Assembly (NCBI RefSeq): GCF_003991905.1
Contig: NZ_RSCL01000019.1
Location: forward strand, 46,329 to 110,328
Direction: 5' to 3'
DNA from: Dulcicalothrix desertica PCC 7102
GTDB taxonomy: Bacteria; Cyanobacteriota; Cyanobacteriia; Cyanobacteriales; Nostocaceae
DNA length: 64,000 bases
Both the position numbers and the translations under genes were made by a program. Under the pieces are notes generated by a model. It saw only the letters and a program-made list of their open reading frames with translations. It did not search any database and had not been told where the DNA came from. This document shows positions 1 to 64,000 of the stretch, one piece after another (the stretch's first letter is position 1; each line of letters begins with the position of its first letter).

Positions 1-1920
1 TGCAGTACCGTCCCATTCAGCAGTAGCGACAGTCTTACCATCTGGGCTAAATACTACGTTTTTGACCCCTTTTTGATGTTTGAGAGTGGCAATTTCTAAA
101 CCTTTTAAGTTCCATAACTTCACAGTGTTGTTTTCTGAAATAGTAGCGACAGTCTGACCATCTGGGCTAAATACAACCGAACTTCCTTCTAGCTGATTTT
201 TTTCTCGGATATTATCTAGAGTTGTCTGCAAGGCTAATACGGGACTAATAGTAGGGTAATCTTTAAAATAATGACCATCCTTAACTAATTTTCTTAATCG
301 TCTCGCTGGTCGCATTGCCTCAATTAAATTTTCCAAGACTAAAGAAGATGTTGGTAAGCGCAACAATTGCGCTGATGATTGTTCCAATGTTGTGACTATT
401 GTAGCTTCTTGGCGCCGTAGCTCGGCAGTACCTGCAAAAGTACCTGCAATTATTGCCGCTACTAGAGATACACCCAAAATTATACTCCCCAAACGGATTC
501 GACGTTTTGCTTTCTTGGAAGCTATAGTTAACGTATCATTCGCTTGTGCTAATATCCTGCTTTCTTCTTTTTGAACCGCTAAAGCTGCTTCAAGTTCTCT
601 TTTCTCTAATTCCTGAGAAGCAGCTAAATATTTAGCATCTTCATTACTTAAGTTCTTTTCATTAGCCCAACGTAAAGCATCTTGCAAAGCTTGTCCTCGC
701 AATAACCGTGACTCATCCTGATAGTTACTAGCAATCCATGCTTGAAAATTTTCTGAATAAGGGCGTAGTTTATCTAATTCTTTCTCAACCCATTTCAAAT
801 CAAAAACAGATTTATATATTTTGTTATAAACTTTTACTTTATCCTGCTGTTTAAATACCAAACCCGTTAACCGAAATCTCATTTGTTCTATACTCCCATC
901 AGCAGATATATGTCCCAAAAGCAGTATTTGCTGATACCATCCTAAAAAACGCCCTGCTATCTGCTCTCCTAACAGCAACCTATCACGTATTGTCTTTAAA
1001 TGCTCCGGCTCATCTTGACTTTCCCAATTTTCAATAATTTTACTTCTAATAATGGACTCTACCCAGCCAAAAATTTTATTTTCCTCTTTTCCCCTCTCCG
1101 CTTGCCGAAGCGGCCACTGCGTGAACGGGGAGGGGTTAGGGGTGGGGTTCTGTATTAATAACTGACAAACTTTCTGCGTTAAAAAAGGTTGTCCACCCGT
1201 CCAAGCTAAAACGTCTTGCATTAAAGCCAAAGGATTCTCTACATAACCTGAAAATCCTTTTGCTAATGGCTCAATTTCGCTTTCTTTAAACCCGTCTAGT
1301 CCAATGGCTTTACCAATATTAAATGGTGTTCGCCTTTTATCGCCAATTAAGTCACCTGGGGTGGCTACTCCTACTAGAGCAAAAGTTAACCGATCATATT
1401 CTGGGTTTAAGGTACGCTTTTGATAACAACTTCTAATTAAAGCAAAAAAATCATCCGTAGAAAAGCTTAAACTCAAAATACTATCTATTTCATCTATAAA
1501 TATAATAATCTTACTTTGGATAGATGTTAATAATACTGTTTCTATAAACTCTTCCAAACGCTCCACAGGAGTAATGGCGCCTCTTTCTTGCCACCAATTA
1601 CGGAGATACTCTGACGGATTACCTATGTTAAAATTTACTACAAGCTTATAAAGTATTCCTGCGTACCATTGCTCTAACTTGACATCTCGACTACCTCGCA
1701 CAGAAAAATCAAGCGATGTACAAGCATACCCATCTGCTTGGAGTTTTTTCATCGTCCGAACTATCAAACTGGTTTTACCCATTTGCCGAGAGTTAAAAAT
1801 ATAACAATATACTCCCGCTTTTAAATTGTCGTAAAGGTCAGAATCTGCTTGCCTAACAACGTAACTAGGAGCGTTTTCTTTTAAACTCCCTCCTACTTCG
1901 TACTCGTAATTGTTTGTCAT
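1..1920 (-). CDS. AAA-like (STAND-type) ATPase with C-terminal WD40 repeats, partial
   Basis: The reading frame is open from the ATG at 1918-1920 to the window edge, about 640 residues, so the C-terminus is missing. The N-terminus carries the AAA-like domain (PF14516 type): a P-loop-like NSRQMGKTSL near residue 43 and a Walker B-like IIIFIDEID near residue 140. A single membrane segment follows near residues 475-500, and then WD40 blades begin (VVFSPDGQTVATIS, VVFSPDGKTVATAE). Such proteins are thought to be STAND-like signalling ATPases whose WD40 part senses a ligand; the ligand is unknown. A palindromic repeat inserted in frame adds a Pro/Asn-rich linker after the AAA domain. Divergent from it lie the remains of an HTH-AAA gene. 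Degraded copies of this gene occur at 4560-4967 and 9239-9895. Confidence 0.85.
   Translation of the reverse strand, partial: MTNNYEYEVGGSLKENAPSYVVRQADSDLYDNLKAGVYCYIFNSRQMGKTSLIVRTMKKLQADGYACTSLDFSVRGSRDVKLEQWYAGILYKLVVNFNIGNPSEYLRNWWQERGAITPVERLEEFIETVLLTSIQSKIIIFIDEIDSILSLSFSTDDFFALIRSCYQKRTLNPEYDRLTFALVGVATPGDLIGDKRRTPFNIGKAIGLDGFKESEIEPLAKGFSGYVENPLALMQDVLAWTGGQPFLTQKVCQLLIQNPTPNPSPFTQWPLRQAERGKEENKIFGWVESIIRSKIIENWESQDEPEHLKTIRDRLLLGEQIAGRFLGWYQQILLLGHISADGSIEQMRFRLTGLVFKQQDKVKVYNKIYKSVFDLKWVEKELDKLRPYSENFQAWIASNYQDESRLLRGQALQDALRWANEKNLSNEDAKYLAASQELEKRELEAALAVQKEESRILAQANDTLTIASKKAKRRIRLGSIILGVSLVAAIIAGTFAGTAELRRQEATIVTTLEQSSAQLLRLPTSSLVLENLIEAMRPARRLRKLVKDGHYFKDYPTISPVLALQTTLDNIREKNQLEGSSVVFSPDGQTVATISENNTVKLWNLKGLEIATLKHQKGVKNVVFSPDGKTVATAEWDGTA
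1091..1147. repeat. palindromic repeat inserted in frame in the AAA-WD40 gene
   Basis: CCCCTCTCC at one end pairs with GGGGAGGGG at the other, around a central GCTTGCCGAAGC hairpin. On the coding strand it reads as an NPTPNPSP-type linker, so the insertion kept the frame. A related copy surrounds another insertion near 9989-10271. Confidence 0.7.
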
Positions 1921-1951
1921 GTTTGATTCACCGTGTATATAAATTACGTAA

Positions 1952-2019
1952 GTAGGTGCATGAAAGCAGTTTAATTTTTCGTTACCTTGATTAATTGTAA
2001 TAGCTTTCACGCACCCTAC
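1952..2019. repeat. MITE-like inverted repeat, copy 1
   Basis: Imperfect terminal inverted repeats (GTAGGTGCATGAAAGC and GCTTTCACGCACCCTAC) enclose an AT-rich centre. A close copy lies at 9146-9211, again just upstream of an AAA-like gene. It sits in the divergent promoter region of the AAA module. Confidence 0.65.
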
Positions 2020-2172
2020 GTTTATATCAAAACATAACCTCATTTGAGTTCAGCAATGAGAAATTTGAGTTATCTTCGACTTTTGACTAACTTTGGCGCC
2101 CTCAGTCATCCTACGGCAATATAAATAAAAAATATACAATACTGCTGGCGATTTGCGGGTGGCGCCCATCAT

Positions 2173-2253
2173 GATGCTTTGGGTCTAGTAAAAATACAAA
2201 GTGAAGAAGTTTTACTAAGTTGTGAATTATATCGCCAATATTTCTCGAACTAA
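2173..2253 (+). pseudogene. C-terminal remnant of a second HTH-AAA gene
   Basis: The 26 codons before the TAA at 2251 read DALGLVKIQSEEVLLSCELY and end RQYFSN. This matches the last residues of the intact HTH-AAA protein encoded at 5227-6534 (NALGLIKVQDKEVLPSCELY). The upstream flank at 2025-2090 also matches the region before 5227. Nearly the whole gene has therefore been deleted, leaving promoter and 3' end together. It still precedes a leader and a secreted gene, as the intact copy does. Confidence 0.85.
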
Positions 2254-2262
2254 ATCGAGCGA

Positions 2263-2368
2263 AAGTCGTAAGCAAATAAAATTTAACTAAAATAACTCAT
2301 AGGCTTTCTCATATACCAAGAGTGTTTAATGGAATCATCGAATTCAACAAACCTATGAGGTATTTTCA
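2263..2368 (+). promoter_or_regulatory. conserved leader A, upstream of grrA
   Basis: This stretch aligns with 6690-6797 and 10335-10445, which precede two other exported genes. Shared blocks include AATAAAATTTAACT, a CTATCTCCTAT-like block (CTTTCTCATAT here) and a GTGTTTAATG...ATCATC segment. In this copy the strongest pairing is CTCATAGG (2297-2304) with CCTATGAG (about 2351-2358), just before the start codon. Confidence 0.6.
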
Positions 2369-2707
2369 ATGAAATCAATTTCAAAAATCGGTGTTGTAGG
2401 CATTTTAATATCGTTATTACCATCATTAACGCCAATTGAAGCAAGTGCGACAGTTATTCCATCGTCCGTAGGAGTGCAAGCAGGAACTATTGATGAACGA
2501 TTGACAACGCTCACAGAGGCAGTGAGGACTAGAGAAGGTCAAGTTAACCCAAAATCTCAAGCAATCTCTTCTACAGAGTCTACAAAAATGGCTTGGGGGA
2601 ATTTATGGCGTAATTGGCCAAATGGTTGGCAAAATTGGAAAAATGGTCGAAATGGTTGGCGTAATTGGTCAAATGGTTGGGTTAATCAATGGCGTAATAT
2701 GGGTTGA
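2369..2707 (+). CDS. grrA: GrrA-type cyclophane RiPP precursor, Trp-rich
   Basis: This 112-residue peptide has an export-signal-like N-terminus (residues 1-27), a neutral middle, and a repetitive C-terminal core from about residue 74 to 112. All nine tryptophans lie in the core, and every one begins a Trp-X-Asn triplet (WGN, WRN, WPN, WQN, WKN, WRN, WSN, WVN, WRN). Radical SAM maturases of the GrrM/OscB type are known to form three-residue cyclophanes in such aromatic-X-X motifs. A GrrM gene lies 305 bases downstream. Most GrrA precursors are glycine-rich; this core is unusually poor in glycine and rich in Trp/Asn. Assignment as the substrate rests on neighbourhood plus motif. The modified product and its function are not known from sequence. 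A conserved leader shared with two other exported genes precedes it. Confidence 0.85.
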   Translation: MKSISKIGVVGILISLLPSLTPIEASATVIPSSVGVQAGTIDERLTTLTEAVRTREGQVNPKSQAISSTESTKMAWGNLWRNWPNGWQNWKNGRNGWRNWSNGWVNQWRNMG

Positions 2708-2762
2708 CACTATGCCAGCGAGCTTGTAACCTGCCACAGCTTATAAACTGCTGTAATAAATA

Positions 2763-2813
2763 CAGGACTTACACATCAAATGCTAAAAATCTGGTTTCTT
2801 TGTGTAAGTCCTG
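2763..2813. repeat. inverted repeat between grrA and grrM
   Basis: CAGGACTTACACA at 2763 pairs perfectly with TGTGTAAGTCCTG ending at 2813. It is either a small MITE-like repeat or an attenuating hairpin that lowers grrM relative to grrA. No clear T-run follows. Confidence 0.6.
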
Positions 2814-3012
2814 AGATGGTTATCCCTCTTATATCACTTTGGAAAAAGACAAACAAGAGCCAAATCTTCAATTGATTTTGAAAGTAATAAAAACGCCCGA
2901 GAAATGCGATTGTATTTCTACTGAATGTAAAGAAAGTTTCTGTTTTTTAAAAGAGGGATAGATTTAAATTGCATCCCTATAGGCAAACTAAAAATAGCAG
3001 TTATACAAAACT

Positions 3013-4209
3013 ATGTTGGAAATTGTAATTATGAATACTCATCCAGAATCGATTTTTCAAAACACCGTCCAACCAAATTGGGAAAATTATGGTTCCCTCG
3101 GTTTAGTCGTTATTCAAGCAACCACTTTTTGCAATCTAAACTGTGGTTACTGTTATTTGCCTGACCGTGAGTCCAAAAAACAATTTAACCTGAATTTAAT
3201 TGAGCCGCTCTTTAAAAAAATATTATCTAGCCGTTTCCTAGGAGAGGAACTTACTGTATGTTGGCACGCAGGAGAACCGTTAACAGTGCCAATTTCATTT
3301 TATGATACGGCTATTAATAAAATTAATGAAGTAGTTGATGAATGTAATGATAAAAAATGTCTGATAACTCAGACAATTCAGACCAATGGCACGTTAATTA
3401 ACCAAAGTTGGTGTGATTTATTCCTTAAGCATAAAATTGATATTGGTGTAAGCTTAGATGGACCCTCTTTTTTACATGATGCCTATCGCAAAACCAGAAC
3501 AGGTTTAGGTACTCACGCTAGTACTATGAGGGGAATAAGTTACTTACAAAAAAATGGTATTGATGTTCATGTTATTGCAGTTCTTACTCAAGAATCATTA
3601 GACTACCCTAACGAAATATTTCAGTTTTTCTGGGATAATGGCATTACTGAAGTTGGTTTCAATATAGAAGAAATTGAAGGTTTAAATAAATCTTCGTCAT
3701 TAAAAAGCTCAGAAACCGAAACACGCTTTCGTAACTTTATTAACCGATTCTGGGAGTTAGTGGTCGAAACAAATGGTGAATTCAAACTACGAGAGTTTGA
3801 ACAGCTTTGTGGCTTCATTTATACAGGAGAGAGAATTAATAAGAGAGATTTAAACACACCATTTGCAATCCTTAATATTGATAGTCAAGGGAATTTTTCT
3901 ACCTTTGATCCCGAATTACTGGGAGTAAAAACAGAGATTTATGGTGATTTTATCCTCGGTAATATAATGCAGGATACTCTCGAGTCAGTTTGCTTTACAG
4001 AAAAATTTCAACGCATGTATACTGATGTCACTGCAGGAGTTGAATTATGCCGCAGCAGTTGCCAATATTTTGGGATATGCGGTGGAGGTGCAACTAGCAA
4101 TAAGTACTGGGAAAATGGTACTATGCGTTCATCTGAAACAATGGCATGTAAATATTATCAAAAAATCATCACAGATGTGATTTTGGAAAAGCTTGAAGTT
4201 CATGGTTAG
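3013..4209 (+). CDS. grrM: GrrM-type radical SAM/SPASM cyclophane maturase
   Basis: The 398-residue protein has the radical SAM cluster CNLNCGYC (Cys40, Cys44, Cys47 from this start), which binds a 4Fe-4S cluster and cleaves SAM. The glycine-rich CWHAGEP and SLDGP strands of the barrel are visible. A C-terminal SPASM-type Cys set (CRSSCQYFGICGGG, then MACKYY) would hold auxiliary clusters. Size and order match the GRRM family, whose known role is cross-linking aromatic residues in GrrA-like precursors. The ATG at 3031 is an alternative start with a GGA-rich stretch 12 bases before it. The gene probably acts in the cytoplasm on the precursor encoded at 2369-2707. No dedicated transporter or peptidase gene is directly attached. 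Confidence 0.92.
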   Translation: MLEIVIMNTHPESIFQNTVQPNWENYGSLGLVVIQATTFCNLNCGYCYLPDRESKKQFNLNLIEPLFKKILSSRFLGEELTVCWHAGEPLTVPISFYDTAINKINEVVDECNDKKCLITQTIQTNGTLINQSWCDLFLKHKIDIGVSLDGPSFLHDAYRKTRTGLGTHASTMRGISYLQKNGIDVHVIAVLTQESLDYPNEIFQFFWDNGITEVGFNIEEIEGLNKSSSLKSSETETRFRNFINRFWELVVETNGEFKLREFEQLCGFIYTGERINKRDLNTPFAILNIDSQGNFSTFDPELLGVKTEIYGDFILGNIMQDTLESVCFTEKFQRMYTDVTAGVELCRSSCQYFGICGGGATSNKYWENGTMRSSETMACKYYQKIITDVILEKLEVHG

Positions 4210-4559
4210 CACCATAAAATAATCGAATTTACCCCACCACCTTAATCCTCCCCTTTTCAAGGGGAGGAAACCAACAATTTTATCTGGTACAGAAGGACTT
4301 TTTGACAATGTGTAATGTTCGTATGGTAGCACACTTATCCGGTTCAAAGCCGGAGCAGTTAATTTGGTAGAGGCGTAGCGGTTAAAATTGGCGCTTAAAT
4401 TTTCATGGTAATTATCATGCTTGATTATCAACAAACAGCGCGCTCCGGGCGCCTGTAAAAAATGGCAAAAATCCAGAGCTTTCTTTTGTCGATTTTATAA
4501 ATACCATCCTACCACTCCCCAAACTTGGAGAAAAATGCATTGGTGCCCTTCAACCAATG
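4210..4559. other. intergenic region with hairpins, no gene
   Basis: A perfect hairpin at 4246-4268 (TCCTCCCC / GGGGAGGA) follows grrM and may terminate it. The rest has short palindromes such as CTCCGGGCGCCTG and CCGGTTCAAAGCCGG but no credible coding sequence. Confidence 0.5.
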
Positions 4560-4967
4560 CTAAAATATAATCATCTTACTTTGGATAGATGTTAATAACA
4601 CTGTTTCGATAAAATCCTCCAAACGCTCCACAGGAGTAATGGCGCCTCTTTGTTGCCACCAATTATGGAGATATTCTGACGGGTTCCCAATGTTAAAATT
4701 CATTACAAGCTTATAAAGTATTCCTGCGTACCATTGACTACCTCGCACAGAAAAATCAAGCGATGTACAAGCATACCCAAGAGCTTGGAGTTTTTTCATC
4801 GTCCGAACTATTAAACTAGTTTTACCCATTTGGCGAGAGTTAAAAATATAACAAAATACTCCCGCTTTTAAATTTTCGTAAAGGTCAGTGTCTGCTTGCC
4901 TAATAACGTAAATAGGGGCATTTTCTTCTAAACTTCCTCCTACTTCGTACTCATAATTATTTGTCAT
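4560..4967 (-). pseudogene. truncated AAA-like ATPase (N-terminal fragment)
   Basis: The 135 residues are nearly identical to the start of the AAA-WD40 protein at 1-1920, including the FNSRQMGKTSL P-loop region and the ERLEDFIETVLLTSIQSK segment. The frame breaks just at the Walker B strand (IIF), and a short internal stretch (the RDVKLEQ region) is also missing. All downstream ATPase and WD40 sequence is absent, so no active ATPase is expected. It lies divergent from the intact HTH-AAA gene, mirroring the arrangement around 1920-2253. Confidence 0.88.
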
Positions 4968-5226
4968 ATTTAATTCACCGTATATAAAAAATAAAGTTAT
5001 TTACTTAAACCAAAAAACTTACTTGTAGGTTGGGGAGCCACTGCGTTGGACGGGTTACCCGGCATAAAGCAAGTGGCGTTGAAGGAACGCACCCGGAGCT
5101 TATATCAAAACATAACTTAAGTTAAGTTCAGTAATGAGAATTTTGAGTTATCTTGGACTTAGGGCTAGCTTTACCAATAATATAGTTATCTTGTAAAATC
5201 ATTTTTGTAGTGCAAAACAAACTACT

Positions 5227-6534
5227 ATGGCACGCTCGGTTATCTTGCAGAGAGATCAACACGAAAGAATTCTACAACGTATACATGGCGAATTTTACAG
5301 CCAGCAGGATTTTGCAGAATCTTTGGAACTTTCTGCATCGACGATTAGTAATTTTGTTAATTGTAGACCAGTAGACCGAAGGATATTTATTCAAATTTGT
5401 GAGAAATTAGGTCTAGATTGGCGAGACTATGCTAGTTTTCCTAACCAATCAAGTCATCTAAATGGTCATGAATTTCCTAAACCGGTTCCATCAAAAACTG
5501 ATACAACAACAACTCCATTGAATACCCTTGAATATCCAGCGGGACAAATGGAAGTAACTTCTCCCTATTATATAGAACGTCCGCCAATTGAGAAGCGATG
5601 TTACGAGGAAATTACTAGACCTGGTTCTTTGATTAGGATTAAGGCGCCTAGACAAATGGGCAAATCTTCTCTACTATCAAGAATACTCCATTCAGCAGAG
5701 CAACAAGGTTCGGAAACTATATACTTAAGTCTACAGGCAGCCGCAACAAATTGTTTTAGCGATATTAATACGTTTCTGAAATGGTTTTGTGTCAGTGTCA
5801 CCAGAGCATTAAATTTAACTCCTCAACTGGACGAATACTGGAGTTTAGCTGATATCATGGGTGGAAACCTGTGCTGTCAAGATTATTTTGAACGGTATTT
5901 GCTCCCAAAAATTGATAAACCAGTTACTTTAGGTTTGGATGAAGTTGATAAAGTATTTGAATACCCAGAAATTTCTGGAGACTTTTTTGGTTTACTGCGT
6001 GTACTCCACGAAGAAGGTAAACAACGCACGATTTGGAAGCAACTACGGTTAGTAATAGTCCATTCTACAGAAGTTTATATACCAATAAATTTAAACCAAT
6101 CGCCTTTTAACGTTGGTTTACCTATAGAATTACCAGAATTTACACAAGAACAAGTGCAACATTTAGCACATCTTTACAAACTTAACTGGAGCGATACAGA
6201 AACTCAGCAACTCATGTTTATGGTAGGAGGACATCCGTTTTTAGTACGGTTAGCATTATATCATGTTGCCTGTGAGGATATAACGTTGACTCAACTTTTA
6301 CAAGAGGCGCCGACTACAACAGGAATATATAGTACTTATTTACGGCGAATTGAGTCAATATTGGAACAGCATCCTGAACTAGAAGAGGGAATGCAACAGG
6401 TAATTACAAATACGCAGCAGACGCAATTAAATAAAAAGACTTGCTCGAAATTAAATGCTCTGGGGTTAATAAAAGTACAAGACAAGGAAGTTTTGCCAAG
6501 TTGTGAATTATATCGGCAATATTTCTCAAAGTAA
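5227..6534 (+). CDS. HTH-AAA-like ATPase (STAND-type regulator)
   Basis: The 435-residue protein begins with a helix-turn-helix-like segment (about residues 15-65: QQDFAESLELSASTISNFVN) and continues as an AAA-like domain of the PF14516 type. The nucleotide-binding loop is APRQMGKSSLL (near residue 140), the acidic Walker B is LGLDEVDKVF (about 240), and a conserved GGHPFLVRLALYH motif lies near 335. No effector, WD40 or TPR domain follows, which suggests a DNA-binding ATPase regulator rather than a complete sensor-effector. It is divergent from an AAA-like gene fragment. A conserved leader and an exported protease gene follow about 260 bases downstream. What it responds to is unknown; that it regulates the leader-bearing genes is only inference from repeated juxtaposition. 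Confidence 0.85.
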   Translation: MARSVILQRDQHERILQRIHGEFYSQQDFAESLELSASTISNFVNCRPVDRRIFIQICEKLGLDWRDYASFPNQSSHLNGHEFPKPVPSKTDTTTTPLNTLEYPAGQMEVTSPYYIERPPIEKRCYEEITRPGSLIRIKAPRQMGKSSLLSRILHSAEQQGSETIYLSLQAAATNCFSDINTFLKWFCVSVTRALNLTPQLDEYWSLADIMGGNLCCQDYFERYLLPKIDKPVTLGLDEVDKVFEYPEISGDFFGLLRVLHEEGKQRTIWKQLRLVIVHSTEVYIPINLNQSPFNVGLPIELPEFTQEQVQHLAHLYKLNWSDTETQQLMFMVGGHPFLVRLALYHVACEDITLTQLLQEAPTTTGIYSTYLRRIESILEQHPELEEGMQQVITNTQQTQLNKKTCSKLNALGLIKVQDKEVLPSCELYRQYFSK

Positions 6535-6689
6535 TATTATAGCGGTTCGCGCGTCACATGAGGTACAGATTAAAATAATACATTTCTTGTGGAGCTGGCA
6601 TCCCTGCCTGCCTTTGTGTACCACCCAACCTACAAGGATGGGCGCCTCGTTATATTGTGGTTGGGAGCAGAAACTAAAAGTGTTCTCGA

Positions 6690-6797
6690 ATTATTAGCGC
6701 TGAAGTCGTAGAAAATAAAATCTAACTCAAATATCTCTGAGTCTATCTCCTATTCCAAGGGTGTTCAATGAAATCATCAAATTCAGGGAACACCAAT
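6690..6797 (+). promoter_or_regulatory. conserved leader B, upstream of protease gene
   Basis: It is homologous to the leaders at 2263 and 10335. GGTGTTC (about 6759) pairs with GAACACC (about 6788) immediately before the ATG at 6798. In leader C the same stem is GGTGTTTG/CAAACACC, so both sides changed together. This supports an RNA hairpin that could control translation. Confidence 0.65.
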
Positions 6798-7982
6798 ATG
6801 CAACGCCACACAAACAAAAGCAACAAAAAATTATTCGTTCTCTTTGCTTCTTCTTTACTGGCAGTAAATCTTCTCACAGCTTGCAGTTCTAAAAAAACAA
6901 GTGCGATTAATAATCGCGATGATGGAGTTGCAATTGCAGAAACACTCTCTAAGCCAACCAACCAAAGTAATAACCCTGCTCGACCAAGCAGTACAGTAGC
7001 TAGCCAAAAATCAGTATCTGTAGGTGATTTAGCCAAACCTGCTGTAGTTCAACTTGCTAGTGCTTGCGCTGCCCAAATTCCTTTTAGTTACAAGGGTTCT
7101 ACTAAAATTTACGAAGTTTCTGCTGGTGGAACGGGTTCTGGTTTCTTCGTCAGTTCCGATGGTTACATCGTTACAAATGCTCATGTCATTCAAGCAAGTA
7201 TAAACCCTCAAAAATGTCAACAAGCATTGTATGAACAATATATTCAGGAAGTTGCTCAAGATGTTGGCGTAAACCCTGACGAACTTTCAAGCAATCCTCA
7301 AGCTGTACAAGAAATTAGAAATAACTTTCAAAATGCGGATATTAGACCAATTAATAATGTACTATTACCTAACGGTAACTATTTGCCTTTTGACATTCAA
7401 ACATCTGGCGCCCCCGTTGGTCAAGGTAAGGATGTAGCAGTAGTCAAAGTACAAATCAAAAATGCTCCTGTCTTAAAACTAGCTGATTCCGAGCAAGTAA
7501 AAACCCAAGATAAAATTATTGCAATTGGATATCCATCTCTTCAACTTGGCGCCTTAAACTCTAAATCTGAAACAGAAGCGACAATTAGTAGTGGCGAAAT
7601 TTCTTCCACAGAAAAACAGTTATCTGATGGTTCACCAGTATTACAATTTAATGCTGCTGTTACACATGGTAACTCAGGAGGTCCAGTTCTTAATGAAAAA
7701 GGCGAAGTAGTGGGTATTACAACCTTTGGTTCAAAAAATATCTCTGGCATTGGCTTTGCAGTCACCAGCAATACAATTATGGAATTTGTGCGACAACTTG
7801 CTATAAGTAATGAACAAGGAGCAGTTGACAAATTGTACAACGAGGGATTGCAGCTTTACAATCAAGGTCAATATGCTCAAGCAATTGAAAAATTAGAAAC
7901 TGTCAAGAGATTATTCCCCCAGCATTCAGAAGTAGATAAGCTCATTCAAGAATCTCAAGAAAAAATTGTTGCAGCTAAGTAA
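6798..7982 (+). CDS. lipoprotein trypsin-like (S1C/HtrA-type) serine protease with TPR-like tail
   Basis: The ATG at 6798 is chosen over the upstream ATG at 6768 because it falls directly after the conserved leader hairpin, exactly as in the gene at 10446. The product has a lipoprotein signal (LLTAC lipobox near residue 29), then a chymotrypsin-fold protease with the triad motifs TNAHVI, DVAVVKV and HGNSGGP. The C-terminal 50 residues form TPR-like helices (YNEGLQLYNQGQYAQAIEKL). No PDZ domain follows, so it is shorter than classical HtrA. It should act at the membrane or in the periplasm. Its N-terminal 60 residues resemble those of the protein at 10446. A phosphodiester-glycosidase-like gene follows 136 bases later. 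Confidence 0.88.
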   Translation: MQRHTNKSNKKLFVLFASSLLAVNLLTACSSKKTSAINNRDDGVAIAETLSKPTNQSNNPARPSSTVASQKSVSVGDLAKPAVVQLASACAAQIPFSYKGSTKIYEVSAGGTGSGFFVSSDGYIVTNAHVIQASINPQKCQQALYEQYIQEVAQDVGVNPDELSSNPQAVQEIRNNFQNADIRPINNVLLPNGNYLPFDIQTSGAPVGQGKDVAVVKVQIKNAPVLKLADSEQVKTQDKIIAIGYPSLQLGALNSKSETEATISSGEISSTEKQLSDGSPVLQFNAAVTHGNSGGPVLNEKGEVVGITTFGSKNISGIGFAVTSNTIMEFVRQLAISNEQGAVDKLYNEGLQLYNQGQYAQAIEKLETVKRLFPQHSEVDKLIQESQEKIVAAK

Positions 7983-8118
7983 GAAGGCAAGTACAAATGA
8001 TTGCTTTTATAACATCATCAACTTGGAGAAACATAAGGCAAAACTTTTATCAAAGTAGGACTAATAATAACGCTTATGTTTCTCTTATTCATAAAAGTTC
8101 AAAAACATTTATTAAATT

Positions 8119-9033
8119 ATGAATATAACTCAATTATCTAACAACAGCCTTGCCGAATTACTTCTTACTACTAATAACACCAGAAGCAGTCAATACTTAA
8201 ACTATCAACCTATACACATCATAGATGGCGCCGCTTTATATAAAACAACTGTAAATGGATATAATGCTTATCTACAAATCCTTAACCTACGGAAGTTGCA
8301 AATCGACCAATTAATAGGTAATGTAAATAATTTAGGTTTAGGTGAAGGTAAATATTATCAAGGTGAAGGTGTTGGTGATAGTCCTTTTTTTGAAATGAAA
8401 TTGTTTTCGCAAGTAAATCATCAATATCAACAGCTTTATAAAAAACAACTGTTCTCGATGATTAACTGTGCTTTCTTTGAACAATACAAACTAAGTACTC
8501 AGTTATCGTTTCCTATCAAACTTGATGGTCAAATTATCACCGCAGGTAGTAGTCCTTATGGGCCAATTAGTAATCCAAAACATAAATTTTACCGTCAAGT
8601 CCAACTAAAAGCCTTAGTTTGGAATGACCAAGAAGCTTATATTACAGATTATAACTCAACCAGTGGGGCGCCTTTAAACGGAGCTAACGTAAAAAATGCC
8701 ATCGTCAGCTATCAATATAGCGACCATCCAGCAAAAGTATTAGCCAATAATCAAATAAATAGGTATCACGTCATCAGTACGCTGAGTGAAAACGGGGTAA
8801 ACAGTAACATGTTATTAATTTTGACTGTAAAAAAAGCTACGCTAAATCAAGCTGCTGCATTATTACGTGACTTAGGCGCCAGAAGCGATATTATAACGAT
8901 TGATGGTGGTAGCTCAACTTACTTATTCAATTCAAAGGTTGGTAACATTATGCGTCCGGGTTCATCTTACTTAAACTGTGGTCTTATCTTTCGCAAGCTT
9001 CCTCATTATCTCGCATTCCGTACAAAAGATTAA
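8119..9033 (+). CDS. phosphodiester glycosidase-like protein (NAGPA/DUF2233 type)
   Basis: The 304-residue protein ends with the conserved block DIITIDGGSSTYLF followed by NCGLIF, typical of the NAGPA-type phosphodiester glycosidase fold. Other expected segments (MINCAFFE, PLNGANVKNAIVSYQ) are in order. This family removes sugar caps attached through phosphodiesters or acts on exopolysaccharide; the substrate here cannot be read from sequence. No signal peptide is evident, which is unusual for the family. It follows the protease gene in the same direction and may share its transcript. Confidence 0.75.
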   Translation: MNITQLSNNSLAELLLTTNNTRSSQYLNYQPIHIIDGAALYKTTVNGYNAYLQILNLRKLQIDQLIGNVNNLGLGEGKYYQGEGVGDSPFFEMKLFSQVNHQYQQLYKKQLFSMINCAFFEQYKLSTQLSFPIKLDGQIITAGSSPYGPISNPKHKFYRQVQLKALVWNDQEAYITDYNSTSGAPLNGANVKNAIVSYQYSDHPAKVLANNQINRYHVISTLSENGVNSNMLLILTVKKATLNQAAALLRDLGARSDIITIDGGSSTYLFNSKVGNIMRPGSSYLNCGLIFRKLPHYLAFRTKD

Positions 9034-9145
9034 TTTATAAGACTTTTAGCCCCCCTTATATATTATTAGTATTAGCCAAAAGTCGAAGCTAACTCAAATT
9101 TCTCATCGTCGAACTCAAATCAGGTCATGCTTAGATATAAGTATA

Positions 9146-9211
9146 TGATGCGTGAAAGCAGTTTAATTTTTTGTTACCTTAATTGATTGTAATGGCTTTC
9201 ACACACCCTAC
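9146..9211. repeat. MITE-like inverted repeat, copy 2
   Basis: This is a close copy of the repeat at 1952-2019, located just upstream of an AAA-like gene remnant. Here the whole flank (9060-9238) is the reverse complement of the 1921-2090 region, so this AAA module is inverted relative to the first. Confidence 0.65.
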
Positions 9212-9238
9212 GTAATTTATATATATAGTGAATTAATT

Positions 9239-9895
9239 ATGACAGAAAATTATGAGTATAAAGTCGGAGGCAGTCTAGGGGAAAATGCTCCTAGTTATGT
9301 TGTTAGACAAGCAGATTTTGACCTTTACCACAGTTTAAATGCGGGAGAATTCTGTTATATTTTTAACTCTCGCCAAATGGGTAAAACCAGTTTAATAGTT
9401 CGGACAATGAATAAACTCAAAGCAGAGGGGTTTGCTTGTACTTCCCTTGATTTTTCCGTCCGAGGTAATCGAGATATAACATCAGAACAGTGGTATGCTG
9501 GTATTATTTACAAGCTTACAGTTAATTTTCAGTTAAAAGATGCGATAGCCGCTTATAACTCTGCACAAAAACTCGACCCGCAAGTGCAAATTGATGCTGA
9601 CACTTGGAATACGCTTTGTTATCAAGGTAGCCTAAATGAATCAGCTAAAGAAGTAATGTTTGCCTGTGAAAAAGCCGTTAAACTTGCCCCGAATAATCGT
9701 AATATTCGCTTTATTCGCGGGTTAGCAAGGGCGCTAACGGGGGATTACAAAGGTGCCATATCCGACTTTGAGGTATACATTGCTCAAGCTGATGATAAAC
9801 AAAGTAAAGCACAATTGCAAGGGTGGGTAAAAGCACTGCGCGCGGGTCAGAATCCTTTTACCAAGGAAGTGTTAAAGGAGTGGCAATCACAGTAG
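9239..9895 (+). pseudogene. AAA-like ATPase with internal deletion, fused to its TPR-like C-terminus
   Basis: Residues 1-98 match the N-terminus of the AAA-like protein at 1-1920 (VGGSLGENAPSYVVRQADFD, then FNSRQMGKTSL). At VNFQ-LKDAIAAYNSAQKL the sequence jumps to a C-terminal TPR-like region (LAPNNRNIRFIRGLARALTG). The Walker B, sensor and any WD40 part are missing, so it is not expected to hydrolyse ATP. The reading frame survived the deletion, and a 218-residue product with the nucleotide-binding loop and a TPR-like tail could still be made. It could be a new small protein rather than a dead gene, but decay is the simpler view. Confidence 0.75.
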
Positions 9896-9988
9896 TTGTG
9901 CAAAATTAAATTAACCATCTTGTGGAATGGGCATCCTTGCCCGTTCTATACTAACAGGTTGTTTAAAAAGTCTAAAAATATACATGAA

Positions 9989-10271
9989 ACCCCTCTCCAA
10001 ACCTCTCCCCGTTCACGTGTTGTACCGCTTCGGCAAGCGCTTGGAGGCTTTAAAAGCCTTATAGTATCGTTCCACTTCCCTCATAGGATACAGAAGAGCG
10101 AATCAGGGGTGGCGCCCATCACATCCATAATTTGTCTGGGCAATGAATGCGTCATTTCAGACCTACGTACTGACCGGGTTAATACGGTCTCTACCCGTCA
10201 ATTTGTGTGAAACGAGGGGTCAGACCTACCATTCGCTCTTCTATATCGTCGTAGAGAAGGGGTTGGGAAGA
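9989..10271. repeat. nested palindromic repeats
   Basis: An outer CCCCTCTCC...GAGAAGGGGTTGGG repeat, related to the one at 1091-1147, is split by an inner element. The inner element is bounded by perfect 12-bp inverted repeats, AGAAGAGCGAAT at 10092 and ATTCGCTCTTCT at 10231. No coding sequence of note lies inside. Confidence 0.6.
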
Positions 10272-10334
10272 TTTTAATAGATATAGTGATGGCAACCTAC
10301 CAAAACTTATGGCAAATTTATATATTTCTCGAAG

Positions 10335-10445
10335 GAACTCGAAGTAATTCGTAGGGAAGTAAAATATAACTCAAATATCTTCGGGTCTATCTCCTATAGC
10401 AAGGGTGTTTGATGAAACTATCGAGTTCAGAGCGCAAACACCAAT
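10335..10445 (+). promoter_or_regulatory. conserved leader C, upstream of DDGIY lipoprotein
   Basis: This is the third copy of the leader. GGTGTTTG (about 10404) pairs with CAAACACC (about 10436) immediately before the ATG at 10446. The preceding TCTATCTCCTAT block is shared with leader B. Confidence 0.65.
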
Positions 10446-10847
10446 ATGTTTAACAATATAAACAAAACCAGAAAATTCTTCGCACTTCTTATTCCTGTAA
10501 TAGCATTAAATCCTTTAGCAGCTTGCAGTGACAATAAAATAGGTGAGAGTATTTCCCCTAATAATGGAGCTATTGTAACAGAAACAAACTTAGCTAATTA
10601 TACCAAACCTAAAGTTAATAAAGTAATCAAACCTGCTGTAAATCGAGAAATTATTGACTGTGAAAAACCAACTTCAAATACTCATCCTTCTCCATCCATC
10701 GATGATGGTATATATGCAAAAAAACCTTTTGAGCATATAGACGATGGTATATACCTACCCAATACAGGGGAACATATAAAAGACGATGGTATATACACTA
10801 TAATCCCTCATAATCCCTCTTCGTGTACTAACAAAAAATCGGCATAG
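10446..10847 (+). CDS. small lipoprotein with three DDGIY repeats
   Basis: The 133-residue product has a lipoprotein signal ending at a PLAAC lipobox. A spacer resembling the N-terminus of the protease at 6798 follows (NNGAIVTET versus DDGVAIAET). The C-terminal third has three units: IDDGIYAKKPFEH, IDDGIYLPNTGEH and KDDGIYTIIPH. I do not recognise a named family. The organisation (export signal, spacer, short repeated C-terminal motif) and the leader shared with grrA recall a RiPP precursor, but the repeats lack the aromatic-X-Asn pattern of GrrA. A metal- or peptide-binding surface lipoprotein is equally possible. Confidence 0.7.
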   Translation: MFNNINKTRKFFALLIPVIALNPLAACSDNKIGESISPNNGAIVTETNLANYTKPKVNKVIKPAVNREIIDCEKPTSNTHPSPSIDDGIYAKKPFEHIDDGIYLPNTGEHIKDDGIYTIIPHNPSSCTNKKSA

Positions 10848-10936
10848 CATAAACGCGGGATGAATTAACGTTTAGGCAGGTATTTCTCTATACTTAAGGT
10901 GATTTAGTAATAATTTAACTGAGTTGTTAAGCATAT

Positions 10937-11194
10937 CTACTGAGAAAATGATAACACAATGTTTTTAGATGCAAACGCGCTCATATAATGACGTAAACGT
11001 GTATTTTCCCCTTCTATTCCGGTCATATACGTTTTGCTTATTATGTTAAAATTATTACTAAAATCTAGAGATAAATTACTTTTAAACTCTTGCCATGCTC
11101 GTTTTAATAACCAAGAGACTAAAATAGTTGTTACTAGCATTAAAGCTATCCTTAATCCCATCTGACTATTTATTTGTAAAATCCCGAACGCCAA
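10937..11194 (-). CDS. hypothetical small membrane protein, doubtful
   Basis: An 85-codon frame from a TTG start has one hydrophobic segment (MLVTTILVSWLL). There is no clear ribosome-binding site and no recognised family. It may be a fragment. The remaining 10848-11461 sequence is AT-rich and shows nothing else I can support. Confidence 0.25.
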   Translation of the reverse strand: MAFGILQINSQMGLRIALMLVTTILVSWLLKRAWQEFKSNLSLDFSNNFNIISKTYMTGIEGENTRLRHYMSAFASKNIVLSFSQ

Positions 11195-11461
11195 TTTTTA
11201 CCGTTCGGAGAATGAAAACAAGATGCTGTCTAGAATGAAGTCAATTTATATACCAGTCATAAAAGTAAAAATTCGATTTTTTCTCAATATAAACACTTAA
11301 AAAATAATTAAAAAGTAGCTAAGTTTACAATGTAACATCAGTAATAGCTTTGATGGTGCCGACACCCCTATGCAAGAGTTAAGCCATATATGGAGGCAAG
11401 CTGGCGTATTTATTTCAGCTTACCTCACTACACAAATTTTAATCTGTGTAGTGAAGGAATA

Positions 11462-12634
11462 CTAGAAATTCGGTACAATAATCTCTCGACTCTGCCCTGC
11501 ATAGTGTCGATAGATAATTTCTGGTGAATTACCTACCAGCTTCGCTACGTCCTTAACATCCATCCCATTTCTAAGCGCCAGTGTGATAAAAGTGTGCCTG
11601 GTTTGGTAAAGTTTCTTGTACTCAATACCATCTAGCTCTTCAATAACTGCTGTCCAGCCTCTTGTGTTGAGGTTGCGTGTATCTATCCAAGTTCCTTCAC
11701 GTGAAGGAAATACTTTTGTATCACTACAGGCGCCACTTGGTTTAATCGATTTCAATAATGCAGCTAAACGCTCATTAATAGGGAAAGTTCGTTTCTTCTG
11801 AGTTTTCAAACCTTTCTTACAAACTAGTCCAGACTCAGAAACTACCACTGCTTGCTCAAACCGAATGGTACGAAAGTCATTACTTATATGCTTCCATTGC
11901 AAAGCAACAGCTTCGGATGGTCTGCAACCTGTAATAAACAGAAATTCAATAAAGGGAGCATAGTATTTGTAACGCGCGCTATTTTGGAATCCTGCAATAA
12001 TGCGGTCACGCTCTTCAATGCTAAAGGGGTTGATATCGTTATCTTCCCTACTACCCTTTGGTAACTTTATATCGCTAGCCATATTTTCAAAGGGATTTTC
12101 CTTGATTAACTCAGATTTAACAGCCCAATCACAGCAAGCAGATAATTGTGTCAGCATTCGTTTCGATGCATCCGGGCTCCTGTTCGCGTTTAGCCAATTG
12201 CGGATTACCACTGCTTTATCTAATGTATTAACCGGAAGATGCACATTAATACAGCGTGCGACTTTTTTATAATCTTTAGCCAAAGTACTTGGGGATAAAC
12301 CTGGGCGCCTAAATTCGGTGTAACTTTCCCATAAATCAACCAGCGACGGCGCCACTTCTTCTACAACTGGTGTAATTGGTGGTGTAACCTTAGCCAGTAA
12401 AGCTTCTGGCTTATATTTCGCTAAAGTTGGGTCAAAATTACCAGATAAAATATCTAGCTCAATTAGTTGAGCCTTTGCCATCGCCACTTTGCGGTTGGCA
12501 ACAGAATCTATAAATCCAGTAGACAGATAGTACCGTTTGCCGCAGACGCGAAACACAAGTTGCAACCGTTCATTCGAGCTTTTAACCTGGACGGTTCCTT
12601 TGGGCGATTTAGATTCTTTAGTTTGAGAAGTCAT
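11462..12634 (-). CDS. tyrosine recombinase (phage/island-type integrase)
   Basis: The start is taken at 12634 (MTSQTKES) because AGGAG lies seven bases upstream; a longer frame to 12685 lacks this. The 390-residue protein has an N-terminal arm-type DNA-binding domain, a SAM-like core-binding domain, and a C-terminal catalytic domain. The catalytic domain shows GCRPSEA (Arg I), YQTRHTF (box II, with Tyr where His is usual) and IIYRHYAG (Tyr nucleophile). Such enzymes move islands into tRNA genes. About 200 bases from its start lies a tRNA-Phe 3' half, a plausible attachment site. It probably integrated the accessory segment to its left or right; only one end is visible here. Confidence 0.9.
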   Translation of the reverse strand: MTSQTKESKSPKGTVQVKSSNERLQLVFRVCGKRYYLSTGFIDSVANRKVAMAKAQLIELDILSGNFDPTLAKYKPEALLAKVTPPITPVVEEVAPSLVDLWESYTEFRRPGLSPSTLAKDYKKVARCINVHLPVNTLDKAVVIRNWLNANRSPDASKRMLTQLSACCDWAVKSELIKENPFENMASDIKLPKGSREDNDINPFSIEERDRIIAGFQNSARYKYYAPFIEFLFITGCRPSEAVALQWKHISNDFRTIRFEQAVVVSESGLVCKKGLKTQKKRTFPINERLAALLKSIKPSGACSDTKVFPSREGTWIDTRNLNTRGWTAVIEELDGIEYKKLYQTRHTFITLALRNGMDVKDVAKLVGNSPEIIYRHYAGQSREIIVPNF

Positions 12635-12798
12635 TACGAAACTCCTATAAATCGGGTTAATCAGGGCGCCACTGATTACCCCCAATTTACCCCCAAAATT
12701 AGTCTAACTACGTCCAAAAACGGCCAACGTGGGATAAAATTACACCAAACTTACACCATTGGGAATGGCTGAAATGGACTTTTTTGGATACTAAAAAA

Positions 12799-12823
12799 CC
12801 CCGGAAACTCTTGTTTCACGGGG
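12799..12823 (-). terminator. rho-independent terminator beyond the tRNA-Phe fragment
   Basis: CCCCGGAAAC and GTTTCaCGGGG form a strong stem with a TCTT loop. Read on the minus strand it is followed by TTTTTT. It lies directly 3' of the tRNA fragment, as tRNA terminators do, and was probably carried with the attachment site. Confidence 0.7.
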
Positions 12824-12836
12824 CTTTCGTCGTTTA

Positions 12837-12878
12837 TGCCAGGAACGAGACTTGAACTCGTGACACGAGGATTTTCAG
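12837..12878 (-). other. tRNA-Phe 3' half, probable integrase attachment site
   Basis: On the minus strand the sequence reads CTGAAAATCCTCGTGTC, then a T-arm (ACGAG-TTCAAGT-CTCGT), then TTCCTGGCA. This matches the anticodon-3', variable, T and acceptor-3' parts of a GAA-anticodon tRNA-Phe. The 5' half (D-arm, 5' acceptor) is absent from the adjacent sequence, so it is not a functional tRNA. Its position beside the integrase points to an att site or island end. Confidence 0.75.
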
Positions 12879-13335
12879 TGTTCCTGTAACCTCAATTTCT
12901 CGGTACTTTCAGGCTCCGCGCAAACCAATTACCCCAATACTACCCCAATTTTATCAATTCTGCAACTACTGCTCCAATTACTCCTCTGCTCACCTTTGAT
13001 TTTTGAAAATTTGTATTACATGAATATATGCAATATTAGTTACTGGTATTAAAGCCCAGTTTATACCTTTATAGCTTAGAAATATTGATATAAAAGCTTA
13101 AATCCTTAAAAACTGAGTTTTAAAACAAGTAATATTAACAACGCAATTATCTAAAATAGACTATTTATACTTAAATAATACAATATGTAGTATTATTCCT
13201 CTGCTCACCTTCATTAGTTCTCTGCTCATCATCAAGAAACAAGTAGGTCTTGTTCAAACGAATGCTTATAGCAATCAATCAGATTTAGTACTTTTTATTT
13301 CAAATAATTGCGTAAATGTGCTTAGATAGAAGGAA
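12879..13335. other. intergenic, no gene
   Basis: AT-rich sequence. The only structure noticed is a direct repeat of ATTnCTCTGCTCACCTT-like sequence near 12979 and 13196. Confidence 0.4.
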
Positions 13336-13561
13336 ATGCTTATTTTAAGTTATCGTTATTGAGGAAATCGTACTTGGGTCAGAAGAAGATAACTGTTTCT
13401 TGGTCGGATTTCCAGATTTTCCTGGACAGCGTTGGCGAACTCATGGTAGTACTTATTCGGAAGCCGTTGCAAATGGGGCTGAAGCTTTAGAGTCTCTAAT
13501 TATGGCTTATGAAGCAACGGGCGAAGAACTTCCAAAACCGACGTTTAGTAAAGCTGCTTAA
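13336..13561 (+). pseudogene. hicB: HicB-family antitoxin, frameshifted
   Basis: An ATG at 13336 opens MLILSYRY and then meets TGA. One frame over, IEEIVLGSEEDNCFLVGFPD continues to a TAA at 13561 with the HicB signature FLVGFPDFPG, the HGSTYSEAVANGAEALE helix and an ELPKPTFSKAA tail. A small deletion near 13357 explains the break. The HicA toxin partner is not seen next to it. HicB antitoxins normally neutralise an mRNA-cleaving toxin; this copy is presumably inactive. Confidence 0.8.
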
Positions 13562-14015
13562 TTAAATTACAGCCAAAGTACGTGTGAATGTTAACCCAAA
13601 AAATAAAAAGGCGCCAATCAATATAAAAATGAAAGGCGCCGTTGTTATCAGGGTGCATCTACCATAAACGTATCCATAGTGGCTGTCGTTGTATCAGGAT
13701 GAAATACGTGCGCTTGAAAATATATTTCAAACATATTTTTATCGATAATTAATGAAGTAGTGCGCTTTTTGATACTCAAAAGACCTTGTAAGTTGATTCA
13801 CAGTCGATATTTGATTCGGTTTTCCGGAATAAATAGTAGTGTAAACCGAACTGCTTATGGTGCGCGCGCGTTCAGTTCACTTTGAAGCCATTTAGATATG
13901 GCGCCTATAATGCGGTCAACAACTTCAACTTATTCTCTTGCCAAAACGCTAATAGGTGCAGTACCATACTAAATAGTTCCTATAGTTACCACTGCCTTCA
14001 AGTGGTTAGGAGGCG
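13562..14015. other. intergenic with a possible decayed minus-strand gene
   Basis: On the minus strand between about 13880 and 13650, two frames can be joined by one frameshift into roughly 70 residues (SSVYTTIYSGKPNQISTV, then NMFEIYFQAHVFHPDTTTAT). I do not recognise it. Paired GGCGCC sites at 13611 and 13636 could form a hairpin. Confidence 0.3.
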
Positions 14016-15317
14016 ATGCATGATTCTATTACTCTCTTTGTCAATCTCCAGAATTTAGATACAAAGGTTTACCGCATATTCGACCTTGATTCGCGAGCGG
14101 AAATATTACACTGGTTCGGTAATAAGAATGTATCCAAAGAGGAAAAAGAAGAGTTTATTTAAGCTCTGACATACGAAGAGGATAAATGTGGAAATTTTTA
14201 TTACTATCGCGCTTATTTGTTTGCTGCTGAAGCTTTGGCGTATTTCCCTGAATGCCATATGGGAGACGAAATTGTCGAGCAAGTACTAAAATGGGGCTAT
14301 GGTTATTTTCGCTCCAGCAAGCAAGACTGGGCAATATTTCCTCAGCCTTTGGTAGAAGCAGCAAGGCAAGTAATCCCTTTAACAGATAAGCAGCGAGTTA
14401 TCGGCGCCTATATTGAATTGCTCCATAGTACCGATAGTCGCTCTGTTTTGAGAGTTGCTGCAAAACATTTGGCTTTGTTAAATCCAGGAATCCTACGGCT
14501 ATCGCAGCTTTGGTCTTACTACTAAAATTCTCTCCAAATCAAGATACACCCTATTACTTAATTCGTGAGTTGGAAGAAGTTGGCTCTGGGAATGAAGCGG
14601 TAATAATTAGCTTGATTGAAGAAGTGCAAACGACCCTGAATAAAAATGTCTGTATCTGCGCGATTACGGCTTTAGGGGAAATTGCGAATGGTAATTCAAA
14701 AGCTATTGCTGCCTTGGTCGAATTTTTACATCGCAATTCTTGTGATAATATTTGCATATATGCGGCAGAATCTCTCGCTGCAATAGACCCAGATAACATT
14801 GCTATCATCAAAACCCTACTGAACATCTTTGACAGCCATCGAACTGTAAATACAATCTGGCAAGCATCTCGTTTGCTCGCGACGATATCTCCAAAATACA
14901 TTGGTAATAAAGAAGCCGATACGCTATTTTATTAGAGAGAATTGCAGTTGCCTCCGATAGATGTAGTTTGTGGAATATGACTGAGTGTTTAGTCAAAATT
15001 GACCCAGATAATCAAGCAGTTCTCCCTATGCTGTTAAATAAACTGCGAACTGCTCAAACTGAGGAACTTCGCTATTTGTTTGCCGTGGGTATTGTAAAAG
15101 TTCAGCCAGACAATACGGAAGCTGTAAATACTTTATTAGATATACTCGTCAACTCTGATAGCGAAGGTTTTAAACATGAAGCAGCTTGGGCATTAATACA
15201 AAGCGACCCTGAAAATACTCAGGTGCTTGCTTTTCTTGACCCAATGACTGCCGAGTCTCAAATAGCTTGGAGTAGTTTGCGAAAAGCCGAGAGACTAGTA
15301 CCACCGAGTACTACTTA
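14016..15317 (+). pseudogene. HEAT-repeat protein gene with nonsense and frameshift mutations
   Basis: An AGGAGG site precedes the ATG at 14016. The frame meets TAA at 14160 (codon 49) and continues in the same frame to about 14490, where one base is missing (NPG-NPTAIAALV). It runs on to a TAG at 14933, and a further frame restarts at 14968. The pieces carry helical HEAT/PBS-lyase-like repeats (for example IDPDNIAIIKTLLNIF and VQPDNTEAVNTLLDILV). Such repeats in cyanobacteria mediate protein-protein contacts or phycobilin lyase chaperoning. With at least three lesions the gene is dead. It runs straight into a ParA remnant. Confidence 0.8.
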
Positions 15318-15617
15318 TAGATATGGATCCACAAGCATCACTTACTGCTTTCATGGGACTTGGGGGAGAAAAAATAACGCCAGAGCAAAATATCTACGGC
15401 GCCATTACCGAACGGGCGCCTCTACATATATGGGATAATCCGATTAACGGGATGTATATAGTTCCTACCAATAAAGATTTAGCTGCTACTGAGCGAGAAA
15501 TCATGCAAGATATGACAGTCGATAACCGGATGCGGCTGAAACTTGTGCTTGATGATGTACTTGACTAATTTGACTATATTCTTATAGACTCTCCACCCTC
15601 TTTAGGGTTACTAAGCG
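15318..15617 (+). pseudogene. parA: ParA-type partition ATPase fragment
   Basis: The sequence begins inside the protein at DMDPQASLTAFMGLGGE, the deviant Walker region that follows the P-loop in ParA. It continues through NPINGMYIVPTNKDLAATE, a TAA at 15566, and FDYILIDSPPSLGLLSAL (Walker B) in the same frame. The P-loop half is missing and is replaced by HEAT-repeat sequence. ParA segregates plasmids or chromosomes; this remnant suggests that a plasmid was once part of this stretch. Confidence 0.8.
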
Positions 15618-15861
15618 CTCTGGAGCCTAATGGCAGTATCTCAATTCGTGGAATTACTGCTTTATTTGAGACTGGTGACGTAATATGTTTTACCTCTATT
15701 GGTTGAACTACCTCGGTATCAATTACATTAGGATAACCAGATTGTGATGTAATACTACCCTGTTGCTGTACTTGATTGAGCATATTCTGCAACCTGTTTG
15801 TCGGCATAATTGCTCCCCCTTCAGAATAGTCAACATCAAAACTACGGCGGTTCTTAGTCAT
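15574..15861 (-). CDS. hypothetical protein, 95 residues
   Basis: The frame starts at an ATG at 15861. Its last 15 codons overlap, antisense, the ParA remnant, so the natural C-terminus has probably been replaced. No family is recognised. A Gln-rich stretch (NMLNQVQQQGSITSQ) is the only feature. The gene lies 19 bases downstream of the membrane-protein gene at 15881-16297, in the same direction. Confidence 0.4.
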   Translation of the reverse strand: MTKNRRSFDVDYSEGGAIMPTNRLQNMLNQVQQQGSITSQSGYPNVIDTEVVQPIEVKHITSPVSNKAVIPRIEILPLGSRALSNPKEGGESIRI

Positions 15862-15880
15862 GTTAATATGTCCTCAAAAT

Positions 15881-16297
15881 TTAATGAGAATGGTTATCTT
15901 TAGGCTGGTTGTCATTAGCCCAATAGTCTTCAGAATCTTCAAGTTGAGCAAAAAACTCTTCCGGAAAAAGTACTCCTGGTTGATTTGGCTTTACTGGAGA
16001 AATTACGCGCGGTGAAAACTGTACTACATTTTTAGGAAGGTTTGTTGCTTTATGTTTATTAGCATCGGGTTGCTCCTTGGAAGATTCATGTTCAAGTGAA
16101 TCTAGAGAATTGTTGTAATCTGACAAACCCCAACTTAAAAAACAAGCAAATCCTGCTGCAAATATTACTGCACTACTCCAATGCACACCAACTCCAGGTG
16201 ATTGCATTTGAACCACAGTTGTCCGCGATGATTCGGACATAACAGTACGCACGGGTGTACGATGCACTGCTGCTACAACATTAAATGTAGAAAGCAA
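15881..16297 (-). CDS. hypothetical single-pass membrane protein
   Basis: The product is up to 138 residues from a TTG start; an internal ATG (MSESSRTTVV) near 16240 is a likelier start. One membrane segment (VIFAAGFACFLSWGL) is followed by a polar, acidic C-terminal region. I do not recognise it. Two similarly small unknown genes on the same strand suggest the remains of a plasmid or island operon. Confidence 0.45.
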   Translation of the reverse strand: MLSTFNVVAAVHRTPVRTVMSESSRTTVVQMQSPGVGVHWSSAVIFAAGFACFLSWGLSDYNNSLDSLEHESSKEQPDANKHKATNLPKNVVQFSPRVISPVKPNQPGVLFPEEFFAQLEDSEDYWANDNQPKDNHSH

Positions 16298-16347
16298 TAT
16301 ACAAATCGTCGCAGCAGCAAAGAAGAGCGTACATAAATATCACCCCC

Positions 16348-16823
16348 TAAGATTTGGGTTGTATTTTATCTGTGTAAACAGGTTTGACTGTTTCCTTCAT
16401 CCCTTGTAAATACTGGCGCCGTTCTTCAGAAAGCTGTTTTATCTTGGCTCGAATATCTCCCAGTTGCGCCATCTGTTTTACCGGGTCAGAGTATCCGCGC
16501 GCTCATAATAACTGAGCTTGAGCTAAAGAATACGGCTCACTTGCGCTACGAATTTGAACCAGCATCTGGTTTAAATCAACCGATGGCTGTGATTCCAAGT
16601 TTTGCGCGTAGTCAATTGTTTCTAATTTACCCAACAAGAAAACACTTCTCGGCACCTGTTGGTATTTTTTCCTCAATCTTAGTACCATCGGTTCGACGAT
16701 ACCCCCAGTAAAATGTATTGTTACCCAGGTCAAACGCATCTGAATTCTAGGTGCCTTATCTAGTAAAGGTTTCATATTTTTAGTAACAAAACTAAATAAT
16801 GGACGAAACCTTTGTCTAAGCAA
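16348..16823 (-). pseudogene. hypothetical protein gene with in-frame TGA
   Basis: The first 106 codons (to LAQAQLL) end at a TGA at 16503-16505. The same frame then continues ARGYSDPVKQMAQLGDIR, through a basic helical region, to TAG at 16348, giving about 159 codons in all. The TGA probably replaced CGA or TGG. The product is basic, with no recognised domain; the C-terminal part looks like a coiled coil. Confidence 0.55.
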
Positions 16824-17483
16824 GTTGCTAAGTGCATGACAGTGGAGGAATAGTCAACACAAACTGCGCTAACTAGAAGCGCGTATTTTCTGCTCTACAA
16901 TTAGCAGGCGCCTGCCAATTTATAAAGCGTTGTAACATTACGTCACTTTTATGAAAAAAGAAATGAAGGTAAAAAAAGATTTAGATAACGTACACTAATT
17001 TTTTTCGGCTTACGCCGCTCTTGCGGTATGAAAGCCAATTGGTGGAACATTTATGATTCAGCGAATAAGCGTTGAGCAAACTTTTGTTACAAATCTTGAG
17101 AAATTTATGGGTAAAGCTGACATGGTTGTGCTATTTACATCCACCCAATTTGTGATGGGCGCCTGTACCGACTCCGCGTGCGAAGCACGCGGAGGAGGAT
17201 AACCCGCAACTTGGGTTAATACCTTGAATTACGACCTTAATTGGTAAAAGTTCTGTTCTTGTATACGTTTAAGCTGTTACGCACTTATTTTTTTTGATCA
17301 GAAGCCTTGCTATAAGTAGCTTAGGCTGCAAAATATTAAATTTAGATGCGCGTCAGCTTAGTTAAAACGTGCGCGTTACTGTAACTTTTATCTTTTCTCT
17401 TAAGTTTATTTCAACAAGGAGTAAATTTTATTTGCAGACCTTGTGTGTGAGTAAAAAGATTGTGTTGAAATTATAACTGATAT
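16824..17483. other. intergenic region with a strong hairpin
   Basis: No supported gene lies here. A perfect 10-bp stem with a 3-base loop lies at 17172-17194 (CTCCGCGTGC-GAA-GCACGCGGAG). A 49-codon frame from 17053 (MIQRISVEQTFVTNLEKF) runs into this palindrome and is probably a fragment. Confidence 0.5.
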
Positions 17484-19994
17484 CTAAACATCAAACTTAT
17501 TGTCCTTAAGCTTAAACAACCGCATTCCATTTGCTGTTACTAATAGAGAGCTTCCTGTATCTGCCAAGACTGCAACTGCTAACCCGACAAAACCAAAAGT
17601 ACCCAATAATAAAAATAACCCTTTACTTGCAAGCGAAAACACAACGTTTTGTTGAATCACAGATACTGTGCGACGGCTCAAATTAACTGCGTAAGCAAGC
17701 TTTCTTAAGTCACTTCCTGCAAGTACTACATCTGCTGTTTCCAATGCAATATCAATCGTACCTAGTGCGAAGCTAATATCGGCAGCAGCTAACGCTGGGG
17801 CATCGTTTATACCATCACCAACCATGCCAACTATTCCGGTACGTCGTAATTGCTGAATTTCATTTAATTTATCTTGCGGTAGTAGCTCTGCGCGATAGGA
17901 GTCAATTCCTACAGATTGAGCAATTTGTTGTGCTACAACATTTCTGTCTCCTGTTAGCATCACTAACTGTTTTAGCCCGACTCGCTTAAGTTGTCGTAAT
18001 GCTTCGGTTGCCTCTAGTCTTAATCCATCAGCTAGTCTAATGGCGCCTAAAAATTCTTTGTCATTCCCTACTAACACAGGAGTTTGTCCAAGGGTTTCTA
18101 TTTTATTTAATATAGATTCGGCTTCAGTTGATATTGGAATACCAACTTCTTTAAATAGACGACGGTTGCCAACTACATAAATTTGTTCTCCCAAGCTTGC
18201 CCAAATTCCCTGTCCAGTAAATGATTTAAAGTTATCGGGTGTCGCTAAATCCATACCCCTATTTTTTGCTTCTGCTACTATTGCTTTAGCTAAAGGGTGT
18301 TCAGATTGCACTTCTAACGATGCTGCAATTAATAGCACCATCTCGGCACTAATTTTATCAGTGTTATAAATTCCTTGAACAAGTGGCAACCCGCGCGTAA
18401 TTGTACCAGTTTTATCAAATGCAAGAATTTGCAACCGACCGGCTGTTTCTAGTGCATGACCACCTTTAAATAACACTCCTTGCCTTGTTGCGGCGCCAAT
18501 TGCACTTACAATAGAAACTGGTGTAGAAATTACCAATGAACACGGGCAAGCAATCACTAGCATTACCAGCGCACGATATACCCAAACATTAAAAGATTGG
18601 GCAAATGCTAGAGGTGGAATTAAAGCAATCGTCAATGCGATTAAAATTACAATCGGTGTATAAATTGCAGCAAATTTATCTACCCATTGTTGTGAAGGCG
18701 CCTTGCTTTCTTGTGCTTCTTCCACCAAATGAATAATCTTGGCGACAGTAGTATCACTAGCAATATGAGTAACTTTAACTTCTAAAAATCCAGTTTGATT
18801 CATTGTCCCCGCATAGACGATATCACCAATATCTTTATCTTCAGGAACTGACTCTCCTGTAATTGGCGATTGGTCAACAGCACTAAAACCAGAAACGACT
18901 AACCCATCCAACGCAATCCGCTGTCCCGGTCGAATAGTGATAATTTCATTAATTTGAACGCTTTCAATATTTACTGAAACTTCTTTACCATTACGTTTGA
19001 CAGTGGCTGTTGTTGGCGTTAAATCCATCAGAGCTTTAATCGCGTTGCGAGTGCGACCAATACTAAAAAGTTGTAACGTGCTACCCAACGAAAATAGAAA
19101 AACGACTAAAGCACCTTCAAACCAGTCTCCCAGAAGAATGGCGCCGATAACCGAAATACTCATCAGCACATTCATGTCGGCACGCCGTATGCGTAATTCA
19201 AACAAACCCGCGCGTGCTACTGGGTAACCAGCAATTATAATGCCAACACCATAAAACGCACGTGCTATCCAAATCGGTAATGCTAGTTTTTGGGCAATTA
19301 AACCTAAAACTAATCCGACTCCCGCCAAAATTACACTTTGTCCGCGACGGTTATAAACAAAGAATTCCCAGGTTGATGTTCGTTGTGCAGGTTTGGGATT
19401 TTTGTGTTCATGATGGTCATGATGATGAGAATTAATATCAATAAATTGCTCAACTGTGTAGCCTAAATGCTTAATCCGCTCGCAAATAGTTTCTTCCTGA
19501 ATTAACTGCGGTTCATAGGATAATTGTAGCCGTTGGGTTGCAAAGCTAACAGATACATCCAAAACACCCCCAAGTTGCTGTAAACCAGCTTCCACAGTTT
19601 TTGCACAACTTCCACAGTCCATTCCATGAATCAAAGCGCTGAAAGTTTTTGCCCCAGTTATTTCAGATTTATGCTCGTGATTCTGATTATGGTCGCAGGC
19701 ACCATTATGAACGTGTTTATGACCATAATCATGAACATTAGAATGTACGTCTTTATCGAATGTACTACTCGTCTCAACCGTATAACCCAACGCTCTAATC
19801 CGGTCATGAATCGCAACTTCTGTTACTCTATCCGTGTCGTAGGAAACTTTAACTTTCTCAGTTGCAAAGCTGACTGCAACTTCTGCAACTCCATCCAATT
19901 GCTGTAAACCGACTTCTATAGTTTTCGCGCAGCTTCCGCAGTCCATGCCAGTGACTCGAAACTGCTGGGATTTAAGCGAAGGTGTTTGGCTCAT
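17484..19994 (-). CDS. ziaA: P1B-type Zn2+/Cd2+-exporting ATPase with two heavy-metal-binding domains
   Basis: The 836-residue protein starts with two HMA domains, each with GMDCGSCAKT (near residues 16 and 124), separated and followed by His-rich linkers (HNHEHK, HHHDHHEHK). The membrane core has TGES, the ion-binding CPC in a TM segment (VIACPCSLVIS), the phosphorylation site DKTGTIT, the SEHPLAKA loop and GDGINDAP. Near the C-terminus VLADTGSS supplies the Asp typical of the Zn/Cd/Pb subgroup, rather than the Cu subgroup residues. It would export Zn2+ or Cd2+ from the cytoplasm. The divergent gene at 20129 is a ZiaR/SmtB-type repressor broken by a deletion, so control is probably altered. 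No TTTCAT tandem box lies before it. Confidence 0.9.
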   Translation of the reverse strand: MSQTPSLKSQQFRVTGMDCGSCAKTIEVGLQQLDGVAEVAVSFATEKVKVSYDTDRVTEVAIHDRIRALGYTVETSSTFDKDVHSNVHDYGHKHVHNGACDHNQNHEHKSEITGAKTFSALIHGMDCGSCAKTVEAGLQQLGGVLDVSVSFATQRLQLSYEPQLIQEETICERIKHLGYTVEQFIDINSHHHDHHEHKNPKPAQRTSTWEFFVYNRRGQSVILAGVGLVLGLIAQKLALPIWIARAFYGVGIIIAGYPVARAGLFELRIRRADMNVLMSISVIGAILLGDWFEGALVVFLFSLGSTLQLFSIGRTRNAIKALMDLTPTTATVKRNGKEVSVNIESVQINEIITIRPGQRIALDGLVVSGFSAVDQSPITGESVPEDKDIGDIVYAGTMNQTGFLEVKVTHIASDTTVAKIIHLVEEAQESKAPSQQWVDKFAAIYTPIVILIALTIALIPPLAFAQSFNVWVYRALVMLVIACPCSLVISTPVSIVSAIGAATRQGVLFKGGHALETAGRLQILAFDKTGTITRGLPLVQGIYNTDKISAEMVLLIAASLEVQSEHPLAKAIVAEAKNRGMDLATPDNFKSFTGQGIWASLGEQIYVVGNRRLFKEVGIPISTEAESILNKIETLGQTPVLVGNDKEFLGAIRLADGLRLEATEALRQLKRVGLKQLVMLTGDRNVVAQQIAQSVGIDSYRAELLPQDKLNEIQQLRRTGIVGMVGDGINDAPALAAADISFALGTIDIALETADVVLAGSDLRKLAYAVNLSRRTVSVIQQNVVFSLASKGLFLLLGTFGFVGLAVAVLADTGSSLLVTANGMRLFKLKDNKFDV

Positions 19995-20128
19995 AGGTTT
20001 TTAAGAAAGTTTGACAAAAAGATAATTGCTTACCTTACTTTATCACAATAGTTGAGCAATTATTCAATTGTTAATATTTATCAATTTTGATATAATAGAG
20101 CAATAATCATTTTTTTTAATCAAGATAA
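19995..20128. promoter_or_regulatory. ziaA-ziaR divergent promoter region
   Basis: A TATAAT box lies at about 20091 toward ziaR. Imperfect AT-rich dyads such as TTGAGCAATTATTCAA are reminiscent of the 12-2-12 operators bound by SmtB/ZiaR-type repressors. The exact operator cannot be fixed by eye. Confidence 0.5.
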
Positions 20129-20459
20129 GTGGTGAAAAAAGCTGTTTATGAGAAAAACGTACATAAGTATCAAATCTCGGATGCTCCTAAGTGTGATGAG
20201 CATTTAGTGCATCTTGATAGTGTACGTACATCAATGCCAAAACTTTTGCCTGTAGATAAAGCACAAGAAATGGCAGAAGTTTTTGCATTACTGGTAGACC
20301 CAAGCCGCTTACGACTGTCATCAACTGCGTCTATTTAAAGTGATGCGTTTAGTTAAATATCGTCGTGAAGGAAGGAAAATTTATTATAGTTTAACGCGTA
20401 GTACAGTTTTTAATCTCTACAATATTCTAGCAGAGGATTTAAAAGGCTTAAAAGCTTAA
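20129..20459 (+). pseudogene. ziaR: ZiaR/SmtB-type (ArsR family) repressor with deleted DNA-binding helices
   Basis: The N-terminal part (ending FALLVDPSRLRL) is joined directly, out of frame, to HQLRLFKVMRLVKYRREGRK and then IYYSLTRSTVFNLYNILAEDL. Compared with SmtB/ZiaR, about 30 residues are missing. They include the ELCVCDL metal-site Cys motif and the helix-turn-helix up to SESAVS. The frame now ends at a TAA at 20336 after SSTASI. This protein cannot bind the operator, so ziaA is probably derepressed or controlled by another copy elsewhere. Confidence 0.85.
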
Positions 20460-20638
20460 TTTTTAGAAATTTTTGGATTAGTAATTATAATTGTTTGCTT
20501 AAATGTATGGTTGCTGTTACAAACTATTTTATCTATCTAAATTATATACGCTGCTAATTTAAATAGTTTAAAATAGAGGTCGTGGGGACAGTTCGGTGTA
20601 ATTGTGCCTCAAAATGCCCTGGAGCGGAGAAACGCACC

Positions 20639-21316
20639 ATGAACTTTTTTAAACAAACTGTCGGAATTTTCGGAATCAGTAGTGTGTTATGTGCAATACC
20701 CGTAGTTGGGATGGCACAGGCGCCAAAACAGCCGATAGAAAGGACAAATTTTCAACTATCATACAATCAAGGCGTACAAAAGCTTGCTCAAGGTAACTTT
20801 AATGGCGCCGTTGCAGACTTTGACCAAGTAATACAGTTAAAACCAGGATATTCAGAAGCATATTGCCTACGAGGGCAAGCAAAAGCACAACTTGGCGACT
20901 TCAAAGCTGCCTTAGCCGACTACAACCAAGCTGTAAAGTTAAGTCCCGGACATCTTGAAGCATATAATATCAGGGGGACATTATATGCTGAATTAGGAAA
21001 TGTAAATGCCGCTGTTGCGGATTTTAACCAAACTATCAAAATCAACCCTAAGTTTGTTGATGGCTACTACAACTTAGGTCTTCTCAGCTATAGACTTGGA
21101 AATCATAAACAAGCCATATCACAGTTTGACCAAGCGTTAGCGATTAACGCCAAGTTACCCGATGCTTATGGTAATCGAGGACTTGCACAATATGCTCTAG
21201 GAAATACCAAAAGCGCTACTGCCGATTTAGAAAAAGCAGCAAGTCTTTTCCAGCAACAAGGAAATATCCAAGCTTATCAGCAAACGCAAACTTTACTTCA
21301 GCAAATTAAAAGGTAA
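20639..21316 (+). CDS. exported TPR protein
   Basis: The ATG at 20639 is preferred over an upstream start at 20582. It begins a proper signal peptide (MNFFKQTVGIFGISSVLCAI, cleaved after VGMAQA), and GGAG with a second GGAG-like stretch lies upstream. The mature part is four to five tetratricopeptide repeats with the consensus A-xx-DFNQ-x-I-x-x-x-P (AVADFDQVIQLKPGYSEAY and so on). It is probably a periplasmic or thylakoid-lumen scaffold; the partner is unknown. A shared hairpin terminator at 21338 separates it from the convergent DUF2808 gene. Confidence 0.85.
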   Translation: MNFFKQTVGIFGISSVLCAIPVVGMAQAPKQPIERTNFQLSYNQGVQKLAQGNFNGAVADFDQVIQLKPGYSEAYCLRGQAKAQLGDFKAALADYNQAVKLSPGHLEAYNIRGTLYAELGNVNAAVADFNQTIKINPKFVDGYYNLGLLSYRLGNHKQAISQFDQALAINAKLPDAYGNRGLAQYALGNTKSATADLEKAASLFQQQGNIQAYQQTQTLLQQIKR

Positions 21317-21337
21317 AGCCTTTAATTTTCATACTCG

Positions 21338-21370
21338 TAGGTTGGGTTACACGCAGCGTCACCCAACCTA
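21338..21370. terminator. bidirectional hairpin terminator
   Basis: TAGGTTGGGT at 21338-21347 pairs with ACCCAACCTA at 21361-21370, between the ends of two convergent genes. Confidence 0.6.
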
Positions 21371-21404
21371 AACATTAAGTTAGGCAGCATTTTATATATT
21401 GAAA

Positions 21405-21887
21405 TTATTTCTTGCAAAATCTTGCTATACCGATAGGAGTTGCGGTATCACTACCATCAAATTTAGCAAACAGACGATAGACTGGACCATTGCCCTGTGT
21501 AACTCTTTTAACTTTTTTAATATCTATTTCTAACTGTGAATTAGAGGCGATAGGTTCTGCAAACGCAAGTGATATAGCTTTATCCTTAATAGTTACATCA
21601 GCATTAACTTTTTTACCATTACCATCAGCTATAACTATATCTTTAGGATTATTACTCCATCTGACGACTTCAGGAACTTGGATAATAATTTGAGATATTT
21701 GCTTGCTATTTTTAGGATTTTTTATCTCGAATGTATGTCTGACTACGTGCCAACGGTTAGGAGGAAAGTTATGATTCCCGCTAATGTAAGGTAAGGCACC
21801 ACTCTCATTAGCATTGGCATAGTTGACAGGTAAGAAAGAGGCAGTTGTAGAGAAGACTGCTAAAGCTAAAAATAATCCTTTTTTCAT
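21405..21887 (-). CDS. DUF2808 exported protein, paralogue 1
   Basis: The 160-residue product has a signal peptide (MKKGLFLALAVFSTTASFLP), then the DUF2808 core: HTFEIKNPKNSKQISQIIIQ, IVIADGNGKKVNA, and a C-terminal GPVYRLFAKFDGSDTATPIG. The family is cyanobacterial and its molecular function is unknown. Three more paralogues occur in this window (32756, 38472, 39027). This gene has its own TTTCAC/TTTCAT tandem box about 90-100 bases upstream on the minus strand, which places it in the same putative metal regulon as the neighbouring sensor system. Confidence 0.85.
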   Translation of the reverse strand: MKKGLFLALAVFSTTASFLPVNYANANESGALPYISGNHNFPPNRWHVVRHTFEIKNPKNSKQISQIIIQVPEVVRWSNNPKDIVIADGNGKKVNADVTIKDKAISLAFAEPIASNSQLEIDIKKVKRVTQGNGPVYRLFAKFDGSDTATPIGIARFCKK

Positions 21888-21972
21888 TGTTAATTCCTAC
21901 TGTGTTAGTAATAAATCGCTGCTTTTGTTATGAGCCACTTTTATCTGTTAACATCTACTTTGACAGGCTCGG

Positions 21973-21989
21973 ATGAAATTTGAGTGAAA
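21973..21989 (-). promoter_or_regulatory. TTTCAC-N5-TTTCAT tandem box for DUF2808 paralogue 1
   Basis: Read on the minus strand the two hexamers have the same 11-base phase as the other boxes and point toward 21887. The downstream CTGTCAAAGTAGATG matches the extended consensus. Confidence 0.75.
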
Positions 21990-22110
21990 TTTTATAGAAT
22001 CGTGAATAAATCAAGCATCAAATTTATTTATAGTTGCAATCAGAAAATTTTATGATATAATTTAAGACCGATTTTATAAACGGCAGTCAGGGCACCGTCG
22101 GGTGCGAAAA

Positions 22111-22127
22111 TTTCATCCTAATTTCAT
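22111..22127 (+). promoter_or_regulatory. TTTCAT-N5-TTTCAT box upstream of the two-component operon
   Basis: Two perfect hexamers are spaced 11 bases start to start. CTGCAATACTAAATTAGG follows, with the probable -10 about 16 bases downstream. This suggests the response regulator controls its own operon. Confidence 0.8.
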
Positions 22128-22212
22128 CAAGCTCTGCAATACTAAATTAGGTTGAGGTAAATGTCAGCTATTCCCCAATGTAATACTAATATATTTACTG
22201 TATATACTGGTT

Positions 22213-22914
22213 ATGAAAATATTAGTGGTTGAAGACGAGCCAGATTTAGGTGCATCGATAGTAAGAAAATTGCATCAGGAAAAGTATATTGTTGATTGGC
22301 TGACTGATGGAGATGAAGCTTGGTACTGTCTGGAAACTAGCTGGAGTTCATATTCGGTTGCAATATTCGATTGGTTGCTACCAGGAATGTCAGGTATAGA
22401 ATTGTGTAAGCGTTTGCGACTTCGTAGTAATTCTTTACCAATTTTGATGTTAACAGCTAAAGATAGTATGGCTGACAAGGTTACTGGTTTAGATGCAGGC
22501 GCCGATGATTATTTAACAAAACCGTTCGGGATGGAGGAATTGCTAGCCAGATTACGGGCTTTACAGCGTCGAAGCCCAAATTTACAGGCGCCTGAGCTAC
22601 AAGTTGGTAATTTAATTTTAGATTACACTAATTATGCTGTCTATTGCCAAAAACCTGATGGTAATAAAGCTGTAATTAATTTAACAAAAAAAGAATTTCA
22701 TCTTCTAGAGTATTTCATGAAACGCCCCAATAGTATAGTCACGCGCGACCAAATCTTAACTCATCTGTATAGTTTGAGTGCAGAAAGAGTTAGTAATGTG
22801 GTTGCTGCACAAGTTCGACTGCTGCGACGCAAATTATCAGAGCATAACTGCGACGGACTAATCGAGACTATTCCCAGTATGGGCTACCGCTTTAATCCTA
22901 CCAATGCAAATTAA
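22213..22914 (+). CDS. OmpR-family response regulator (metal-responsive type)
   Basis: The 233-residue protein has a receiver domain with the acidic pocket (Glu7, Asp8), phospho-acceptor Asp53 (AIFDWLLPG), MLTAKD and the conserved Lys in DDYLTKPF. A winged-helix DNA-binding domain follows (LTKKEFHLLEYFMKRPNSIV to IETIPSMGYRF). It overlaps the kinase gene by 11 bases, so the pair is translationally coupled. The closest known cyanobacterial types are the RppA/NrsR/CopR-like regulators of metal resistance. OmpR-type proteins bind tandem hexamers with 10-11-base phase, which fits the repeated TTTCAT boxes in this window, including one before this gene. Confidence 0.9.
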   Translation: MKILVVEDEPDLGASIVRKLHQEKYIVDWLTDGDEAWYCLETSWSSYSVAIFDWLLPGMSGIELCKRLRLRSNSLPILMLTAKDSMADKVTGLDAGADDYLTKPFGMEELLARLRALQRRSPNLQAPELQVGNLILDYTNYAVYCQKPDGNKAVINLTKKEFHLLEYFMKRPNSIVTRDQILTHLYSLSAERVSNVVAAQVRLLRRKLSEHNCDGLIETIPSMGYRFNPTNAN

Positions 22915-24283
22915 ACTTTTTAATAAAACTCGTTGGCGCCTAGCTGCCTGGTATGCATTGGTTATGGCTCTAATTTTAGGGTTATGTGGTCTTGTAGTAT
23001 ACCAGGTAATGATTCGTGCGTACTTGGTATCAATTGATTTAGAACTAGAATCTGTTACTGGTACATTACATAGTGTAATTGAGCCGAATTTAAAACAACC
23101 CGGTCAAATTGAACCAGTTATTGAATTAGTTTTACCCAATCTTTGTATAACTAACTCCGGTTGTTCCAATCAACAAATTCCCAGCCACAGCCAACAAGCT
23201 CACAATCGTCATGGTATATTTAGCCCAGTATATAAAGATAAACAATACTATATTCGCTTTGTTAATACTTCTTTTAAAGTAATTGCCGTAGCTGGACTCA
23301 AATCAAATCAACTACCATCAACTATACGAACGAACGTATGGCAAACGCTTAGAGATGCACAAGGCAACCGTTACAGTCAAAAGTCTTTAGAACTACACAC
23401 CCAGGATAATCGGACGTGGGGATATATACAAGTAGGACGCAGCCTGAAAGAATTGGATAATCGTCTTCTTGCATTAAAGCTAACCTTGGCTTTTGGGTTG
23501 CCAACTTCTATATTTTTAGTTGGTGCTTCGAGTTGGTGGTTAGCTGGGTTAGCAATGCGGCCAATTGATAGGTCGTATAAACAAATGCAACAGTTTACCT
23601 CTGATGCTTCCCATGAACTGCGAACTCCTTTAGCAGCAATAAACGCTACCGTTGAAACTATACTTGATTTAGAATATTTATCGGAACAAGAGGCACGCGA
23701 TACTTTAATATCCATCAGGCGCCAAAACTTGAGACTTTCTAGTTTAGTACAAGATTTACTACTATTGTCACGATTTGACCAAAAAACTCAGGTTACGGAC
23801 AGACAACAAATTTGTCTCAATGATTTAATTAACGATGTGATGGAAGAGTTCTCAGCGCTGGCAAGCAATGCTGATTTACAGCTAAGTTCATCGTTGGAAT
23901 ATTCACAACCTTTATATGTGCTGGCAGATGAAGACCAGATTTTACGTCTAATTTCCAACTTGATTGCAAATGCAATTAAATATACTCAAAATGGCGGTTA
24001 CGTTAATGTAACTCTCAAACGCAGCAACGGTGATGCAGTAATTGAAGTTAAAGATACAGGTATTGGGATTCCACTTGCTGAACATGTGCGAATTTTTGAC
24101 AGATTTTACCGCGTTGATAGTAACCGTTCTCGTAGTAGTGGTGGTTCTGGACTGGGACTAGCTATTGCAAAAGCTATTGTTGAAGCACACAAGGGAAGTA
24201 TCGAAGTCCAAAGTCAACTGGGTAAAGGGAGTAATTTTATTGTGCGACTCCCTCCTGTGAGTACCGATGAACCATTAGGTTGA
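22904..24283 (+). CDS. sensor histidine kinase of the two-component pair
   Basis: The 459-residue kinase has two membrane segments (about residues 14-36 and 190-214) that enclose a periplasmic domain. This domain contains a Cys/His-rich stretch (PNLCITNSGCSNQQ, then SHSQQAHNRH) that may bind a metal. The cytoplasmic part has the HisKA motif ASHELRTPLAA with His237, the N-box NLIANAIKYT, DTGIG, and the G2 box GGSGLGLAIA. It should autophosphorylate and pass the phosphate to the regulator encoded just upstream. That copper or a related metal is the signal is inferred from the efflux and copper-protein genes carrying the same promoter box. Confidence 0.9.
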   Translation: MQIKLFNKTRWRLAAWYALVMALILGLCGLVVYQVMIRAYLVSIDLELESVTGTLHSVIEPNLKQPGQIEPVIELVLPNLCITNSGCSNQQIPSHSQQAHNRHGIFSPVYKDKQYYIRFVNTSFKVIAVAGLKSNQLPSTIRTNVWQTLRDAQGNRYSQKSLELHTQDNRTWGYIQVGRSLKELDNRLLALKLTLAFGLPTSIFLVGASSWWLAGLAMRPIDRSYKQMQQFTSDASHELRTPLAAINATVETILDLEYLSEQEARDTLISIRRQNLRLSSLVQDLLLLSRFDQKTQVTDRQQICLNDLINDVMEEFSALASNADLQLSSSLEYSQPLYVLADEDQILRLISNLIANAIKYTQNGGYVNVTLKRSNGDAVIEVKDTGIGIPLAEHVRIFDRFYRVDSNRSRSSGGSGLGLAIAKAIVEAHKGSIEVQSQLGKGSNFIVRLPPVSTDEPLG

Positions 24284-24328
24284 TATACCTTCAAGCATTA
24301 ACCGATTAAAAGCTTGAAAATGCATAAA

Positions 24329-24345
24329 TTTCATCCCAATTTCAT
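24329..24345 (+). promoter_or_regulatory. TTTCAT-N5-TTTCAT box upstream of second response regulator
   Basis: Two perfect hexamers are in 11-base phase, followed by TTGTCAAGCTAGTACTAGGG, matching the extended consensus. The gene start is 45 bases downstream. Confidence 0.8.
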
Positions 24346-24389
24346 TAATTTTTGTCAAGCTAGTACTAGGGATAACTTTTTTACAAACT

Positions 24390-25148
24390 ATGCTTATTTC
24401 GCAACAAGAAAACTTTAACACCACTATTCTATTAGTAGAAGATGACCTTGATTTCGGCGCCGCTGTCAAGCGAGCATTAACGCAGCAGAATTACTCAGTG
24501 GATTGGGTAACTGATGGAGCAGAAGCTTGGGTATATCTAGAAAATATTCAATACGCATTGGCTGTTTTCGATTGGATGTTACCTGGTGTAACAGGTTTGA
24601 AATTATGTCAACGGTTGCGAGAAAATAATAATCCTTTACCTGTTTTGATGCTCACAGCCAAAGATAAGGTGGAAGAAAAAGTCCAAAGTTTAAATGCAGG
24701 CGCCTCGGATTATCTGCTCAAGTCATGTAGCATGACAGAACTAGTGGCACGCTTGCAGGCATTACAACGGCGTTTTGGGCAATGTCAACAAACACAACTA
24801 ACTGTTGGTAATTTAACTCTAGATTACAATAGCAGTACGATAAAGAGTCAGAATCAAGCTTTTGAAAGACAAGAAATTTCTCTTACTCACAAAGAATTTC
24901 ACGTACTAGAATACTTGATGAAGCATCCAAATCAAATTATTGCTGGTGATGAAATTCGCGCTTATTTACAGAAGATGAATTCAGAAAGCTGTAGCTGTGT
25001 AGCCGCAACTCAAATACGCGCGTTGCGGCAAAAGTTAATTAATTCTGGTTGCACTAACCCAATTGAAACTATACCAAGCTCTTCTTATCGCTTTAAAATT
25101 TCACCCGAATTTCATCCGAGCATGACAGACTGTAAAGTAAGCGGTTAA
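24390..25148 (+). CDS. second OmpR-family response regulator, without its own kinase
   Basis: This 252-residue paralogue of the regulator at 22213 keeps the phospho-acceptor Asp (AVFDWMLPG), MLTAKD and the receiver Lys (DYLLKSCS, although Pro after Lys is changed). It also keeps a winged-helix domain (LTHKEFHVLEYLMKHPNQII to IETIPSSSYRF). It has its own promoter box and no kinase gene follows, so it may share the upstream kinase or compete for the same operators. Its last 13 codons (PEFHPSMTDCKVS) are made of another TTTCAC-N5-TTTCAT promoter box, so the C-terminal tail is operator DNA that has become coding. Confidence 0.88.
   Translation: MLISQQENFNTTILLVEDDLDFGAAVKRALTQQNYSVDWVTDGAEAWVYLENIQYALAVFDWMLPGVTGLKLCQRLRENNNPLPVLMLTAKDKVEEKVQSLNAGASDYLLKSCSMTELVARLQALQRRFGQCQQTQLTVGNLTLDYNSSTIKSQNQAFERQEISLTHKEFHVLEYLMKHPNQIIAGDEIRAYLQKMNSESCSCVAATQIRALRQKLINSGCTNPIETIPSSSYRFKISPEFHPSMTDCKVSG
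25099..25115 (+). promoter_or_regulatory. TTTCAC-N5-TTTCAT box inside the 3' end of the regulator gene
   Basis: It lies within coding sequence and drives toward the decayed cusBA genes at 25216. CATGACAGACTGTAAAGTAAG follows, as at other boxes. Confidence 0.75.
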
Positions 25149-25215
25149 ACATTCTTAACCTCTTACCAAAACAGCGATTATTAACTCCTCTGGATAAAAA
25201 AGGAATTTTCTGTCG

Positions 25216-25448
25216 ATGTCACAGCTTAACCGTTACCTAAATAAAATTGCATCATCTGCCATACTTGCTAAAAGCAGGTGCAGGACATGACCATAGTGGC
25301 GCCAGTGAATTTCAGGGGGGAAGTGATGCCAATAGTCCAGTAAATGTTGACGCTCAAACAGCCCAACGGCTAGGAATTAAAACTGAAGCGGTAAAACAAC
25401 AACCATTGGCTTTGGGAATCAAATTTATTAAATTATTAAAAATAGAAA
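25216..25448 (+). pseudogene. RND adaptor (CusB-type) gene stub
   Basis: The remaining sequence keeps part of a signal region and the segment GHDHSGASEFQGGSDA, then DAQTAQRLGIKTEAVKQQPL, matching the N-termini of the intact adaptors at 52201 and 54314. It then jumps to the A-rich spacer found directly before cusA genes. About 500 codons, all the coiled-coil and barrel domains, are gone. A frameshift lies near 25270 in the signal region. No functional periplasmic adaptor can be made. Confidence 0.85.
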
Positions 25449-27639
25449 ATGCTTGGAAATATTGTTAGGTGGGTGATTGAGCGGCGTTGGCTCGTTGTAT
25501 TAGCTACAATTCTTGTTTCATTTTGGACATTTTATGTCATCCCGACTATGCCATTAGATGTACTTCCTGCTTTTGCACCACCCCAAGTAGAAATTCAAGC
25601 GGAGGCGCCTGGGTTGGCGCCGGAGGAAGTAGAATCTTTAGTAACTTTACCAATCGAAAGTGCAATTAACGGTACACCTGGAGTGACTGCTGTACGTTCA
25701 TCGAGTGCAGCAGGTATTTCAGCGGTAAGAGTAATATTTAACCAGAATACTGAGATATACCAAGCACGTCAGTTAATCACCGAACGACTACAACAAGCTA
25801 CAGGTAAACTACCTCCAGGAGTAGAAACACCACAAATATCTCCCACTACTTCCCCTGTTGGTTTAGTCGTACAATACGCTTTCACCGTCGAAGAAAATAA
25901 TAAATCGAGTAATAGCACACTCAGCACTCAGAACTCAGCACTCAGCACTTCTTTAATGGAAGCTCGTCGAATCGTTGATTGGCAAGTGACAAATCGGCTT
26001 TTAGCTGTTCCTGGGGTTAGTCAGGTTTTAACTTTTGGTGGTGATGAACGACAATTTCAAGTTTTAGTTGACCCAGTAAGATTAGCCGCATTTAATATAA
26101 CATTAGACCAAGTTACACAAGCAACTCAAAAAGCAAACGTTAACGCTCCTGGTGGCTTTTACATTACGCCAGATACAGAAAAATTAATTCGAGGTATTGG
26201 TAGAATCGAATCAATCGAAGATTTAAAGAAATCAACTATTATTTCTCGTAATGCTGTTCCTGTGAGGTTGCAGGATGTCGCGGATGTGCAAATCGGCGCC
26301 GCAATTAAACGCGGTGATGGCAGTTTTAATGGTACACCTGCAATTATTGTCATGGTGAATAAACAGCCGATAGTTGATACTCCGACTGTCACCCGTGCGG
26401 TAGAAAAAGCAATGGGGGAAATTAAAGCAGGATTGCCAAAGAATATTAAGGTAACTACTACATTCCGCCAAGATAGTTATATTGAATCTTCTGTTGATAA
26501 CGTTCGTTCATCTTTGATTCAAGGTAGTATTATTGCTGCGATAATTCTGATACCCTTTTTGATGAATTGGCGTACTCTGACAGTATGTTTACTTGATTTT
26601 TTTCTAACATTACTATTTGGATTACTTGCACTATCTTGGTTAGGAATTGGATTAAATACCATGACATTGGGTGGTTTAGCAGTCGCGATTGGTACTGCAA
26701 TTGATGATGCAATTGTATATGGTGAAAATACTTATCGCCGACTGCGGGAAAATAAAACTTCGGATAACCCATTGTCACCATTAGAAATTATTTTTGAAGG
26801 TTCTCAAGAAGTCCGCGATTCATTAATTGGCGCCACGATTATTGGGATTATTGTTTTCTCACCTATTTTTACCTTACCGGGAATTGAAGGAAAAATTTTC
26901 ACGCCAATGGGTATTTATTATTTGGTGGTAGTTGTAGTTTCTAGTTTAGAATCTTTATTGATTTCTCCAGCTTTGTGTGCAATTTTATTACCAAATGTAA
27001 CAATTACTAAACGAGAACAAGGTCAAACGTAATGTGCAAGTTACCCCAGGTTATTTTATTCAATATGCAGGTCAATTTGAAGCTGAAGAACGCGCAACGC
27101 AAAATATTTTAGTTTTTAGTGTTATTGCGTTTGTTGCAATCACCGTCATTATGTATCTGTCGGTTAAATCTATTCCTTCTACCGCAATGATTATGATTAA
27201 CTTACCGATTGGTTTAGTTGGGGGTGTAATTGCCGTTGCTTTGACTGGTGGAGTAATTTCTGTTGCATCGTTAGTTGGATTTGTTTCGTTATTTGGGGTA
27301 GCAACTCGTAACGGTTTATTACTAGTAGATAACTATAATAGTAAATATGCCGAAGGTATGCCATTAAAAGATGTAATTGTCAAAGGGTCAATGGAACGAC
27401 TCAACGCAATTTTAATGACAGCTTTAACTTCTGCACTGGGTTTGGCGCCGATGGTATTACAGGGTGGACCCGGACAAGAAATTTTACAACCACTATCGAT
27501 AGTTGTATTTGGTGGTTTGTTCACTTCCACAGCGATAACCTTAGTCGTGTTACCTGCTTTATACGCTAAGTTTGGTAAGTTTTTATTCCCCAAAAAACAA
27601 GAAGAAGTTAAAGAGCAACAATTTTTTATGCACATGTAG
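25449..27639 (+). pseudogene. CusA/CzcA-type RND pump gene with a large internal deletion
   Basis: Residues 1-522 match the intact pump at 56079 up to LLPNVTITKREQ. The frame then shifts and stops at 27030, and the next frame resumes at VQVTPGYFIQYAGQ and runs to the normal end (QQFFMHM). About 330 codons, including the second periplasmic domain and TM7-8, are missing. The N-terminal part retains the TM4 motif AIGTAIDDAIVYGEN. It contains the same in-frame heptamer repeat as the intact copy, so the two are a duplication made after that insertion. It cannot be a working pump. Confidence 0.9.
25918..25950 (+). repeat. CACTCAG heptamer repeat within cusA pseudogene
   Basis: Four heptamers (one AACTCAG variant) plus five bases encode a Ser/Thr-rich loop. 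An identical 33-base block is in the intact cusA at 56548-56580. Confidence 0.85.
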
Positions 27640-27803
27640 ACAAATTTGTACGCGATCTAAATTAAACTAATTCTTAAAACCCTTGCCATACAGTAGTTTT
27701 ACCTTAACTATAGTATTGCCAATACACGTTGCTTTAAGCTTTTGGGGATGGTATCGTAGGTGCGATAATTACCCGCCTAAGACTGTGTATGTGAAAATAA
27801 AGT

Positions 27804-27965
27804 ATGAAAAATAACTTAAGCCTTTTAGCCCAGCGTCCAGCAATTGTTCGGATAATTGCCTTTCTTTTATGCTTACTGGTGATATTGTTACCTATTGCTA
27901 TTCCAATATATTTATTGATATATGATGCTAACTTAAGGACTTTTTCGCGGTTGGATATAGGATGA
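27804..27965 (+). CDS. 53-residue membrane protein next to the cation ATPase
   Basis: The peptide starts [17 protein letters not shown] and has one strong hydrophobic helix ([23 protein letters not shown]). It ends RTFSRLDIG. Its TGA overlaps an ATG at 27962 that opens the longest ATPase frame, but the ATPase more likely starts at 28088. No family is recognised. It could be a small pump subunit like other single-helix ATPase regulators, or an orphan; the next promoter box lies after it. Confidence 0.5.
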
Positions 27966-28015
27966 GTAGTTTAGCAATTGCAGAGAAGTATAATACATCT
28001 TTCAAGCAGCTAAAA

Positions 28016-28032
28016 TTTCATCCCAATTTCAT
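28016..28032 (+). promoter_or_regulatory. TTTCAT-N5-TTTCAT box upstream of the P-type ATPase
   Basis: Perfect hexamers are followed by AATGTCTGTCAATCTAAGTA and TAGG, as at other boxes. The box lies inside the longest ATPase reading frame, which argues that translation starts at 28088. Confidence 0.8.
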
Positions 28033-28087
28033 CAATGTCTGTCAATCTAAGTATAGGCGTGAATCACTATATCAGTTAGCTACTAAG

Positions 28088-30952
28088 ATGAAACCTAAAT
28101 TACCAGACTCTGCACCGAGTACAGCCAAACCTTGGCACTCCTTAGAAATTGAGAAAGCTTTGGCAGTACAAAAAAGCAACCCAGACACTGGATTGACTTC
28201 TAAACAAACGTCGGAATTATTACACGAATACGGTGCTAACGAATTACAGGAGTTTGGCGGTCGTAAACCTTTATCTATTTTAATTGACCAATTTACCAAT
28301 ATCATGCTTGTGATGCTGATGGCGGTAGCAGTAGTTTCAGCGATTCTAGATTTGCGCTCTGGTGATTTTCCTAAAGATGCAATCGCAATATCCTTTATTG
28401 TTATTCTTAACGGGTTGCTTGGCTTTGTACAAGAAAGTCGTGCAGAAAAAGCTCTCGCAGCTCTCAAACGCCTTAGTTCACCCAGAGTCAGAGTTTTACG
28501 CGACAGCAAAATTTTTGAGTTGCCAGCAAAGGAATTAGTGCCAGGAGATATTGTATTTCTGGAAACAGGAATGCAAATAGCCGCAGATGGTCGTTTGTTA
28601 GAAGCACAAAATTTACAAGTGATGGAAGCTGCTTTAACTGGGGAAGCAGAAGCAGTTCATAAAGATTCTACTCTTCATTTACCTGAAGACGCTTCCTTGG
28701 GAGACCGTATAAATATGGTGTATCAAGGTACTGAGGTTGTTCAAGGACGGGCAAAAATGCTTGTGACTGCAACAGGGATGCAAACTGAACTTGGTAAAAT
28801 TGCGGCTTTGCTCCAGTCTGTTGAAGCCCAACCAACCCCCTTACAACAGCGAATGTCACAGTTAGCAAACGTTTTAGTAACAAGTTCACTTGCATTAGTC
28901 GCTGTTGTAATTATAGGTGGTATTGTACGGACAGGTAGTTTTCAACACTTTGACCAATTACTAAAAGTGTCTTTGAGTATGGCTGTGGCGGTTGTGCCAG
29001 AAGGTTTGCCTGCTGTAATTACGGTAACTTTGGCTATTGGTACTCAGCGAATGGTACGTCATCAAGCTTTAATTCGCAAACTACCAGCAGTTGAGACATT
29101 AGGCTCAGTTACTACGATTTGCTCAGATAAAACAGGCACACTTACTCAAAACAAGATGGTCGTACAGCAGATTAATGTATCTAGTAATAGCATTAGGGTG
29201 ACTGGAGATGGTTATGCTCCTACAGGAACATTTGAATTATCTACTTCCAATCAAGACAAAAATATTAAATCTATAGAACCAAAAGATTATCCAGAACTTG
29301 AACAACTATTATTTGCCTGTGTGCTTTGTAATGATGCTGTATTACAGAAAAAGCATTCAGAATGGGAAATTTTAGGAGACCCAACCGAGGGAGCGTTGTT
29401 ATCTGTTGCAGGTAAAGCTGGTATGCAACAAGCAAAACTATTAAATCAGTTTACCCGCATTGCAGAGTTTCCTTTTTCTTCTGAACGCAAACGTATGAGC
29501 GTTATTTGCCAAAGGCGCCAAACAGAATTAACACAAATCTTATCTGCCCAGGAGGAATATCAGGCGCCTGACTCACAGTTAATTATGTTTACAAAAGGTT
29601 CGCCAGAGTTAATATTAGAGCTTTGCACATCTGATTACGTTGGTACAAAAAGCTCTTTTGCTCTGAATGATGAAAAACGTGCTTACATTCTTGAGCAAAA
29701 TAACCAAATGGCAAGTCAAGGACTTCGAGTACTAGGATTTGCCTATAAACCCTTAGATACTACTGTGCCTACTACATTATTAGACGAAAAAACAACCGAG
29801 CGAGAATTAATCTGGATTGGATTAGTCGGAATGCTTGATGCACCAAGACCAGAAGCAAAAGCAGCTGTTGCTCAATGTCAGCAAGCAGGTATTCGCCCAG
29901 TTATGATTACCGGAGACCACCAGTTAACAGCACAAGCTATTGCCTACGATTTAGGGATTGCCAAACCAGGTGATTTGATTCTTAGCGGTCAAGAATTGGA
30001 AAAACTCTCGGCGCCTGAATTAGAGCAGCAAGTTAATCAAGTAAGCATTTATGCTCGTGTTTCTCCTGAACATAAACTACGAATTGTTGAAGCATTGAAA
30101 AATCAAGGCAAATTAGTAGCGATGACTGGAGATGGTGTAAACGATGCACCAGCCCTAAAGCAAGCAAATATTGGTGTTGCAATGGGCATTACAGGAACTG
30201 ATGTAAGCAAAGAAGCAAGTGATATGGTACTACTTGACGATAACTTTGCAACTATTATTAGAGCTATAGAAGAAGGACGAGTAGTTTACGATAATATCCG
30301 TCGTTTTATTAAATACATATTAGGCAGCAATATTGGCGAAGTTTTGACAGTAGCAGCAGCTTCTCTGATTGGCTTAGGTGAAACTCCCCTCTCACCACTA
30401 CAAATACTTTGGATGAATTTAGTAACCGATGGTTTACCTGCCTTAGCTTTAGCGATGGAATCTCCTGAACCTGACGTAATGAATCGTCCTCCTTACAACC
30501 CTCATGAAAGTATATTCGCACGAGGATTAGGATTTTACATTATTCGCATTGGCATTATCCTTGGACTTATTACTATTGCTCTAATGGAGTGGGCTTATAA
30601 CTATACTCAACAATCAGGCGACCCTGAAAGATGGAAAACGATGGTGTTCACTACTTTGTGTCTAGCACAAATGGGTCATGCGCTGGCGATTCGTTCCAAC
30701 ACACAATTAACTATACAACTCAATCCGTTCTCCAATCCTTACTTACTTGCTGCGATTTCATTGACAACTGTTTTACAGCTAATGTTAATATATGTGGCGC
30801 CCCTGCGTAGCTTCTTTAACACTCACTTGTTAAGTTTGCCAGAACTAGGTATTTGTATTGGATGCAGCGCTTTGGTATTTGTCTGGATTGAATTAGAAAA
30901 GTTATTTATTAAGCATTTTCGACAAGAGCGAAAGATAACTTACAAAGTTTAA
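28088..30952 (+). CDS. P2-type (Ca2+/cation) transporting ATPase
   Basis: The start at 28088 (MKPKLPDS) is chosen because the 42 codons before it consist of a promoter box and leader. The protein has about 954 residues with the cation-ATPase N-terminal domain ([20 protein letters not shown]), the TGEAEAV actuator, PEGLPA in TM4, phosphorylation motif [18 protein letters not shown], and [14 protein letters not shown], plus ten predicted membrane helices. This is the PMCA/SERCA-like class, which exports Ca2+ or Mn2+ rather than Cu+. A TolC-like gene follows after 53 bases, suggesting one transcript. Its place in the metal regulon is inferred from the box. Confidence 0.88.
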
Positions 30953-31005
30953 TTCTAATATCAACTACATCTCGCACTGTAATTTTATCTTAGAAGTCAA
31001 AATTT

Positions 31006-32463
31006 ATGTCGAAGTACCGTTACTTAATTATTGCAGGCATTAGTGGTACATTTGTATTAAGTAATGTTACTATTGGTTCAGCCCAAACAATATCTCAGTC
31101 AACACAATCTCAATTTGCATCTCCTAATTCAACTTCACTTGACAACCTCAATCCTAATTCAAATCCTTTACAGTTTCCGACTAAATCAGAAGAAGTCAAA
31201 ATTCAATTCACTCAGCCCATTACTTTAGAGCAAGCTTTGGAACTAGCACGGCGTAATAATCGGGAGTTACAAATAGGAATATTAACTGTTGAACGCAGCC
31301 GTGCGGCATTACGTGAAGCACAAGCAGCTTTATATCCCAATGTTGGTTTGAGTACGGATATCTCGCGCCAACAAACTGCAAGCGGTCAACTTTCCGCTGA
31401 ATTAGGCTCTCGAAGTGGCATACCGACAAGAGAGGAATCAGCGAGTACAAATTTTTCTGGTGCAGCACAGTTGAGCTACAACATTTATACGAATGGTGCA
31501 AGGTCAGCCCGGATTCGAGCCGCAGAGGAACAATTACGTTTCGATGAATTAGATGTGAAGCGTTTATCAGCAGAAATTAGCCTCCAAGTAGCTATTGATT
31601 ACTACGATTTGCAACAAGCTGATGAACAAGTAAGAATTAACCGTGCTGCCGTCGAGAACGCGCAACGTAGTTTAAAAGATGCTCAAGCATTAGAAACTGC
31701 TGGTGTCGGTACTCGATTTGACGTTCTGCGTTTTCAAGTTAACTTAGCCAATGCTCAACAAGAATTAACTAACAGTATTAGTCAGCAGTTAGTTACAGCA
31801 AGGCGCCTGTCAGCCAGATTAAATTTACCGCAGTCGGCAAATATCAGTGCCGCAGATGCTGTGAGATTATCTGGTTTGTGGAATCAAACACTTGAAGAAA
31901 GTATTATCCTGGCATTTCAAAATCGTCCAGAACTGCGACAGCAATTAGCGCAACGTAACATTAACGAACAGCAACGACGCTTGGCAAATTCAGAAGTTAG
32001 ACCACAAGTTAGTTTGATTGCTAGTTACAACTTGTTAGATGTGTTTAATGACAGGGTTGGCATTACCGATGGTTACTCACTTGGTGTTAGAGCAAATTGG
32101 AATTTATTTGATGGAGGCGCCGCAAGAGCAAGAACTGCTCAATCGAAAGCTAATATTGCGATATCCGAAAATCGTTTTGGTGAGCAACGTAACCAAATTC
32201 GTTATCAAGTAGAACAATCTTACAGTAATTTGCAATCTAATTTAAGTAACGTTCAAACTGCTACTGTTGCTTTAAATCAAGCTAAAGAAGCTTTAACTTT
32301 AGCAAGACTTAGATTCCAAGCTGGTGTAGGCACTCAAACAGATGTTATTGCTTCAGAGACTGAGCTTACTAGGGCTGAGGGTAACAGGGTTAGGGCTATA
32401 TTAGATTACAATCGTGCTTTAGCAGGCTTGCAAAAATCTATTAGTAGTCCAAATTTAAAGTAA
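31006..32463 (+). CDS. TolC-family outer-membrane efflux channel
   Basis: The 485-residue protein has a signal peptide (ending VTIGSAQT), then two repeated OEP domains with long helices (ITLEQALELARRNNRELQIG; LARLRFQAGVGTQTDVIASE). Conserved sequences include GVGTRFDVLRFQVNLANAQQ and LFDGGAARART. It would provide the outer-membrane exit duct for an RND pump plus adaptor; the intact cusBA set lies 20 kb downstream and the decayed set just upstream. Separation of the channel gene from its pump may follow the rearrangements seen here. Confidence 0.92.
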   Translation: MSKYRYLIIAGISGTFVLSNVTIGSAQTISQSTQSQFASPNSTSLDNLNPNSNPLQFPTKSEEVKIQFTQPITLEQALELARRNNRELQIGILTVERSRAALREAQAALYPNVGLSTDISRQQTASGQLSAELGSRSGIPTREESASTNFSGAAQLSYNIYTNGARSARIRAAEEQLRFDELDVKRLSAEISLQVAIDYYDLQQADEQVRINRAAVENAQRSLKDAQALETAGVGTRFDVLRFQVNLANAQQELTNSISQQLVTARRLSARLNLPQSANISAADAVRLSGLWNQTLEESIILAFQNRPELRQQLAQRNINEQQRRLANSEVRPQVSLIASYNLLDVFNDRVGITDGYSLGVRANWNLFDGGAARARTAQSKANIAISENRFGEQRNQIRYQVEQSYSNLQSNLSNVQTATVALNQAKEALTLARLRFQAGVGTQTDVIASETELTRAEGNRVRAILDYNRALAGLQKSISSPNLK

Positions 32464-32663
32464 TATCATGTTCAGACAAGCCAAAACTTAGCTAATATAA
32501 GTTCGTAAATAAGTTAAGTATTTATTATTTATTATACTTTTTCCTCTTATTCTTTTTAATTTAACAGAGAGAGTTAGAGGCTTTTTTTTAATAAAAAGGG
32601 TTATAAGCATAACTTAATAAAATTAAATTTTTTATAAGTTTATTTGAATTTAAATATGAAATT

Positions 32664-32680
32664 TTTCATCTTAATTTCAT
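32664..32680 (+). promoter_or_regulatory. TTTCAT-N5-TTTCAT box upstream of DUF2808 paralogue 2
   Basis: Perfect hexamers in 11-base phase lie 75 bases before the start codon. The 32464-32755 gap holds nothing else I can identify. Confidence 0.75.
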
Positions 32681-32755
32681 TAGTAGATATCATAATAAAA
32701 ATATAGAGGTTGCGAACAAAACATTAATTCAAATCAATTCAACAGGATAATAAAA

Positions 32756-33226
32756 ATGAACAAGTTAGTTTATGCTGCTGCTTTTACCTTAGTAATTTCA
32801 TCCATTGCTCCAGCTTTTGCAGGGAACCTAAATGATGCGAATGTCTCACATTTAGGCGATAGTGCCGCTATTCCTAACTATGCTCAAGATTCTGATGCTA
32901 CTCATAGATTTGATATTCACGTCCAAGGCAAAGCTATTTCTGAATTGATGATTAACTTGCCAGAAGATGTGAAAATTAATCGAGGTGTAGAAGTAAGAAA
33001 CAAATCAGGTCAAAAAATTCCTGCCACAGTTTCTATTAATGATAAAAAAGTAACTGTTGCATTTTCAGAAGCAGTAAATCCTGGAACATCTTTATCAGTT
33101 AACATGAAGGGAGTTAGTACTCCAGGGTATGAAAAAACCTGGCATTATCCAGTATCTGTCAAGAAAGTAGGAATCAAGGAAGAAAGTTCACTTGGTTTAG
33201 CACGAGTTCAAACTTACGGTAGCTAA
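32756..33226 (+). CDS. DUF2808 exported protein, paralogue 2
   Basis: The 156-residue product has a signal peptide (cleaved after PAFAG), followed by a DUF2808-like core: HRFDIHVQGKAISELMINLP, VEVRNKSGQKIPATVSIND and LGLARVQTYG. It is the most divergent of the four paralogues in the window. An AACAGGAT purine-rich site lies before the ATG. The promoter box upstream and the terminator at 33251 define a single-gene unit. Function of the family is unknown. Confidence 0.82.
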   Translation: MNKLVYAAAFTLVISSIAPAFAGNLNDANVSHLGDSAAIPNYAQDSDATHRFDIHVQGKAISELMINLPEDVKINRGVEVRNKSGQKIPATVSINDKKVTVAFSEAVNPGTSLSVNMKGVSTPGYEKTWHYPVSVKKVGIKEESSLGLARVQTYGS

Positions 33227-33250
33227 TGGTTAATTAGTATCCGTAATATG

Positions 33251-33285
33251 AGTAGGGTGAATGCACAACCATCATTCACCCTACT
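33251..33285 (+). terminator. rho-independent terminator after DUF2808
   Basis: A 13-bp stem (AGTAGGGTGAATG / CATTCACCCTACT) with a nine-base loop is followed by TTTTAACTTTTT. Confidence 0.88.
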
Positions 33286-33596
33286 TTTTAACTTTTTCCC
33301 TTGCCATTGAGTAGATATGCTTAGTTTATACAAAAAAACTTATTTTTAGGCGCCACTACTATTATCCCACATTCCGCACTTCAAGTTGAAGTACAAAAGA
33401 TTACAAGCAAGGAAAAAGTAAAAAATTAGGATGATGAACAAATAGAGTGCTAAACGAATATATTTTTAAGAATAAATAATAAAGGATAAAAGATTTAACC
33501 CATAAAATAAATTATATAAGCACTAAAATTTTAGGAGCAATTACTGTTCCTTTGAATGTTGATAAATTTTTATTTACTTTTAAAATCTTGTTTAAC

Positions 33597-35252
33597 TTAA
33601 GAAATTAAATAATATTTTTGACAAGATGATGGTAAACAACTCAAAATAAAATAACGTTCAGATGTTAAATTAACAATTTGATTAACACCATCTAAAATTA
33701 AAAGGTGAATTCCTTGAAAACATTGAAATACCCATCTTAATGTCGGAGATAAAGTTAGCTTTCCTAATTGGTTCTTAATTCCGATTTTGATTCTTTTTAA
33801 GCTATTTCTAAGTTCCCTTTGACCAAGGTTATAGACTAGCAAACATAAAGACATTAAAAATAGCATTGTCTCGATTCTTTCAGGGTTTTCAACAAAAAAA
33901 CTATCGGCAAAAAATAAGGGGTCTTTTAGAAATCTAAATCCTCGTTCACAAGACTGTTGATTTTTATATGTCGTAATAATTTCTTCTGGTTTTAATTTTT
34001 CGCCGTCATCAACTAAATTTGTTGCTAAAATAAATCTCCCGGCTTCTTTTCTTCGTATTTCTATCTCTTCTAATTTTTCATGACCCACTCCCTCTATTTT
34101 ATAAATAGTTTTCTTCTCTTTTGACTTACTTTCAATAAGTTGAACTTCTTTAATTTCAAATAATTTCAACTTTTTGTTAACTCCTTTTAATTTATACCGC
34201 GCTTGCTCTGGAGTTTCAAAATCTTCTTTTGTCAAATCTTTGAGCAACTTTTCGACTTTAGTTTTTTCTTTTTTTAGTTTTTTATCTAGCTTTTCTAAAT
34301 CGCTATTTTTTCTTTTTTGACTTTCTACTACTAGCCAAATTTGTTTAACACCACCATAATTAACTATTTCTTCTTTCCACTTGTATCCCACTAAATTTTG
34401 ATATGCCCTTTTCTCATTTTCCTCTGTATCTATTTCTTCTATCTCTTCTATCTCTTTCATTTCATCTGTATTTACAGACTGAACTAATTCTTGTGCTTTC
34501 TTAATTGTCATCGGTACCCGACTTATCCATTTTAAATGCTCAATTAATTTGAGATTTTCTTGGCTATATAATGCGCTGTCACAGACCATAATACTATCAA
34601 AAACTATTTGCTTTTTAAACTCTGCTAAAATTTTTCCAAATACCGCTTTATCTGCTTCGTTACCATCTCCTGCTCTCATTAATAATGGTATATCTCCATC
34701 ACTACTCGTTATTAAATCTAAAACACATTGTTTTAAATCTGGTCTGTGGTCGCGAGAATATCCTTTCGTTATAAATATTGGTCTTTCTTTATTGATTTCT
34801 TCTTGTTGTTCTTGATTAATGTCGCTTTTATACTCCCCATGTAGATGGAATGACGTTGCATCCAAATGTGAATATTTCGTATCTATCTTAAATTTTTTAA
34901 TCACTGATAAAACAATTTCTATAAACAGATTATTTAATCCATATTTATATAGTTTGTCCATGACTCTTCCAATTTTATCATCATTCAAATAACCACTTTC
35001 TACATCTTCTCCTAATAATAGTTCGATTGCTTTATCATCAAAAAACTGGCTGAATAGATACAACGGTCTTGATACAAATCCTAATCCATTGATTAAAATA
35101 GCTTTGACTAATATTCCTGCTGCAATCTTCTCACGAGAATCTATTCCTAATTTAGAATTAATTGTTTCAACTATTCCTATTTCATCAATTAGTCCTGCTA
35201 CTATTCCTAGGTGGTCGATATTCTTAATTTTTGCTTCTGATATTGGAGACAT
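33597..35252 (-). CDS. IS1634-family DDE transposase
   Basis: The 551-residue protein begins with a DUF4277-like N-terminal domain (IDHLGIVAGLIDEIGIVETI). It continues with the DDE domain, which includes TSFHLHGEY, DLITSSDGDIPLLMRAGDGN and FDSIMVCDSALYS, then a basic coiled-coil insertion (KLDKKLKKEKTKVEKLLKD), and CERGFRFLKDPLFFADSFFV near the end. The frame is intact and the element may still be active. Confidence 0.92.
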   Translation of the reverse strand: MSPISEAKIKNIDHLGIVAGLIDEIGIVETINSKLGIDSREKIAAGILVKAILINGLGFVSRPLYLFSQFFDDKAIELLLGEDVESGYLNDDKIGRVMDKLYKYGLNNLFIEIVLSVIKKFKIDTKYSHLDATSFHLHGEYKSDINQEQQEEINKERPIFITKGYSRDHRPDLKQCVLDLITSSDGDIPLLMRAGDGNEADKAVFGKILAEFKKQIVFDSIMVCDSALYSQENLKLIEHLKWISRVPMTIKKAQELVQSVNTDEMKEIEEIEEIDTEENEKRAYQNLVGYKWKEEIVNYGGVKQIWLVVESQKRKNSDLEKLDKKLKKEKTKVEKLLKDLTKEDFETPEQARYKLKGVNKKLKLFEIKEVQLIESKSKEKKTIYKIEGVGHEKLEEIEIRRKEAGRFILATNLVDDGEKLKPEEIITTYKNQQSCERGFRFLKDPLFFADSFFVENPERIETMLFLMSLCLLVYNLGQRELRNSLKRIKIGIKNQLGKLTLSPTLRWVFQCFQGIHLLILDGVNQIVNLTSERYFILSCLPSSCQKYYLIS

Positions 35253-35624
35253 TTTTTAACCTCTCAAATATTTTTGAGTTTTTTTAATTGTCTCACGAGT
35301 GGTATCACGTGCGCGTAAAGCACACCAAAATAATGTATATGAGCGTTTTGTAAAAAGCTTAAAATCAACTATTCATAAGCTATCTAACATATTAATTAGC
35401 TCATAATACAAGCATATTTCTTAATATTTACTTACTCATATTTTGCACTTTTTAAATTTAATGTCATAATCTTAACTGCGTACAAGCCGAGGTAAGTTTC
35501 AATAAGTGCGTCAAATAAAATACACAACAATCTCATATGGTATAGATCCAATTTTCTGTTTGCGCGGTACGGCTTCTACCTAACACAGACGCTTTTTGGT
35601 AGTGGCTAAAACACTCCATTACAC

Positions 35625-35725
35625 GGGAGCGTCCAATGAATGGCAGATAGGCTTTTTTAGACCAACCATATAGTAAGGTTTCTGGCGCCGAATAATTATG
35701 TTCCTTCCATTCATTGGATGCTCCC
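35625..35725. mobile_element. 101-bp MITE with 8-bp target duplication
   Basis: Terminal repeats GGGAGCGTCCAATGAATGG and, inverted, GGGAGCATCCAATGAATGG are flanked on both sides by CATTACAC (35617-35624 and 35726-35733). The outer ten bases match the ends of the ISKra4-like element at 41099, which also makes 8-bp duplications, so that transposase is the likely mobiliser. It sits inside the IS1634-like element. Confidence 0.85.
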
Positions 35726-36024
35726 CATTACACAAGCTCCTTAAGAGTAGGCGCCACCAGTAGTTATTTTTAGAAAATAGCGTTTTGCGTAATATTACTA
35801 TACTTATAGATAAAGTTTATTATTAGCTATACTTAGTAGATATTTTTTGATTGCTGTTATATTTGTGCGCTTTTATTTGCTTTTTACGAGTTTTCTCGTT
35901 AGACGCAAAATATCAGCTTACTTAAACTATCTTAGTATTTATATTTACTCATAATAGTCAGTATTTATGTAATATTTGATGCGACATTCTGAAGTGCGGA
36001 ATGTGGGCTATATTAATCACTAAA

Positions 36025-36041
36025 TTTCATCACAATTTCAT
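36025..36041 (+). promoter_or_regulatory. TTTCAT-N5-TTTCAT box upstream of PAP2 gene
   Basis: The box lies 17 bases beyond the right end of the IS element. GATTTCCTATAGTAGTTATTA follows. The distance to the gene start is about 225 bases. Confidence 0.7.
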
Positions 36042-36265
36042 TTTGATTTCCTATAGTAGTTATTAGATGTTTATGCCTTAACATCCATCCACACTATTGT
36101 CTGGTTTATTAGTGTATCTAGATACATTAATAAGCCTATTTATTAAAGAAATTACAATGAATCCTAAGCTACATAAAACTTATTATGTCTTCAAAAATAT
36201 TTCCGACTTCTTTACTATTAATTCATATAAGTTGTAAATTGTAGCTGGCTTTAGAAATATCAATT

Positions 36266-36958
36266 ATGCTCAGAAATATTTCACGCTTTTGGTTACGTCA
36301 TATACATCCGCGTTTAGTCACTTTAATTGCGACTCTTGGTACATTTGGTCTCGCTGTTTGTTTAATAATTTTATTCATTGTAGCCAAGTTAGCAGAAGAA
36401 GTTTTAGAGAAAGAAGCTTTCAAGTTTGATACAAATTTTCTACTGTGGTTACATCAATTTAGTAATCCTGGTCTTGACAAGCTAATGTTGTTCATCACTA
36501 ATCTAGGCAGTCCAACTACAGTAGTAATAGTAACTTTTATTACTTTAGCTATTCTGTGGTGGCGCCGCTATCGTTTAGAGATAATGATATTTATACTTAC
36601 TTGTTTAGGTGGGCTAATTTTAAATACAGGTTTAAAGTTATTTTTCTCAAAACCTCGTCCACAGCTTTGGAATCAACTAGTAACAGAGAAATCTTTTAGT
36701 TTCCCCAGTGGTCATGCAATTGGTTCGATGGTTTTATATGGTTTTATTGCTTACCTATTAGCTTTTCACTATCCTAAATTTTCTATACTTACCTATACGA
36801 TAGCCGTAATTTTAATTGGCGCCATTGGTTTGAGTCGATTATATCTAGGAGTTCACTGGCCTACAGATATAATAGCAGGCTATGGAGTTGGATTCTTGTG
36901 GCTGACAATATGTATTACAATGTTGAAACTACAACGCATGAGACAAGCTAGTTTATAA
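36266..36958 (+). CDS. PAP2-family lipid phosphatase
   Basis: The 230-residue membrane protein has the three phosphatase motifs KLFFSKPRP (residues about 130), PSGHAIGS and SRLYLGVHWPTDIIAG, with the catalytic His of the last two. Five to six hydrophobic helices surround them. Such enzymes hydrolyse undecaprenyl pyrophosphate or phosphatidate at the membrane surface. A metal-regulon box lies upstream; why a lipid phosphatase would belong there is not clear, perhaps envelope repair. Confidence 0.88.
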   Translation: MLRNISRFWLRHIHPRLVTLIATLGTFGLAVCLIILFIVAKLAEEVLEKEAFKFDTNFLLWLHQFSNPGLDKLMLFITNLGSPTTVVIVTFITLAILWWRRYRLEIMIFILTCLGGLILNTGLKLFFSKPRPQLWNQLVTEKSFSFPSGHAIGSMVLYGFIAYLLAFHYPKFSILTYTIAVILIGAIGLSRLYLGVHWPTDIIAGYGVGFLWLTICITMLKLQRMRQASL

Positions 36959-36963
36959 AAAAA

Positions 36964-37062
36964 TATCGCAGAACATTATGACATTATTATAATTGGTACG
37001 GGAGCAGGTGGAGGAACACTAGCGTATCGATTGGCGCCAACAGTAAACCAATTGAACTACCA
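36964..37062 (+). pseudogene. GMC oxidoreductase N-terminal remnant
   Basis: The frame reads EHYDIIIIGTGAGGGTLAYR LAPT, the FAD-binding Rossmann motif that opens GMC-type oxidoreductases. It then passes into unrelated sequence. The rest of the roughly 500-residue enzyme is gone. Confidence 0.7.
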
Positions 37063-37115
37063 AGGCACTACAGTTGGGAAGAACTACAGGCACTATCAAA
37101 ACCTCAAAATATATA

Positions 37116-37907
37116 ATGGCAGCAATGGACTCTAAAAGCAGTTATTCTTATTTCCTAACTCCCCAACCGTGTAATCCGCACCATCCGCTATTTATATTTT
37201 TGCCAGGGATGGATGAAACTGGAAACGAACTGATGCGTATTCAAACAGCAGGTTTAGAAACTGCTTTTGATGTTCGTTGTTTTGTAATTCCACCAGATAA
37301 CCTAACCAATTGCGACAACATGGCTCTTGAAGTGGTATCTTTAACTGAGATAGAATTAGCAAAAATACCACGCTCAGATATTTACCTTTGTGGCGAATCA
37401 TTTGGTTGTTGTTTAGCACTGAAGGTTTTAGAAAGATACCCCAATTATTTTACAAAGATTATTTTAATTAACTCTGCATCTTCGTTTAATCGGGTACCTT
37501 GGCTCAAGTTCGGCTGACTTTTATTTGCTTTTACACCTACTTTTTTTTATAAAATCTCATCATTTGCAGCTTTACCTTTCCTAGCTCATTTAAAGAAACT
37601 TTCATTTGCTGCTAGGCAAGCGTTACTAAATTCAACTCGTTCGGCGCCGAAAAAAACAGCGAATCAGCGTCTATCTTTAATGAGAGAGTTTGATATGAAC
37701 GAAAAAAAACTATCTCAAATTACCCAGCCTGTGTTGTTAATTGCTAGTAAAGGAGATCGGCTTTTACCTTCAATTGCAGAGGCGCAACGTTTAGCATCTA
37801 TTTTTCCAAATTCTCATTTAATAACTTTACCTCATAGCGGTCATGCTTGTTTAGTGGAAGCTGACGTTAATCTATACAAAATCTTAATAGAGGAGAAATT
37901 TATTTAA
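37116..37907 (+). pseudogene. alpha/beta hydrolase gene with in-frame TGA
   Basis: From the ATG at 37116 the product reads to WLKFG and stops at TGA (37515-37517). The same frame then continues LLFAFTPTFFYKISSFAALP to the end at 37907. All parts of an alpha/beta hydrolase are present: LFIFLPGMDETG, nucleophile elbow CGESFGCC, Asp in SKGDRLLP and His in HSGHACLVE. A single TGG-to-TGA or CGA-to-TGA change explains the stop. The substrate is unknown. Confidence 0.75.
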
Positions 37908-37909
37908 TT

Positions 37910-38062
37910 ATGTCTGATATTGAAATTTCTGACGAACGTATGCGCGCGCTTGTATGTTCAGATAGCTCACTTCAGAAACTTACTAATGGCGCCGTTCATA
38001 ATGAAAGTCCAGTTTACTTACAAGTCATTTGGTACAAACAGAATTTGTATACGGAAGTTTGA
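37910..38062 (+). pseudogene. short acidic peptide gene, probably a fragment
   Basis: GGAG lies before the ATG. The 50 residues (starting MSDIEISDERMRALVCSD) match nothing I recognise, and the 3' end overlaps the His-rich frame at 38029. The reading switches to that frame, so these two may once have been one gene. Confidence 0.35.
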
Positions 38063-38304
38063 TTGGTTTGGTATTGCTAGCCATTGTGCAAATTATTTTT
38101 TACCCATACCAGCATTCTCACGAACACTTTCATTATCCGGTTTCGCACTCACACGAACATAGTCACGATGAACACCATCACCATGAGCATTCCGAAGGAA
38201 TTTCTTTAAGCGAATCTCATGCTCATTTTCACTCACACACAGCGACTACTTATCACACCCACTCTCATTCTCACGCTGATATTCATCATCATAGCCACAA
38301 TTAA
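38029..38304 (+). CDS. His-rich single-pass membrane protein
   Basis: One hydrophobic helix (SLIGLVLLAIVQIIFY) is followed by about 60 residues in which His makes up close to 40 percent, often as HSH, HDEHHHHEH and HTHSHSH. Such tails bind Zn, Ni, Co or Cu. The 91-residue product may be a metal buffer, or the N-terminal piece of a larger metal permease. It overlaps the preceding 50-codon frame by 34 bases in another frame and has no clear ribosome-binding site, so the true start is uncertain. Confidence 0.55.
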   Translation: MVQTEFVYGSLIGLVLLAIVQIIFYPYQHSHEHFHYPVSHSHEHSHDEHHHHEHSEGISLSESHAHFHSHTATTYHTHSHSHADIHHHSHN

Positions 38305-38365
38305 TAAATACAAAATAGACAAGAGTACAAATGAGTAAATTTTAATTTTTGTAAACTCACCAAAA

Positions 38366-38382
38366 TTTCATCCTAATTTCAT
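38366..38382 (+). promoter_or_regulatory. TTTCAT-N5-TTTCAT box upstream of the DUF2808 pair
   Basis: Perfect hexamers are followed by CGCTACCTGTCACACTTATG and AAGTAAAGG, a close match to the extended consensus. Confidence 0.8.
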
Positions 38383-38471
38383 CGCTACCTGTCACACTTA
38401 TGAAGTAAAGGTTCACAAACACAAAATGAATCTTGCGGCTAGTTGATATAGTTATCATGTATACATCTGAG

Positions 38472-38948
38472 ATGAAGACAAGAGTGAGTTATACGGGCGC
38501 ACTGCTAATTAGTTTAGTTATACTGGCAAATGTTAACTACGCTTTTGCTAAAACTGATGATAATCAATCGTCAACTATTGATAATCAATTTCAACTTTTT
38601 ACGAATAGCTGGCGCCTTGTCAAACATAGTTTTCAATTGCATATCCCCAAAAATGATAAACCACTTTCTCAATTAATTATTGAGACTCCATCTACTGTCG
38701 CTGTAAGTAGTGATATTGAAGTAATAGATACTACAGGTCAGAAAGTGGATATCAATATTTCCACGAATGGGAAACAAATTATTATAGACTTTCCTGACAA
38801 GGTAATCCAGAATACTAAACTTTTAGTTAATCTTAACCGAGTTCAACAACCAACATCTGGCGCAGCTTCTGTTTATAAGCTATCAGCTAAAGTTGTTGGT
38901 AGCGATACAGAAATTCCAATGGGTGTAGCTACATTCAAAACTTTTTAG
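38472..38948 (+). CDS. DUF2808 exported protein, paralogue 3
   Basis: The ATG at 38472 opens a good signal peptide (MKTRVSYTGALLISLVILAN, cleaved after NYAFA); ATG 38457 and TTG 38433 are longer alternatives. The 158-residue product has the DUF2808 core: HSFQLHIPKNDKPLSQLIIE, IEVIDTTGQKVDINIS and AASVYKLSAKVVGSDTEIPM. It lies 78 bases before paralogue 4 in the same direction, and the only full promoter box is upstream of this gene, so the two are probably co-transcribed. Confidence 0.85.
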   Translation: MKTRVSYTGALLISLVILANVNYAFAKTDDNQSSTIDNQFQLFTNSWRLVKHSFQLHIPKNDKPLSQLIIETPSTVAVSSDIEVIDTTGQKVDINISTNGKQIIIDFPDKVIQNTKLLVNLNRVQQPTSGAASVYKLSAKVVGSDTEIPMGVATFKTF

Positions 38949-39026
38949 TCTTCGTACTTCTTAGGTAACTGGATTTCATCTAAAAAAAACATCAGTATTA
39001 ATTAAACAACACACTAAAGAGCTACT

Positions 39027-39521
39027 ATGAAAAAATCCTTGATTAGCACTACTCTTGTATGTGCTATCTTTGCTGCACTTATCATTCCTTCCATACCTGC
39101 AAGTGCTAGTTATGACAACGGTATACTTCCCCATGTTGATGGTAATTATCAATTCCCTCAAACAAAATGGAGTAATGTCAGACACACCTTACGAGTACAT
39201 ATTCCTAAAAATAGTCAGAGTATATCTCAAATTAGTATTGCAGTCCCAGAAACTATTAACTGGAGTAACAAGCTTAAAGATGTCGTCGTTAGTGGAAATA
39301 ATGGGCAAAAAGTTAATGCTAACATTTCTATAAATGAGAAGACTATCATACTAGCATTTAACGAGCCAGTATCTCCTAACAGCAAGTTAGAAATTGATAT
39401 CAAAAATATTAGACAGCCTCTTCGTGGCAACGGTCCAGTTTACCGTTTATTTGCTAAATCTGTGAATAGTGATACAAGTATACAAATAGGTATAGCAAGA
39501 TTTCGTGTCAATAATAATTAG
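39027..39521 (+). CDS. DUF2808 exported protein, paralogue 4
   Basis: The 164-residue product has a signal peptide ending PASASY, and the core HTLRVHIPKNSQSISQISIA, VVVSGNNGQKVNANIS and GNGPVYRLFAKSVNSDTSI. It is most similar to paralogue 1 at 21405 (shared YxNGILPHVDGNYQFPxxxW versus GALPYISGNHNFPPNRW). A single TTTCAT half-site lies upstream, and the gene probably depends on the promoter at 38366. Confidence 0.85.
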   Translation: MKKSLISTTLVCAIFAALIIPSIPASASYDNGILPHVDGNYQFPQTKWSNVRHTLRVHIPKNSQSISQISIAVPETINWSNKLKDVVVSGNNGQKVNANISINEKTIILAFNEPVSPNSKLEIDIKNIRQPLRGNGPVYRLFAKSVNSDTSIQIGIARFRVNNN

Positions 39522-39641
39522 TATAAATACTATTTAGACGTGTAACTAATTGTTCCTTTGTATTATTATATCTTGAGAAATGAACACTGATTGCCGTTTT
39601 AGATAGCGACAGCCAGCGTTCATCTATCATAAGTGAGTTAC

Positions 39642-39995
39642 TTATGCAGCCATTGCTTTCGCCATTTGTCGGCAAGAATCTGCACATCGACGGCAAGATT
39701 GAGCGCAGCGTTTGCAATGTTCGCTGTTATGTTTTTCGCACTCTGTAGCACAGCGGTCACAAGCTTCAGCACAGACACTACACATTTGAGCATGAAGAGC
39801 GGAATTACGAGACATGAAACGCGCGCAAAGGGTACAAGTATCAGCACAATCTTGGCATAGCTTGATACATTGAACCATCATTTTTACCATGTCGCTATTT
39901 AAGCAAGCACTTGCACAATATTCGCAGTCACGCAAGCAATCAAGACAGTTTTGAATGCAGGTTTCAAGCTGGGATTGATGAGTTGTTGTAGTCAT
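39642..39995 (-). CDS. four-helix-bundle copper storage protein (Csp/DUF326 type)
   Basis: The 117-residue protein contains 21 cysteines spaced along four predicted helices in CxxxC, CxxC and CxxxxC patterns (CIQNCLDCLRDCEYCASAC; MCSVCAEACDRCATEC; CKRCAQSCRRCADSC). This is the pattern of Csp proteins, which hold many Cu(I) ions in the bundle core. No signal peptide is present, so it resembles the cytosolic type (Csp3-like). It is divergent from gor, with two TTTCAT boxes between them facing gor. It would buffer Cu(I) inside the cell alongside the exporters here. Confidence 0.9.
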   Translation of the reverse strand: MTTTTHQSQLETCIQNCLDCLRDCEYCASACLNSDMVKMMVQCIKLCQDCADTCTLCARFMSRNSALHAQMCSVCAEACDRCATECEKHNSEHCKRCAQSCRRCADSCRQMAKAMAA

Positions 39996-40130
39996 AATTT
40001 GACTCCTAAATTGATAAATTTTGCATGAGACAGTATTTATGCCTCCTTGCCGCTACAGTAAGAAATTGCTAGCTATAGTTACGTCTTCCTAATGGCATAA
40101 GAAATATTTGTTACGAATGGAATAGAAAAA

Positions 40131-40147
40131 TTTCATGCTGATTTCAT
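40131..40147 (+). promoter_or_regulatory. TTTCAT-N5-TTTCAT box, distal to gor
   Basis: This is the first of two tandem boxes in the csp-gor divergent region, 11-base phase, 129 bases before gor. Confidence 0.75.
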
Positions 40148-40199
40148 TTGTGTATGTATAACTATTTATTTTAGATTTTTTGTCGTTTCGGTAACAGGA

Positions 40200-40216
40200 T
40201 TTCATGTTGATTTCAT
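40200..40216 (+). promoter_or_regulatory. TTTCAT-N5-TTTCAT box, proximal to gor
   Basis: This second box is 60 bases before the gor start, followed by GAAAAGTAGATATATAGGG, with a TATA-like -10. Confidence 0.78.
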
Positions 40217-41404
40217 TTCAATGTGGAAAAGTAGATATATAGGGAACAACATTATTATAAGCAGGGTTAATAGTTATGAGCTTTGATTATGACTTATTTG
40301 TAATTGGCGCCGGACCAGGAGGAGTTTCTGCTGCTAGACTTGCAGCTACTCATGGCGCAAGGGTGGCAATTGCAGAACGAGATAAGGTCGGCGGAACCTG
40401 CGTGATTCATGGCTGTATTCCAGAGAAACTGATGGTTTATGCTGCTAGTTTTTCTCAGGTTTTTGATGATGCTGACGAATATGGCTGGGGCAAAGTTCAA
40501 CGTCGCGTTAATTGGCCACAATTTATGGCAGCGAAAGATAAGGCTATTGAGCATCTGAGCCAGTTACATATTCAACACCTTAATGAAGCAGGAGTAGAAC
40601 TAATTTACGGACAAACTAAATTTTTAGATGCTCATACTTTAGATGTTGGAGGACGTAAAATTACAGCTGACAAAATTTTGATAGCGGTAGGTGCTGAAGC
40701 TGTCAAGCCAAACATCGCGGGAATTCAATATGCCATTACATCACGTGAAATGTTTGAATTAAAGCAGCAACCTGAGCATTTAGCAGTTATTGGCAGCGAC
40801 CAGATAGCTGTAAAGTTTGCTGGAAGCATGAATGGTTTAATTTCAAAAGTGACTTTAATCGTGCCAGAAGACCTTGTTCTACCGAATCGTGATCAAGATA
40901 TTCAGACTACGGTTCAAGAAAGTATGATTAAGAATGGAATTCAAGTTTTATGCAATACTAATGTCGAAAAAATTGAACAAGTAAAAGATGGTTTACGGTT
41001 GACTTTATCAGGAGATAACCAAGATACCATAACTGTAAACACCGTTCTTTGCGTTACAGATCGTGTTCCTAATTTGAGTGGTCTAGATTTGGAAAAAGGG
41101 GAGCATCCAGTTTTGGCAGAAACACCAAAACGAGCGGGCGCCAATAGATAATTACTCTAATCTTAAATATAGTTCGTTATAATACTCACTACACATACTA
41201 CAAAATTAGTTTAAACCTTACTCAACTTTACGAATTTAATTAATAATTATTCTCAATATCTACTAAATATTAACTAAAACAAAAATACTAACAAAAACAA
41301 TATTCAACACAAGCGGAGGTTATAAGCTAAAGCTTATAACGACGCCACGGCGCCTATAATTAAATTCATAAATCCTTGATATTGTAAAATGTTTTGGAAG
41401 CTGA

Positions 41405-41640
41405 CGCTTGAAGAAGGCAGAAGCCTTCATATCAGAGGGCTTTTATGAACTTTTTCGTTGGGGATTCTAACCCCAACCTTCATGTCCCTACGCGCGGAAA
41501 TTGTAAGCACCGGGTGCGAAGGTAGAGTTTTATACCCTTGTTCAACGCAGGTTACGGGCAGAGAATAGGAGCTAGATTCACGAATGACAAATGCCTCCTA
41601 TCAAGAGCCTTCTTGATAAAAATATCTTAATTATGAGATA
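41405..41640 (+). other. hairpin-rich noncoding segment inside the ISKra4-like element
   Basis: Four stems can be drawn in order: GAAGGC-AGAA-GCCTTC (about 41415), GTTGGGG-ATTCTA-ACCCCAAC (about 41457), AGGAG...CTCCT (about 41567-41600) and TATCAAGA-GCCT-TCTTGATA (about 41598-41617) followed by AAAA. No reading frame runs through it. It ends about 35 bases before the transposase start. It may be a structured RNA or leader; I cannot assign a class. Confidence 0.45.
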
Positions 41641-41675
41641 ATGCTGACAATCAGTAAAAGCGTGCATAAACCATT

Positions 41676-42743
41676 ATGAACCAAGATAAATTAGAACGCC
41701 TTAATGCTTGCCTAAAAGAAGTTGCAAAAATATTGTATGAAGAAGCAGATAAAACTAATTTGACAGACCTTGAAGGTATAGAAAAAACTGTACGTAGTCA
41801 AGTTTTAGAGTATGTAAGTCCAGAAATAGCCCTTTTTTTATTGAAGAAACAACTGGAACAAAAATAGGTAAGAAAAGGAAAATTAAAAGTGTTGTTGGAG
41901 AACTTAAATTAAAATCGAAGCAATTAGAAAAACTTGGATTAAAGCCAAGAAGTAGATTAAGCCCATTGCTTCAAAAGTTGTGTTTAAGAATATCGGCGAA
42001 TGAATCATACCAGAATGCAGAAATAGAGCTTGAAGCACAAACGGGTATTAAAGTTGGGCATTCAACACAACAAAAACTAGTTTTAGAATCTGAATTTCAA
42101 TTGCCACAAGCAAAACAAAGTATTTCAGAAGTCAGTGTAGATGGGGGTAAAGTAAGGCTACGTGGACAACCTGCATATGGCTTTGACTGGAAAGATTATA
42201 AGGCGGTTCGTCTTCAAGGAATTCCCGACTGCAGCGTTTTTTCATGATAACCAATCATTAATTGATTATGTCAACAGTCAGCCATTAGTAAATCCATTAG
42301 TTTGTTTAGGAGATGGGCACGACGGAGTTTGGAATCTAGCCAGAGAATTAGGGACAGCCGAGTTTCAGCGATTGGAAATATTAGATTGGTACCACTTAAA
42401 AGAAAATCTTTATAAAGTTGGTGGTTCTTTAAAACGTTTAAAAGCTGCTGAGACTCTTTTATGGCAAGGTTCTGTTGATGAAACTAAAGCTTTATTTATG
42501 GGTTTAAAGGGCAAACAAGCGAAAAACTTTATTGCCTATATTGACAAGCATAAATCAAGGATTGTCAATTACGCTTATTATCAAGCTGAAGGAATATCTT
42601 CTATTGGTTCTGGAGCCGTAGAATCTGCAATTAAACAAATCGGAAGAAGAATTAAAATTTCTGGGGCAAAGTGGAATATTGGGAGTGTTAACCAAATTTT
42701 AGGAGTGCGTTGCGCCTATTTAAACGGTTTACTTAACATTTGA
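41676..42743 (+). pseudogene. ISKra4-family transposase, frameshifted
   Basis: Three pieces in different frames are seen: residues starting MNQDKLERLNACLKEVAKIL (41676-41867), a middle part from GKLKVL/VVGELKLKSKQLEKLG to VRLQGIPDCSVF (to 42247), and the C-terminal part (42230-42743) with LGDGHDGVWNLARELG and SIGSGAVESAIKQIGRRIKI. The last motif is characteristic of ISKra4 transposases. At least two frameshifts (near 41866 and 42228) inactivate it unless programmed shifting is used. Confidence 0.85.
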
Positions 42744-43957
42744 ATTTAATCTTTATAACAGCCCAGAAGCATGAGCGTTACTGCACACTGGTATTCATAA
42801 AATATAGAAATATTGCAAACAAATCATGATGCTGTATTGTTATTTTACAGTATCAACAGATTCTTATGCTTTGATTTCAGGCGCCGTGGCGTCGTTACAA
42901 GCTGAAGCTTATAACCTCCGCTTTGTGTTGAATATAGTTTTTGTTAGTATTATTTTTTGGTTAATATTTAGTATATATTGAAAATAATTATTAATTAGAT
43001 GTGTAAAATTGAGTAAGGTTTGAGTTAATTTTGTAGTATTTGTGGTGAGTATTATAACTAACTATGCTTGAAATTAGAGTACTTATCTCTCGGCACCCGC
43101 TCGTTTTGGTGTTTCTGCCAAAACTGGATGCTCCCGGAAAAAGCAGGTATAGAAGTAAAACAAGAGGCGATTGCAGTAGATGAATATAGCTGTACCTCTC
43201 AAAGAAACATTTTTGCAGTTGGAGATTGTACTAATCGACCACATTGGACTCCTGTCGCAATCGCTTCTGGTCGCGCCTTTGCAAATACCGTATTTGCTAA
43301 TCAGCCTCGAACCGTAAATTTGGAGTGTATTCCCTTAGCACTTTCTTCTCTACCAGAAGCTGCTACCATTGGCTTGACTGAAGCTGAAGCAATAGATAGA
43401 TATGGGGAATCTGTACGCTGCTATCGCTCAAGTTTCCAGCCTCTTTTCGATAGTATTGCTGAACCAGAGCATAAAATTTTAATTAAATTAGTAGTAGATG
43501 GTAACTCAAACTTAGTGCTAGGCGCCCATATGGTAGGTGAATATGCTGCCGAGATTATTGAATGTCTTGGACTTGCTATTCGGAAGGGTGCTACCAAGAA
43601 AGATTTCGATACAACAATTGGTATTCATCCTTCGGCAGCGGAAGAGTTCTTTACTCTCAAAAATTAAACTACTTGTAAATCAAGAAACACTTGACCCAAA
43701 AAATACTGAATATACTTATCATAATTTAATGCCCCAGCCACAGGCGCCTATAAAAAATTTGCAAAAATGTAAATAGTATCTTTAACGATAAATAATCACT
43801 ATAAATTCTGTAAATTTTCTAATTAATCAGTTAGAAATTCACTTGTTGTTGATTCTCAGAAAGAATTATTACAGAAATAGTTACAAATTTACTGACATTT
43901 CTAACGACTTAAAATTTTCTAAACTCGTTATAAATTTAGTCCCAAAATATCAGCCAA

Positions 43958-44119
43958 TTAGTCGTTATTTTCGGCCCCACAAATAACCGCACAAATCGCA
44001 ATCGTAATTATATCTATCAACTTGTGTCGCTTAGTACGTTCTATTCTTGGGCCTTTTATATTTTCAAAAAAATCCGATATTGTTCGCTTTTGTTTCGGTT
44101 CCATTATTAAATCAGTCAT
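43958..44119 (-). pseudogene. ISAs1-family transposase N-terminal fragment
   Basis: 53 residues read MTDLIMEPKQKRTISDFFEN, then the typical DPR-like motif as GPRIERTKRHKLIDIITIAI, then CAVICGAEN. They stop where the DDE domain would begin. The surrounding 43668-44335 sequence contains no other supported gene. Confidence 0.78.
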
Positions 44120-44335
44120 AGCTGCACCTAAAAAATCTTTTTAAAGATTACCATCACATGTCCATATTATTTTCGGCGCCTGTGGCTAGGGCATAGCTAC
44201 GCCATACCCTTCGCCTTTATTTATTTGCTTGTAGTATTTATGTATTAACAGAAATTGTTATTTAATAATAATTTAATTAAATTTGAATATAGTTAAATAG
44301 TTGATTAATGGTTGATAGTTATATTTGAATGGAAT

Positions 44336-44533
44336 CTACGCTGTCGTTTGACCGCTATTCCTTGCCCAAAGCCAATTTAAGATGCGTTTGCCCTGACGAA
44401 ACCGAGGATGGCTAACTATATAATATAATACAAAATGGAGCCGTAACATTGTTCCGGTGCCAATAGCAATTCCTAAATGTGCCTCGGTTAAAACTGGTGC
44501 ATTATTTATTACATCACATACAAAGGCGGTCAC
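44336..44533 (-). pseudogene. P-type metal ATPase remnant
   Basis: The peptide FVCDVINNAPVLTEAHLGIA-IGTGT is a mutated form of the GDGINDAPALxxADxGIAIGTGTD hinge of copper/zinc P-type ATPases. The catalytic GDG has become CDV. Only about 30 residues are recognisable and the following sequence is unrelated. It hints that a CopA/PacS-like gene once stood beside flavodoxin. Confidence 0.65.
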
Positions 44534-44551
44534 AAAGACTAAAATTTTACT

Positions 44552-45061
44552 CTACAAGCCAAACTCTGACTTAAGTTTGCCAACCCAGTCTTTGATTCTT
44601 TCATCGGTTAAATCAGATTGATTATCTTCGTCAAGTGCTAAACCGACAAATTTACCGTCGCGGACACCTTTAGATTCATTGAACTCGTAACCATCTGTAG
44701 ACCAATAGCCAACCGTCTCACCACCCAGTTCTGAGATTCTTTCTTCTAAAATTCCCATCGCATCTTGGAAACTATCAGGATAACCAACTTGGTCGCCTGC
44801 TCCAAAATAAGCTACTTTTTTACCACTAAAGTTTACATTATCTAGCTCATCGTAAAAATCTTCCCAATCGCTTTGTAATTCACCTATATTCCATGTAGGA
44901 CAGCCTATAATTATATAATTATAGTTGTCAAAATCACTTGGTTCAGTTTTGGAAACATCATACAAAGATACTACTTCTCCTCCAAACTCTTTCTGAATTA
45001 TTTCAGCCTCTGTTTGAGTATTGCCTGTTTGAGTGCCGAAAAATAAAGCAATTTTAGCCAT
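44552..45061 (-). CDS. fld: flavodoxin, long-chain type
   Basis: The 169-residue protein has the FMN-phosphate loop FFGTQTGNTQTEA at its start, the FMN-stacking TWNIGELQSDW and GAGDQVGYPDSF loops, and the long-chain insertion with the ending SDLTDERIKDWVGKLKSEFG. It carries electrons from photosystem I in place of ferredoxin under iron shortage or oxidative/metal stress. It lies 10 bases downstream of the DUF305 protein gene on the same strand and probably shares its promoter. A short antisense-oriented remnant of a second copy lies near 49811. Confidence 0.93.
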   Translation of the reverse strand: MAKIALFFGTQTGNTQTEAEIIQKEFGGEVVSLYDVSKTEPSDFDNYNYIIIGCPTWNIGELQSDWEDFYDELDNVNFSGKKVAYFGAGDQVGYPDSFQDAMGILEERISELGGETVGYWSTDGYEFNESKGVRDGKFVGLALDEDNQSDLTDERIKDWVGKLKSEFGL

Positions 45062-45071
45062 TTTCTACTCC

Positions 45072-46322
45072 CTATGTATTAGATGTCATTTTTGATATAG
45101 AATTTTGGTCATAGACAGACAAAAGTTTAACGTTATCAATTGCAAAAGCTGAATCATAAATGGGGTCTCCTAAATTTACTACTCCTAAACCTAAAGTATA
45201 AGTACCAGTGAAGGGTATTTCGATAGATAAAGTTTTGAAGCCCGTTTCATCTGAGAAAGGTGTTAGAGATGTTTGAAGTGATGAGGAAGTATCAGTTGCA
45301 TTGTATGGTAAAGAATTAAGAGTTATAAAACCAAAGTCTTTATTATCACCAGCAAGAGTTGAGTCCTTTTCGTTGGTCATAAAATTCCAATCAAAACTTA
45401 AAACATCTCCAGCTTTAGCTGTAAATGATGTCTTCATTGCAGAACCTTCATCAATATTACCATTACCTAAAGATTTTAAACTTCCATATGGTAAGTTTAA
45501 AAATGATTCAATATCGTAGCTAGGAACCGTATCGAATTGGGTTGATAATGCAGCATAATACTTTCCTTCGGATGGTTCACTACCAAAGTTGGAGGTTTCA
45601 AGCATAGCCTTTCCAGTTGCTGACCATCCAGTAAAATCGCCGTTTTCAAAACCCCCGTTGACAATTTGACCATAATTATTACTGTAATTATTTCTATAAT
45701 CCGTAGTGCCAGAAATTGACATACCCATTATACTGTTATCATCAGTTATGCCATATCGCTCGCTCAACCATGTTTGCATCTGGTTAATTTCACTGCTTTG
45801 GGTTTTAGCTATGTTTTGGCATAAATCAGATAATTCAGTATGTCCAGCACGACTTACACAAGGAACAGCGTCACTTAGCATTGACTTGTGATGGTCGGTC
45901 ATCTCCTGCATAAAATCGATCTCAAAATCGGCGCCATTCAACTTTGCCATTTGATCTAGCATTCGCTGATCACCTGGTTTCATTTCAGGTTCATAACTTA
46001 AGCCATACCAGTCTTTTAGCCAGGATTGCATCGTTTCAATTTCTTGGCTTTGAGTAGTAATAATATTTTGGCTAAGGTCGCGCAAGTCCTGATTAACTGC
46101 TTTGTCCACACTCAACTTAGCCATATCTACAGCCATCATGTGGTGTCCTATCGTTTCTTGTAGAAAACGTACATCAAAACGCGCGGAGCGTTCATTGGCA
46201 GTTAGCGTAAAACTTGGAAGTGATGACTTTATATTAAAGTTAAGTTCTTCAAAAATAGACTGAGAGCTTGACCAAGTAGGATTTAGGCTCAAACTCTGTC
46301 TTATGGTATCGCTGTTTGACAT
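45072..46322 (-). CDS. DUF305 protein fused to a C-terminal anchor/lectin-like domain
   Basis: The 416-residue protein has two DUF305 domains (about residues 45-125 and 130-205) with the motifs FDVRFLQETIGHHMMAVDMA and FEIDFMQEMTDHHKSML, where paired His may bind copper. A C-terminal beta-rich domain (about 230-410: GQIVNGGFENGDFTGWSATG; AFAIDNVKLL) looks like the choice-of-anchor or carbohydrate-binding domains of secreted cyanobacterial proteins. No classical signal peptide is seen. The fusion is unusual; the second DUF305 gene at 51257 is a plain lipoprotein. It is the first gene of a two-gene unit with flavodoxin. Confidence 0.85.
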   Translation of the reverse strand: MSNSDTIRQSLSLNPTWSSSQSIFEELNFNIKSSLPSFTLTANERSARFDVRFLQETIGHHMMAVDMAKLSVDKAVNQDLRDLSQNIITTQSQEIETMQSWLKDWYGLSYEPEMKPGDQRMLDQMAKLNGADFEIDFMQEMTDHHKSMLSDAVPCVSRAGHTELSDLCQNIAKTQSSEINQMQTWLSERYGITDDNSIMGMSISGTTDYRNNYSNNYGQIVNGGFENGDFTGWSATGKAMLETSNFGSEPSEGKYYAALSTQFDTVPSYDIESFLNLPYGSLKSLGNGNIDEGSAMKTSFTAKAGDVLSFDWNFMTNEKDSTLAGDNKDFGFITLNSLPYNATDTSSSLQTSLTPFSDETGFKTLSIEIPFTGTYTLGLGVVNLGDPIYDSAFAIDNVKLLSVYDQNSISKMTSNT

Positions 46323-46528
46323 CGGTTCATCCTCTCATTTTTAATTTGGAATAATTAGGCTTACAGCAAGCAAAGCGTTGCCAATCAAAATTGATTTACT
46401 TAAGCAACTTACATTATTGCTGTAAAAATTTCATCGAAAGCTTCTGAGCATTCAACATAAAAGGTTGTAAATGTATCTACATCTCTCTAATGGAGTGATA
46501 AGAATTTACTTCTAACGACATACAAAAA

Positions 46529-46545
46529 TTTCATCTTAATTTCAT
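46529..46545 (+). promoter_or_regulatory. TTTCAT-N5-TTTCAT box, distal to muramidase gene
   Basis: The first of two boxes in the 336-base divergent region between the DUF305 gene and the muramidase gene. A single further TTTCATC half-site lies at 46428. Confidence 0.75.
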
Positions 46546-46586
46546 TTTAATATGCATAGCTAATTTAAAAGCCTATTACACAAATA

Positions 46587-46603
46587 TTTCACTTTAATTT
46601 CAT
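46587..46603 (+). promoter_or_regulatory. TTTCAC-N5-TTTCAT box, proximal to muramidase gene
   Basis: 11-base phase, followed by AAAAATATGAAAGACTATATA with a TATA-like -10; 56 bases to the start codon. Confidence 0.75.
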
Positions 46604-46658
46604 AAAAATATGAAAGACTATATATAGTTAGTAAAAAAAATACTCTAAATAAAGTTAT

Positions 46659-47357
46659 ATGAACTTTGAAAATTTACTAAAGTTAGCTATAATACTACGA
46701 ATTAAAAGCTTAACCAAAGTTAAATGGCAGGCAATAATTATTGGAGTATTCTGTCTAATTTTAGTAATTATTATTTGGCATGGACTAAACCATCGTCAGA
46801 CAAAGGGTATTAATGAATACACTCCTCTTTTAGTTATGAAAGGAGGCGACCCTTATATTAGAGCGTTAATGCGAACTATTTCAGCTAGTGAGTCCCAAGA
46901 CATTAATCCTTACACCCAAATCTATGGTGGTGAGCATTTTTCTGATTTCAGCCGTCACCCCAACAAATGCGTCAAGATTGTTTCCGGTTTACATCAAGGA
47001 GAATGTAGCACAGCCGCTGGAAGGTATCAAATTTTAACCGTAACTTGGCAAGAAAAATCTGAAAAATATCACAGTAAATTGCCAAAAAATTTAAGTATAA
47101 ACCACACTATTTTTACACCACAAGCTCAAGATAAAGTTGTATACGCTTGGCTCAATGACCGTGATGCTTGGAAAGTAGACATAGCACTTTTACTCAAACA
47201 GGGAAAGCTAAATCAGGTTTTAAAGATTTTGTCTGGTACTTGGACAAGCTTAGGATACGGCAAGGAAAATAATTCAATTACACCTTTACTATCACAGGTT
47301 TATCAAAAAGTATTAGCCCAAGAATTGGCTCAAACAAATTCATCTTCTTCAAATTAG
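46659..47357 (+). CDS. membrane-anchored muramidase (phage-lysozyme-like glycoside hydrolase)
   Basis: The 232-residue protein has an N-terminal membrane anchor (AIIIGVFCLILVIIIW). A muramidase domain follows with ISASESQ (probable catalytic Glu), YGGEHFSDFSRHPN, STAAGRYQI and SGTWTSLGY. Lambda-lysozyme-like enzymes of this type cut the glycan of peptidoglycan. Anchored in the periplasm it may open the wall for assembly of efflux complexes; that is inference. Two regulon boxes lie upstream, and the DUF4396 and oxidase genes follow on the same strand. A C-terminal remnant copy is at 49876-50028. Confidence 0.85.
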   Translation: MNFENLLKLAIILRIKSLTKVKWQAIIIGVFCLILVIIIWHGLNHRQTKGINEYTPLLVMKGGDPYIRALMRTISASESQDINPYTQIYGGEHFSDFSRHPNKCVKIVSGLHQGECSTAAGRYQILTVTWQEKSEKYHSKLPKNLSINHTIFTPQAQDKVVYAWLNDRDAWKVDIALLLKQGKLNQVLKILSGTWTSLGYGKENNSITPLLSQVYQKVLAQELAQTNSSSSN

Positions 47358-47410
47358 CTGCTCATGACTTAAAACTGTTTACTCTCAAAAAATATAATGT
47401 GAAGGTAAAT

Positions 47411-48415
47411 ATGCGCCCAAAATCAGTTTTATGGATGGTTTCGTTTTTGATAACAGTCTTATTGGTTTTCATTACGCCTAAGCTGACGTTAAGTCAAAAT
47501 TTGCCAGTTGTTCAGCAAATACAGCATAGTTCGACTACGCAACCAGTTATCCAGCCACAGCCTTCTCCTAATGCGAATATGTCTAATATGAGCATGACCC
47601 AGAGCAAAACCTGGACTTGGCTTGACAATATCCTGGTTATCTGGTTCGTTTTAACAGCTTTATCTGTGGTTTACGTAGCTTGGGATGCGTTGACAAACAA
47701 CCCCGAGCTAACAGTTATGAAGTGGGGTTGGCTACTGGTGACACTTTACACCGGATTAATTGGTGCCGCGCTCTATATTCTATCATGTAAAGAGCCAGCA
47801 CCAGGTCAGCACGAAGAGTTTATCAAACCCTTGTGGAAGCAGACTTTGGGTTCAACTATTCATTGTTTGGCGGGCGATGCAACTGGCATCATTGTAGCAG
47901 CGGTAATCACTACGACCCTTGGTTTACCAATGTGGCTCGATATAATCTCGGAATACCTTTTTGGCTTTGCTTTTGGGCTACTTATTTTCCAAGCTTTGTT
48001 TATGAAAGATATGCTCGGCGGATCGTATTTTACAGCCATAAAGCGCTCATTTATACCCGAATGGTTATCAATGAATAGTGTGATGGCTGGAATGATCCCA
48101 GTGATGGTAATCCTAATGAGCAGTGATACAACTGCAATGGAGGCAACTTCGATCCGCTTCTGGGGCGTGATGTCTTTTGCAACACTAGTAGGTATGGTCG
48201 TCGCTTTTCCAGTCAATATGTGGCTCGTAGCAAAAGGTTTCAAGCATGGCATGGGCACTGTGCGTGCTTTGGGTAGAGGTGGACACAGCCTAGCTATGGA
48301 AGCAGAACGAATTGCAAAGACATCTGGTGAAATAATTGCCCCAAACGCTTCTACACATAAGAACGTTCAAGAAATAGATTCTGATGTTGATATGCAAAAT
48401 ATGAAAGGAATGTAA
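47411..48415 (+). CDS. DUF4396 membrane protein, copper-associated
   Basis: The ATG at 47411 has GAAGG five bases upstream; a GTG at 47399 is the longer alternative. The product has a signal-like N-terminus, a Met-rich stretch (NANMSNMSMTQ), then six or so membrane helices of the DUF4396 type (TWLDNILVIWFVLTALSVVY; HCLAGDATGIIVAAVI; AFGLLIFQALFMKDML). Its stop is two bases before the multicopper oxidase gene, so the two are translated from one mRNA. Function is unknown. The tight pairing suggests it supplies copper to, or anchors, the oxidase. Confidence 0.82.
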   Translation: MRPKSVLWMVSFLITVLLVFITPKLTLSQNLPVVQQIQHSSTTQPVIQPQPSPNANMSNMSMTQSKTWTWLDNILVIWFVLTALSVVYVAWDALTNNPELTVMKWGWLLVTLYTGLIGAALYILSCKEPAPGQHEEFIKPLWKQTLGSTIHCLAGDATGIIVAAVITTTLGLPMWLDIISEYLFGFAFGLLIFQALFMKDMLGGSYFTAIKRSFIPEWLSMNSVMAGMIPVMVILMSSDTTAMEATSIRFWGVMSFATLVGMVVAFPVNMWLVAKGFKHGMGTVRALGRGGHSLAMEAERIAKTSGEIIAPNASTHKNVQEIDSDVDMQNMKGM

Positions 48416-48417
48416 GT

Positions 48418-49728
48418 ATGAAAACCCATAAGAACAAGAATCTGAATGCTCACGGCACTAAACCTCACGAAGGCATGGATATGAAACCCAAAGCCACGCG
48501 AGCGCAACTTGTGGCCGTAACGCTTTTAACACTACTGGCACTAGCTGCTGGTGTGCTAATTGCTGCATTATACGGCGACTTCACGATGGGCGCCAGGAAT
48601 ATGGGCAATGGGTCAATGCCTGAGATGAATATGGGCAACAACGACTCAATGCCTGGAATGAATATGAGTGGAACTAAAGCTAAAGCCCCTGCAACAGTTT
48701 CATCGTTACCATCGGCGCCTATGAGTAGTGTTACTCAAATGAACGGTTTAGTTATGCCACCCGGTATGATTATGACCTCAGATATGAGTCAGGAAGCGAT
48801 GGAAGACATGTCGGCAGTGGATCTCACAAAAATTACCTATACTGCTCCATCCCAAGCCGTGGGTGATCAAGTCCTGACACCCAAAATAGAGAACGGTGTG
48901 AAAGTCTTCAACCTTGAAGCCTCTTTGATCAAATGGAATATCTTACCAGATAAACAGGTAGCTGCTTATGCCTTCAACCGTCAAATACCAGGGCCGCGTA
49001 TTCGAATCACTGAGGGAGATCAGGTTCGGATTGTGGTTAAGAACAATTTACCTGATGCCACTACTGTACATTGGCATGGCATGATTTTACCGAACAAAAT
49101 GGATGGTCCAGCCGATGTTACCCAAAAACCTATTGAACCTGGTGCAAGTTATAACTACGAGTTTACGGCAAAGCAACGGGGTACATACTTTTATCACTCA
49201 CATAAAGACGTAGATCGTCAGCAGACTTTAGGGATGTATGGCGCGTTGATTATCGACCCGAAGGATAAAACTAATATCCCTGCCTATAATAAAGATGTTG
49301 TAGTCCAGCTTCAGGAGTGGACTTTCAAACAAGGCTACACTTTCCCAGCAATGCCAATGGAAGGGCTACTACCGAACTTATTCACAATTAACGGTAAAGC
49401 TTATCCCTCTACCGAAATAATAAACGCGAAAGTCGGCGAGAAGATCTGCTTTCGCTTCATTGGCTCGAATAATGCCTTTATACATCCGATGCATATTCAC
49501 GGTGGTCCATTTAAAATTGTTGAAACTGATGGTAATGCAGTACCTGCTGCTGCCCAAATTGAAAAAGACACGATCAATGTGGCGCCTGGGGAACGCTACG
49601 ACGTAATCTGGACGGCACGGCAAAAGGGAAAGTGGTTGCTACACTGCCATATTCCTCACCATACGACTAACGACAACGTTGAAGTGCAAGGTGGTGGTGG
49701 CTTAATGATGGTAATTAACGTTACCTAA
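48418..49728 (+). CDS. multicopper oxidase with membrane anchor
   Basis: The 436-residue protein has a membrane helix (VAVTLLTLLALAAGVLIAAL, residues about 30-50) and a Met-rich periplasmic stretch with repeated MPEMNMG/MPGMNMS. Cupredoxin domains follow with all four copper motifs: HWHG, HSHKD, HPMHIHG and HCHIPHH. It should oxidise Cu(I), metals or phenols outside the membrane with O2 as acceptor, as CueO-type enzymes do in copper defence. Direct linkage with DUF4396 supports a copper role. Confidence 0.92.
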   Translation: MKTHKNKNLNAHGTKPHEGMDMKPKATRAQLVAVTLLTLLALAAGVLIAALYGDFTMGARNMGNGSMPEMNMGNNDSMPGMNMSGTKAKAPATVSSLPSAPMSSVTQMNGLVMPPGMIMTSDMSQEAMEDMSAVDLTKITYTAPSQAVGDQVLTPKIENGVKVFNLEASLIKWNILPDKQVAAYAFNRQIPGPRIRITEGDQVRIVVKNNLPDATTVHWHGMILPNKMDGPADVTQKPIEPGASYNYEFTAKQRGTYFYHSHKDVDRQQTLGMYGALIIDPKDKTNIPAYNKDVVVQLQEWTFKQGYTFPAMPMEGLLPNLFTINGKAYPSTEIINAKVGEKICFRFIGSNNAFIHPMHIHGGPFKIVETDGNAVPAAAQIEKDTINVAPGERYDVIWTARQKGKWLLHCHIPHHTTNDNVEVQGGGGLMMVINVT

Positions 49729-49810
49729 GTTTACAAAACTGCAAATACTATTACAAAAAGACATTTTTGACTTCAATATGAGTATATTTGGCAGAGTTTT
49801 TCAAAAATTC

Positions 49811-50028
49811 AACAAATTTACCATCGCGGACACCTTTAGACTCATTAAATTCATAACCAAAAGTAAAATTTACTTAAACAAGGAAAACTAAACCAAGTTT
49901 TGCAGATTTTGTCTGGTACTTGGACAAGTTTGGGATACGGTATAGAAAATAATTCAGTTACACCTAAATTATCTAAGATTTATAAAAAAGTGCTAACTGA
50001 AGAATTGATGTCAGCAAAAATAAAATGA
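49811..50028. pseudogene. fused remnants of flavodoxin (minus) and muramidase (plus)
   Basis: At 49811-49858 the minus strand encodes GYEFNESKGVRDGKF, a piece of flavodoxin. From 49876 the plus strand encodes LLKQGKLNQVLQILSGTWTS and the rest of the muramidase C-terminus, to TGA at 50026-50028. In the intact set these two genes are about 2 kb apart and divergent, so this is the scar of a second copy whose middle, including a DUF305 gene, was deleted. Confidence 0.85.
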
Positions 50029-50075
50029 ATGCCGGATGTAAAAGCATTCCACGAGCCAAAGTAATTTATAACCTG

Positions 50076-50978
50076 CTATGTACCTTGGTTCGGTTGATGC
50101 GACGGCGTTACTGTTGTCAACGTTGCTTTTTGTGCTTGTATTGCTAATAATTGTGGTACAGTTACAAAACGATATCCCTGCTGCTTAAGATTAGCAATAA
50201 TTTTTGGCAAAGCTGCAACTGTCTGCGTGCGATTTCCACCACCATCGTGCATCAGCACCATGCCCCCTGGTTTTGCTTCCCGAAGTACATTATTTACAAC
50301 GCGCGCTACTGAAGGACGACGGTAATCTTGAGAGTCATCTGACCACATCAAAACGGCGTAATTATTCTTTTTCGCATAATCAGCTACACCATTATTGAGG
50401 GCGCCGTAAGGTGGACGAAATAAAGATGTTTTAACTCCCGTCGCTTCAAAAATAGCTGTTGCCGTCGATTCAATTTCGTTTGCTGCTACTTGGGAGTTCA
50501 TTTTTTGCAGCCAGTGATGCCAAGTATGGTTACCTATTACATGGCCTTCTGCTACTTCTTGCTTGGCTAGTTGGGGAAAATAATGCACCATCTCCCCAAC
50601 ACAGAAAAACGTTGCCTTGATATTTTCTTGTTTAAGAATTTCTAATATTTGTTGCGTGTACTTCGGTGCAGGACCATCATCAAAAGTTAGGGCAATAACT
50701 TTATCTTCTACTCGTGGCTGTATTTGACTAGTCACTGTACCCCGAAACTCTTCAGGCACCGAGAAAATAACTGGTGTTGGTGCAACAGGCTTGACTTCCA
50801 ACGCTAAACTTTGCTTCTTTGACGCAGCTTGGGCACTCAGTACTGCCGTATATTTGCTTTGTATCTGATGTTTATCAGTACCTTTTAGTAAAATGTGACC
50901 AATACCAAGGCTTCCTAGTAAAGCGGCTACAGGGATAAATATTATACCTGCACTCAGAAGTAAACTCCGATTTGCCAT
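50076..50978 (-). CDS. polysaccharide deacetylase (NodB-type)
   Basis: The 300-residue protein has an N-terminal membrane anchor (LLLSAGIIFIPVAALLGSLG) and a NodB homology domain. Its motifs are LTFDDGPAP (motif 1, metal-binding Asp), GNHTWHH (motif 2 with both His), FRPPYGA (motif 3), and the MWSDDSQDYRRP and LMHDGGGNR motifs. It would remove acetyl groups from peptidoglycan or another GlcNAc polymer in the periplasm using Zn or a similar metal. No TTTCAT box precedes it. Confidence 0.9.
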   Translation of the reverse strand: MANRSLLLSAGIIFIPVAALLGSLGIGHILLKGTDKHQIQSKYTAVLSAQAASKKQSLALEVKPVAPTPVIFSVPEEFRGTVTSQIQPRVEDKVIALTFDDGPAPKYTQQILEILKQENIKATFFCVGEMVHYFPQLAKQEVAEGHVIGNHTWHHWLQKMNSQVAANEIESTATAIFEATGVKTSLFRPPYGALNNGVADYAKKNNYAVLMWSDDSQDYRRPSVARVVNNVLREAKPGGMVLMHDGGGNRTQTVAALPKIIANLKQQGYRFVTVPQLLAIQAQKATLTTVTPSHQPNQGT

Positions 50979-51120
50979 ATTAACCTTCCTTTAACCTGAA
51001 AGACAAATGTTTAAAATATGTGGCGCCCACAACAGTATCCTTATCAGTCGAACTAGTCAAGTAGAAAAAAACAAACTTTGATTACAGCAATAATGCCGTG
51101 TTACCTGAGATAGCTTCTAA

Positions 51121-51137
51121 TTTCATCCTGATTTCAT
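51121..51137 (+). promoter_or_regulatory. TTTCAT-N5-TTTCAT box upstream of DUF305 lipoprotein
   Basis: Perfect hexamers are followed by GGCTGCGAAACTAGGTAATA and AGG, matching the extended consensus. Confidence 0.8.
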
Positions 51138-51256
51138 ATTTGGCTGCGAAACTAGGTAATAAGGTGGGCGCAATCCAAATTAAATCATTCTACAGGTTGA
51201 CTCTCCACCCAACTGGAGATTTTACAATCTAATTTAGAAATCATAAATCATAATCT

Positions 51257-51982
51257 ATGCAACTCTCTAATCTCAAAAATAAATTCTTTACATTCAGCCT
51301 GATTGCTACGGCAACTCTCGCTAGTGGCGCCTTGGCTGCTTGTTCCACAACTGCATCCCAAAACGAGGTTCAATCAGATAATTCCACTCCTGCAACTGAA
51401 ACTACCGATAAGCAGATGGCTCAAGGTGGCATGAATCATGATGGTATGAATCATGGCGGCATGAACCATAGCATGTCAATGGATTTAGGTCCAGCCGATG
51501 CAAATTTCGATTTGCGATTTATTGACTCAATGATTCCGCACCACGAAGGCGCCGTGATGATGGCGAAGCAAGCACTGGAAAAATCAAAGCGTCCAGAAAT
51601 TAAAAAGCTGGCTAACGATATAATTAAGGCTCAAAACAAAGAAATTGCTGAACTTAAGCAGTGGCGCCAAGCTTGGTATCCTAAAGCTGGAAGTAAGCCA
51701 GTAGCTTACGATACAAAGCTTAACAAAACTGTAGAAATGCCCGCAGAGCAAATGCAAGCGATGATGATGAACATGGACTTAGGCACCGCAGACAACGAGT
51801 TTGACTTGCGCTTTATTAATGCGATGATTCCTCACCACGAAGGCGCCTTAACAATGGGTAAAGATGCTGCCGCTAAATCGAAGCGTCCGGAAATAAAGAA
51901 ACTCGCAGCTGAAATTATTTCCTCACAACAAGCAGAAATTAGTCAAATGAAACAGTGGCGCCAAGCTTGGTATAAAAAGTAA
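51257..51982 (+). CDS. lipoprotein with two DUF305 domains
   Basis: The 241-residue product has a lipoprotein signal (LAAC lipobox near residue 28), a Met/His-rich linker (GGMNHDGMNHGGMNHSMSMD), and two DUF305 domains. The domain signatures are FDLRFIDSMIPHHEGAVMMA and FDLRFINAMIPHHEGALTMG. DUF305 proteins are ferritin-like four-helix proteins linked to copper handling; the related CopM of Synechocystis binds copper in the periplasm. The promoter box upstream ties it to the regulon, and the CusBA-type genes follow. Confidence 0.9.
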   Translation: MQLSNLKNKFFTFSLIATATLASGALAACSTTASQNEVQSDNSTPATETTDKQMAQGGMNHDGMNHGGMNHSMSMDLGPADANFDLRFIDSMIPHHEGAVMMAKQALEKSKRPEIKKLANDIIKAQNKEIAELKQWRQAWYPKAGSKPVAYDTKLNKTVEMPAEQMQAMMMNMDLGTADNEFDLRFINAMIPHHEGALTMGKDAAAKSKRPEIKKLAAEIISSQQAEISQMKQWRQAWYKK

Positions 51983-52069
51983 TCTAGGATACTTAAGGAA
52001 AGGCAATTGATAGCAATTTGACTATCGAGAGTAGCGTTCGATTAAAATTCTGCGAACGTTTACCCTCGA

Positions 52070-52086
52070 TTTCATCCTAATTTCAT
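52070..52086 (+). promoter_or_regulatory. TTTCAT-N5-TTTCAT box upstream of first intact adaptor
   Basis: Perfect hexamers are followed by TTATGCTGTCAAACTGGTAA and TTAGG, one of the best matches to the extended consensus. Confidence 0.82.
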
Positions 52087-52200
52087 TTTATGCTGTCAAA
52101 CTGGTAATTAGGTGCATAAAAAGGCACAAGAAACGGGCATTGCATCTTGCGTGACAAATATCAGTATAATTGTTTTCTTTAGATAAAATTATTGACTATT

Positions 52201-54135
52201 ATGCTTAAATCCTACAGCTTTCAGCAATCTACAGCAATTCGTTATATTTCTAGCACCCTTCTGAGCCTATCATTGCTTGCATCTCCCGCAGTAGTACTGG
52301 CACATGGTGGGCATGGAAACGAATTTAAAAGCGGAGGCGATGCTCAAACTACAGGCTCAATTCAAGTTGATGCTGATACGGCGAATCGGCTAGGTATTAA
52401 AGTTGAGCCTGCAAAAAAGCAGCGGTTGAATATAGGTATCAAAAGTACAGGGCAAATAGAGACTTTGCCTGACCAAAAAGTTGAGGTGACTGCGCCGCTA
52501 ACGAGTAAAGTAGTTGAACTATTAGTAAAACCAGGTAGTAAAATTAAAAAGGGTCAACCAGTGGCGGTAGTCTCTTCACCTGAGTTGGTGGAGTTACGCG
52601 TCGGTTCTCAAGAAAAACAAGCTGATGCACAAGCACAATTGCAAAAGGCACAAGCCGATTTAAAACTAGCGCAAGAAAATTTAGACCGTCAGGAAAAAAT
52701 ATCTGATGCTGAGATAGCACAAGCACGTAGCCAATTAGCCGCAGCCCAAGCACAATATAATCGCGACTTGGCACTGGTAAACCAACGCGGAGTTTTAAAA
52801 GTTGCCCAAGAAAACCTTAAACGTCAGCAGCAGATAGCAAATGCTAACGTAGCACAAGCTAATACAGAAGTAGCAGTTGCCCAAGAACAATATGACCGAG
52901 ATCAGGAACTAGTAGAAAAAGGCGCCTTACCAAGACGACAAATGCTAGAGTCTCAAGCAAAATTGGAAAGGGCAAAAGCCGAACTCGCTAGAGCTTCAAA
53001 CCGTCCAGAAGTTGTTCAAGCCGAATCTGAAGTTAAAAGGGCTGAAGTTGAATTGCCATTACGGGAATTACGAGATTCTCAATCGCGCGTAGCTGAAGCA
53101 CAAACTCAACTTAAGAGAGCGATTGCCCGCCGGGATGTTTTAGAAGCACAAGCACAACTAAAACGCGCCCAATCTGATGTGACGGTAGCAAATTCACGTA
53201 TCAATTTGAGTAATACTACTTATAATACTAGGTTACAGCAATTGGGAACTACTGCGAATGCAAAAGGATTGGTAACAATAACCGCTCCTATAAGTGGCAC
53301 TGTTACAGACCGTGAAGTTAACATTGGTCAATCGCTACAAGACGCAGGCGGCAGATTGATGACGATTATCAATGATAATCAAGTTTTTGCTACGGCGAAC
53401 ATTTATGAAAAAGATTTAGACAAAGTTAAAAACGGTCAACAGGTAAGGGTAAAAGTTGCTTCACTCCCTAATAACACTTTTGAAGGTAAAATTACTCGCA
53501 TTGGTTCGGTGGTAGAGGGAGAAACGCGAGTTGTGCCCGTACAAGCCCAAATCAACAATACAAGCGGTCAACTCAAACCCGGAATGTTTGCTGAGTTGGA
53601 AGTACTTACAGACAAAACCTCGACAGATATTGTAGCAATTCCAACTTCTGCTATTGTTGATGTTAATGGCAAAAAAACAGTCTACGTCCAAAATGGAAAT
53701 GCTTTCCAGGCTACAGAAGTCACTCTTGGACAAACTAGTGGCGATATGGTTGAGATAAAAAGTGGTTTATTCGACGGTGACATGATTGTCACCCAGCGCG
53801 CACCACAGCTTTACGCACAGTCTTTACGTGGAGGAAGCGCTCAAGAAGGAGAAAATAAAGAAGAAGCTACTCCCCATACGGACGCTACAGAGATTAAAAC
53901 TAATAGTTTACCCGTACCCTTACTGTTAATGACAGCAGGGGCAGGGTCGATAATAACTGCTTTAGGTATTGTGGGTGGGAATTTCTGGCTAAATCGTCGT
54001 AAACGTTCCAGTTTAGCAGTAGTCGGTGCTTCTGAGGAGTCTGTAGGATTTGAAACTGAAACGGAGCTTTATTTGGATAACAAGCAGCAGGTTAGTATGT
54101 CTCCTACACCAGTAACTATTGATAAGCGTGATTAG
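52201..54135 (+). CDS. RND periplasmic adaptor (CusB-type), long coiled-coil form
   Basis: The ATG at 52201 is chosen over TTG 52192; the signal peptide runs to VVLAHGG. The 644-residue protein has lipoyl halves (VVELLVKPGSKIKKGQPVAV; GLVTITAPISGTVTDREVNI) around a very long coiled-coil hairpin (about residues 140-370). A beta-barrel (ANIYEKDLDKVKNGQQVRVK), a membrane-proximal domain and a C-terminal membrane helix follow. It is about 85 residues longer than the next adaptor because the hairpin segment AQENLxRQ...AQxQYxRD is duplicated in tandem. The adaptor links the inner-membrane pump to a TolC channel. It has its own promoter box. Confidence 0.9.
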   Translation: MLKSYSFQQSTAIRYISSTLLSLSLLASPAVVLAHGGHGNEFKSGGDAQTTGSIQVDADTANRLGIKVEPAKKQRLNIGIKSTGQIETLPDQKVEVTAPLTSKVVELLVKPGSKIKKGQPVAVVSSPELVELRVGSQEKQADAQAQLQKAQADLKLAQENLDRQEKISDAEIAQARSQLAAAQAQYNRDLALVNQRGVLKVAQENLKRQQQIANANVAQANTEVAVAQEQYDRDQELVEKGALPRRQMLESQAKLERAKAELARASNRPEVVQAESEVKRAEVELPLRELRDSQSRVAEAQTQLKRAIARRDVLEAQAQLKRAQSDVTVANSRINLSNTTYNTRLQQLGTTANAKGLVTITAPISGTVTDREVNIGQSLQDAGGRLMTIINDNQVFATANIYEKDLDKVKNGQQVRVKVASLPNNTFEGKITRIGSVVEGETRVVPVQAQINNTSGQLKPGMFAELEVLTDKTSTDIVAIPTSAIVDVNGKKTVYVQNGNAFQATEVTLGQTSGDMVEIKSGLFDGDMIVTQRAPQLYAQSLRGGSAQEGENKEEATPHTDATEIKTNSLPVPLLLMTAGAGSIITALGIVGGNFWLNRRKRSSLAVVGASEESVGFETETELYLDNKQQVSMSPTPVTIDKRD

Positions 54136-54167
54136 TAAGTCTCAGAGCAAATGCTCCTCGCTCTAAA

Positions 54168-54184
54168 TTTCATCCTAATTTCAT
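54168..54184 (+). promoter_or_regulatory. TTTCAT-N5-TTTCAT box upstream of second adaptor
   Basis: Perfect hexamers are followed by ACATCTGTAAAACTATAAAG and TAGG; the -10 TATAAAG is about 15 bases downstream. Confidence 0.82.
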
Positions 54185-54313
54185 ACACATCTGTAAAACT
54201 ATAAAGTAGGTGGTACAATTTCGCAACATTCAAAAACTCTTTGATGCGAAGTGTACTGCGAACTTTGCCAAAAGTGTAAACCGAACCTGATAGCTAAAGG
54301 AGATTGACAAGCG

Positions 54314-55993
54314 ATGGGACTGTCTAACCGTAACCAACCAAAAAAAGCAATTCATTGTCTTTCTGGCACGCTTAGTTGTATGTTGTTACTAGCAAGTCCA
54401 ACACTTGTTTTAGCTCATGGCGGTCATGGTGACGAATTTAAAAGTGGAAGCGACGCTGGAGGAACACCCAGTTCAGTACAAGTTGATGCCGAAACTGCCA
54501 ACCGACTTGGTATTAAAACTGAAACAGTCAAGCGTCAACCTCTAGCTGTAGGTATAAAGACTACTGGACAAATTGAAACGTTACCTAACCAAAAAGTAGA
54601 GGTCACTACCCCAATAACAGGCGCCAAAGTAGTTGAGTTGTTAGTGGAACCCGGCGCCACTGTTACAAAAGGTCAACCTGTTGCTGTAGTAACAAGTCCT
54701 GATTTGGTGACATTGCGCGTTGAATCCCAAGAAAAACGTGCAGACGCAACAGCATCATTACAACAAGCACAAACAGATTTAAAATTAGCTCAACAAAATT
54801 ATCAACGCTATGTACAAATAGCTAACGCTGAAATTGCTACTGCACAAAGCCAGGTATCATTTGCTGCCGAAAAATCTAGTAAAGATAACCAGTTAGCGAA
54901 TGCAGGCGCCTTACCTCGTCGTAATGCTTTAGAATCTCAAACTCAGTTGGCAGAAGCACGCGCTAAATTAACTACTGCTAGTAGTAAGCGTGATGTTATC
55001 GAAGCCGAAGCTCAAATGAAACGCGGGCAATCAGCAGTGCAGGTAGCACAGGAACGATTGCGCCTCAGTGATAGCACTTACAATACTCGACTGCAACAAA
55101 TTGGTAACGCTCCTAACTCAAAGGGTTTGGTAACAGTGACGGCGCCTATTTCAGGTAGAGTTGCTGACCGCGAAGTTACACTCGGTCAAACCTTTAACGA
55201 TGCGGGTGGCAGATTAATGACGATTACTAATGATAGTCGAGTTTTTGCTACGGCAAATATTTATGAAAAAGATTTAGACAAAGTAAAAGTTGGTCAAAGA
55301 GTCAGTTTAAAAGTCTCTAGTTTACCAGACCGTACCTTTTCTGGAAGAATTTCGCGTGTAGGTACATCCGTACAGGGTGAAACACGAGTCGTTGCAGTTC
55401 AAGCCGAAGTCGAAAACTCTGGTGGGCAACTGAAACCAGGAATGTTTGCCGAACTTGATGTACTAACAGACAAAACATCGGCGCCTGTAATTGCAATACC
55501 CGCAGCATCAATAGTTGATGCAAACGGGAAAAAGTTAGTCTACGTACAAAATGGGAATGCCTTTCAAGCTACGGAAGTAAATTTAGGTCAAACTTCTGGT
55601 GATATGGTGTCCATTAAAAGTGGTTTGTTCGATGGCGATGTAGTCGTTACACAACGGGCGCCGCAACTCTATGCACAATCTCTACGGGGTGGTGGGAAAG
55701 CAGCATCCGAGGATAACCATACAGAAGAAGCTAATATCCAAGCAACCCAAATAAAAACAAATGCACCAATACCTTTATGGCTGTTGGGAGTAGGAGGAGT
55801 AGTTGTTATTGCTGGTGCTTTTGCAGCGGGTGGTCTTTGGTCGAGTCGTCGAATGCGTAAACCAATAGCAGCAGTTGGTCATCCTGAATACGATGGTTTT
55901 ACTTACTCTACTGAGCCTTATATCGATAACCACAAGCAACCAAGCACATCACATTCTGTTTCCAGTTCTGATAAATCAGACCAAAAGTTATAG
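54314..55993 (+). CDS. RND periplasmic adaptor (CusB-type)
   Basis: AAAGGAG lies nine bases before the ATG. The 559-residue protein has a signal peptide ending LVLAHGG, the His/Gly-rich HGGHGDEFKSGSD, the lipoyl halves and coiled-coil hairpin, a barrel (FATANIYEKDLDKVKVGQ), and a C-terminal membrane helix (LWLLGVGGVVVIAGAFAAGG). Residues just after the signal may pick up metal ions. The pump gene starts 85 bases downstream, so adaptor and pump form one operon. It is the closest relative of the decayed stub at 25216. Confidence 0.92.
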   Translation: MGLSNRNQPKKAIHCLSGTLSCMLLLASPTLVLAHGGHGDEFKSGSDAGGTPSSVQVDAETANRLGIKTETVKRQPLAVGIKTTGQIETLPNQKVEVTTPITGAKVVELLVEPGATVTKGQPVAVVTSPDLVTLRVESQEKRADATASLQQAQTDLKLAQQNYQRYVQIANAEIATAQSQVSFAAEKSSKDNQLANAGALPRRNALESQTQLAEARAKLTTASSKRDVIEAEAQMKRGQSAVQVAQERLRLSDSTYNTRLQQIGNAPNSKGLVTVTAPISGRVADREVTLGQTFNDAGGRLMTITNDSRVFATANIYEKDLDKVKVGQRVSLKVSSLPDRTFSGRISRVGTSVQGETRVVAVQAEVENSGGQLKPGMFAELDVLTDKTSAPVIAIPAASIVDANGKKLVYVQNGNAFQATEVNLGQTSGDMVSIKSGLFDGDVVVTQRAPQLYAQSLRGGGKAASEDNHTEEANIQATQIKTNAPIPLWLLGVGGVVVIAGAFAAGGLWSSRRMRKPIAAVGHPEYDGFTYSTEPYIDNHKQPSTSHSVSSSDKSDQKL

Positions 55994-56078
55994 TAATCCA
56001 AAATCGGATTATGGATTTAAGGGATGACACGGATTTCACGGATATTTATAATTTCAAATCTAAAATCGAAAATATAAA

Positions 56079-59000
56079 ATGCTTAGTAACATTGTAAGGT
56101 GGGTGATTGACCGACGGTGGCTCGTTGTTTTGGCTACAATTGTTGTTTCATTGTGGACATTTTACGTCATACCCCAGATGCCGTTAGATGTGCTACCACC
56201 GTTTGCTCCCCCGCAAGTGGAAATTCAAACCGAAGCACCTGGACTGGCGCCGGAAGAAGTAGAATCTTTAGTTACTTTACCAATTGAGAGTGCAATTAAT
56301 GGTACACCAGGAGTAACGGCAGTTCGCTCATCGAGTGCGGCGGGAATTTCTGCGGTCAGGGTAATATTTAATTGGGGTACAGAAATTTATCAGGCACGTC
56401 AACTAGTTACCGAAAGGCTACAACAAGCTACAAGTAAATTACCACCTGGAGTAGAAATACCCCAAATTTCCCCGACTACCTCACCTGTAGGTTTAGTTGT
56501 TCAATATGCCTTCACTGTCGAAGACGAGAACAAATCAAGTAACACTACACTCAGCACTCAGAACTCAGCACTCAGCACTTCTTTAATGGAGGTGAAGCGA
56601 ATTGTTGATTGGCAGGTTACAAATCGCCTTTTAGCAGTTCCAGGTGTGAGTCAGGTAATAGTTTTTGGTGGAGATACTCGTCAATATCAAGTATTAGTTG
56701 ACCCAGCGAAGTTAGCAGCTTTTAATGTTTCTTTAGAGCAAGTGACTAATGCTGCAAAAGCCGCCAATGTTAATGCACCTGGCGGTTATTTAATTACACC
56801 AGATACAGAAAGGTTAATTCGTGGAATTGGACGAATTGAATCTATTGAAGATTTGAAAAAATCAACTATTACTTCACGCAATGGAGTTCCTGTTAGACTA
56901 CAGGATGTTGCTGATGTACAAATTGGAGGCGCCATTAAACGCGGTGATGGTAGTTTTAACGGCAAACCAGCAATTATTTTAATGGTTAATAAACAGCCGC
57001 TAGTTGATACTCCTACTGTTTCCCGATCCATAGAAACAGCAATGAAGGGAATAAAAGCGGGATTACCCTCATATATTAAAGTTACTACGACGTTCCGTCA
57101 AGATAGTTATATTGAATCCTCAGTTGACAACGTTCGTTCATCGTTAATTCAAGGTAGTATTATCGCAGCAGTAATTCTAATTCCTTTTCTGATGAATTGG
57201 CGTACTCTTACAGTCTGTTTATTAGATTTTTTCTTAACATTACTGTTCGGTTTATTAGCACTTTCATGGTTAGGTATTGGACTCAATACTATGACTTTAG
57301 GTGGTTTGGCAGTAGCAATTGGTACTGCGATTGATGATGCTATTGTTTACGGTGAAAATACATATCGCCGACTACGGGAAAATAAAACTGCTTCTAACCC
57401 ATTACCACCACTCGAAATCATTTTTGAAGGTTCTCAAGAAGTACGCGATTCCTTAATTGGTGCCACGATTATCGGGATTATTGTTTTCTCGCCAATATTC
57501 ACTTTACCAGGCATCGAAGGTCGAATATTTACCCCAATGGGTATTTCTTACTTGGTGATAGTAGTCATTTCTAGTTTAGAATCATTATTAGTTTCCCCAG
57601 CTTTATGTGCAATTTTATTACCAAATGTCAAGGTAACAAAGCGAGAACCTTGGTTGGCAAGATTATGTAAAGGAATTTATGTTTCCTGTCTAAACTTTTC
57701 GTTCCGAAATTCATTATTAATCATTGGTGTAGCATTAGCTTTAACAGTAGCTTCAATCGCAATTATTCCTTCTTTTGGTAGGGCATTTTTACCAGAGTTC
57801 CAAGAACAAACAATGGTAAATACCTTAAGTTTGTATCCTGGCGTATCTTTAGAAGCAACAACCAAAGCTGGGTATGTAGTAGAAGAAGCACTGAAAAATG
57901 ACCGTAGATTTGAATTTATTCAAACACGTTCGGGACGTGCGGCGGGAGATGCAGATGCAGCAGGTGTTAACATTGCCCACGTTGATATTGAACTCACTCA
58001 AGAAGGGATGAGAAATCGAGAAAAAACTTTAGAAAAAATGCGCTCTGAGTTTGGTAAAATACCAGGAGCGGCGCCGAACGTTGGCGGTTTTATTTCTCAC
58101 CGGATGGATGAGGTTTTATCTGGGGTTCGCAGTGCTATAGCTGTAAAAATTTTTGGTTCTGACTTAGCAGAACTCCGAAAAATCGGAGAACAAGTAGAAG
58201 CACAAATGAAAACTGTTAATGGGGTTGTAGATTTACTGCTTGAACCTCAAATTCCCGTACCGCAAATTCAAATCAAATTTGATAGAGATGCTGCAAGTAG
58301 ATACGGTCATACAGTCGGAGACCTTTCTAACATCATTGAGACTGCACTCAACGGACAAGTTGTTTCTCAGGTTTTAGAAAATCAACAATCTTTTGACCTT
58401 TTAGTTTGGTTAAAACCAGAAGCACGGCAAAGCTTAGAAACGATTCGCAATTTATTAATTGACACTCCGAATGGACAGAAAATTCCTTTAGGGAATGTTG
58501 CAAGAATTAACGACGGTACTGGACCAAATACAATTAATCGTGAAAATGTTTCCCGTTTAATTGTAGTTGCCGCAAATGCAAAGGGACGAGACTTACGCTC
58601 GATTGTCAATGAAATTGAAGCCAAAGTCAAAAGCAATGTGCAAGTTCCTGCTGGTTATTTTATTCAATATGCTGGTCAATTTGAAGCAGAAGAACGCGCT
58701 ACCCAGAATATTCTTGTTTTCAGTCTTATCGCGTTTGTTGCAATTACGGTACTAATGTACCTTTCAGTTAAATCTATCCCTTCTACTATTATGATTATGA
58801 TTAACTTACCAATTGGTTTGGTAGGAGGTGTAATTGCAGTAGCGTTAACTGGAGGAGTTATATCGGTTGCGTCTTTAGTTGGATTTGTTTCTCTGTTTGG
58901 GGTAGCGACTCGCAACGGTTTATTATTGGTGGATAATTACAATAGTAAATATGCTGAAGGGATGCCGTTGAAAGATATTATTGTCAAAGGGTCGATGGAA

Positions 59001-59243
59001 CGACTAAATGCGATTATAATGACGGCTTTAACTTCCGCTTTGGGTTTGGCGCCGATGGTACTGCAAGGTGGACCAGGACAAGAACTATTACAACCACTTT
59101 CTATAGTCGTTTTTGGTGGGTTGTTTACTTCGACAGGAATAACTTTGGTCGTTTTACCTGCTTTATATGCGAAGTTTGGTAAATATTTATTTCCTAAGAA
59201 AGCAGATGAAGCTAAAGAGGAGCAGTTCTTCATGCACATGTAA
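56079..59243 (+). CDS. heavy-metal RND pump (CusA/CzcA type), intact
   Basis: The 1,054-residue protein has the full RND layout: TM1, a first periplasmic domain, TM2-6 with the proton-relay TM4 (AVAIGTAIDDAIVYGENTYR), a second periplasmic domain, and TM7-12 ending EEQFFMHM. The DD pair in TM4 and the N-terminal MPLDVLPPFAPPQVEIQTEA motif define the heavy-metal (HME) class. Which metal it carries cannot be fixed from the motifs; copper/silver is favoured by the neighbours. An in-frame CACTCAG repeat adds a Ser/Thr loop in the first periplasmic domain. It works with the adaptor at 54314 and a TolC-type channel. Confidence 0.93.
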   Translation: MLSNIVRWVIDRRWLVVLATIVVSLWTFYVIPQMPLDVLPPFAPPQVEIQTEAPGLAPEEVESLVTLPIESAINGTPGVTAVRSSSAAGISAVRVIFNWGTEIYQARQLVTERLQQATSKLPPGVEIPQISPTTSPVGLVVQYAFTVEDENKSSNTTLSTQNSALSTSLMEVKRIVDWQVTNRLLAVPGVSQVIVFGGDTRQYQVLVDPAKLAAFNVSLEQVTNAAKAANVNAPGGYLITPDTERLIRGIGRIESIEDLKKSTITSRNGVPVRLQDVADVQIGGAIKRGDGSFNGKPAIILMVNKQPLVDTPTVSRSIETAMKGIKAGLPSYIKVTTTFRQDSYIESSVDNVRSSLIQGSIIAAVILIPFLMNWRTLTVCLLDFFLTLLFGLLALSWLGIGLNTMTLGGLAVAIGTAIDDAIVYGENTYRRLRENKTASNPLPPLEIIFEGSQEVRDSLIGATIIGIIVFSPIFTLPGIEGRIFTPMGISYLVIVVISSLESLLVSPALCAILLPNVKVTKREPWLARLCKGIYVSCLNFSFRNSLLIIGVALALTVASIAIIPSFGRAFLPEFQEQTMVNTLSLYPGVSLEATTKAGYVVEEALKNDRRFEFIQTRSGRAAGDADAAGVNIAHVDIELTQEGMRNREKTLEKMRSEFGKIPGAAPNVGGFISHRMDEVLSGVRSAIAVKIFGSDLAELRKIGEQVEAQMKTVNGVVDLLLEPQIPVPQIQIKFDRDAASRYGHTVGDLSNIIETALNGQVVSQVLENQQSFDLLVWLKPEARQSLETIRNLLIDTPNGQKIPLGNVARINDGTGPNTINRENVSRLIVVAANAKGRDLRSIVNEIEAKVKSNVQVPAGYFIQYAGQFEAEERATQNILVFSLIAFVAITVLMYLSVKSIPSTIMIMINLPIGLVGGVIAVALTGGVISVASLVGFVSLFGVATRNGLLLVDNYNSKYAEGMPLKDIIVKGSMERLNAIIMTALTSALGLAPMVLQGGPGQELLQPLSIVVFGGLFTSTGITLVVLPALYAKFGKYLFPKKADEAKEEQFFMHM
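56548..56580 (+). repeat. CACTCAG heptamer repeat within cusA
   Basis: This 33-base block is identical to that in the decayed copy at 25918-25950. The third pump gene (62842) lacks it. Confidence 0.85.
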
Positions 59244-59298
59244 TTATCTAAACTGGATATTAGAGATTTCTAAATAAAAAAATCTCCAAAATCTTTTT

Positions 59299-59326
59299 AT
59301 GGGATGGGTGTCAAAGCCCATCTCAT
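59299..59326 (+). terminator. hairpin terminator after the pump gene
   Basis: ATGGGATGGG pairs with CCCATCTCAT (one mismatch, G-T) around a TGTCAAAG loop. The T-run is weak. Confidence 0.5.
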
Positions 59327-59408
59327 ATTTATTAGAGCGAGCAAGAATAGCCACCCCACGACAGAGTTAATTTAATTTTTGAAAATCTCTTAATCTATCA
59401 ACAGGAAA

Positions 59409-59425
59409 TTTCATCATGATTTCAT
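59409..59425 (+). promoter_or_regulatory. TTTCAT-N5-TTTCAT box upstream of sigma factor
   Basis: Perfect hexamers in 11-base phase, 93 bases before the first possible start codon; TCAGATGTAATACTAATTAA follows. Confidence 0.8.
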
Positions 59426-59501
59426 ATTCAGATGTAATACTAATTAAGTATAGGGAATAAGCTGATTTAATAGTTTATACTTCCAACAAAGTGGACTATT
59501 A

Positions 59502-60509
59502 ATGCTAATACAAAATTTATTTAAGAAAGTTCCTTTCGGAGTCATGAAAATGAGAAATGAACCTTTAACTACAAATGATATGGTGCGTACCTATCTCCAT
59601 GAAATTGGACGCATCCCTTTGTTGAGTCACGAGCAAGAAATTTATTTTGCCAAGCAAGTTCAACTGATGATGACAGCACTGGCTCAAAAAGAAGAACTTT
59701 CCAAAAAATTACAGAACGAACCTACACTACGAGAATGGGCTGAAAGCGTAAATTTAACTGAAGAGATACTACTGGAACAGCTAAATTCTGGGCAAATTGC
59801 CAAGCAAAAAATGATTTCAGCCAATCTTCGGCTCGTGGTATCGATTGCGAAGAAATATCAAAAACGTAACTTAGAACTGTTGGATTTAATTCAAGAGGGT
59901 ACATTAGGGCTGGAACGGGGAGTTGAAAAATTTGACCCTAGTTTAGGATACAAGTTTTCAACTTACGCTTATTGGTGGATTCGTCAGGGAATTACACGGG
60001 CAATAGCCCAACAGTCACGTACTATCCGCGTACCTATCCATATTGCTGAGAAGTTAAATAAAATTAAGCGTATTCAACAAGAATTATCTCAAAAGCTGGG
60101 CCATATGCCTACCGTTACTGATATTTCTGAAGCGCTCAATTTGGAACCCAGCCTAATTCGAGAGTGTTTACAGTTTTCTCGTCAACCTATCTCGTTAGAC
60201 AAACGGGTTGGACTAGAACAAGATACCCAATTACAGGATATGTTGCAAGACAACGGAGTATCTCCTGAGCATTATACAGAGCAAGAATTACTTCGTCAAA
60301 ATATTCATAATTTACTGAAAAAGCTGACTCCACAACAAAAAGAAGTGTTAACGCTACGTTTTGCTTTAACAGGCGGATATAGACTTACATTAGCACAAGT
60401 TGGCGAGCGTATGGGTCTTTCTAGAGAACGAGTACGCCAACTTGAAAAACAAGCAATAAGCACTCTAAGAAAATATAAATATAAGGTACGCAATTATTTA
60501 ACTAACTAA
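59502..60509 (+). CDS. group-2 RpoD-type RNA polymerase sigma factor
   Basis: The protein (335 residues; 321 from the internal ATG at 59544, which has GGAG nearby) lacks the long region 1.1 of the primary sigma. It has region 1.2 ([20 protein letters not shown]), the core-binding region 2 ([37 protein letters not shown]), region 3, and region 4 with the -35-reading helix ([20 protein letters not shown]). Group-2 sigmas reprogram cyanobacteria under stress. The upstream box suggests that metal stress induces it and thereby widens the response. Confidence 0.92.
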
Positions 60510-60591
60510 TTTCTCGCACGTCCAAAAATTAGTGCCAGATAAAAGGTTCACCTACTGAAAAACTTTAATTATTTATATTGCTTTTCCTAAA

Positions 60592-61864
60592 ATGAATTTA
60601 GAAAAATCTCCTCCTCAACGCCTTCATCTTCATTACTTAGATGGCTTGCGAGGAATTGCTGCTTTGTACGTAGTCGCTGTACATATTGAGCCGTCTACAA
60701 GAGAAGCATTACCTGCATTTTGGTTAATTTTTGAAAAGACACTCAGATATGGTGCATTTAGTGTTGTTATCTTTCTTGTGCTTTCTGGTTACGTGTTAAT
60801 GTTGCCAGTTGTTAAATCACAACATGGTTTAATCTCAGGTGGCTTTCTTAAATATATTAAACGCCGCGCACGCCGAATCTTGCCACCTTACTACGCGGCT
60901 TTGATTGGATGCCTGCTACTTGCGTTTATAATATTTTTACTGGAGGAGTTTACCAGTTTTAAATGGGATAAAGTTGCAGGAGAAGGCCCATTTTCCCCCT
61001 ACTTTAATTTTATTGATGTGTTATCTCATCTACTTCCAATACTGCTCGGTTAAGGATTTTTTACGTTGATTTCGGGCACGTAGAGACGCGATTAATCGCG
61101 TCTCTACAAGGTTTATGGTTTTATCGAATTTTCTTAACCGAGCAGTATTGCATCTACTTCTTATTCACAATTTTAGCAGCAGTACATATTTAACTATTAA
61201 TCCACCGATGTGGAGTGTTGCGACAGAGTGGCAGCTATACTTTTTATTTCCGTTTTTACTACCAATTTGGCGCCGCTTTGGCTTATTATCGGTAGTATTT
61301 GCCGCTTTTATTGTAGGAATATTACCCTTTTACATACTGAATGATTTTTCAATGGCATCCAGTTCTTGGTTTATTGGCTTATTTACCTTGGGGATGGCAG
61401 CAGCAGAAATCGGATTCTCTCAAAAACCTAAATTAATCTCTCTGAGAAATTCCTTACCTTGGGGTAATCTAGCAATAATTTTAACTCCTATTGCTTTTGT
61501 CACTGAATGGAAGAAGTTAGGACTACCGATATGGATTGGTCAAAGTTTTTTTGGTATAGTCTCAGCTTGTCTATTTATTTACTGCACTCGGTTTGTAATT
61601 GAGGGCAAAAAGTTGCCTCATGTTCTGAGCATATTAGAACATCCTTGGGCTGTTGCGCTTGGAGCATTTTCTTACAGTCTGTATCTAACTCACGGACTAG
61701 TTATCACAATCACACGTTACCTGCTTTTTGGTTTAAATATAACTCCCTTCATGTTTGCAGCAGCATCTTATTTGATAGGCATACTAGCATCCTTAGTTTT
61801 CGCTTACTGGTTTTATTTGATTTTTGAGAAACCATTTATATCTAGTTCCAGTAGTAGCAGGTAA
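60592..61864 (+). pseudogene. acyltransferase-3 family gene split by a MITE
   Basis: Part one (to 61036) starts MNLEKSPPQRLHLHYLDGLR and contains the family motif RGIAALYVVAVH, VIFLVLSGYVL and RRARRILPPYY. Part two resumes at LLIHNFSSSTYLTINPPMWS and has WSVATEWQLYFLFP and later membrane helices. Deleting the insertion and one 10-base repeat joins DVLSHLL-LIHNFSSS and gives 382 residues, normal for the family. These ten-helix membrane enzymes transfer acetyl or other acyl groups to sugars of surface polymers. The insertion brings a TAA just after its own terminal repeat, so the present product would be 153 residues. Confidence 0.9.
61037..61150. mobile_element. 114-bp MITE with 10-bp target duplication
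   Basis: Perfect 18-bp inverted repeats (CAATACTGCTCGGTTAAG) bound the element, and CATCTACTTC flanks both sides (61027-61036, 61151-61160). The centre holds a perfect palindrome (GTAGAGACGCGATT and its complement). No coding capacity; a full-length partner is not in this window. Confidence 0.9.
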
Positions 61865-62047
61865 AACTTAAAGATTAACTTATTTTCAAATATTGGCTTG
61901 ATACGTTTCGCAAAAACAACGCAGGTTATAAACTTAATAACCCAAGATTTATCATAAAATTTTATCTAGCCAAAGAAAATAACAAAATATCTCTGATATA
62001 CAGGTACTAAAGTAGTACTAAATTAGTATATCTAAAATATACCTAAA

Positions 62048-62064
62048 TTTCATCCTGATTTCAT
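62048..62064 (+). promoter_or_regulatory. TTTCAT-N5-TTTCAT box upstream of amidinotransferase remnant
   Basis: Perfect hexamers are followed by CTTGATATGAAAAACTTATA and ATTAAGG. The 61865-62223 gap holds nothing else identifiable. Confidence 0.75.
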
Positions 62065-62223
62065 CTTGATATGAAAAACTTATAATTAAGGTATATAAAA
62101 TACCTGCTTGGTGCTGTTCTTTCAAAGGAAAAAGGAGGAAGTTAAAAGGACAAAAACCTTCTCAAATCAGGATTTTATCTTTATCCTTCAACCTTTTTCC
62201 CCTGAATTATAATTTATTAAGCT

Positions 62224-62645
62224 ATGACCGAATTTGTGCAAGCATCTATCAATAATGAAAATAAGATTTGCCCCGTCAACTCTTACCATGAATGGGATCC
62301 ACTTGAAGAAGTGATTGTCGGTCGATTAAACGGAGCTAACATTCCTCCATATCACGTTTACCCAGCATTCTCAAATCTTGGGATATATTAGAAGCACCCC
62401 AACCTGATCCAGTTTCCGGAATCACAGGAGCAATGTGCAGTAAATGGATTAGCTTGAATATGTTAATGCTAGATGAAAAACGAATCATTATGGACAGCAC
62501 GCAAGAATCAATGATTAAATCACTAAAAAATTGGGGATTTGAGCCAATACCCCGTTCATTTATGGACTTTGTTCCCTTTGGCGGCTCTTTTCATTGCGCG
62601 ACTTTGGATGTTAGAAGAAGAGGAGAGCTACAATCTTACTTTTAA
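62224..62645 (+). pseudogene. glycine amidinotransferase-like gene with internal deletion
   Basis: The 5' part reads [20 protein letters not shown] and [14 protein letters not shown], the start of amidinotransferases of the GatM/CyrA/SxtG group. It stops soon after HVYPAFSN. The 3' part in another frame has ISLNMLMLDEKRIIMDS, then GFEPIPRSFMDFVPFGGSFH CATLDVRRRGELQSYF, the conserved C-terminus with the GGSFHC active-site Cys. About 230 codons are missing, including the catalytic Asp/His region. Intact enzymes move an amidino group from arginine to an amine; cyanobacterial members begin guanidine-toxin pathways, but no such pathway genes are present here. Confidence 0.85.
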
Positions 62646-62727
62646 GTGCAGCCTCTATTGCACTATATCTATCGTAAATATAAAATTTTCCTTAAGCTTT
62701 TTTATTTAGCCGCAGAAACTCAACAAA

Positions 62728-62744
62728 TTTCATCTTGATTTCAT
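62728..62744 (+). promoter_or_regulatory. TTTCAT-N5-TTTCAT box upstream of third RND pump
   Basis: Perfect hexamers are followed by GGTCTGGGACATTATATACA; the TATATA -10 is about 16 bases downstream. Confidence 0.8.
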
Positions 62745-62841
62745 TTTGGTCTGGGACATTATATACAGTACCTACGGAACGAATATTGTTATATACCAAG
62801 CTACTATCCAGCAAGAGTTGAAAAAATAATGCTTAATACTA

Positions 62842-64000
62842 ATGCTTAATACTATTGTCAAATGGTCGATAGCTCAACGGTGGCTGATAGTTCTAGCCTC
62901 GATACTAATCAGCTTATGGGGATTTCGTGTTATTACACAAATGCCCCTTGATGTTTTTCCTGCATTTGCTCCTCCACAGGTCGAAATCCAAGTTGAAGCT
63001 TCGGGTTTGGCGCCAGAGGAAATTGAATCTTTGGTTACTCGACCGATAGAAAGTTCAATTAACGGGACACCGGGACTAGTATCTTTACGGTCGGCTTCAG
63101 CGGTGGGTATTGCTTCAATTAAAGCTGTTTTTAGCTGGGATACCGATATTTACCGTGCGCGCCAACTAGTACAAGAACGTCTGCAACGCGCGCAAAGTTT
63201 ACTACCACAAGGGGTAGACCAACCCGAAATTCTCCCCGTTAACTCACCGCTAGGCTGGACGGTAAAATATGCCTTTACTTCAAATACAACCTCGATGATG
63301 GAAGTATGGCGTATTGTTAATTGGGACATCAAAAACCGCCTGCTTGCTGTGCCTGGGGTTAGTAACGTATTTATCTATGGTGGCGATGAAATTCAGTATC
63401 AAGTATTGGTTGACCCAGATAAACTTAAACAATATAACATTTCTTTAATAGATGTAACGAAAGCTGCACAAGAGTCGAACAAAAACGTACCAGGAGGATT
63501 TTTAATTACTCCTGACCAAGAAATGTTAGTACGCGGGATTGGGCGGATTGATTCAATTGATCAACTTAAACGCTCGGTTATTAAAGCGACAAAAGGCACG
63601 CCCGTATTATTAGAACAAGTAGCAGATGTACAAATTGGTCCAGCACTGCGGCGGGGAGACGGATTATTTAAAGGTAAGCGTGCGGTAATCTTAACTGTTA
63701 CTAAGCAACCTGCAGCAGATACTCCAACGGTCGTGAGAGCCGTGGAAGAAGCAATGGCGGAAATTAAGCCAGGACTGCCAAAAGATGTAGCGTTCGCCAA
63801 AACCTTTGACCAAAATTTATTTATTGAAGGTTCGGTCAAAAACGTTGAAGAAGCGCTGCGCGACGGTACAATTATTGTTTCCGTTATCCTGATTCTATTC
63901 CTAATGAACTGGCGGACGGTAGTTATTAGCCTTAGTGCTTTACCTGTGTCGTTACTTTTGGGGATGATTATCCTGAACTGGACAGGTCTAGGTATTAATA
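62842..64000 (+). CDS. heavy-metal RND pump (CusA/CzcA type), third copy, partial
   Basis: The frame opens at the second of two tandem 13-base repeats, each holding an ATG (62829 and 62842); the first ATG soon stops. The 386 residues seen cover TM1 (WSIAQRWLIVLASILISLWG), the MPLDVFPAFAPPQVEIQ motif, the first periplasmic domain and TM2-3, and then run off the window. It is diverged from the other two pumps and lacks their heptamer insertion, so it is an older paralogue. It probably handles a different metal. It has its own regulon box and no adaptor gene directly upstream. Confidence 0.92.
   Translation, partial: MLNTIVKWSIAQRWLIVLASILISLWGFRVITQMPLDVFPAFAPPQVEIQVEASGLAPEEIESLVTRPIESSINGTPGLVSLRSASAVGIASIKAVFSWDTDIYRARQLVQERLQRAQSLLPQGVDQPEILPVNSPLGWTVKYAFTSNTTSMMEVWRIVNWDIKNRLLAVPGVSNVFIYGGDEIQYQVLVDPDKLKQYNISLIDVTKAAQESNKNVPGGFLITPDQEMLVRGIGRIDSIDQLKRSVIKATKGTPVLLEQVADVQIGPALRRGDGLFKGKRAVILTVTKQPAADTPTVVRAVEEAMAEIKPGLPKDVAFAKTFDQNLFIEGSVKNVEEALRDGTIIVSVILILFLMNWRTVVISLSALPVSLLLGMIILNWTGLGIN

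Follow-up and report, generated by a model that had tools for sequence, protein, structure and literature searches.

A putative CopR regulon of tandem TTTCAT promoters packed into a metal-resistance island of Dulcicalothrix desertica

The window analyzed here, a 64,000-nucleotide stretch of contig C19 of Dulcicalothrix desertica PCC 7102, carries a CopR/RppA-family response regulator gene and a CopS/RppB-family sensor kinase gene among genes for efflux proteins, DUF2808 proteins, a CopM-like protein and a sigma factor, many of them behind a tandem pair of TTTCAT hexamers (Table 1). ORF calling was mechanical, with overlapping shadow frames removed by length, so that some distances to the true start codons are off.

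Table 1. Boxes and associated genes in the window
Feature	Position	Strand	Context
Divergent box TTTCACTCAAATTTCAT + TGTCAAAGT	21957..21989	-	before DUF2808 gene 21405-21887
CopR-type box TTTCATCCTAATTTCAT + extended -10 TGCAATACT	22111..22143	+	heads response regulator/kinase operon
CopR/RppA-family response regulator	22213..22914	+	Response_reg + Trans_reg_C; NF041734 381.3 bits, cut-off 250
CopS/RppB-family sensor kinase	22904..24283	+	NF041735 620 bits, cut-off 400
Box + TGTCAAGCT	24329..24361	+	before orphan regulator
Orphan CopR-like regulator	24390..25148	+	no kinase gene behind; conserved phosphoacceptor Asp; altered recognition helix (SCVAATQIRALRQKL)
Box TTTCACCCGAATTTCAT + TGACAGACT	25099..25131	+	before broken CusB/CusA set 25247-27639
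Box + TGTCAATCT	28016..28048	+	before P-type ATPase gene (mechanical ORF 27962-30952, scanned from 28076), then OEP gene 31006-32463
Box + TATCATAAT, 3/4 -10 letters	32664..32696	+	before DUF2808 gene 32756-33226
Box, 3/4 -10 letters	36025..36057	+	before PAP2 gene 36266-36958
Degenerate third half-site TTTCCT	36047	+	at 36025 box
Box + TGTCACACT	38366..38398	+	before two DUF2808 genes 38433-38948, 39027-39521
DUF326 / weak Csp1-like copper storage protein	39642..39995	-	35 bits, under cut-off 100; no box of its own
Two boxes 40131, 40200, extended -10 each	40131..40232	+	before glutathione-reductase-like gene, insertion-split
Two boxes 46529, 46587	46529..46619	+	before ORF 46659-47357 (no family found), DUF4396, multicopper oxidase genes
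Box + TGCGAAACT	51121..51153	+	before CopM-like DUF305 gene 51257-51982 (NF049983 131.9 bits, cut-off 90)
Box + TGTCAAACT	52070..52102	+	before CusB-like gene 52192-54135
Box + TGTAAAACT	54168..54200	+	before CusB-like 54314-55993, CusA/CzcA-like 56079-59243 (TIGR00914 773 bits, cut-off 701)
Box + TGTAATACT	59409..59441	+	before sigma factor gene
Cyanobacterial RpoD/SigA-family sigma factor	59502..60509	+	TIGR02997 432 bits, cut-off 384.5; plasmid relatives annotated sigB or group 2
Box + TGAAAAACT	62048..62080	+	next ORF 62433-62645, 70 aa (no family found)
Box + TGGGACATT, 3/4 -10 letters	62728..62760	+	before ORF from 62842, which clusters by BLAST with CusA-like proteins and extends beyond window

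The original prediction for this DNA listed 18 box sites, and all 18 are TTTCAT-type pairs at an exact 11-base phase. The minus-strand site is real, with 21973 as its low coordinate and 21989 as the position from which it is read; a TTTCAC first hexamer, claimed for one site, occurs at three (21989 on the minus strand, 25099 and 46587). Exact boxes number 15 in the window against 0.04 expected, a count reached in 0 of 100 shuffles. Allowing up to one mismatch yielded 20 matches against 1.49 expected, two of them absent from the earlier list: one at 36036 that overlaps the 36025 box and one at 45978 within an ORF. Across the plus strand of C19 from 67700 to 147000, 29 of the 38 TTTCAT pairs lying 6 to 40 bases apart were spaced at 11 bases, so that the operator type is a direct repeat and not the palindrome of the proteobacterial heavy-metal regulators; each other spacing accounted for two pairs at most, and the minus strand of this interval held zero TTTCAT pairs at spacing 11.

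The 11.4-Mb genome contains 33 boxes within 77 kb of C19, 32 of them on one strand, with four more on contig C23 and two on C69; past the end of the window the C19 array continues with 15 further boxes. We counted 45 exact matches to TTTCAT-N5-TTTCAT genome-wide, compared with six for a reversed-pattern control, and these comprised 29 at C19 68439-145749 (all plus), four on C23 (all minus), two on C69 and 10 elsewhere. The form TTTCAYNNNNATTTCAT occurred exactly 42 times, 39 of them in these three loci, and every one of the 33 exact occurrences of TTTCATNNNRATTTCAT fell within them. The prediction was to stand or fall by such a scan, and the motif proved to be concentrated locally and not equally common at unrelated genes. 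Weaker sites scattered over the genome can be dismissed, since TTTCAYNNNNATTTCAT with up to one mismatch gave 119 matches in the whole genome and 119 in the reversed control. The C19 boxes were intergenic in 29 of 33 cases (22% at random places), and 23 of the 33 were both intergenic and 15 to 300 bp before a co-directional ORF (11% at random), placements with which four other islands agree. One switch probably turns the whole 77-kb metal-resistance island on, with a box before nearly thirty gene groups.

Numerous copies confined to three loci could also be expected of a small mobile or amplified repeat without a regulatory role, and 12 of the 39 boxes do share some similarity over 240 bp of upstream sequence with another box. 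Most of these are adjacent boxes or the copy on C69 of the promoter at 40131/40200, with further similarity among 126657/126682, 137721 and C23:102315 (75 to 87%) and between 40200 and 46587 (70%); some boxes may have spread by local promoter duplication. However, the other 27 upstream flanks were mutually dissimilar at E ≤ 1e-3, indicating that what the boxes have in common is the 36-bp promoter motif itself. The low chance expectation, the orientation and promoter position of the boxes, and their recurrence before the same genes across genomes also speak against a repeat or a chance pattern, and the shuffles, orientation and position tests and flank comparison together leave such an origin scarcely credible.

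The boxes had also been described as continuing into an extended pattern, and this pattern is real: T, G, A and T recur at +24, +25, +28 and +32. All four letters were present in 14 of the 18 window boxes and at least three in 18 of 18, compared with 0.7% and 7.6%, respectively, of random intergenic places. Among the genome's 39 boxes the letters were complete in 27 and three of four in 36, and in 217 distinct boxes, at positions that had played no part in their selection, they occurred at 92% (T), 81% (G), 90% (A) and 94% (T). The arrangement is that of an extended -10, with TG one base before the -10, A at -11 and T at -7. We considered a third CopR half-site downstream and rejected it; the conserved letters do not spell TTTCAT, and they lie 13 and not 11 bases after the second hexamer. 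The element CTGTCAAACTA is best interpreted as an extended -10 (TGnnAnnnT), and the first TTTCAT would therefore occupy the -35 place. The earlier suggestion that the box sits where a -35 would be is thereby kept for the first half-site and given up for the second. PhoB at the pho box offers a familiar parallel, in which 11-base direct repeats stand in for the -35 some 10 nt upstream of the -10; the boxes described here share the phase and the -35 placement but differ in the half-site.

A first half-site at the -35 place also fits a tandem -35 read by the island's own sigma factor, which would make the boxes core promoter parts and not operators. The array includes a sigma gene with a box of its own in front of it, across the islands read 6 of 7 such genes were boxed (a box -400 to 700 bp before the gene; the regulator cluster in this count includes kinases), and sigma genes occur near CopRS on other plasmids. 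Yet two hexamers at a fixed 11-base phase are operator geometry, the box precedes copM and copB on the Synechocystis plasmid pSYSX, which has no annotated sigma gene within the 14.7-kb stretch read, and zero boxes were found around three sigma relatives outside a metal context. We therefore regard the sigma factor as a very improbable reader of the boxes.

Several lines of evidence instead connect the boxes to CopR. The window regulator shares 60.7% identity with the pSYSX regulator and the kinase 49% with the pSYSX kinase, and the regulator's own operon is preceded by a box (box 22111, ORF 22213). It fell below the PhoB equivalog model (176.1 bits, cut-off 296.2) and below TIGR01387, the model for proteobacterial heavy-metal regulators (162.6 bits, cut-off 279.2). 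Its recognition helix SNVVAAQVRLLRRKL is identical to that of Synechocystis CopR, a match that the orphan at 24390 fails to make. CopM and CusBA-type targets carry the box (51121; 52070/54168), as in the CopRS copper system.

The association extends beyond this genome, although it is incomplete. In the best 80 of 294 confirmed regulator loci, many of them from related strains, a box lay near the operon start (within 450 bp of it, or between a leader gene and the regulator) in 40 of 67 loci with a regulator of at least 50% identity, 35 of these 40 being exact, while 27 of the 67 had none there; for more distant regulators the count was 0 of 13. Among 146 genomes, CopR at E ≤ 1e-60 was present in 47 of 59 with a box, leaving 12 box genomes without one, and in 30 of 87 boxless genomes (Fisher p 9.5e-8, uncorrected for relatedness). 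Outside this genome, only 68 of 123 boxes among the matches listed lay within 30 kb of a CopR gene.

Four CopR-like regulators were found in this genome at E ≤ 1e-60, one of them an orphan with a different recognition helix, and the window pair may therefore be neither the only nor the principal reader. What survives of the proposal that the pair at 22213-24283 controls the regulon is a local regulon with an OmpR/PhoB-type reader of that kind. Its listed targets call for similar adjustment: a box does precede gor and the efflux genes, but a 2-kb insertion interrupts gor (40276 onward), and part of CusA is missing from the CusBA set that follows the 25099 box.

These features raise the alternative that the boxes are read mainly by another member of the family, either the orphan (24390-25148) or a nickel/zinc pair of the RppA/NrsR type, in response to another metal or to redox. 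The orphan form recurs in the islands as six proteins that group in one clade and have an altered helix of their own, and the efflux genes belong to the CusA/CzcA type, whose substrates also include Zn, Cd, Co and Ni. On the other hand, an alignment of four named CopR proteins (pSYSX, PCC 7122, PCC 7601 and Brasilonema) shows the CopR-type helix SNVVAAQ[VI]RLLRRKL in each, and the targets include a CopM homologue and a multicopper oxidase. In addition, pSYSX, the one plasmid of four covered by this search, has the box twice and a single place for the regulator at E ≤ 1e-30. Excerpts from the literature point both ways: TTCAT repeats are described in Synechocystis nrs promoters (PMC4182526), and one site is common to CusR, CopR and CzcR in Pseudomonas (PMC11195947), whereas RppA, itself a CopR-family member, is reported to prefer and bind a different motif (PMC13421787). 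We consider a different main reader unlikely, though less so than the other alternatives.

Our preferred reading, which we hold to be highly probable from these sequence comparisons, is that the boxes are CopR operators, that is, direct repeats bound by a phosphorylated CopR dimer activated by CopS, with copper the most likely metal. The kinase CopS would phosphorylate CopR, an OmpR/PhoB-type regulator of the RppA family, when the metal is high outside the cytoplasm, and the CopR dimer would then occupy the direct repeats. With the first TTTCAT at the -35 place, the second in the spacer and an extended -10 (TGn-[CA]A-nnn-T) 7 nt past the box, each site would form a weak core promoter that fires upon CopR binding. 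The nearly thirty boxed units include copRS, the orphan CopR-like regulator and the sigma factor, which would produce positive feedback, and the outputs would be efflux pumps, periplasmic or secreted proteins, porins, a multicopper oxidase and thiol enzymes. The sequences themselves show the motif with its position and orientation, the geometry of the promoter, the conservation of the box and its linkage to CopR; we infer the binding, the activation and the metal, with copper placed first by homology.

The motif is not new; it is the already published putative CopR box. The excerpts available for Synechocystis give a putative CopR site, TTCATN4-5TTCAT, before copMRS and copBAC (PMC4182526), and state that CopR binds both promoters (PMC4284471). 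We found the same box before copM and copB on pSYSX, with T24, G25, A28 and T32 in both, although the TTCAT spacing is N6 here and on pSYSX and not the published N4-5. The construct PcopM72, as described in part of its report, covers 72 nt up to the start codon with two direct repeats and has a start site 26 nt before that codon (PMC4890671); on the annotated start, its +1 falls at about box position 41, 9 nt past T32 (consensus, 39-40). As far as these partial accounts go, the Synechocystis PCC 6803 CopRS system shares with the island the regulator and kinase family, the box and its extended -10 geometry, the copM-like and CusBA-like targets and a box before the regulator operon. It differs in extent, with two operons reported against 33 boxes in one island here, and the sigma factor, orphan regulator, DUF2808 and porins are not among the targets named in those excerpts. 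The mntC and nrs sites are described there as showing no copper response (PMC4182526), so the box alone is not enough. Proteobacterial CopR, CusR and CzcR resemble the present system in their OmpR fold, metal-responsive pairs and copper or RND resistance targets; their sites, according to the excerpt, are palindromic, such as ATTCATnnATGTAAT, and not direct repeats, and the CusR regulon is very restricted (PMC11195947).

Five Nostocales plasmids (pANACY.02, pANSO36B, pBOCT1 and those of Tolypothrix PCC 7601 and Scytonema NIES-4073) carry the same box, -10, CopRS, CusBA and sigma genes, at 3 to 12 boxes per 29.6-33 kb stretch read compared with 33 in 77 kb here; DUF2808 is annotated on two of the five. 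Their stretches hold 28 boxes, 16 of them exact (15 of these with at least three of four -10 letters) and 12 starting with TTTCAC, which were accepted only when three of the four letters were present.

As far as the open-licence literature searched shows, the scale is new: a box that most sampled cyanobacteria have only a few times occurs here by the tens in one genus. Within a single Calothrix-type genus, five genomes hold 31 to 62 strict boxes each; one other genus of the family reaches 30, and 145 other sampled cyanobacteria have seven at most. CopR copies and strict boxes within the genus were 0/0, 1/3, 2/31, 4/33, 4/34, 5/37 and 6/62. With close relatives ranging from 0 to 62 boxes, the genus lends itself to comparing metal tolerance with the copy numbers of operator and regulator. 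The box precedes the same genes across genomes, with a core identity among orthologous promoters of 0.93 that is inflated because the boxes were picked by motif. New putative target classes are a divergent DUF2808 subfamily, P-type ATPases, porins, the sigma factor and the orphan CopR paralogue. A motif drawn from a handful of promoters can now be read as a strict code across 217 distinct sites from six genomes, making a CopR promoter (operator plus extended -10) definable and usable, and a local transcription factor appears scaled up by packing its sites and not by scattering them.

A broader proposal, on which we are evenly divided, is that this genus has a mostly one-stranded "super-regulon" of 22 to 34 CopR promoters in 53 to 91 kb of chromosome or plasmid, with the orphan CopR and sigma factor as feedback layers and divergent, probably secreted DUF2808 proteins as the largest target class, doing the job of CopM in Synechocystis. 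DUF2808 often occupies the position of copM: the gene directly before copR encodes DUF2808, not CopM, in 17 of 67 CopR-like loci (best 80 of 294). The weak-scoring, divergent DUF2808 members found in this genus lie at box loci. A family without known function thereby gains a testable role.

Searches of the open-licence literature returned no match for the exact motif string, and among the matches listed for TTTCAT with CopR only unrelated work. The open-licence titles and abstracts listed held nothing on a Calothrix copper regulon, cyanobacterial CopR regulons or Nostocales metal islands, and DUF2808 with copper led to nothing other than an Anabaena exoproteome study, in the available part of which the DUF2808 protein All7597 is named. 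A full-pattern scan of a viral collection of 2.9 million contigs found 25 stretches with one match each.

The pairs of TTTCAT hexamers in 11-base phase that the original prediction placed between 21973 and 62744 of the window were all present (18 of 18), although three of them, rather than a single one, began with TTTCAC. The window contained 15 exact pairs (0.04 expected) and 20 with at most one mismatch (1.49 expected). Within C19:67700-147000 of the same contig (+ strand), 29 of the 38 TTTCAT pairs lying 6 to 40 bases apart had a spacing of 11, and every other spacing had at most two pairs each. The window corresponds to C19:46329-110328. The array, defined as TTTCAY-N4-A-TTTCAT, extends past it to C19:145749, giving 33 boxes over 77,432 bp, with 32 on one strand; a further four boxes lie on contig C23 and two on C69. 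Since the + strand carries 57 of the 70 island ORFs, the strand bias of the boxes beyond gene direction is modest (binomial p = 0.02).

The original prediction also raised the alternative that the box might be equally common at unrelated genes. Across the 11.4-Mb genome, the exact TTTCAT-N5-TTTCAT pattern occurred 10 times outside the three loci, and the reversed control pattern 6 times in the whole genome. TTTCAYNNNNATTTCAT occurred 42 times, 3 of them outside these loci, and all 33 occurrences of the stricter TTTCATNNNRATTTCAT fell within them. Because the exact and strict counts concentrate in the three loci, we exclude this alternative; with up to one mismatch allowed, there was no genome-wide excess (119 matches versus 119 for the control).

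We aligned 217 distinct boxes from eleven segments of six genomes, which gave the logo AAA-TTTCAT-CYTRA-TTTCAT-N7-TG-NN-A-NNN-T. The conserved positions T24 (92%), G25 (81%), A28 (90%), and T32 (94%) played no part in box selection, and they fit an extended -10 element (TGn, A at -11, T at -7) whose hexamer starts 10 nt past the second half-site. All four letters were found at 27 of the 39 boxes of the D. desertica genome versus 0.7% of random intergenic places, and at least three at 36 of 39 versus 7.6%. The Synechocystis copM and copB promoters both match the same frame. In PMC4890671, PcopM is described as a 72-nt promoter with two direct repeats and a start site 26 nt from the start codon; combined with the annotated start codon, this distance would put the start at about box position 41, one or two bases beyond the frame's prediction.

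Box placement was likewise that of promoters: 29 of the 33 C19 boxes were intergenic (22% of random places), and 23 were both intergenic and 15-300 bp upstream of a co-directional ORF (11%), with similar placement in four other islands. Over 240 bp upstream, 27 of the 39 D. desertica boxes had no similarity to any other box, while the 12 that did were mostly adjacent pairs and the C69 copy, plus a few that lie apart from each other. At orthologous promoters, the box is kept and the flanks drift (identity 0.53 for flanks and 0.93 for the core, the latter inflated by box selection).

The 167 boxed ORFs of the eleven segments were distributed over 38 BLAST clusters. In the largest clusters, boxes preceded 36 of 43 DUF2808-like members, 18 of 37 in the single cluster of regulators and kinases, 17 of 18 CusB-like, 9 of 16 DUF305/CopM, 6 of 7 sigma factor, and 6 of 6 OprB porin genes, as well as 8 of 22 CusA-like genes, which are often second in their operon.

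Features of the window, with positions counted from its start
Feature	Position	Strand	Remark
Rfam match NsiR1 (nitrogen-stress-induced RNA)	13603-13664	-	
Heavy-metal P-type ATPase	17484-19994	-	two HMA domains; adjoins boxed stretch; no box directly upstream
CopR/CopS pair	22213-24283		passes RppA and RppB family models
Orphan CopR-like regulator	24390-25148		altered recognition helix (orphan type: SCV[VA]ATQ[VI]R[AT]LRQKL)
Broken CusBA set	25247-27639		behind 25099 box; CusA fragments cover just profile positions 2-493 and 841-1020
CACTCAG heptamer repeat, 4.6 copies	25918-25949 and 56548-56579		common to both CusA-like genes
IS1634-like transposase (DUF4277 + DDE)	33597-35252		between DUF2808 gene and 36025 box
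DUF326 protein	39642-39995	-	weak Csp1 copper-storage match; opposite strand to surrounding boxed genes; no box
Split in glutathione-reductase-like gene	41098-43136		behind boxes 40131/40200; ~2-kb insert

The insert in the glutathione-reductase-like gene is absent from the relatives HK-06 and PCC 7716, and the 8-base overlap of the matches flanking it looks like a target duplication.

Eight DUF2808 matches were found in the D. desertica genome (E ≤ 1e-5). Two of them, on contigs C18 and C4, are strong (>120 bits); the other six are weak (29-43 bits) and lie without exception in the C19 island. Pfam assigned seven of the eight D. desertica members of the DUF2808-like cluster to DUF2808, with no Pfam match for L003:10133-10639. 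In congeners of the same Calothrix type, too, the weak matches are on box-bearing contigs; in G146, a congener lacking boxes, a third match scores 90 bits. DUF2808 stood immediately upstream of copR, the slot of copM in Synechocystis, at 17 of 67 CopR-like loci (best 80 of 294), 14 of them boxed; examples are L012, L013, L014, L016, L018, L071, and L078 (about 2463-2967), among others. All7597, a DUF2808 protein of Anabaena, is mentioned in an exoproteome study (PMC10957091). We infer that DUF2808 may be a secreted or periplasmic metal-binding protein.

Judged from sequence, this is a known kind of switch, which the original prediction spotted correctly, with a known putative CopR operator. 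What is new is the scale, the promoter definition, the target list, and the orphan regulator and sigma layers, with CopR binding, the metal, and activation being predicted. The window regulator and kinase are 60.7% and 49% identical to those of Synechocystis pSYSX. According to PMC4182526, the putative Synechocystis CopR site is TTCATN4-5TTCAT, CopRS controls only copMRS and copBAC, and the mntC and nrs sites are unresponsive. Among the best 80 of 294 CopR loci, a box lay near the operon start at 40 of the 67 with regulator identity of at least 50% (exact in 35; in the other 5 it deviates at one base but has three or more of the -10 letters), and at 0 of the 13 below 50%. CopR (E ≤ 1e-60) was present in 47 of 59 box genomes versus 30 of 87 boxless ones (146 genomes, kinship ignored). 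Counting against the CopR link, 27 of those 67 operon starts had no box, CopR was missing at the E-value cut-off from 12 of the 59 box genomes, and of the 123 boxes listed, no more than 68 had a CopR gene within 30 kb. For RppA, a motif different from the box has been reported (PMC13421787). Proteobacterial CopR/CusR sites, as described in PMC11195947, are palindromes, unlike the box, and the window regulator failed that family's model.

Recognition helices of CopR-type regulators are identical or nearly so, apart from the altered helix of the orphan type. Its six copies across the islands, congeners included, form their own clade (support 1.000), and no kinase gene lay behind the orphan regulator in the gene orders compared.

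Among 146 sampled cyanobacterial genomes, D. desertica had 33 strict boxes and the runner-up 7. In a set of 60 relatives, congeners (including Calothrix sp. PCC 7716, PCC 7103, HK-06, and NIES-4105) had 62, 37, 34, 31, 3, and 0, with 6, 5, 4, 2, 1, and 0 CopR copies, respectively (D. desertica has 4); one other genus of the family had 30, and the remaining relatives at most 12. The PCC 7103 array is chromosomal, its 34 boxes all sharing one strand over 70.6 kb, and that of PCC 7716 lies on a mobilizable plasmid, with 30 of 32 on one strand over 53 kb spanning the record start.

Stretches of five named Nostocales plasmids (L121-L125) held 28 boxes, 12 of them TTTCAC-first. Boxes precede cusB on all five plasmids and pcxA/cemA on four; others stand before cusA and before copR or DUF2808-copR. 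The pcxA/cemA boxes have weaker -10 letters, and a sigma gene follows pcxA/cemA at a distance of 40-60 bp; the nearer sigB relative had no box of its own on four of the five plasmids, and the stretches around three sigma relatives outside a metal context contained no boxes. Each of the five plasmid stretches carries one or two RpoD-family sigma genes within its CopRS metal cluster, and four of the plasmids are typed as conjugative.
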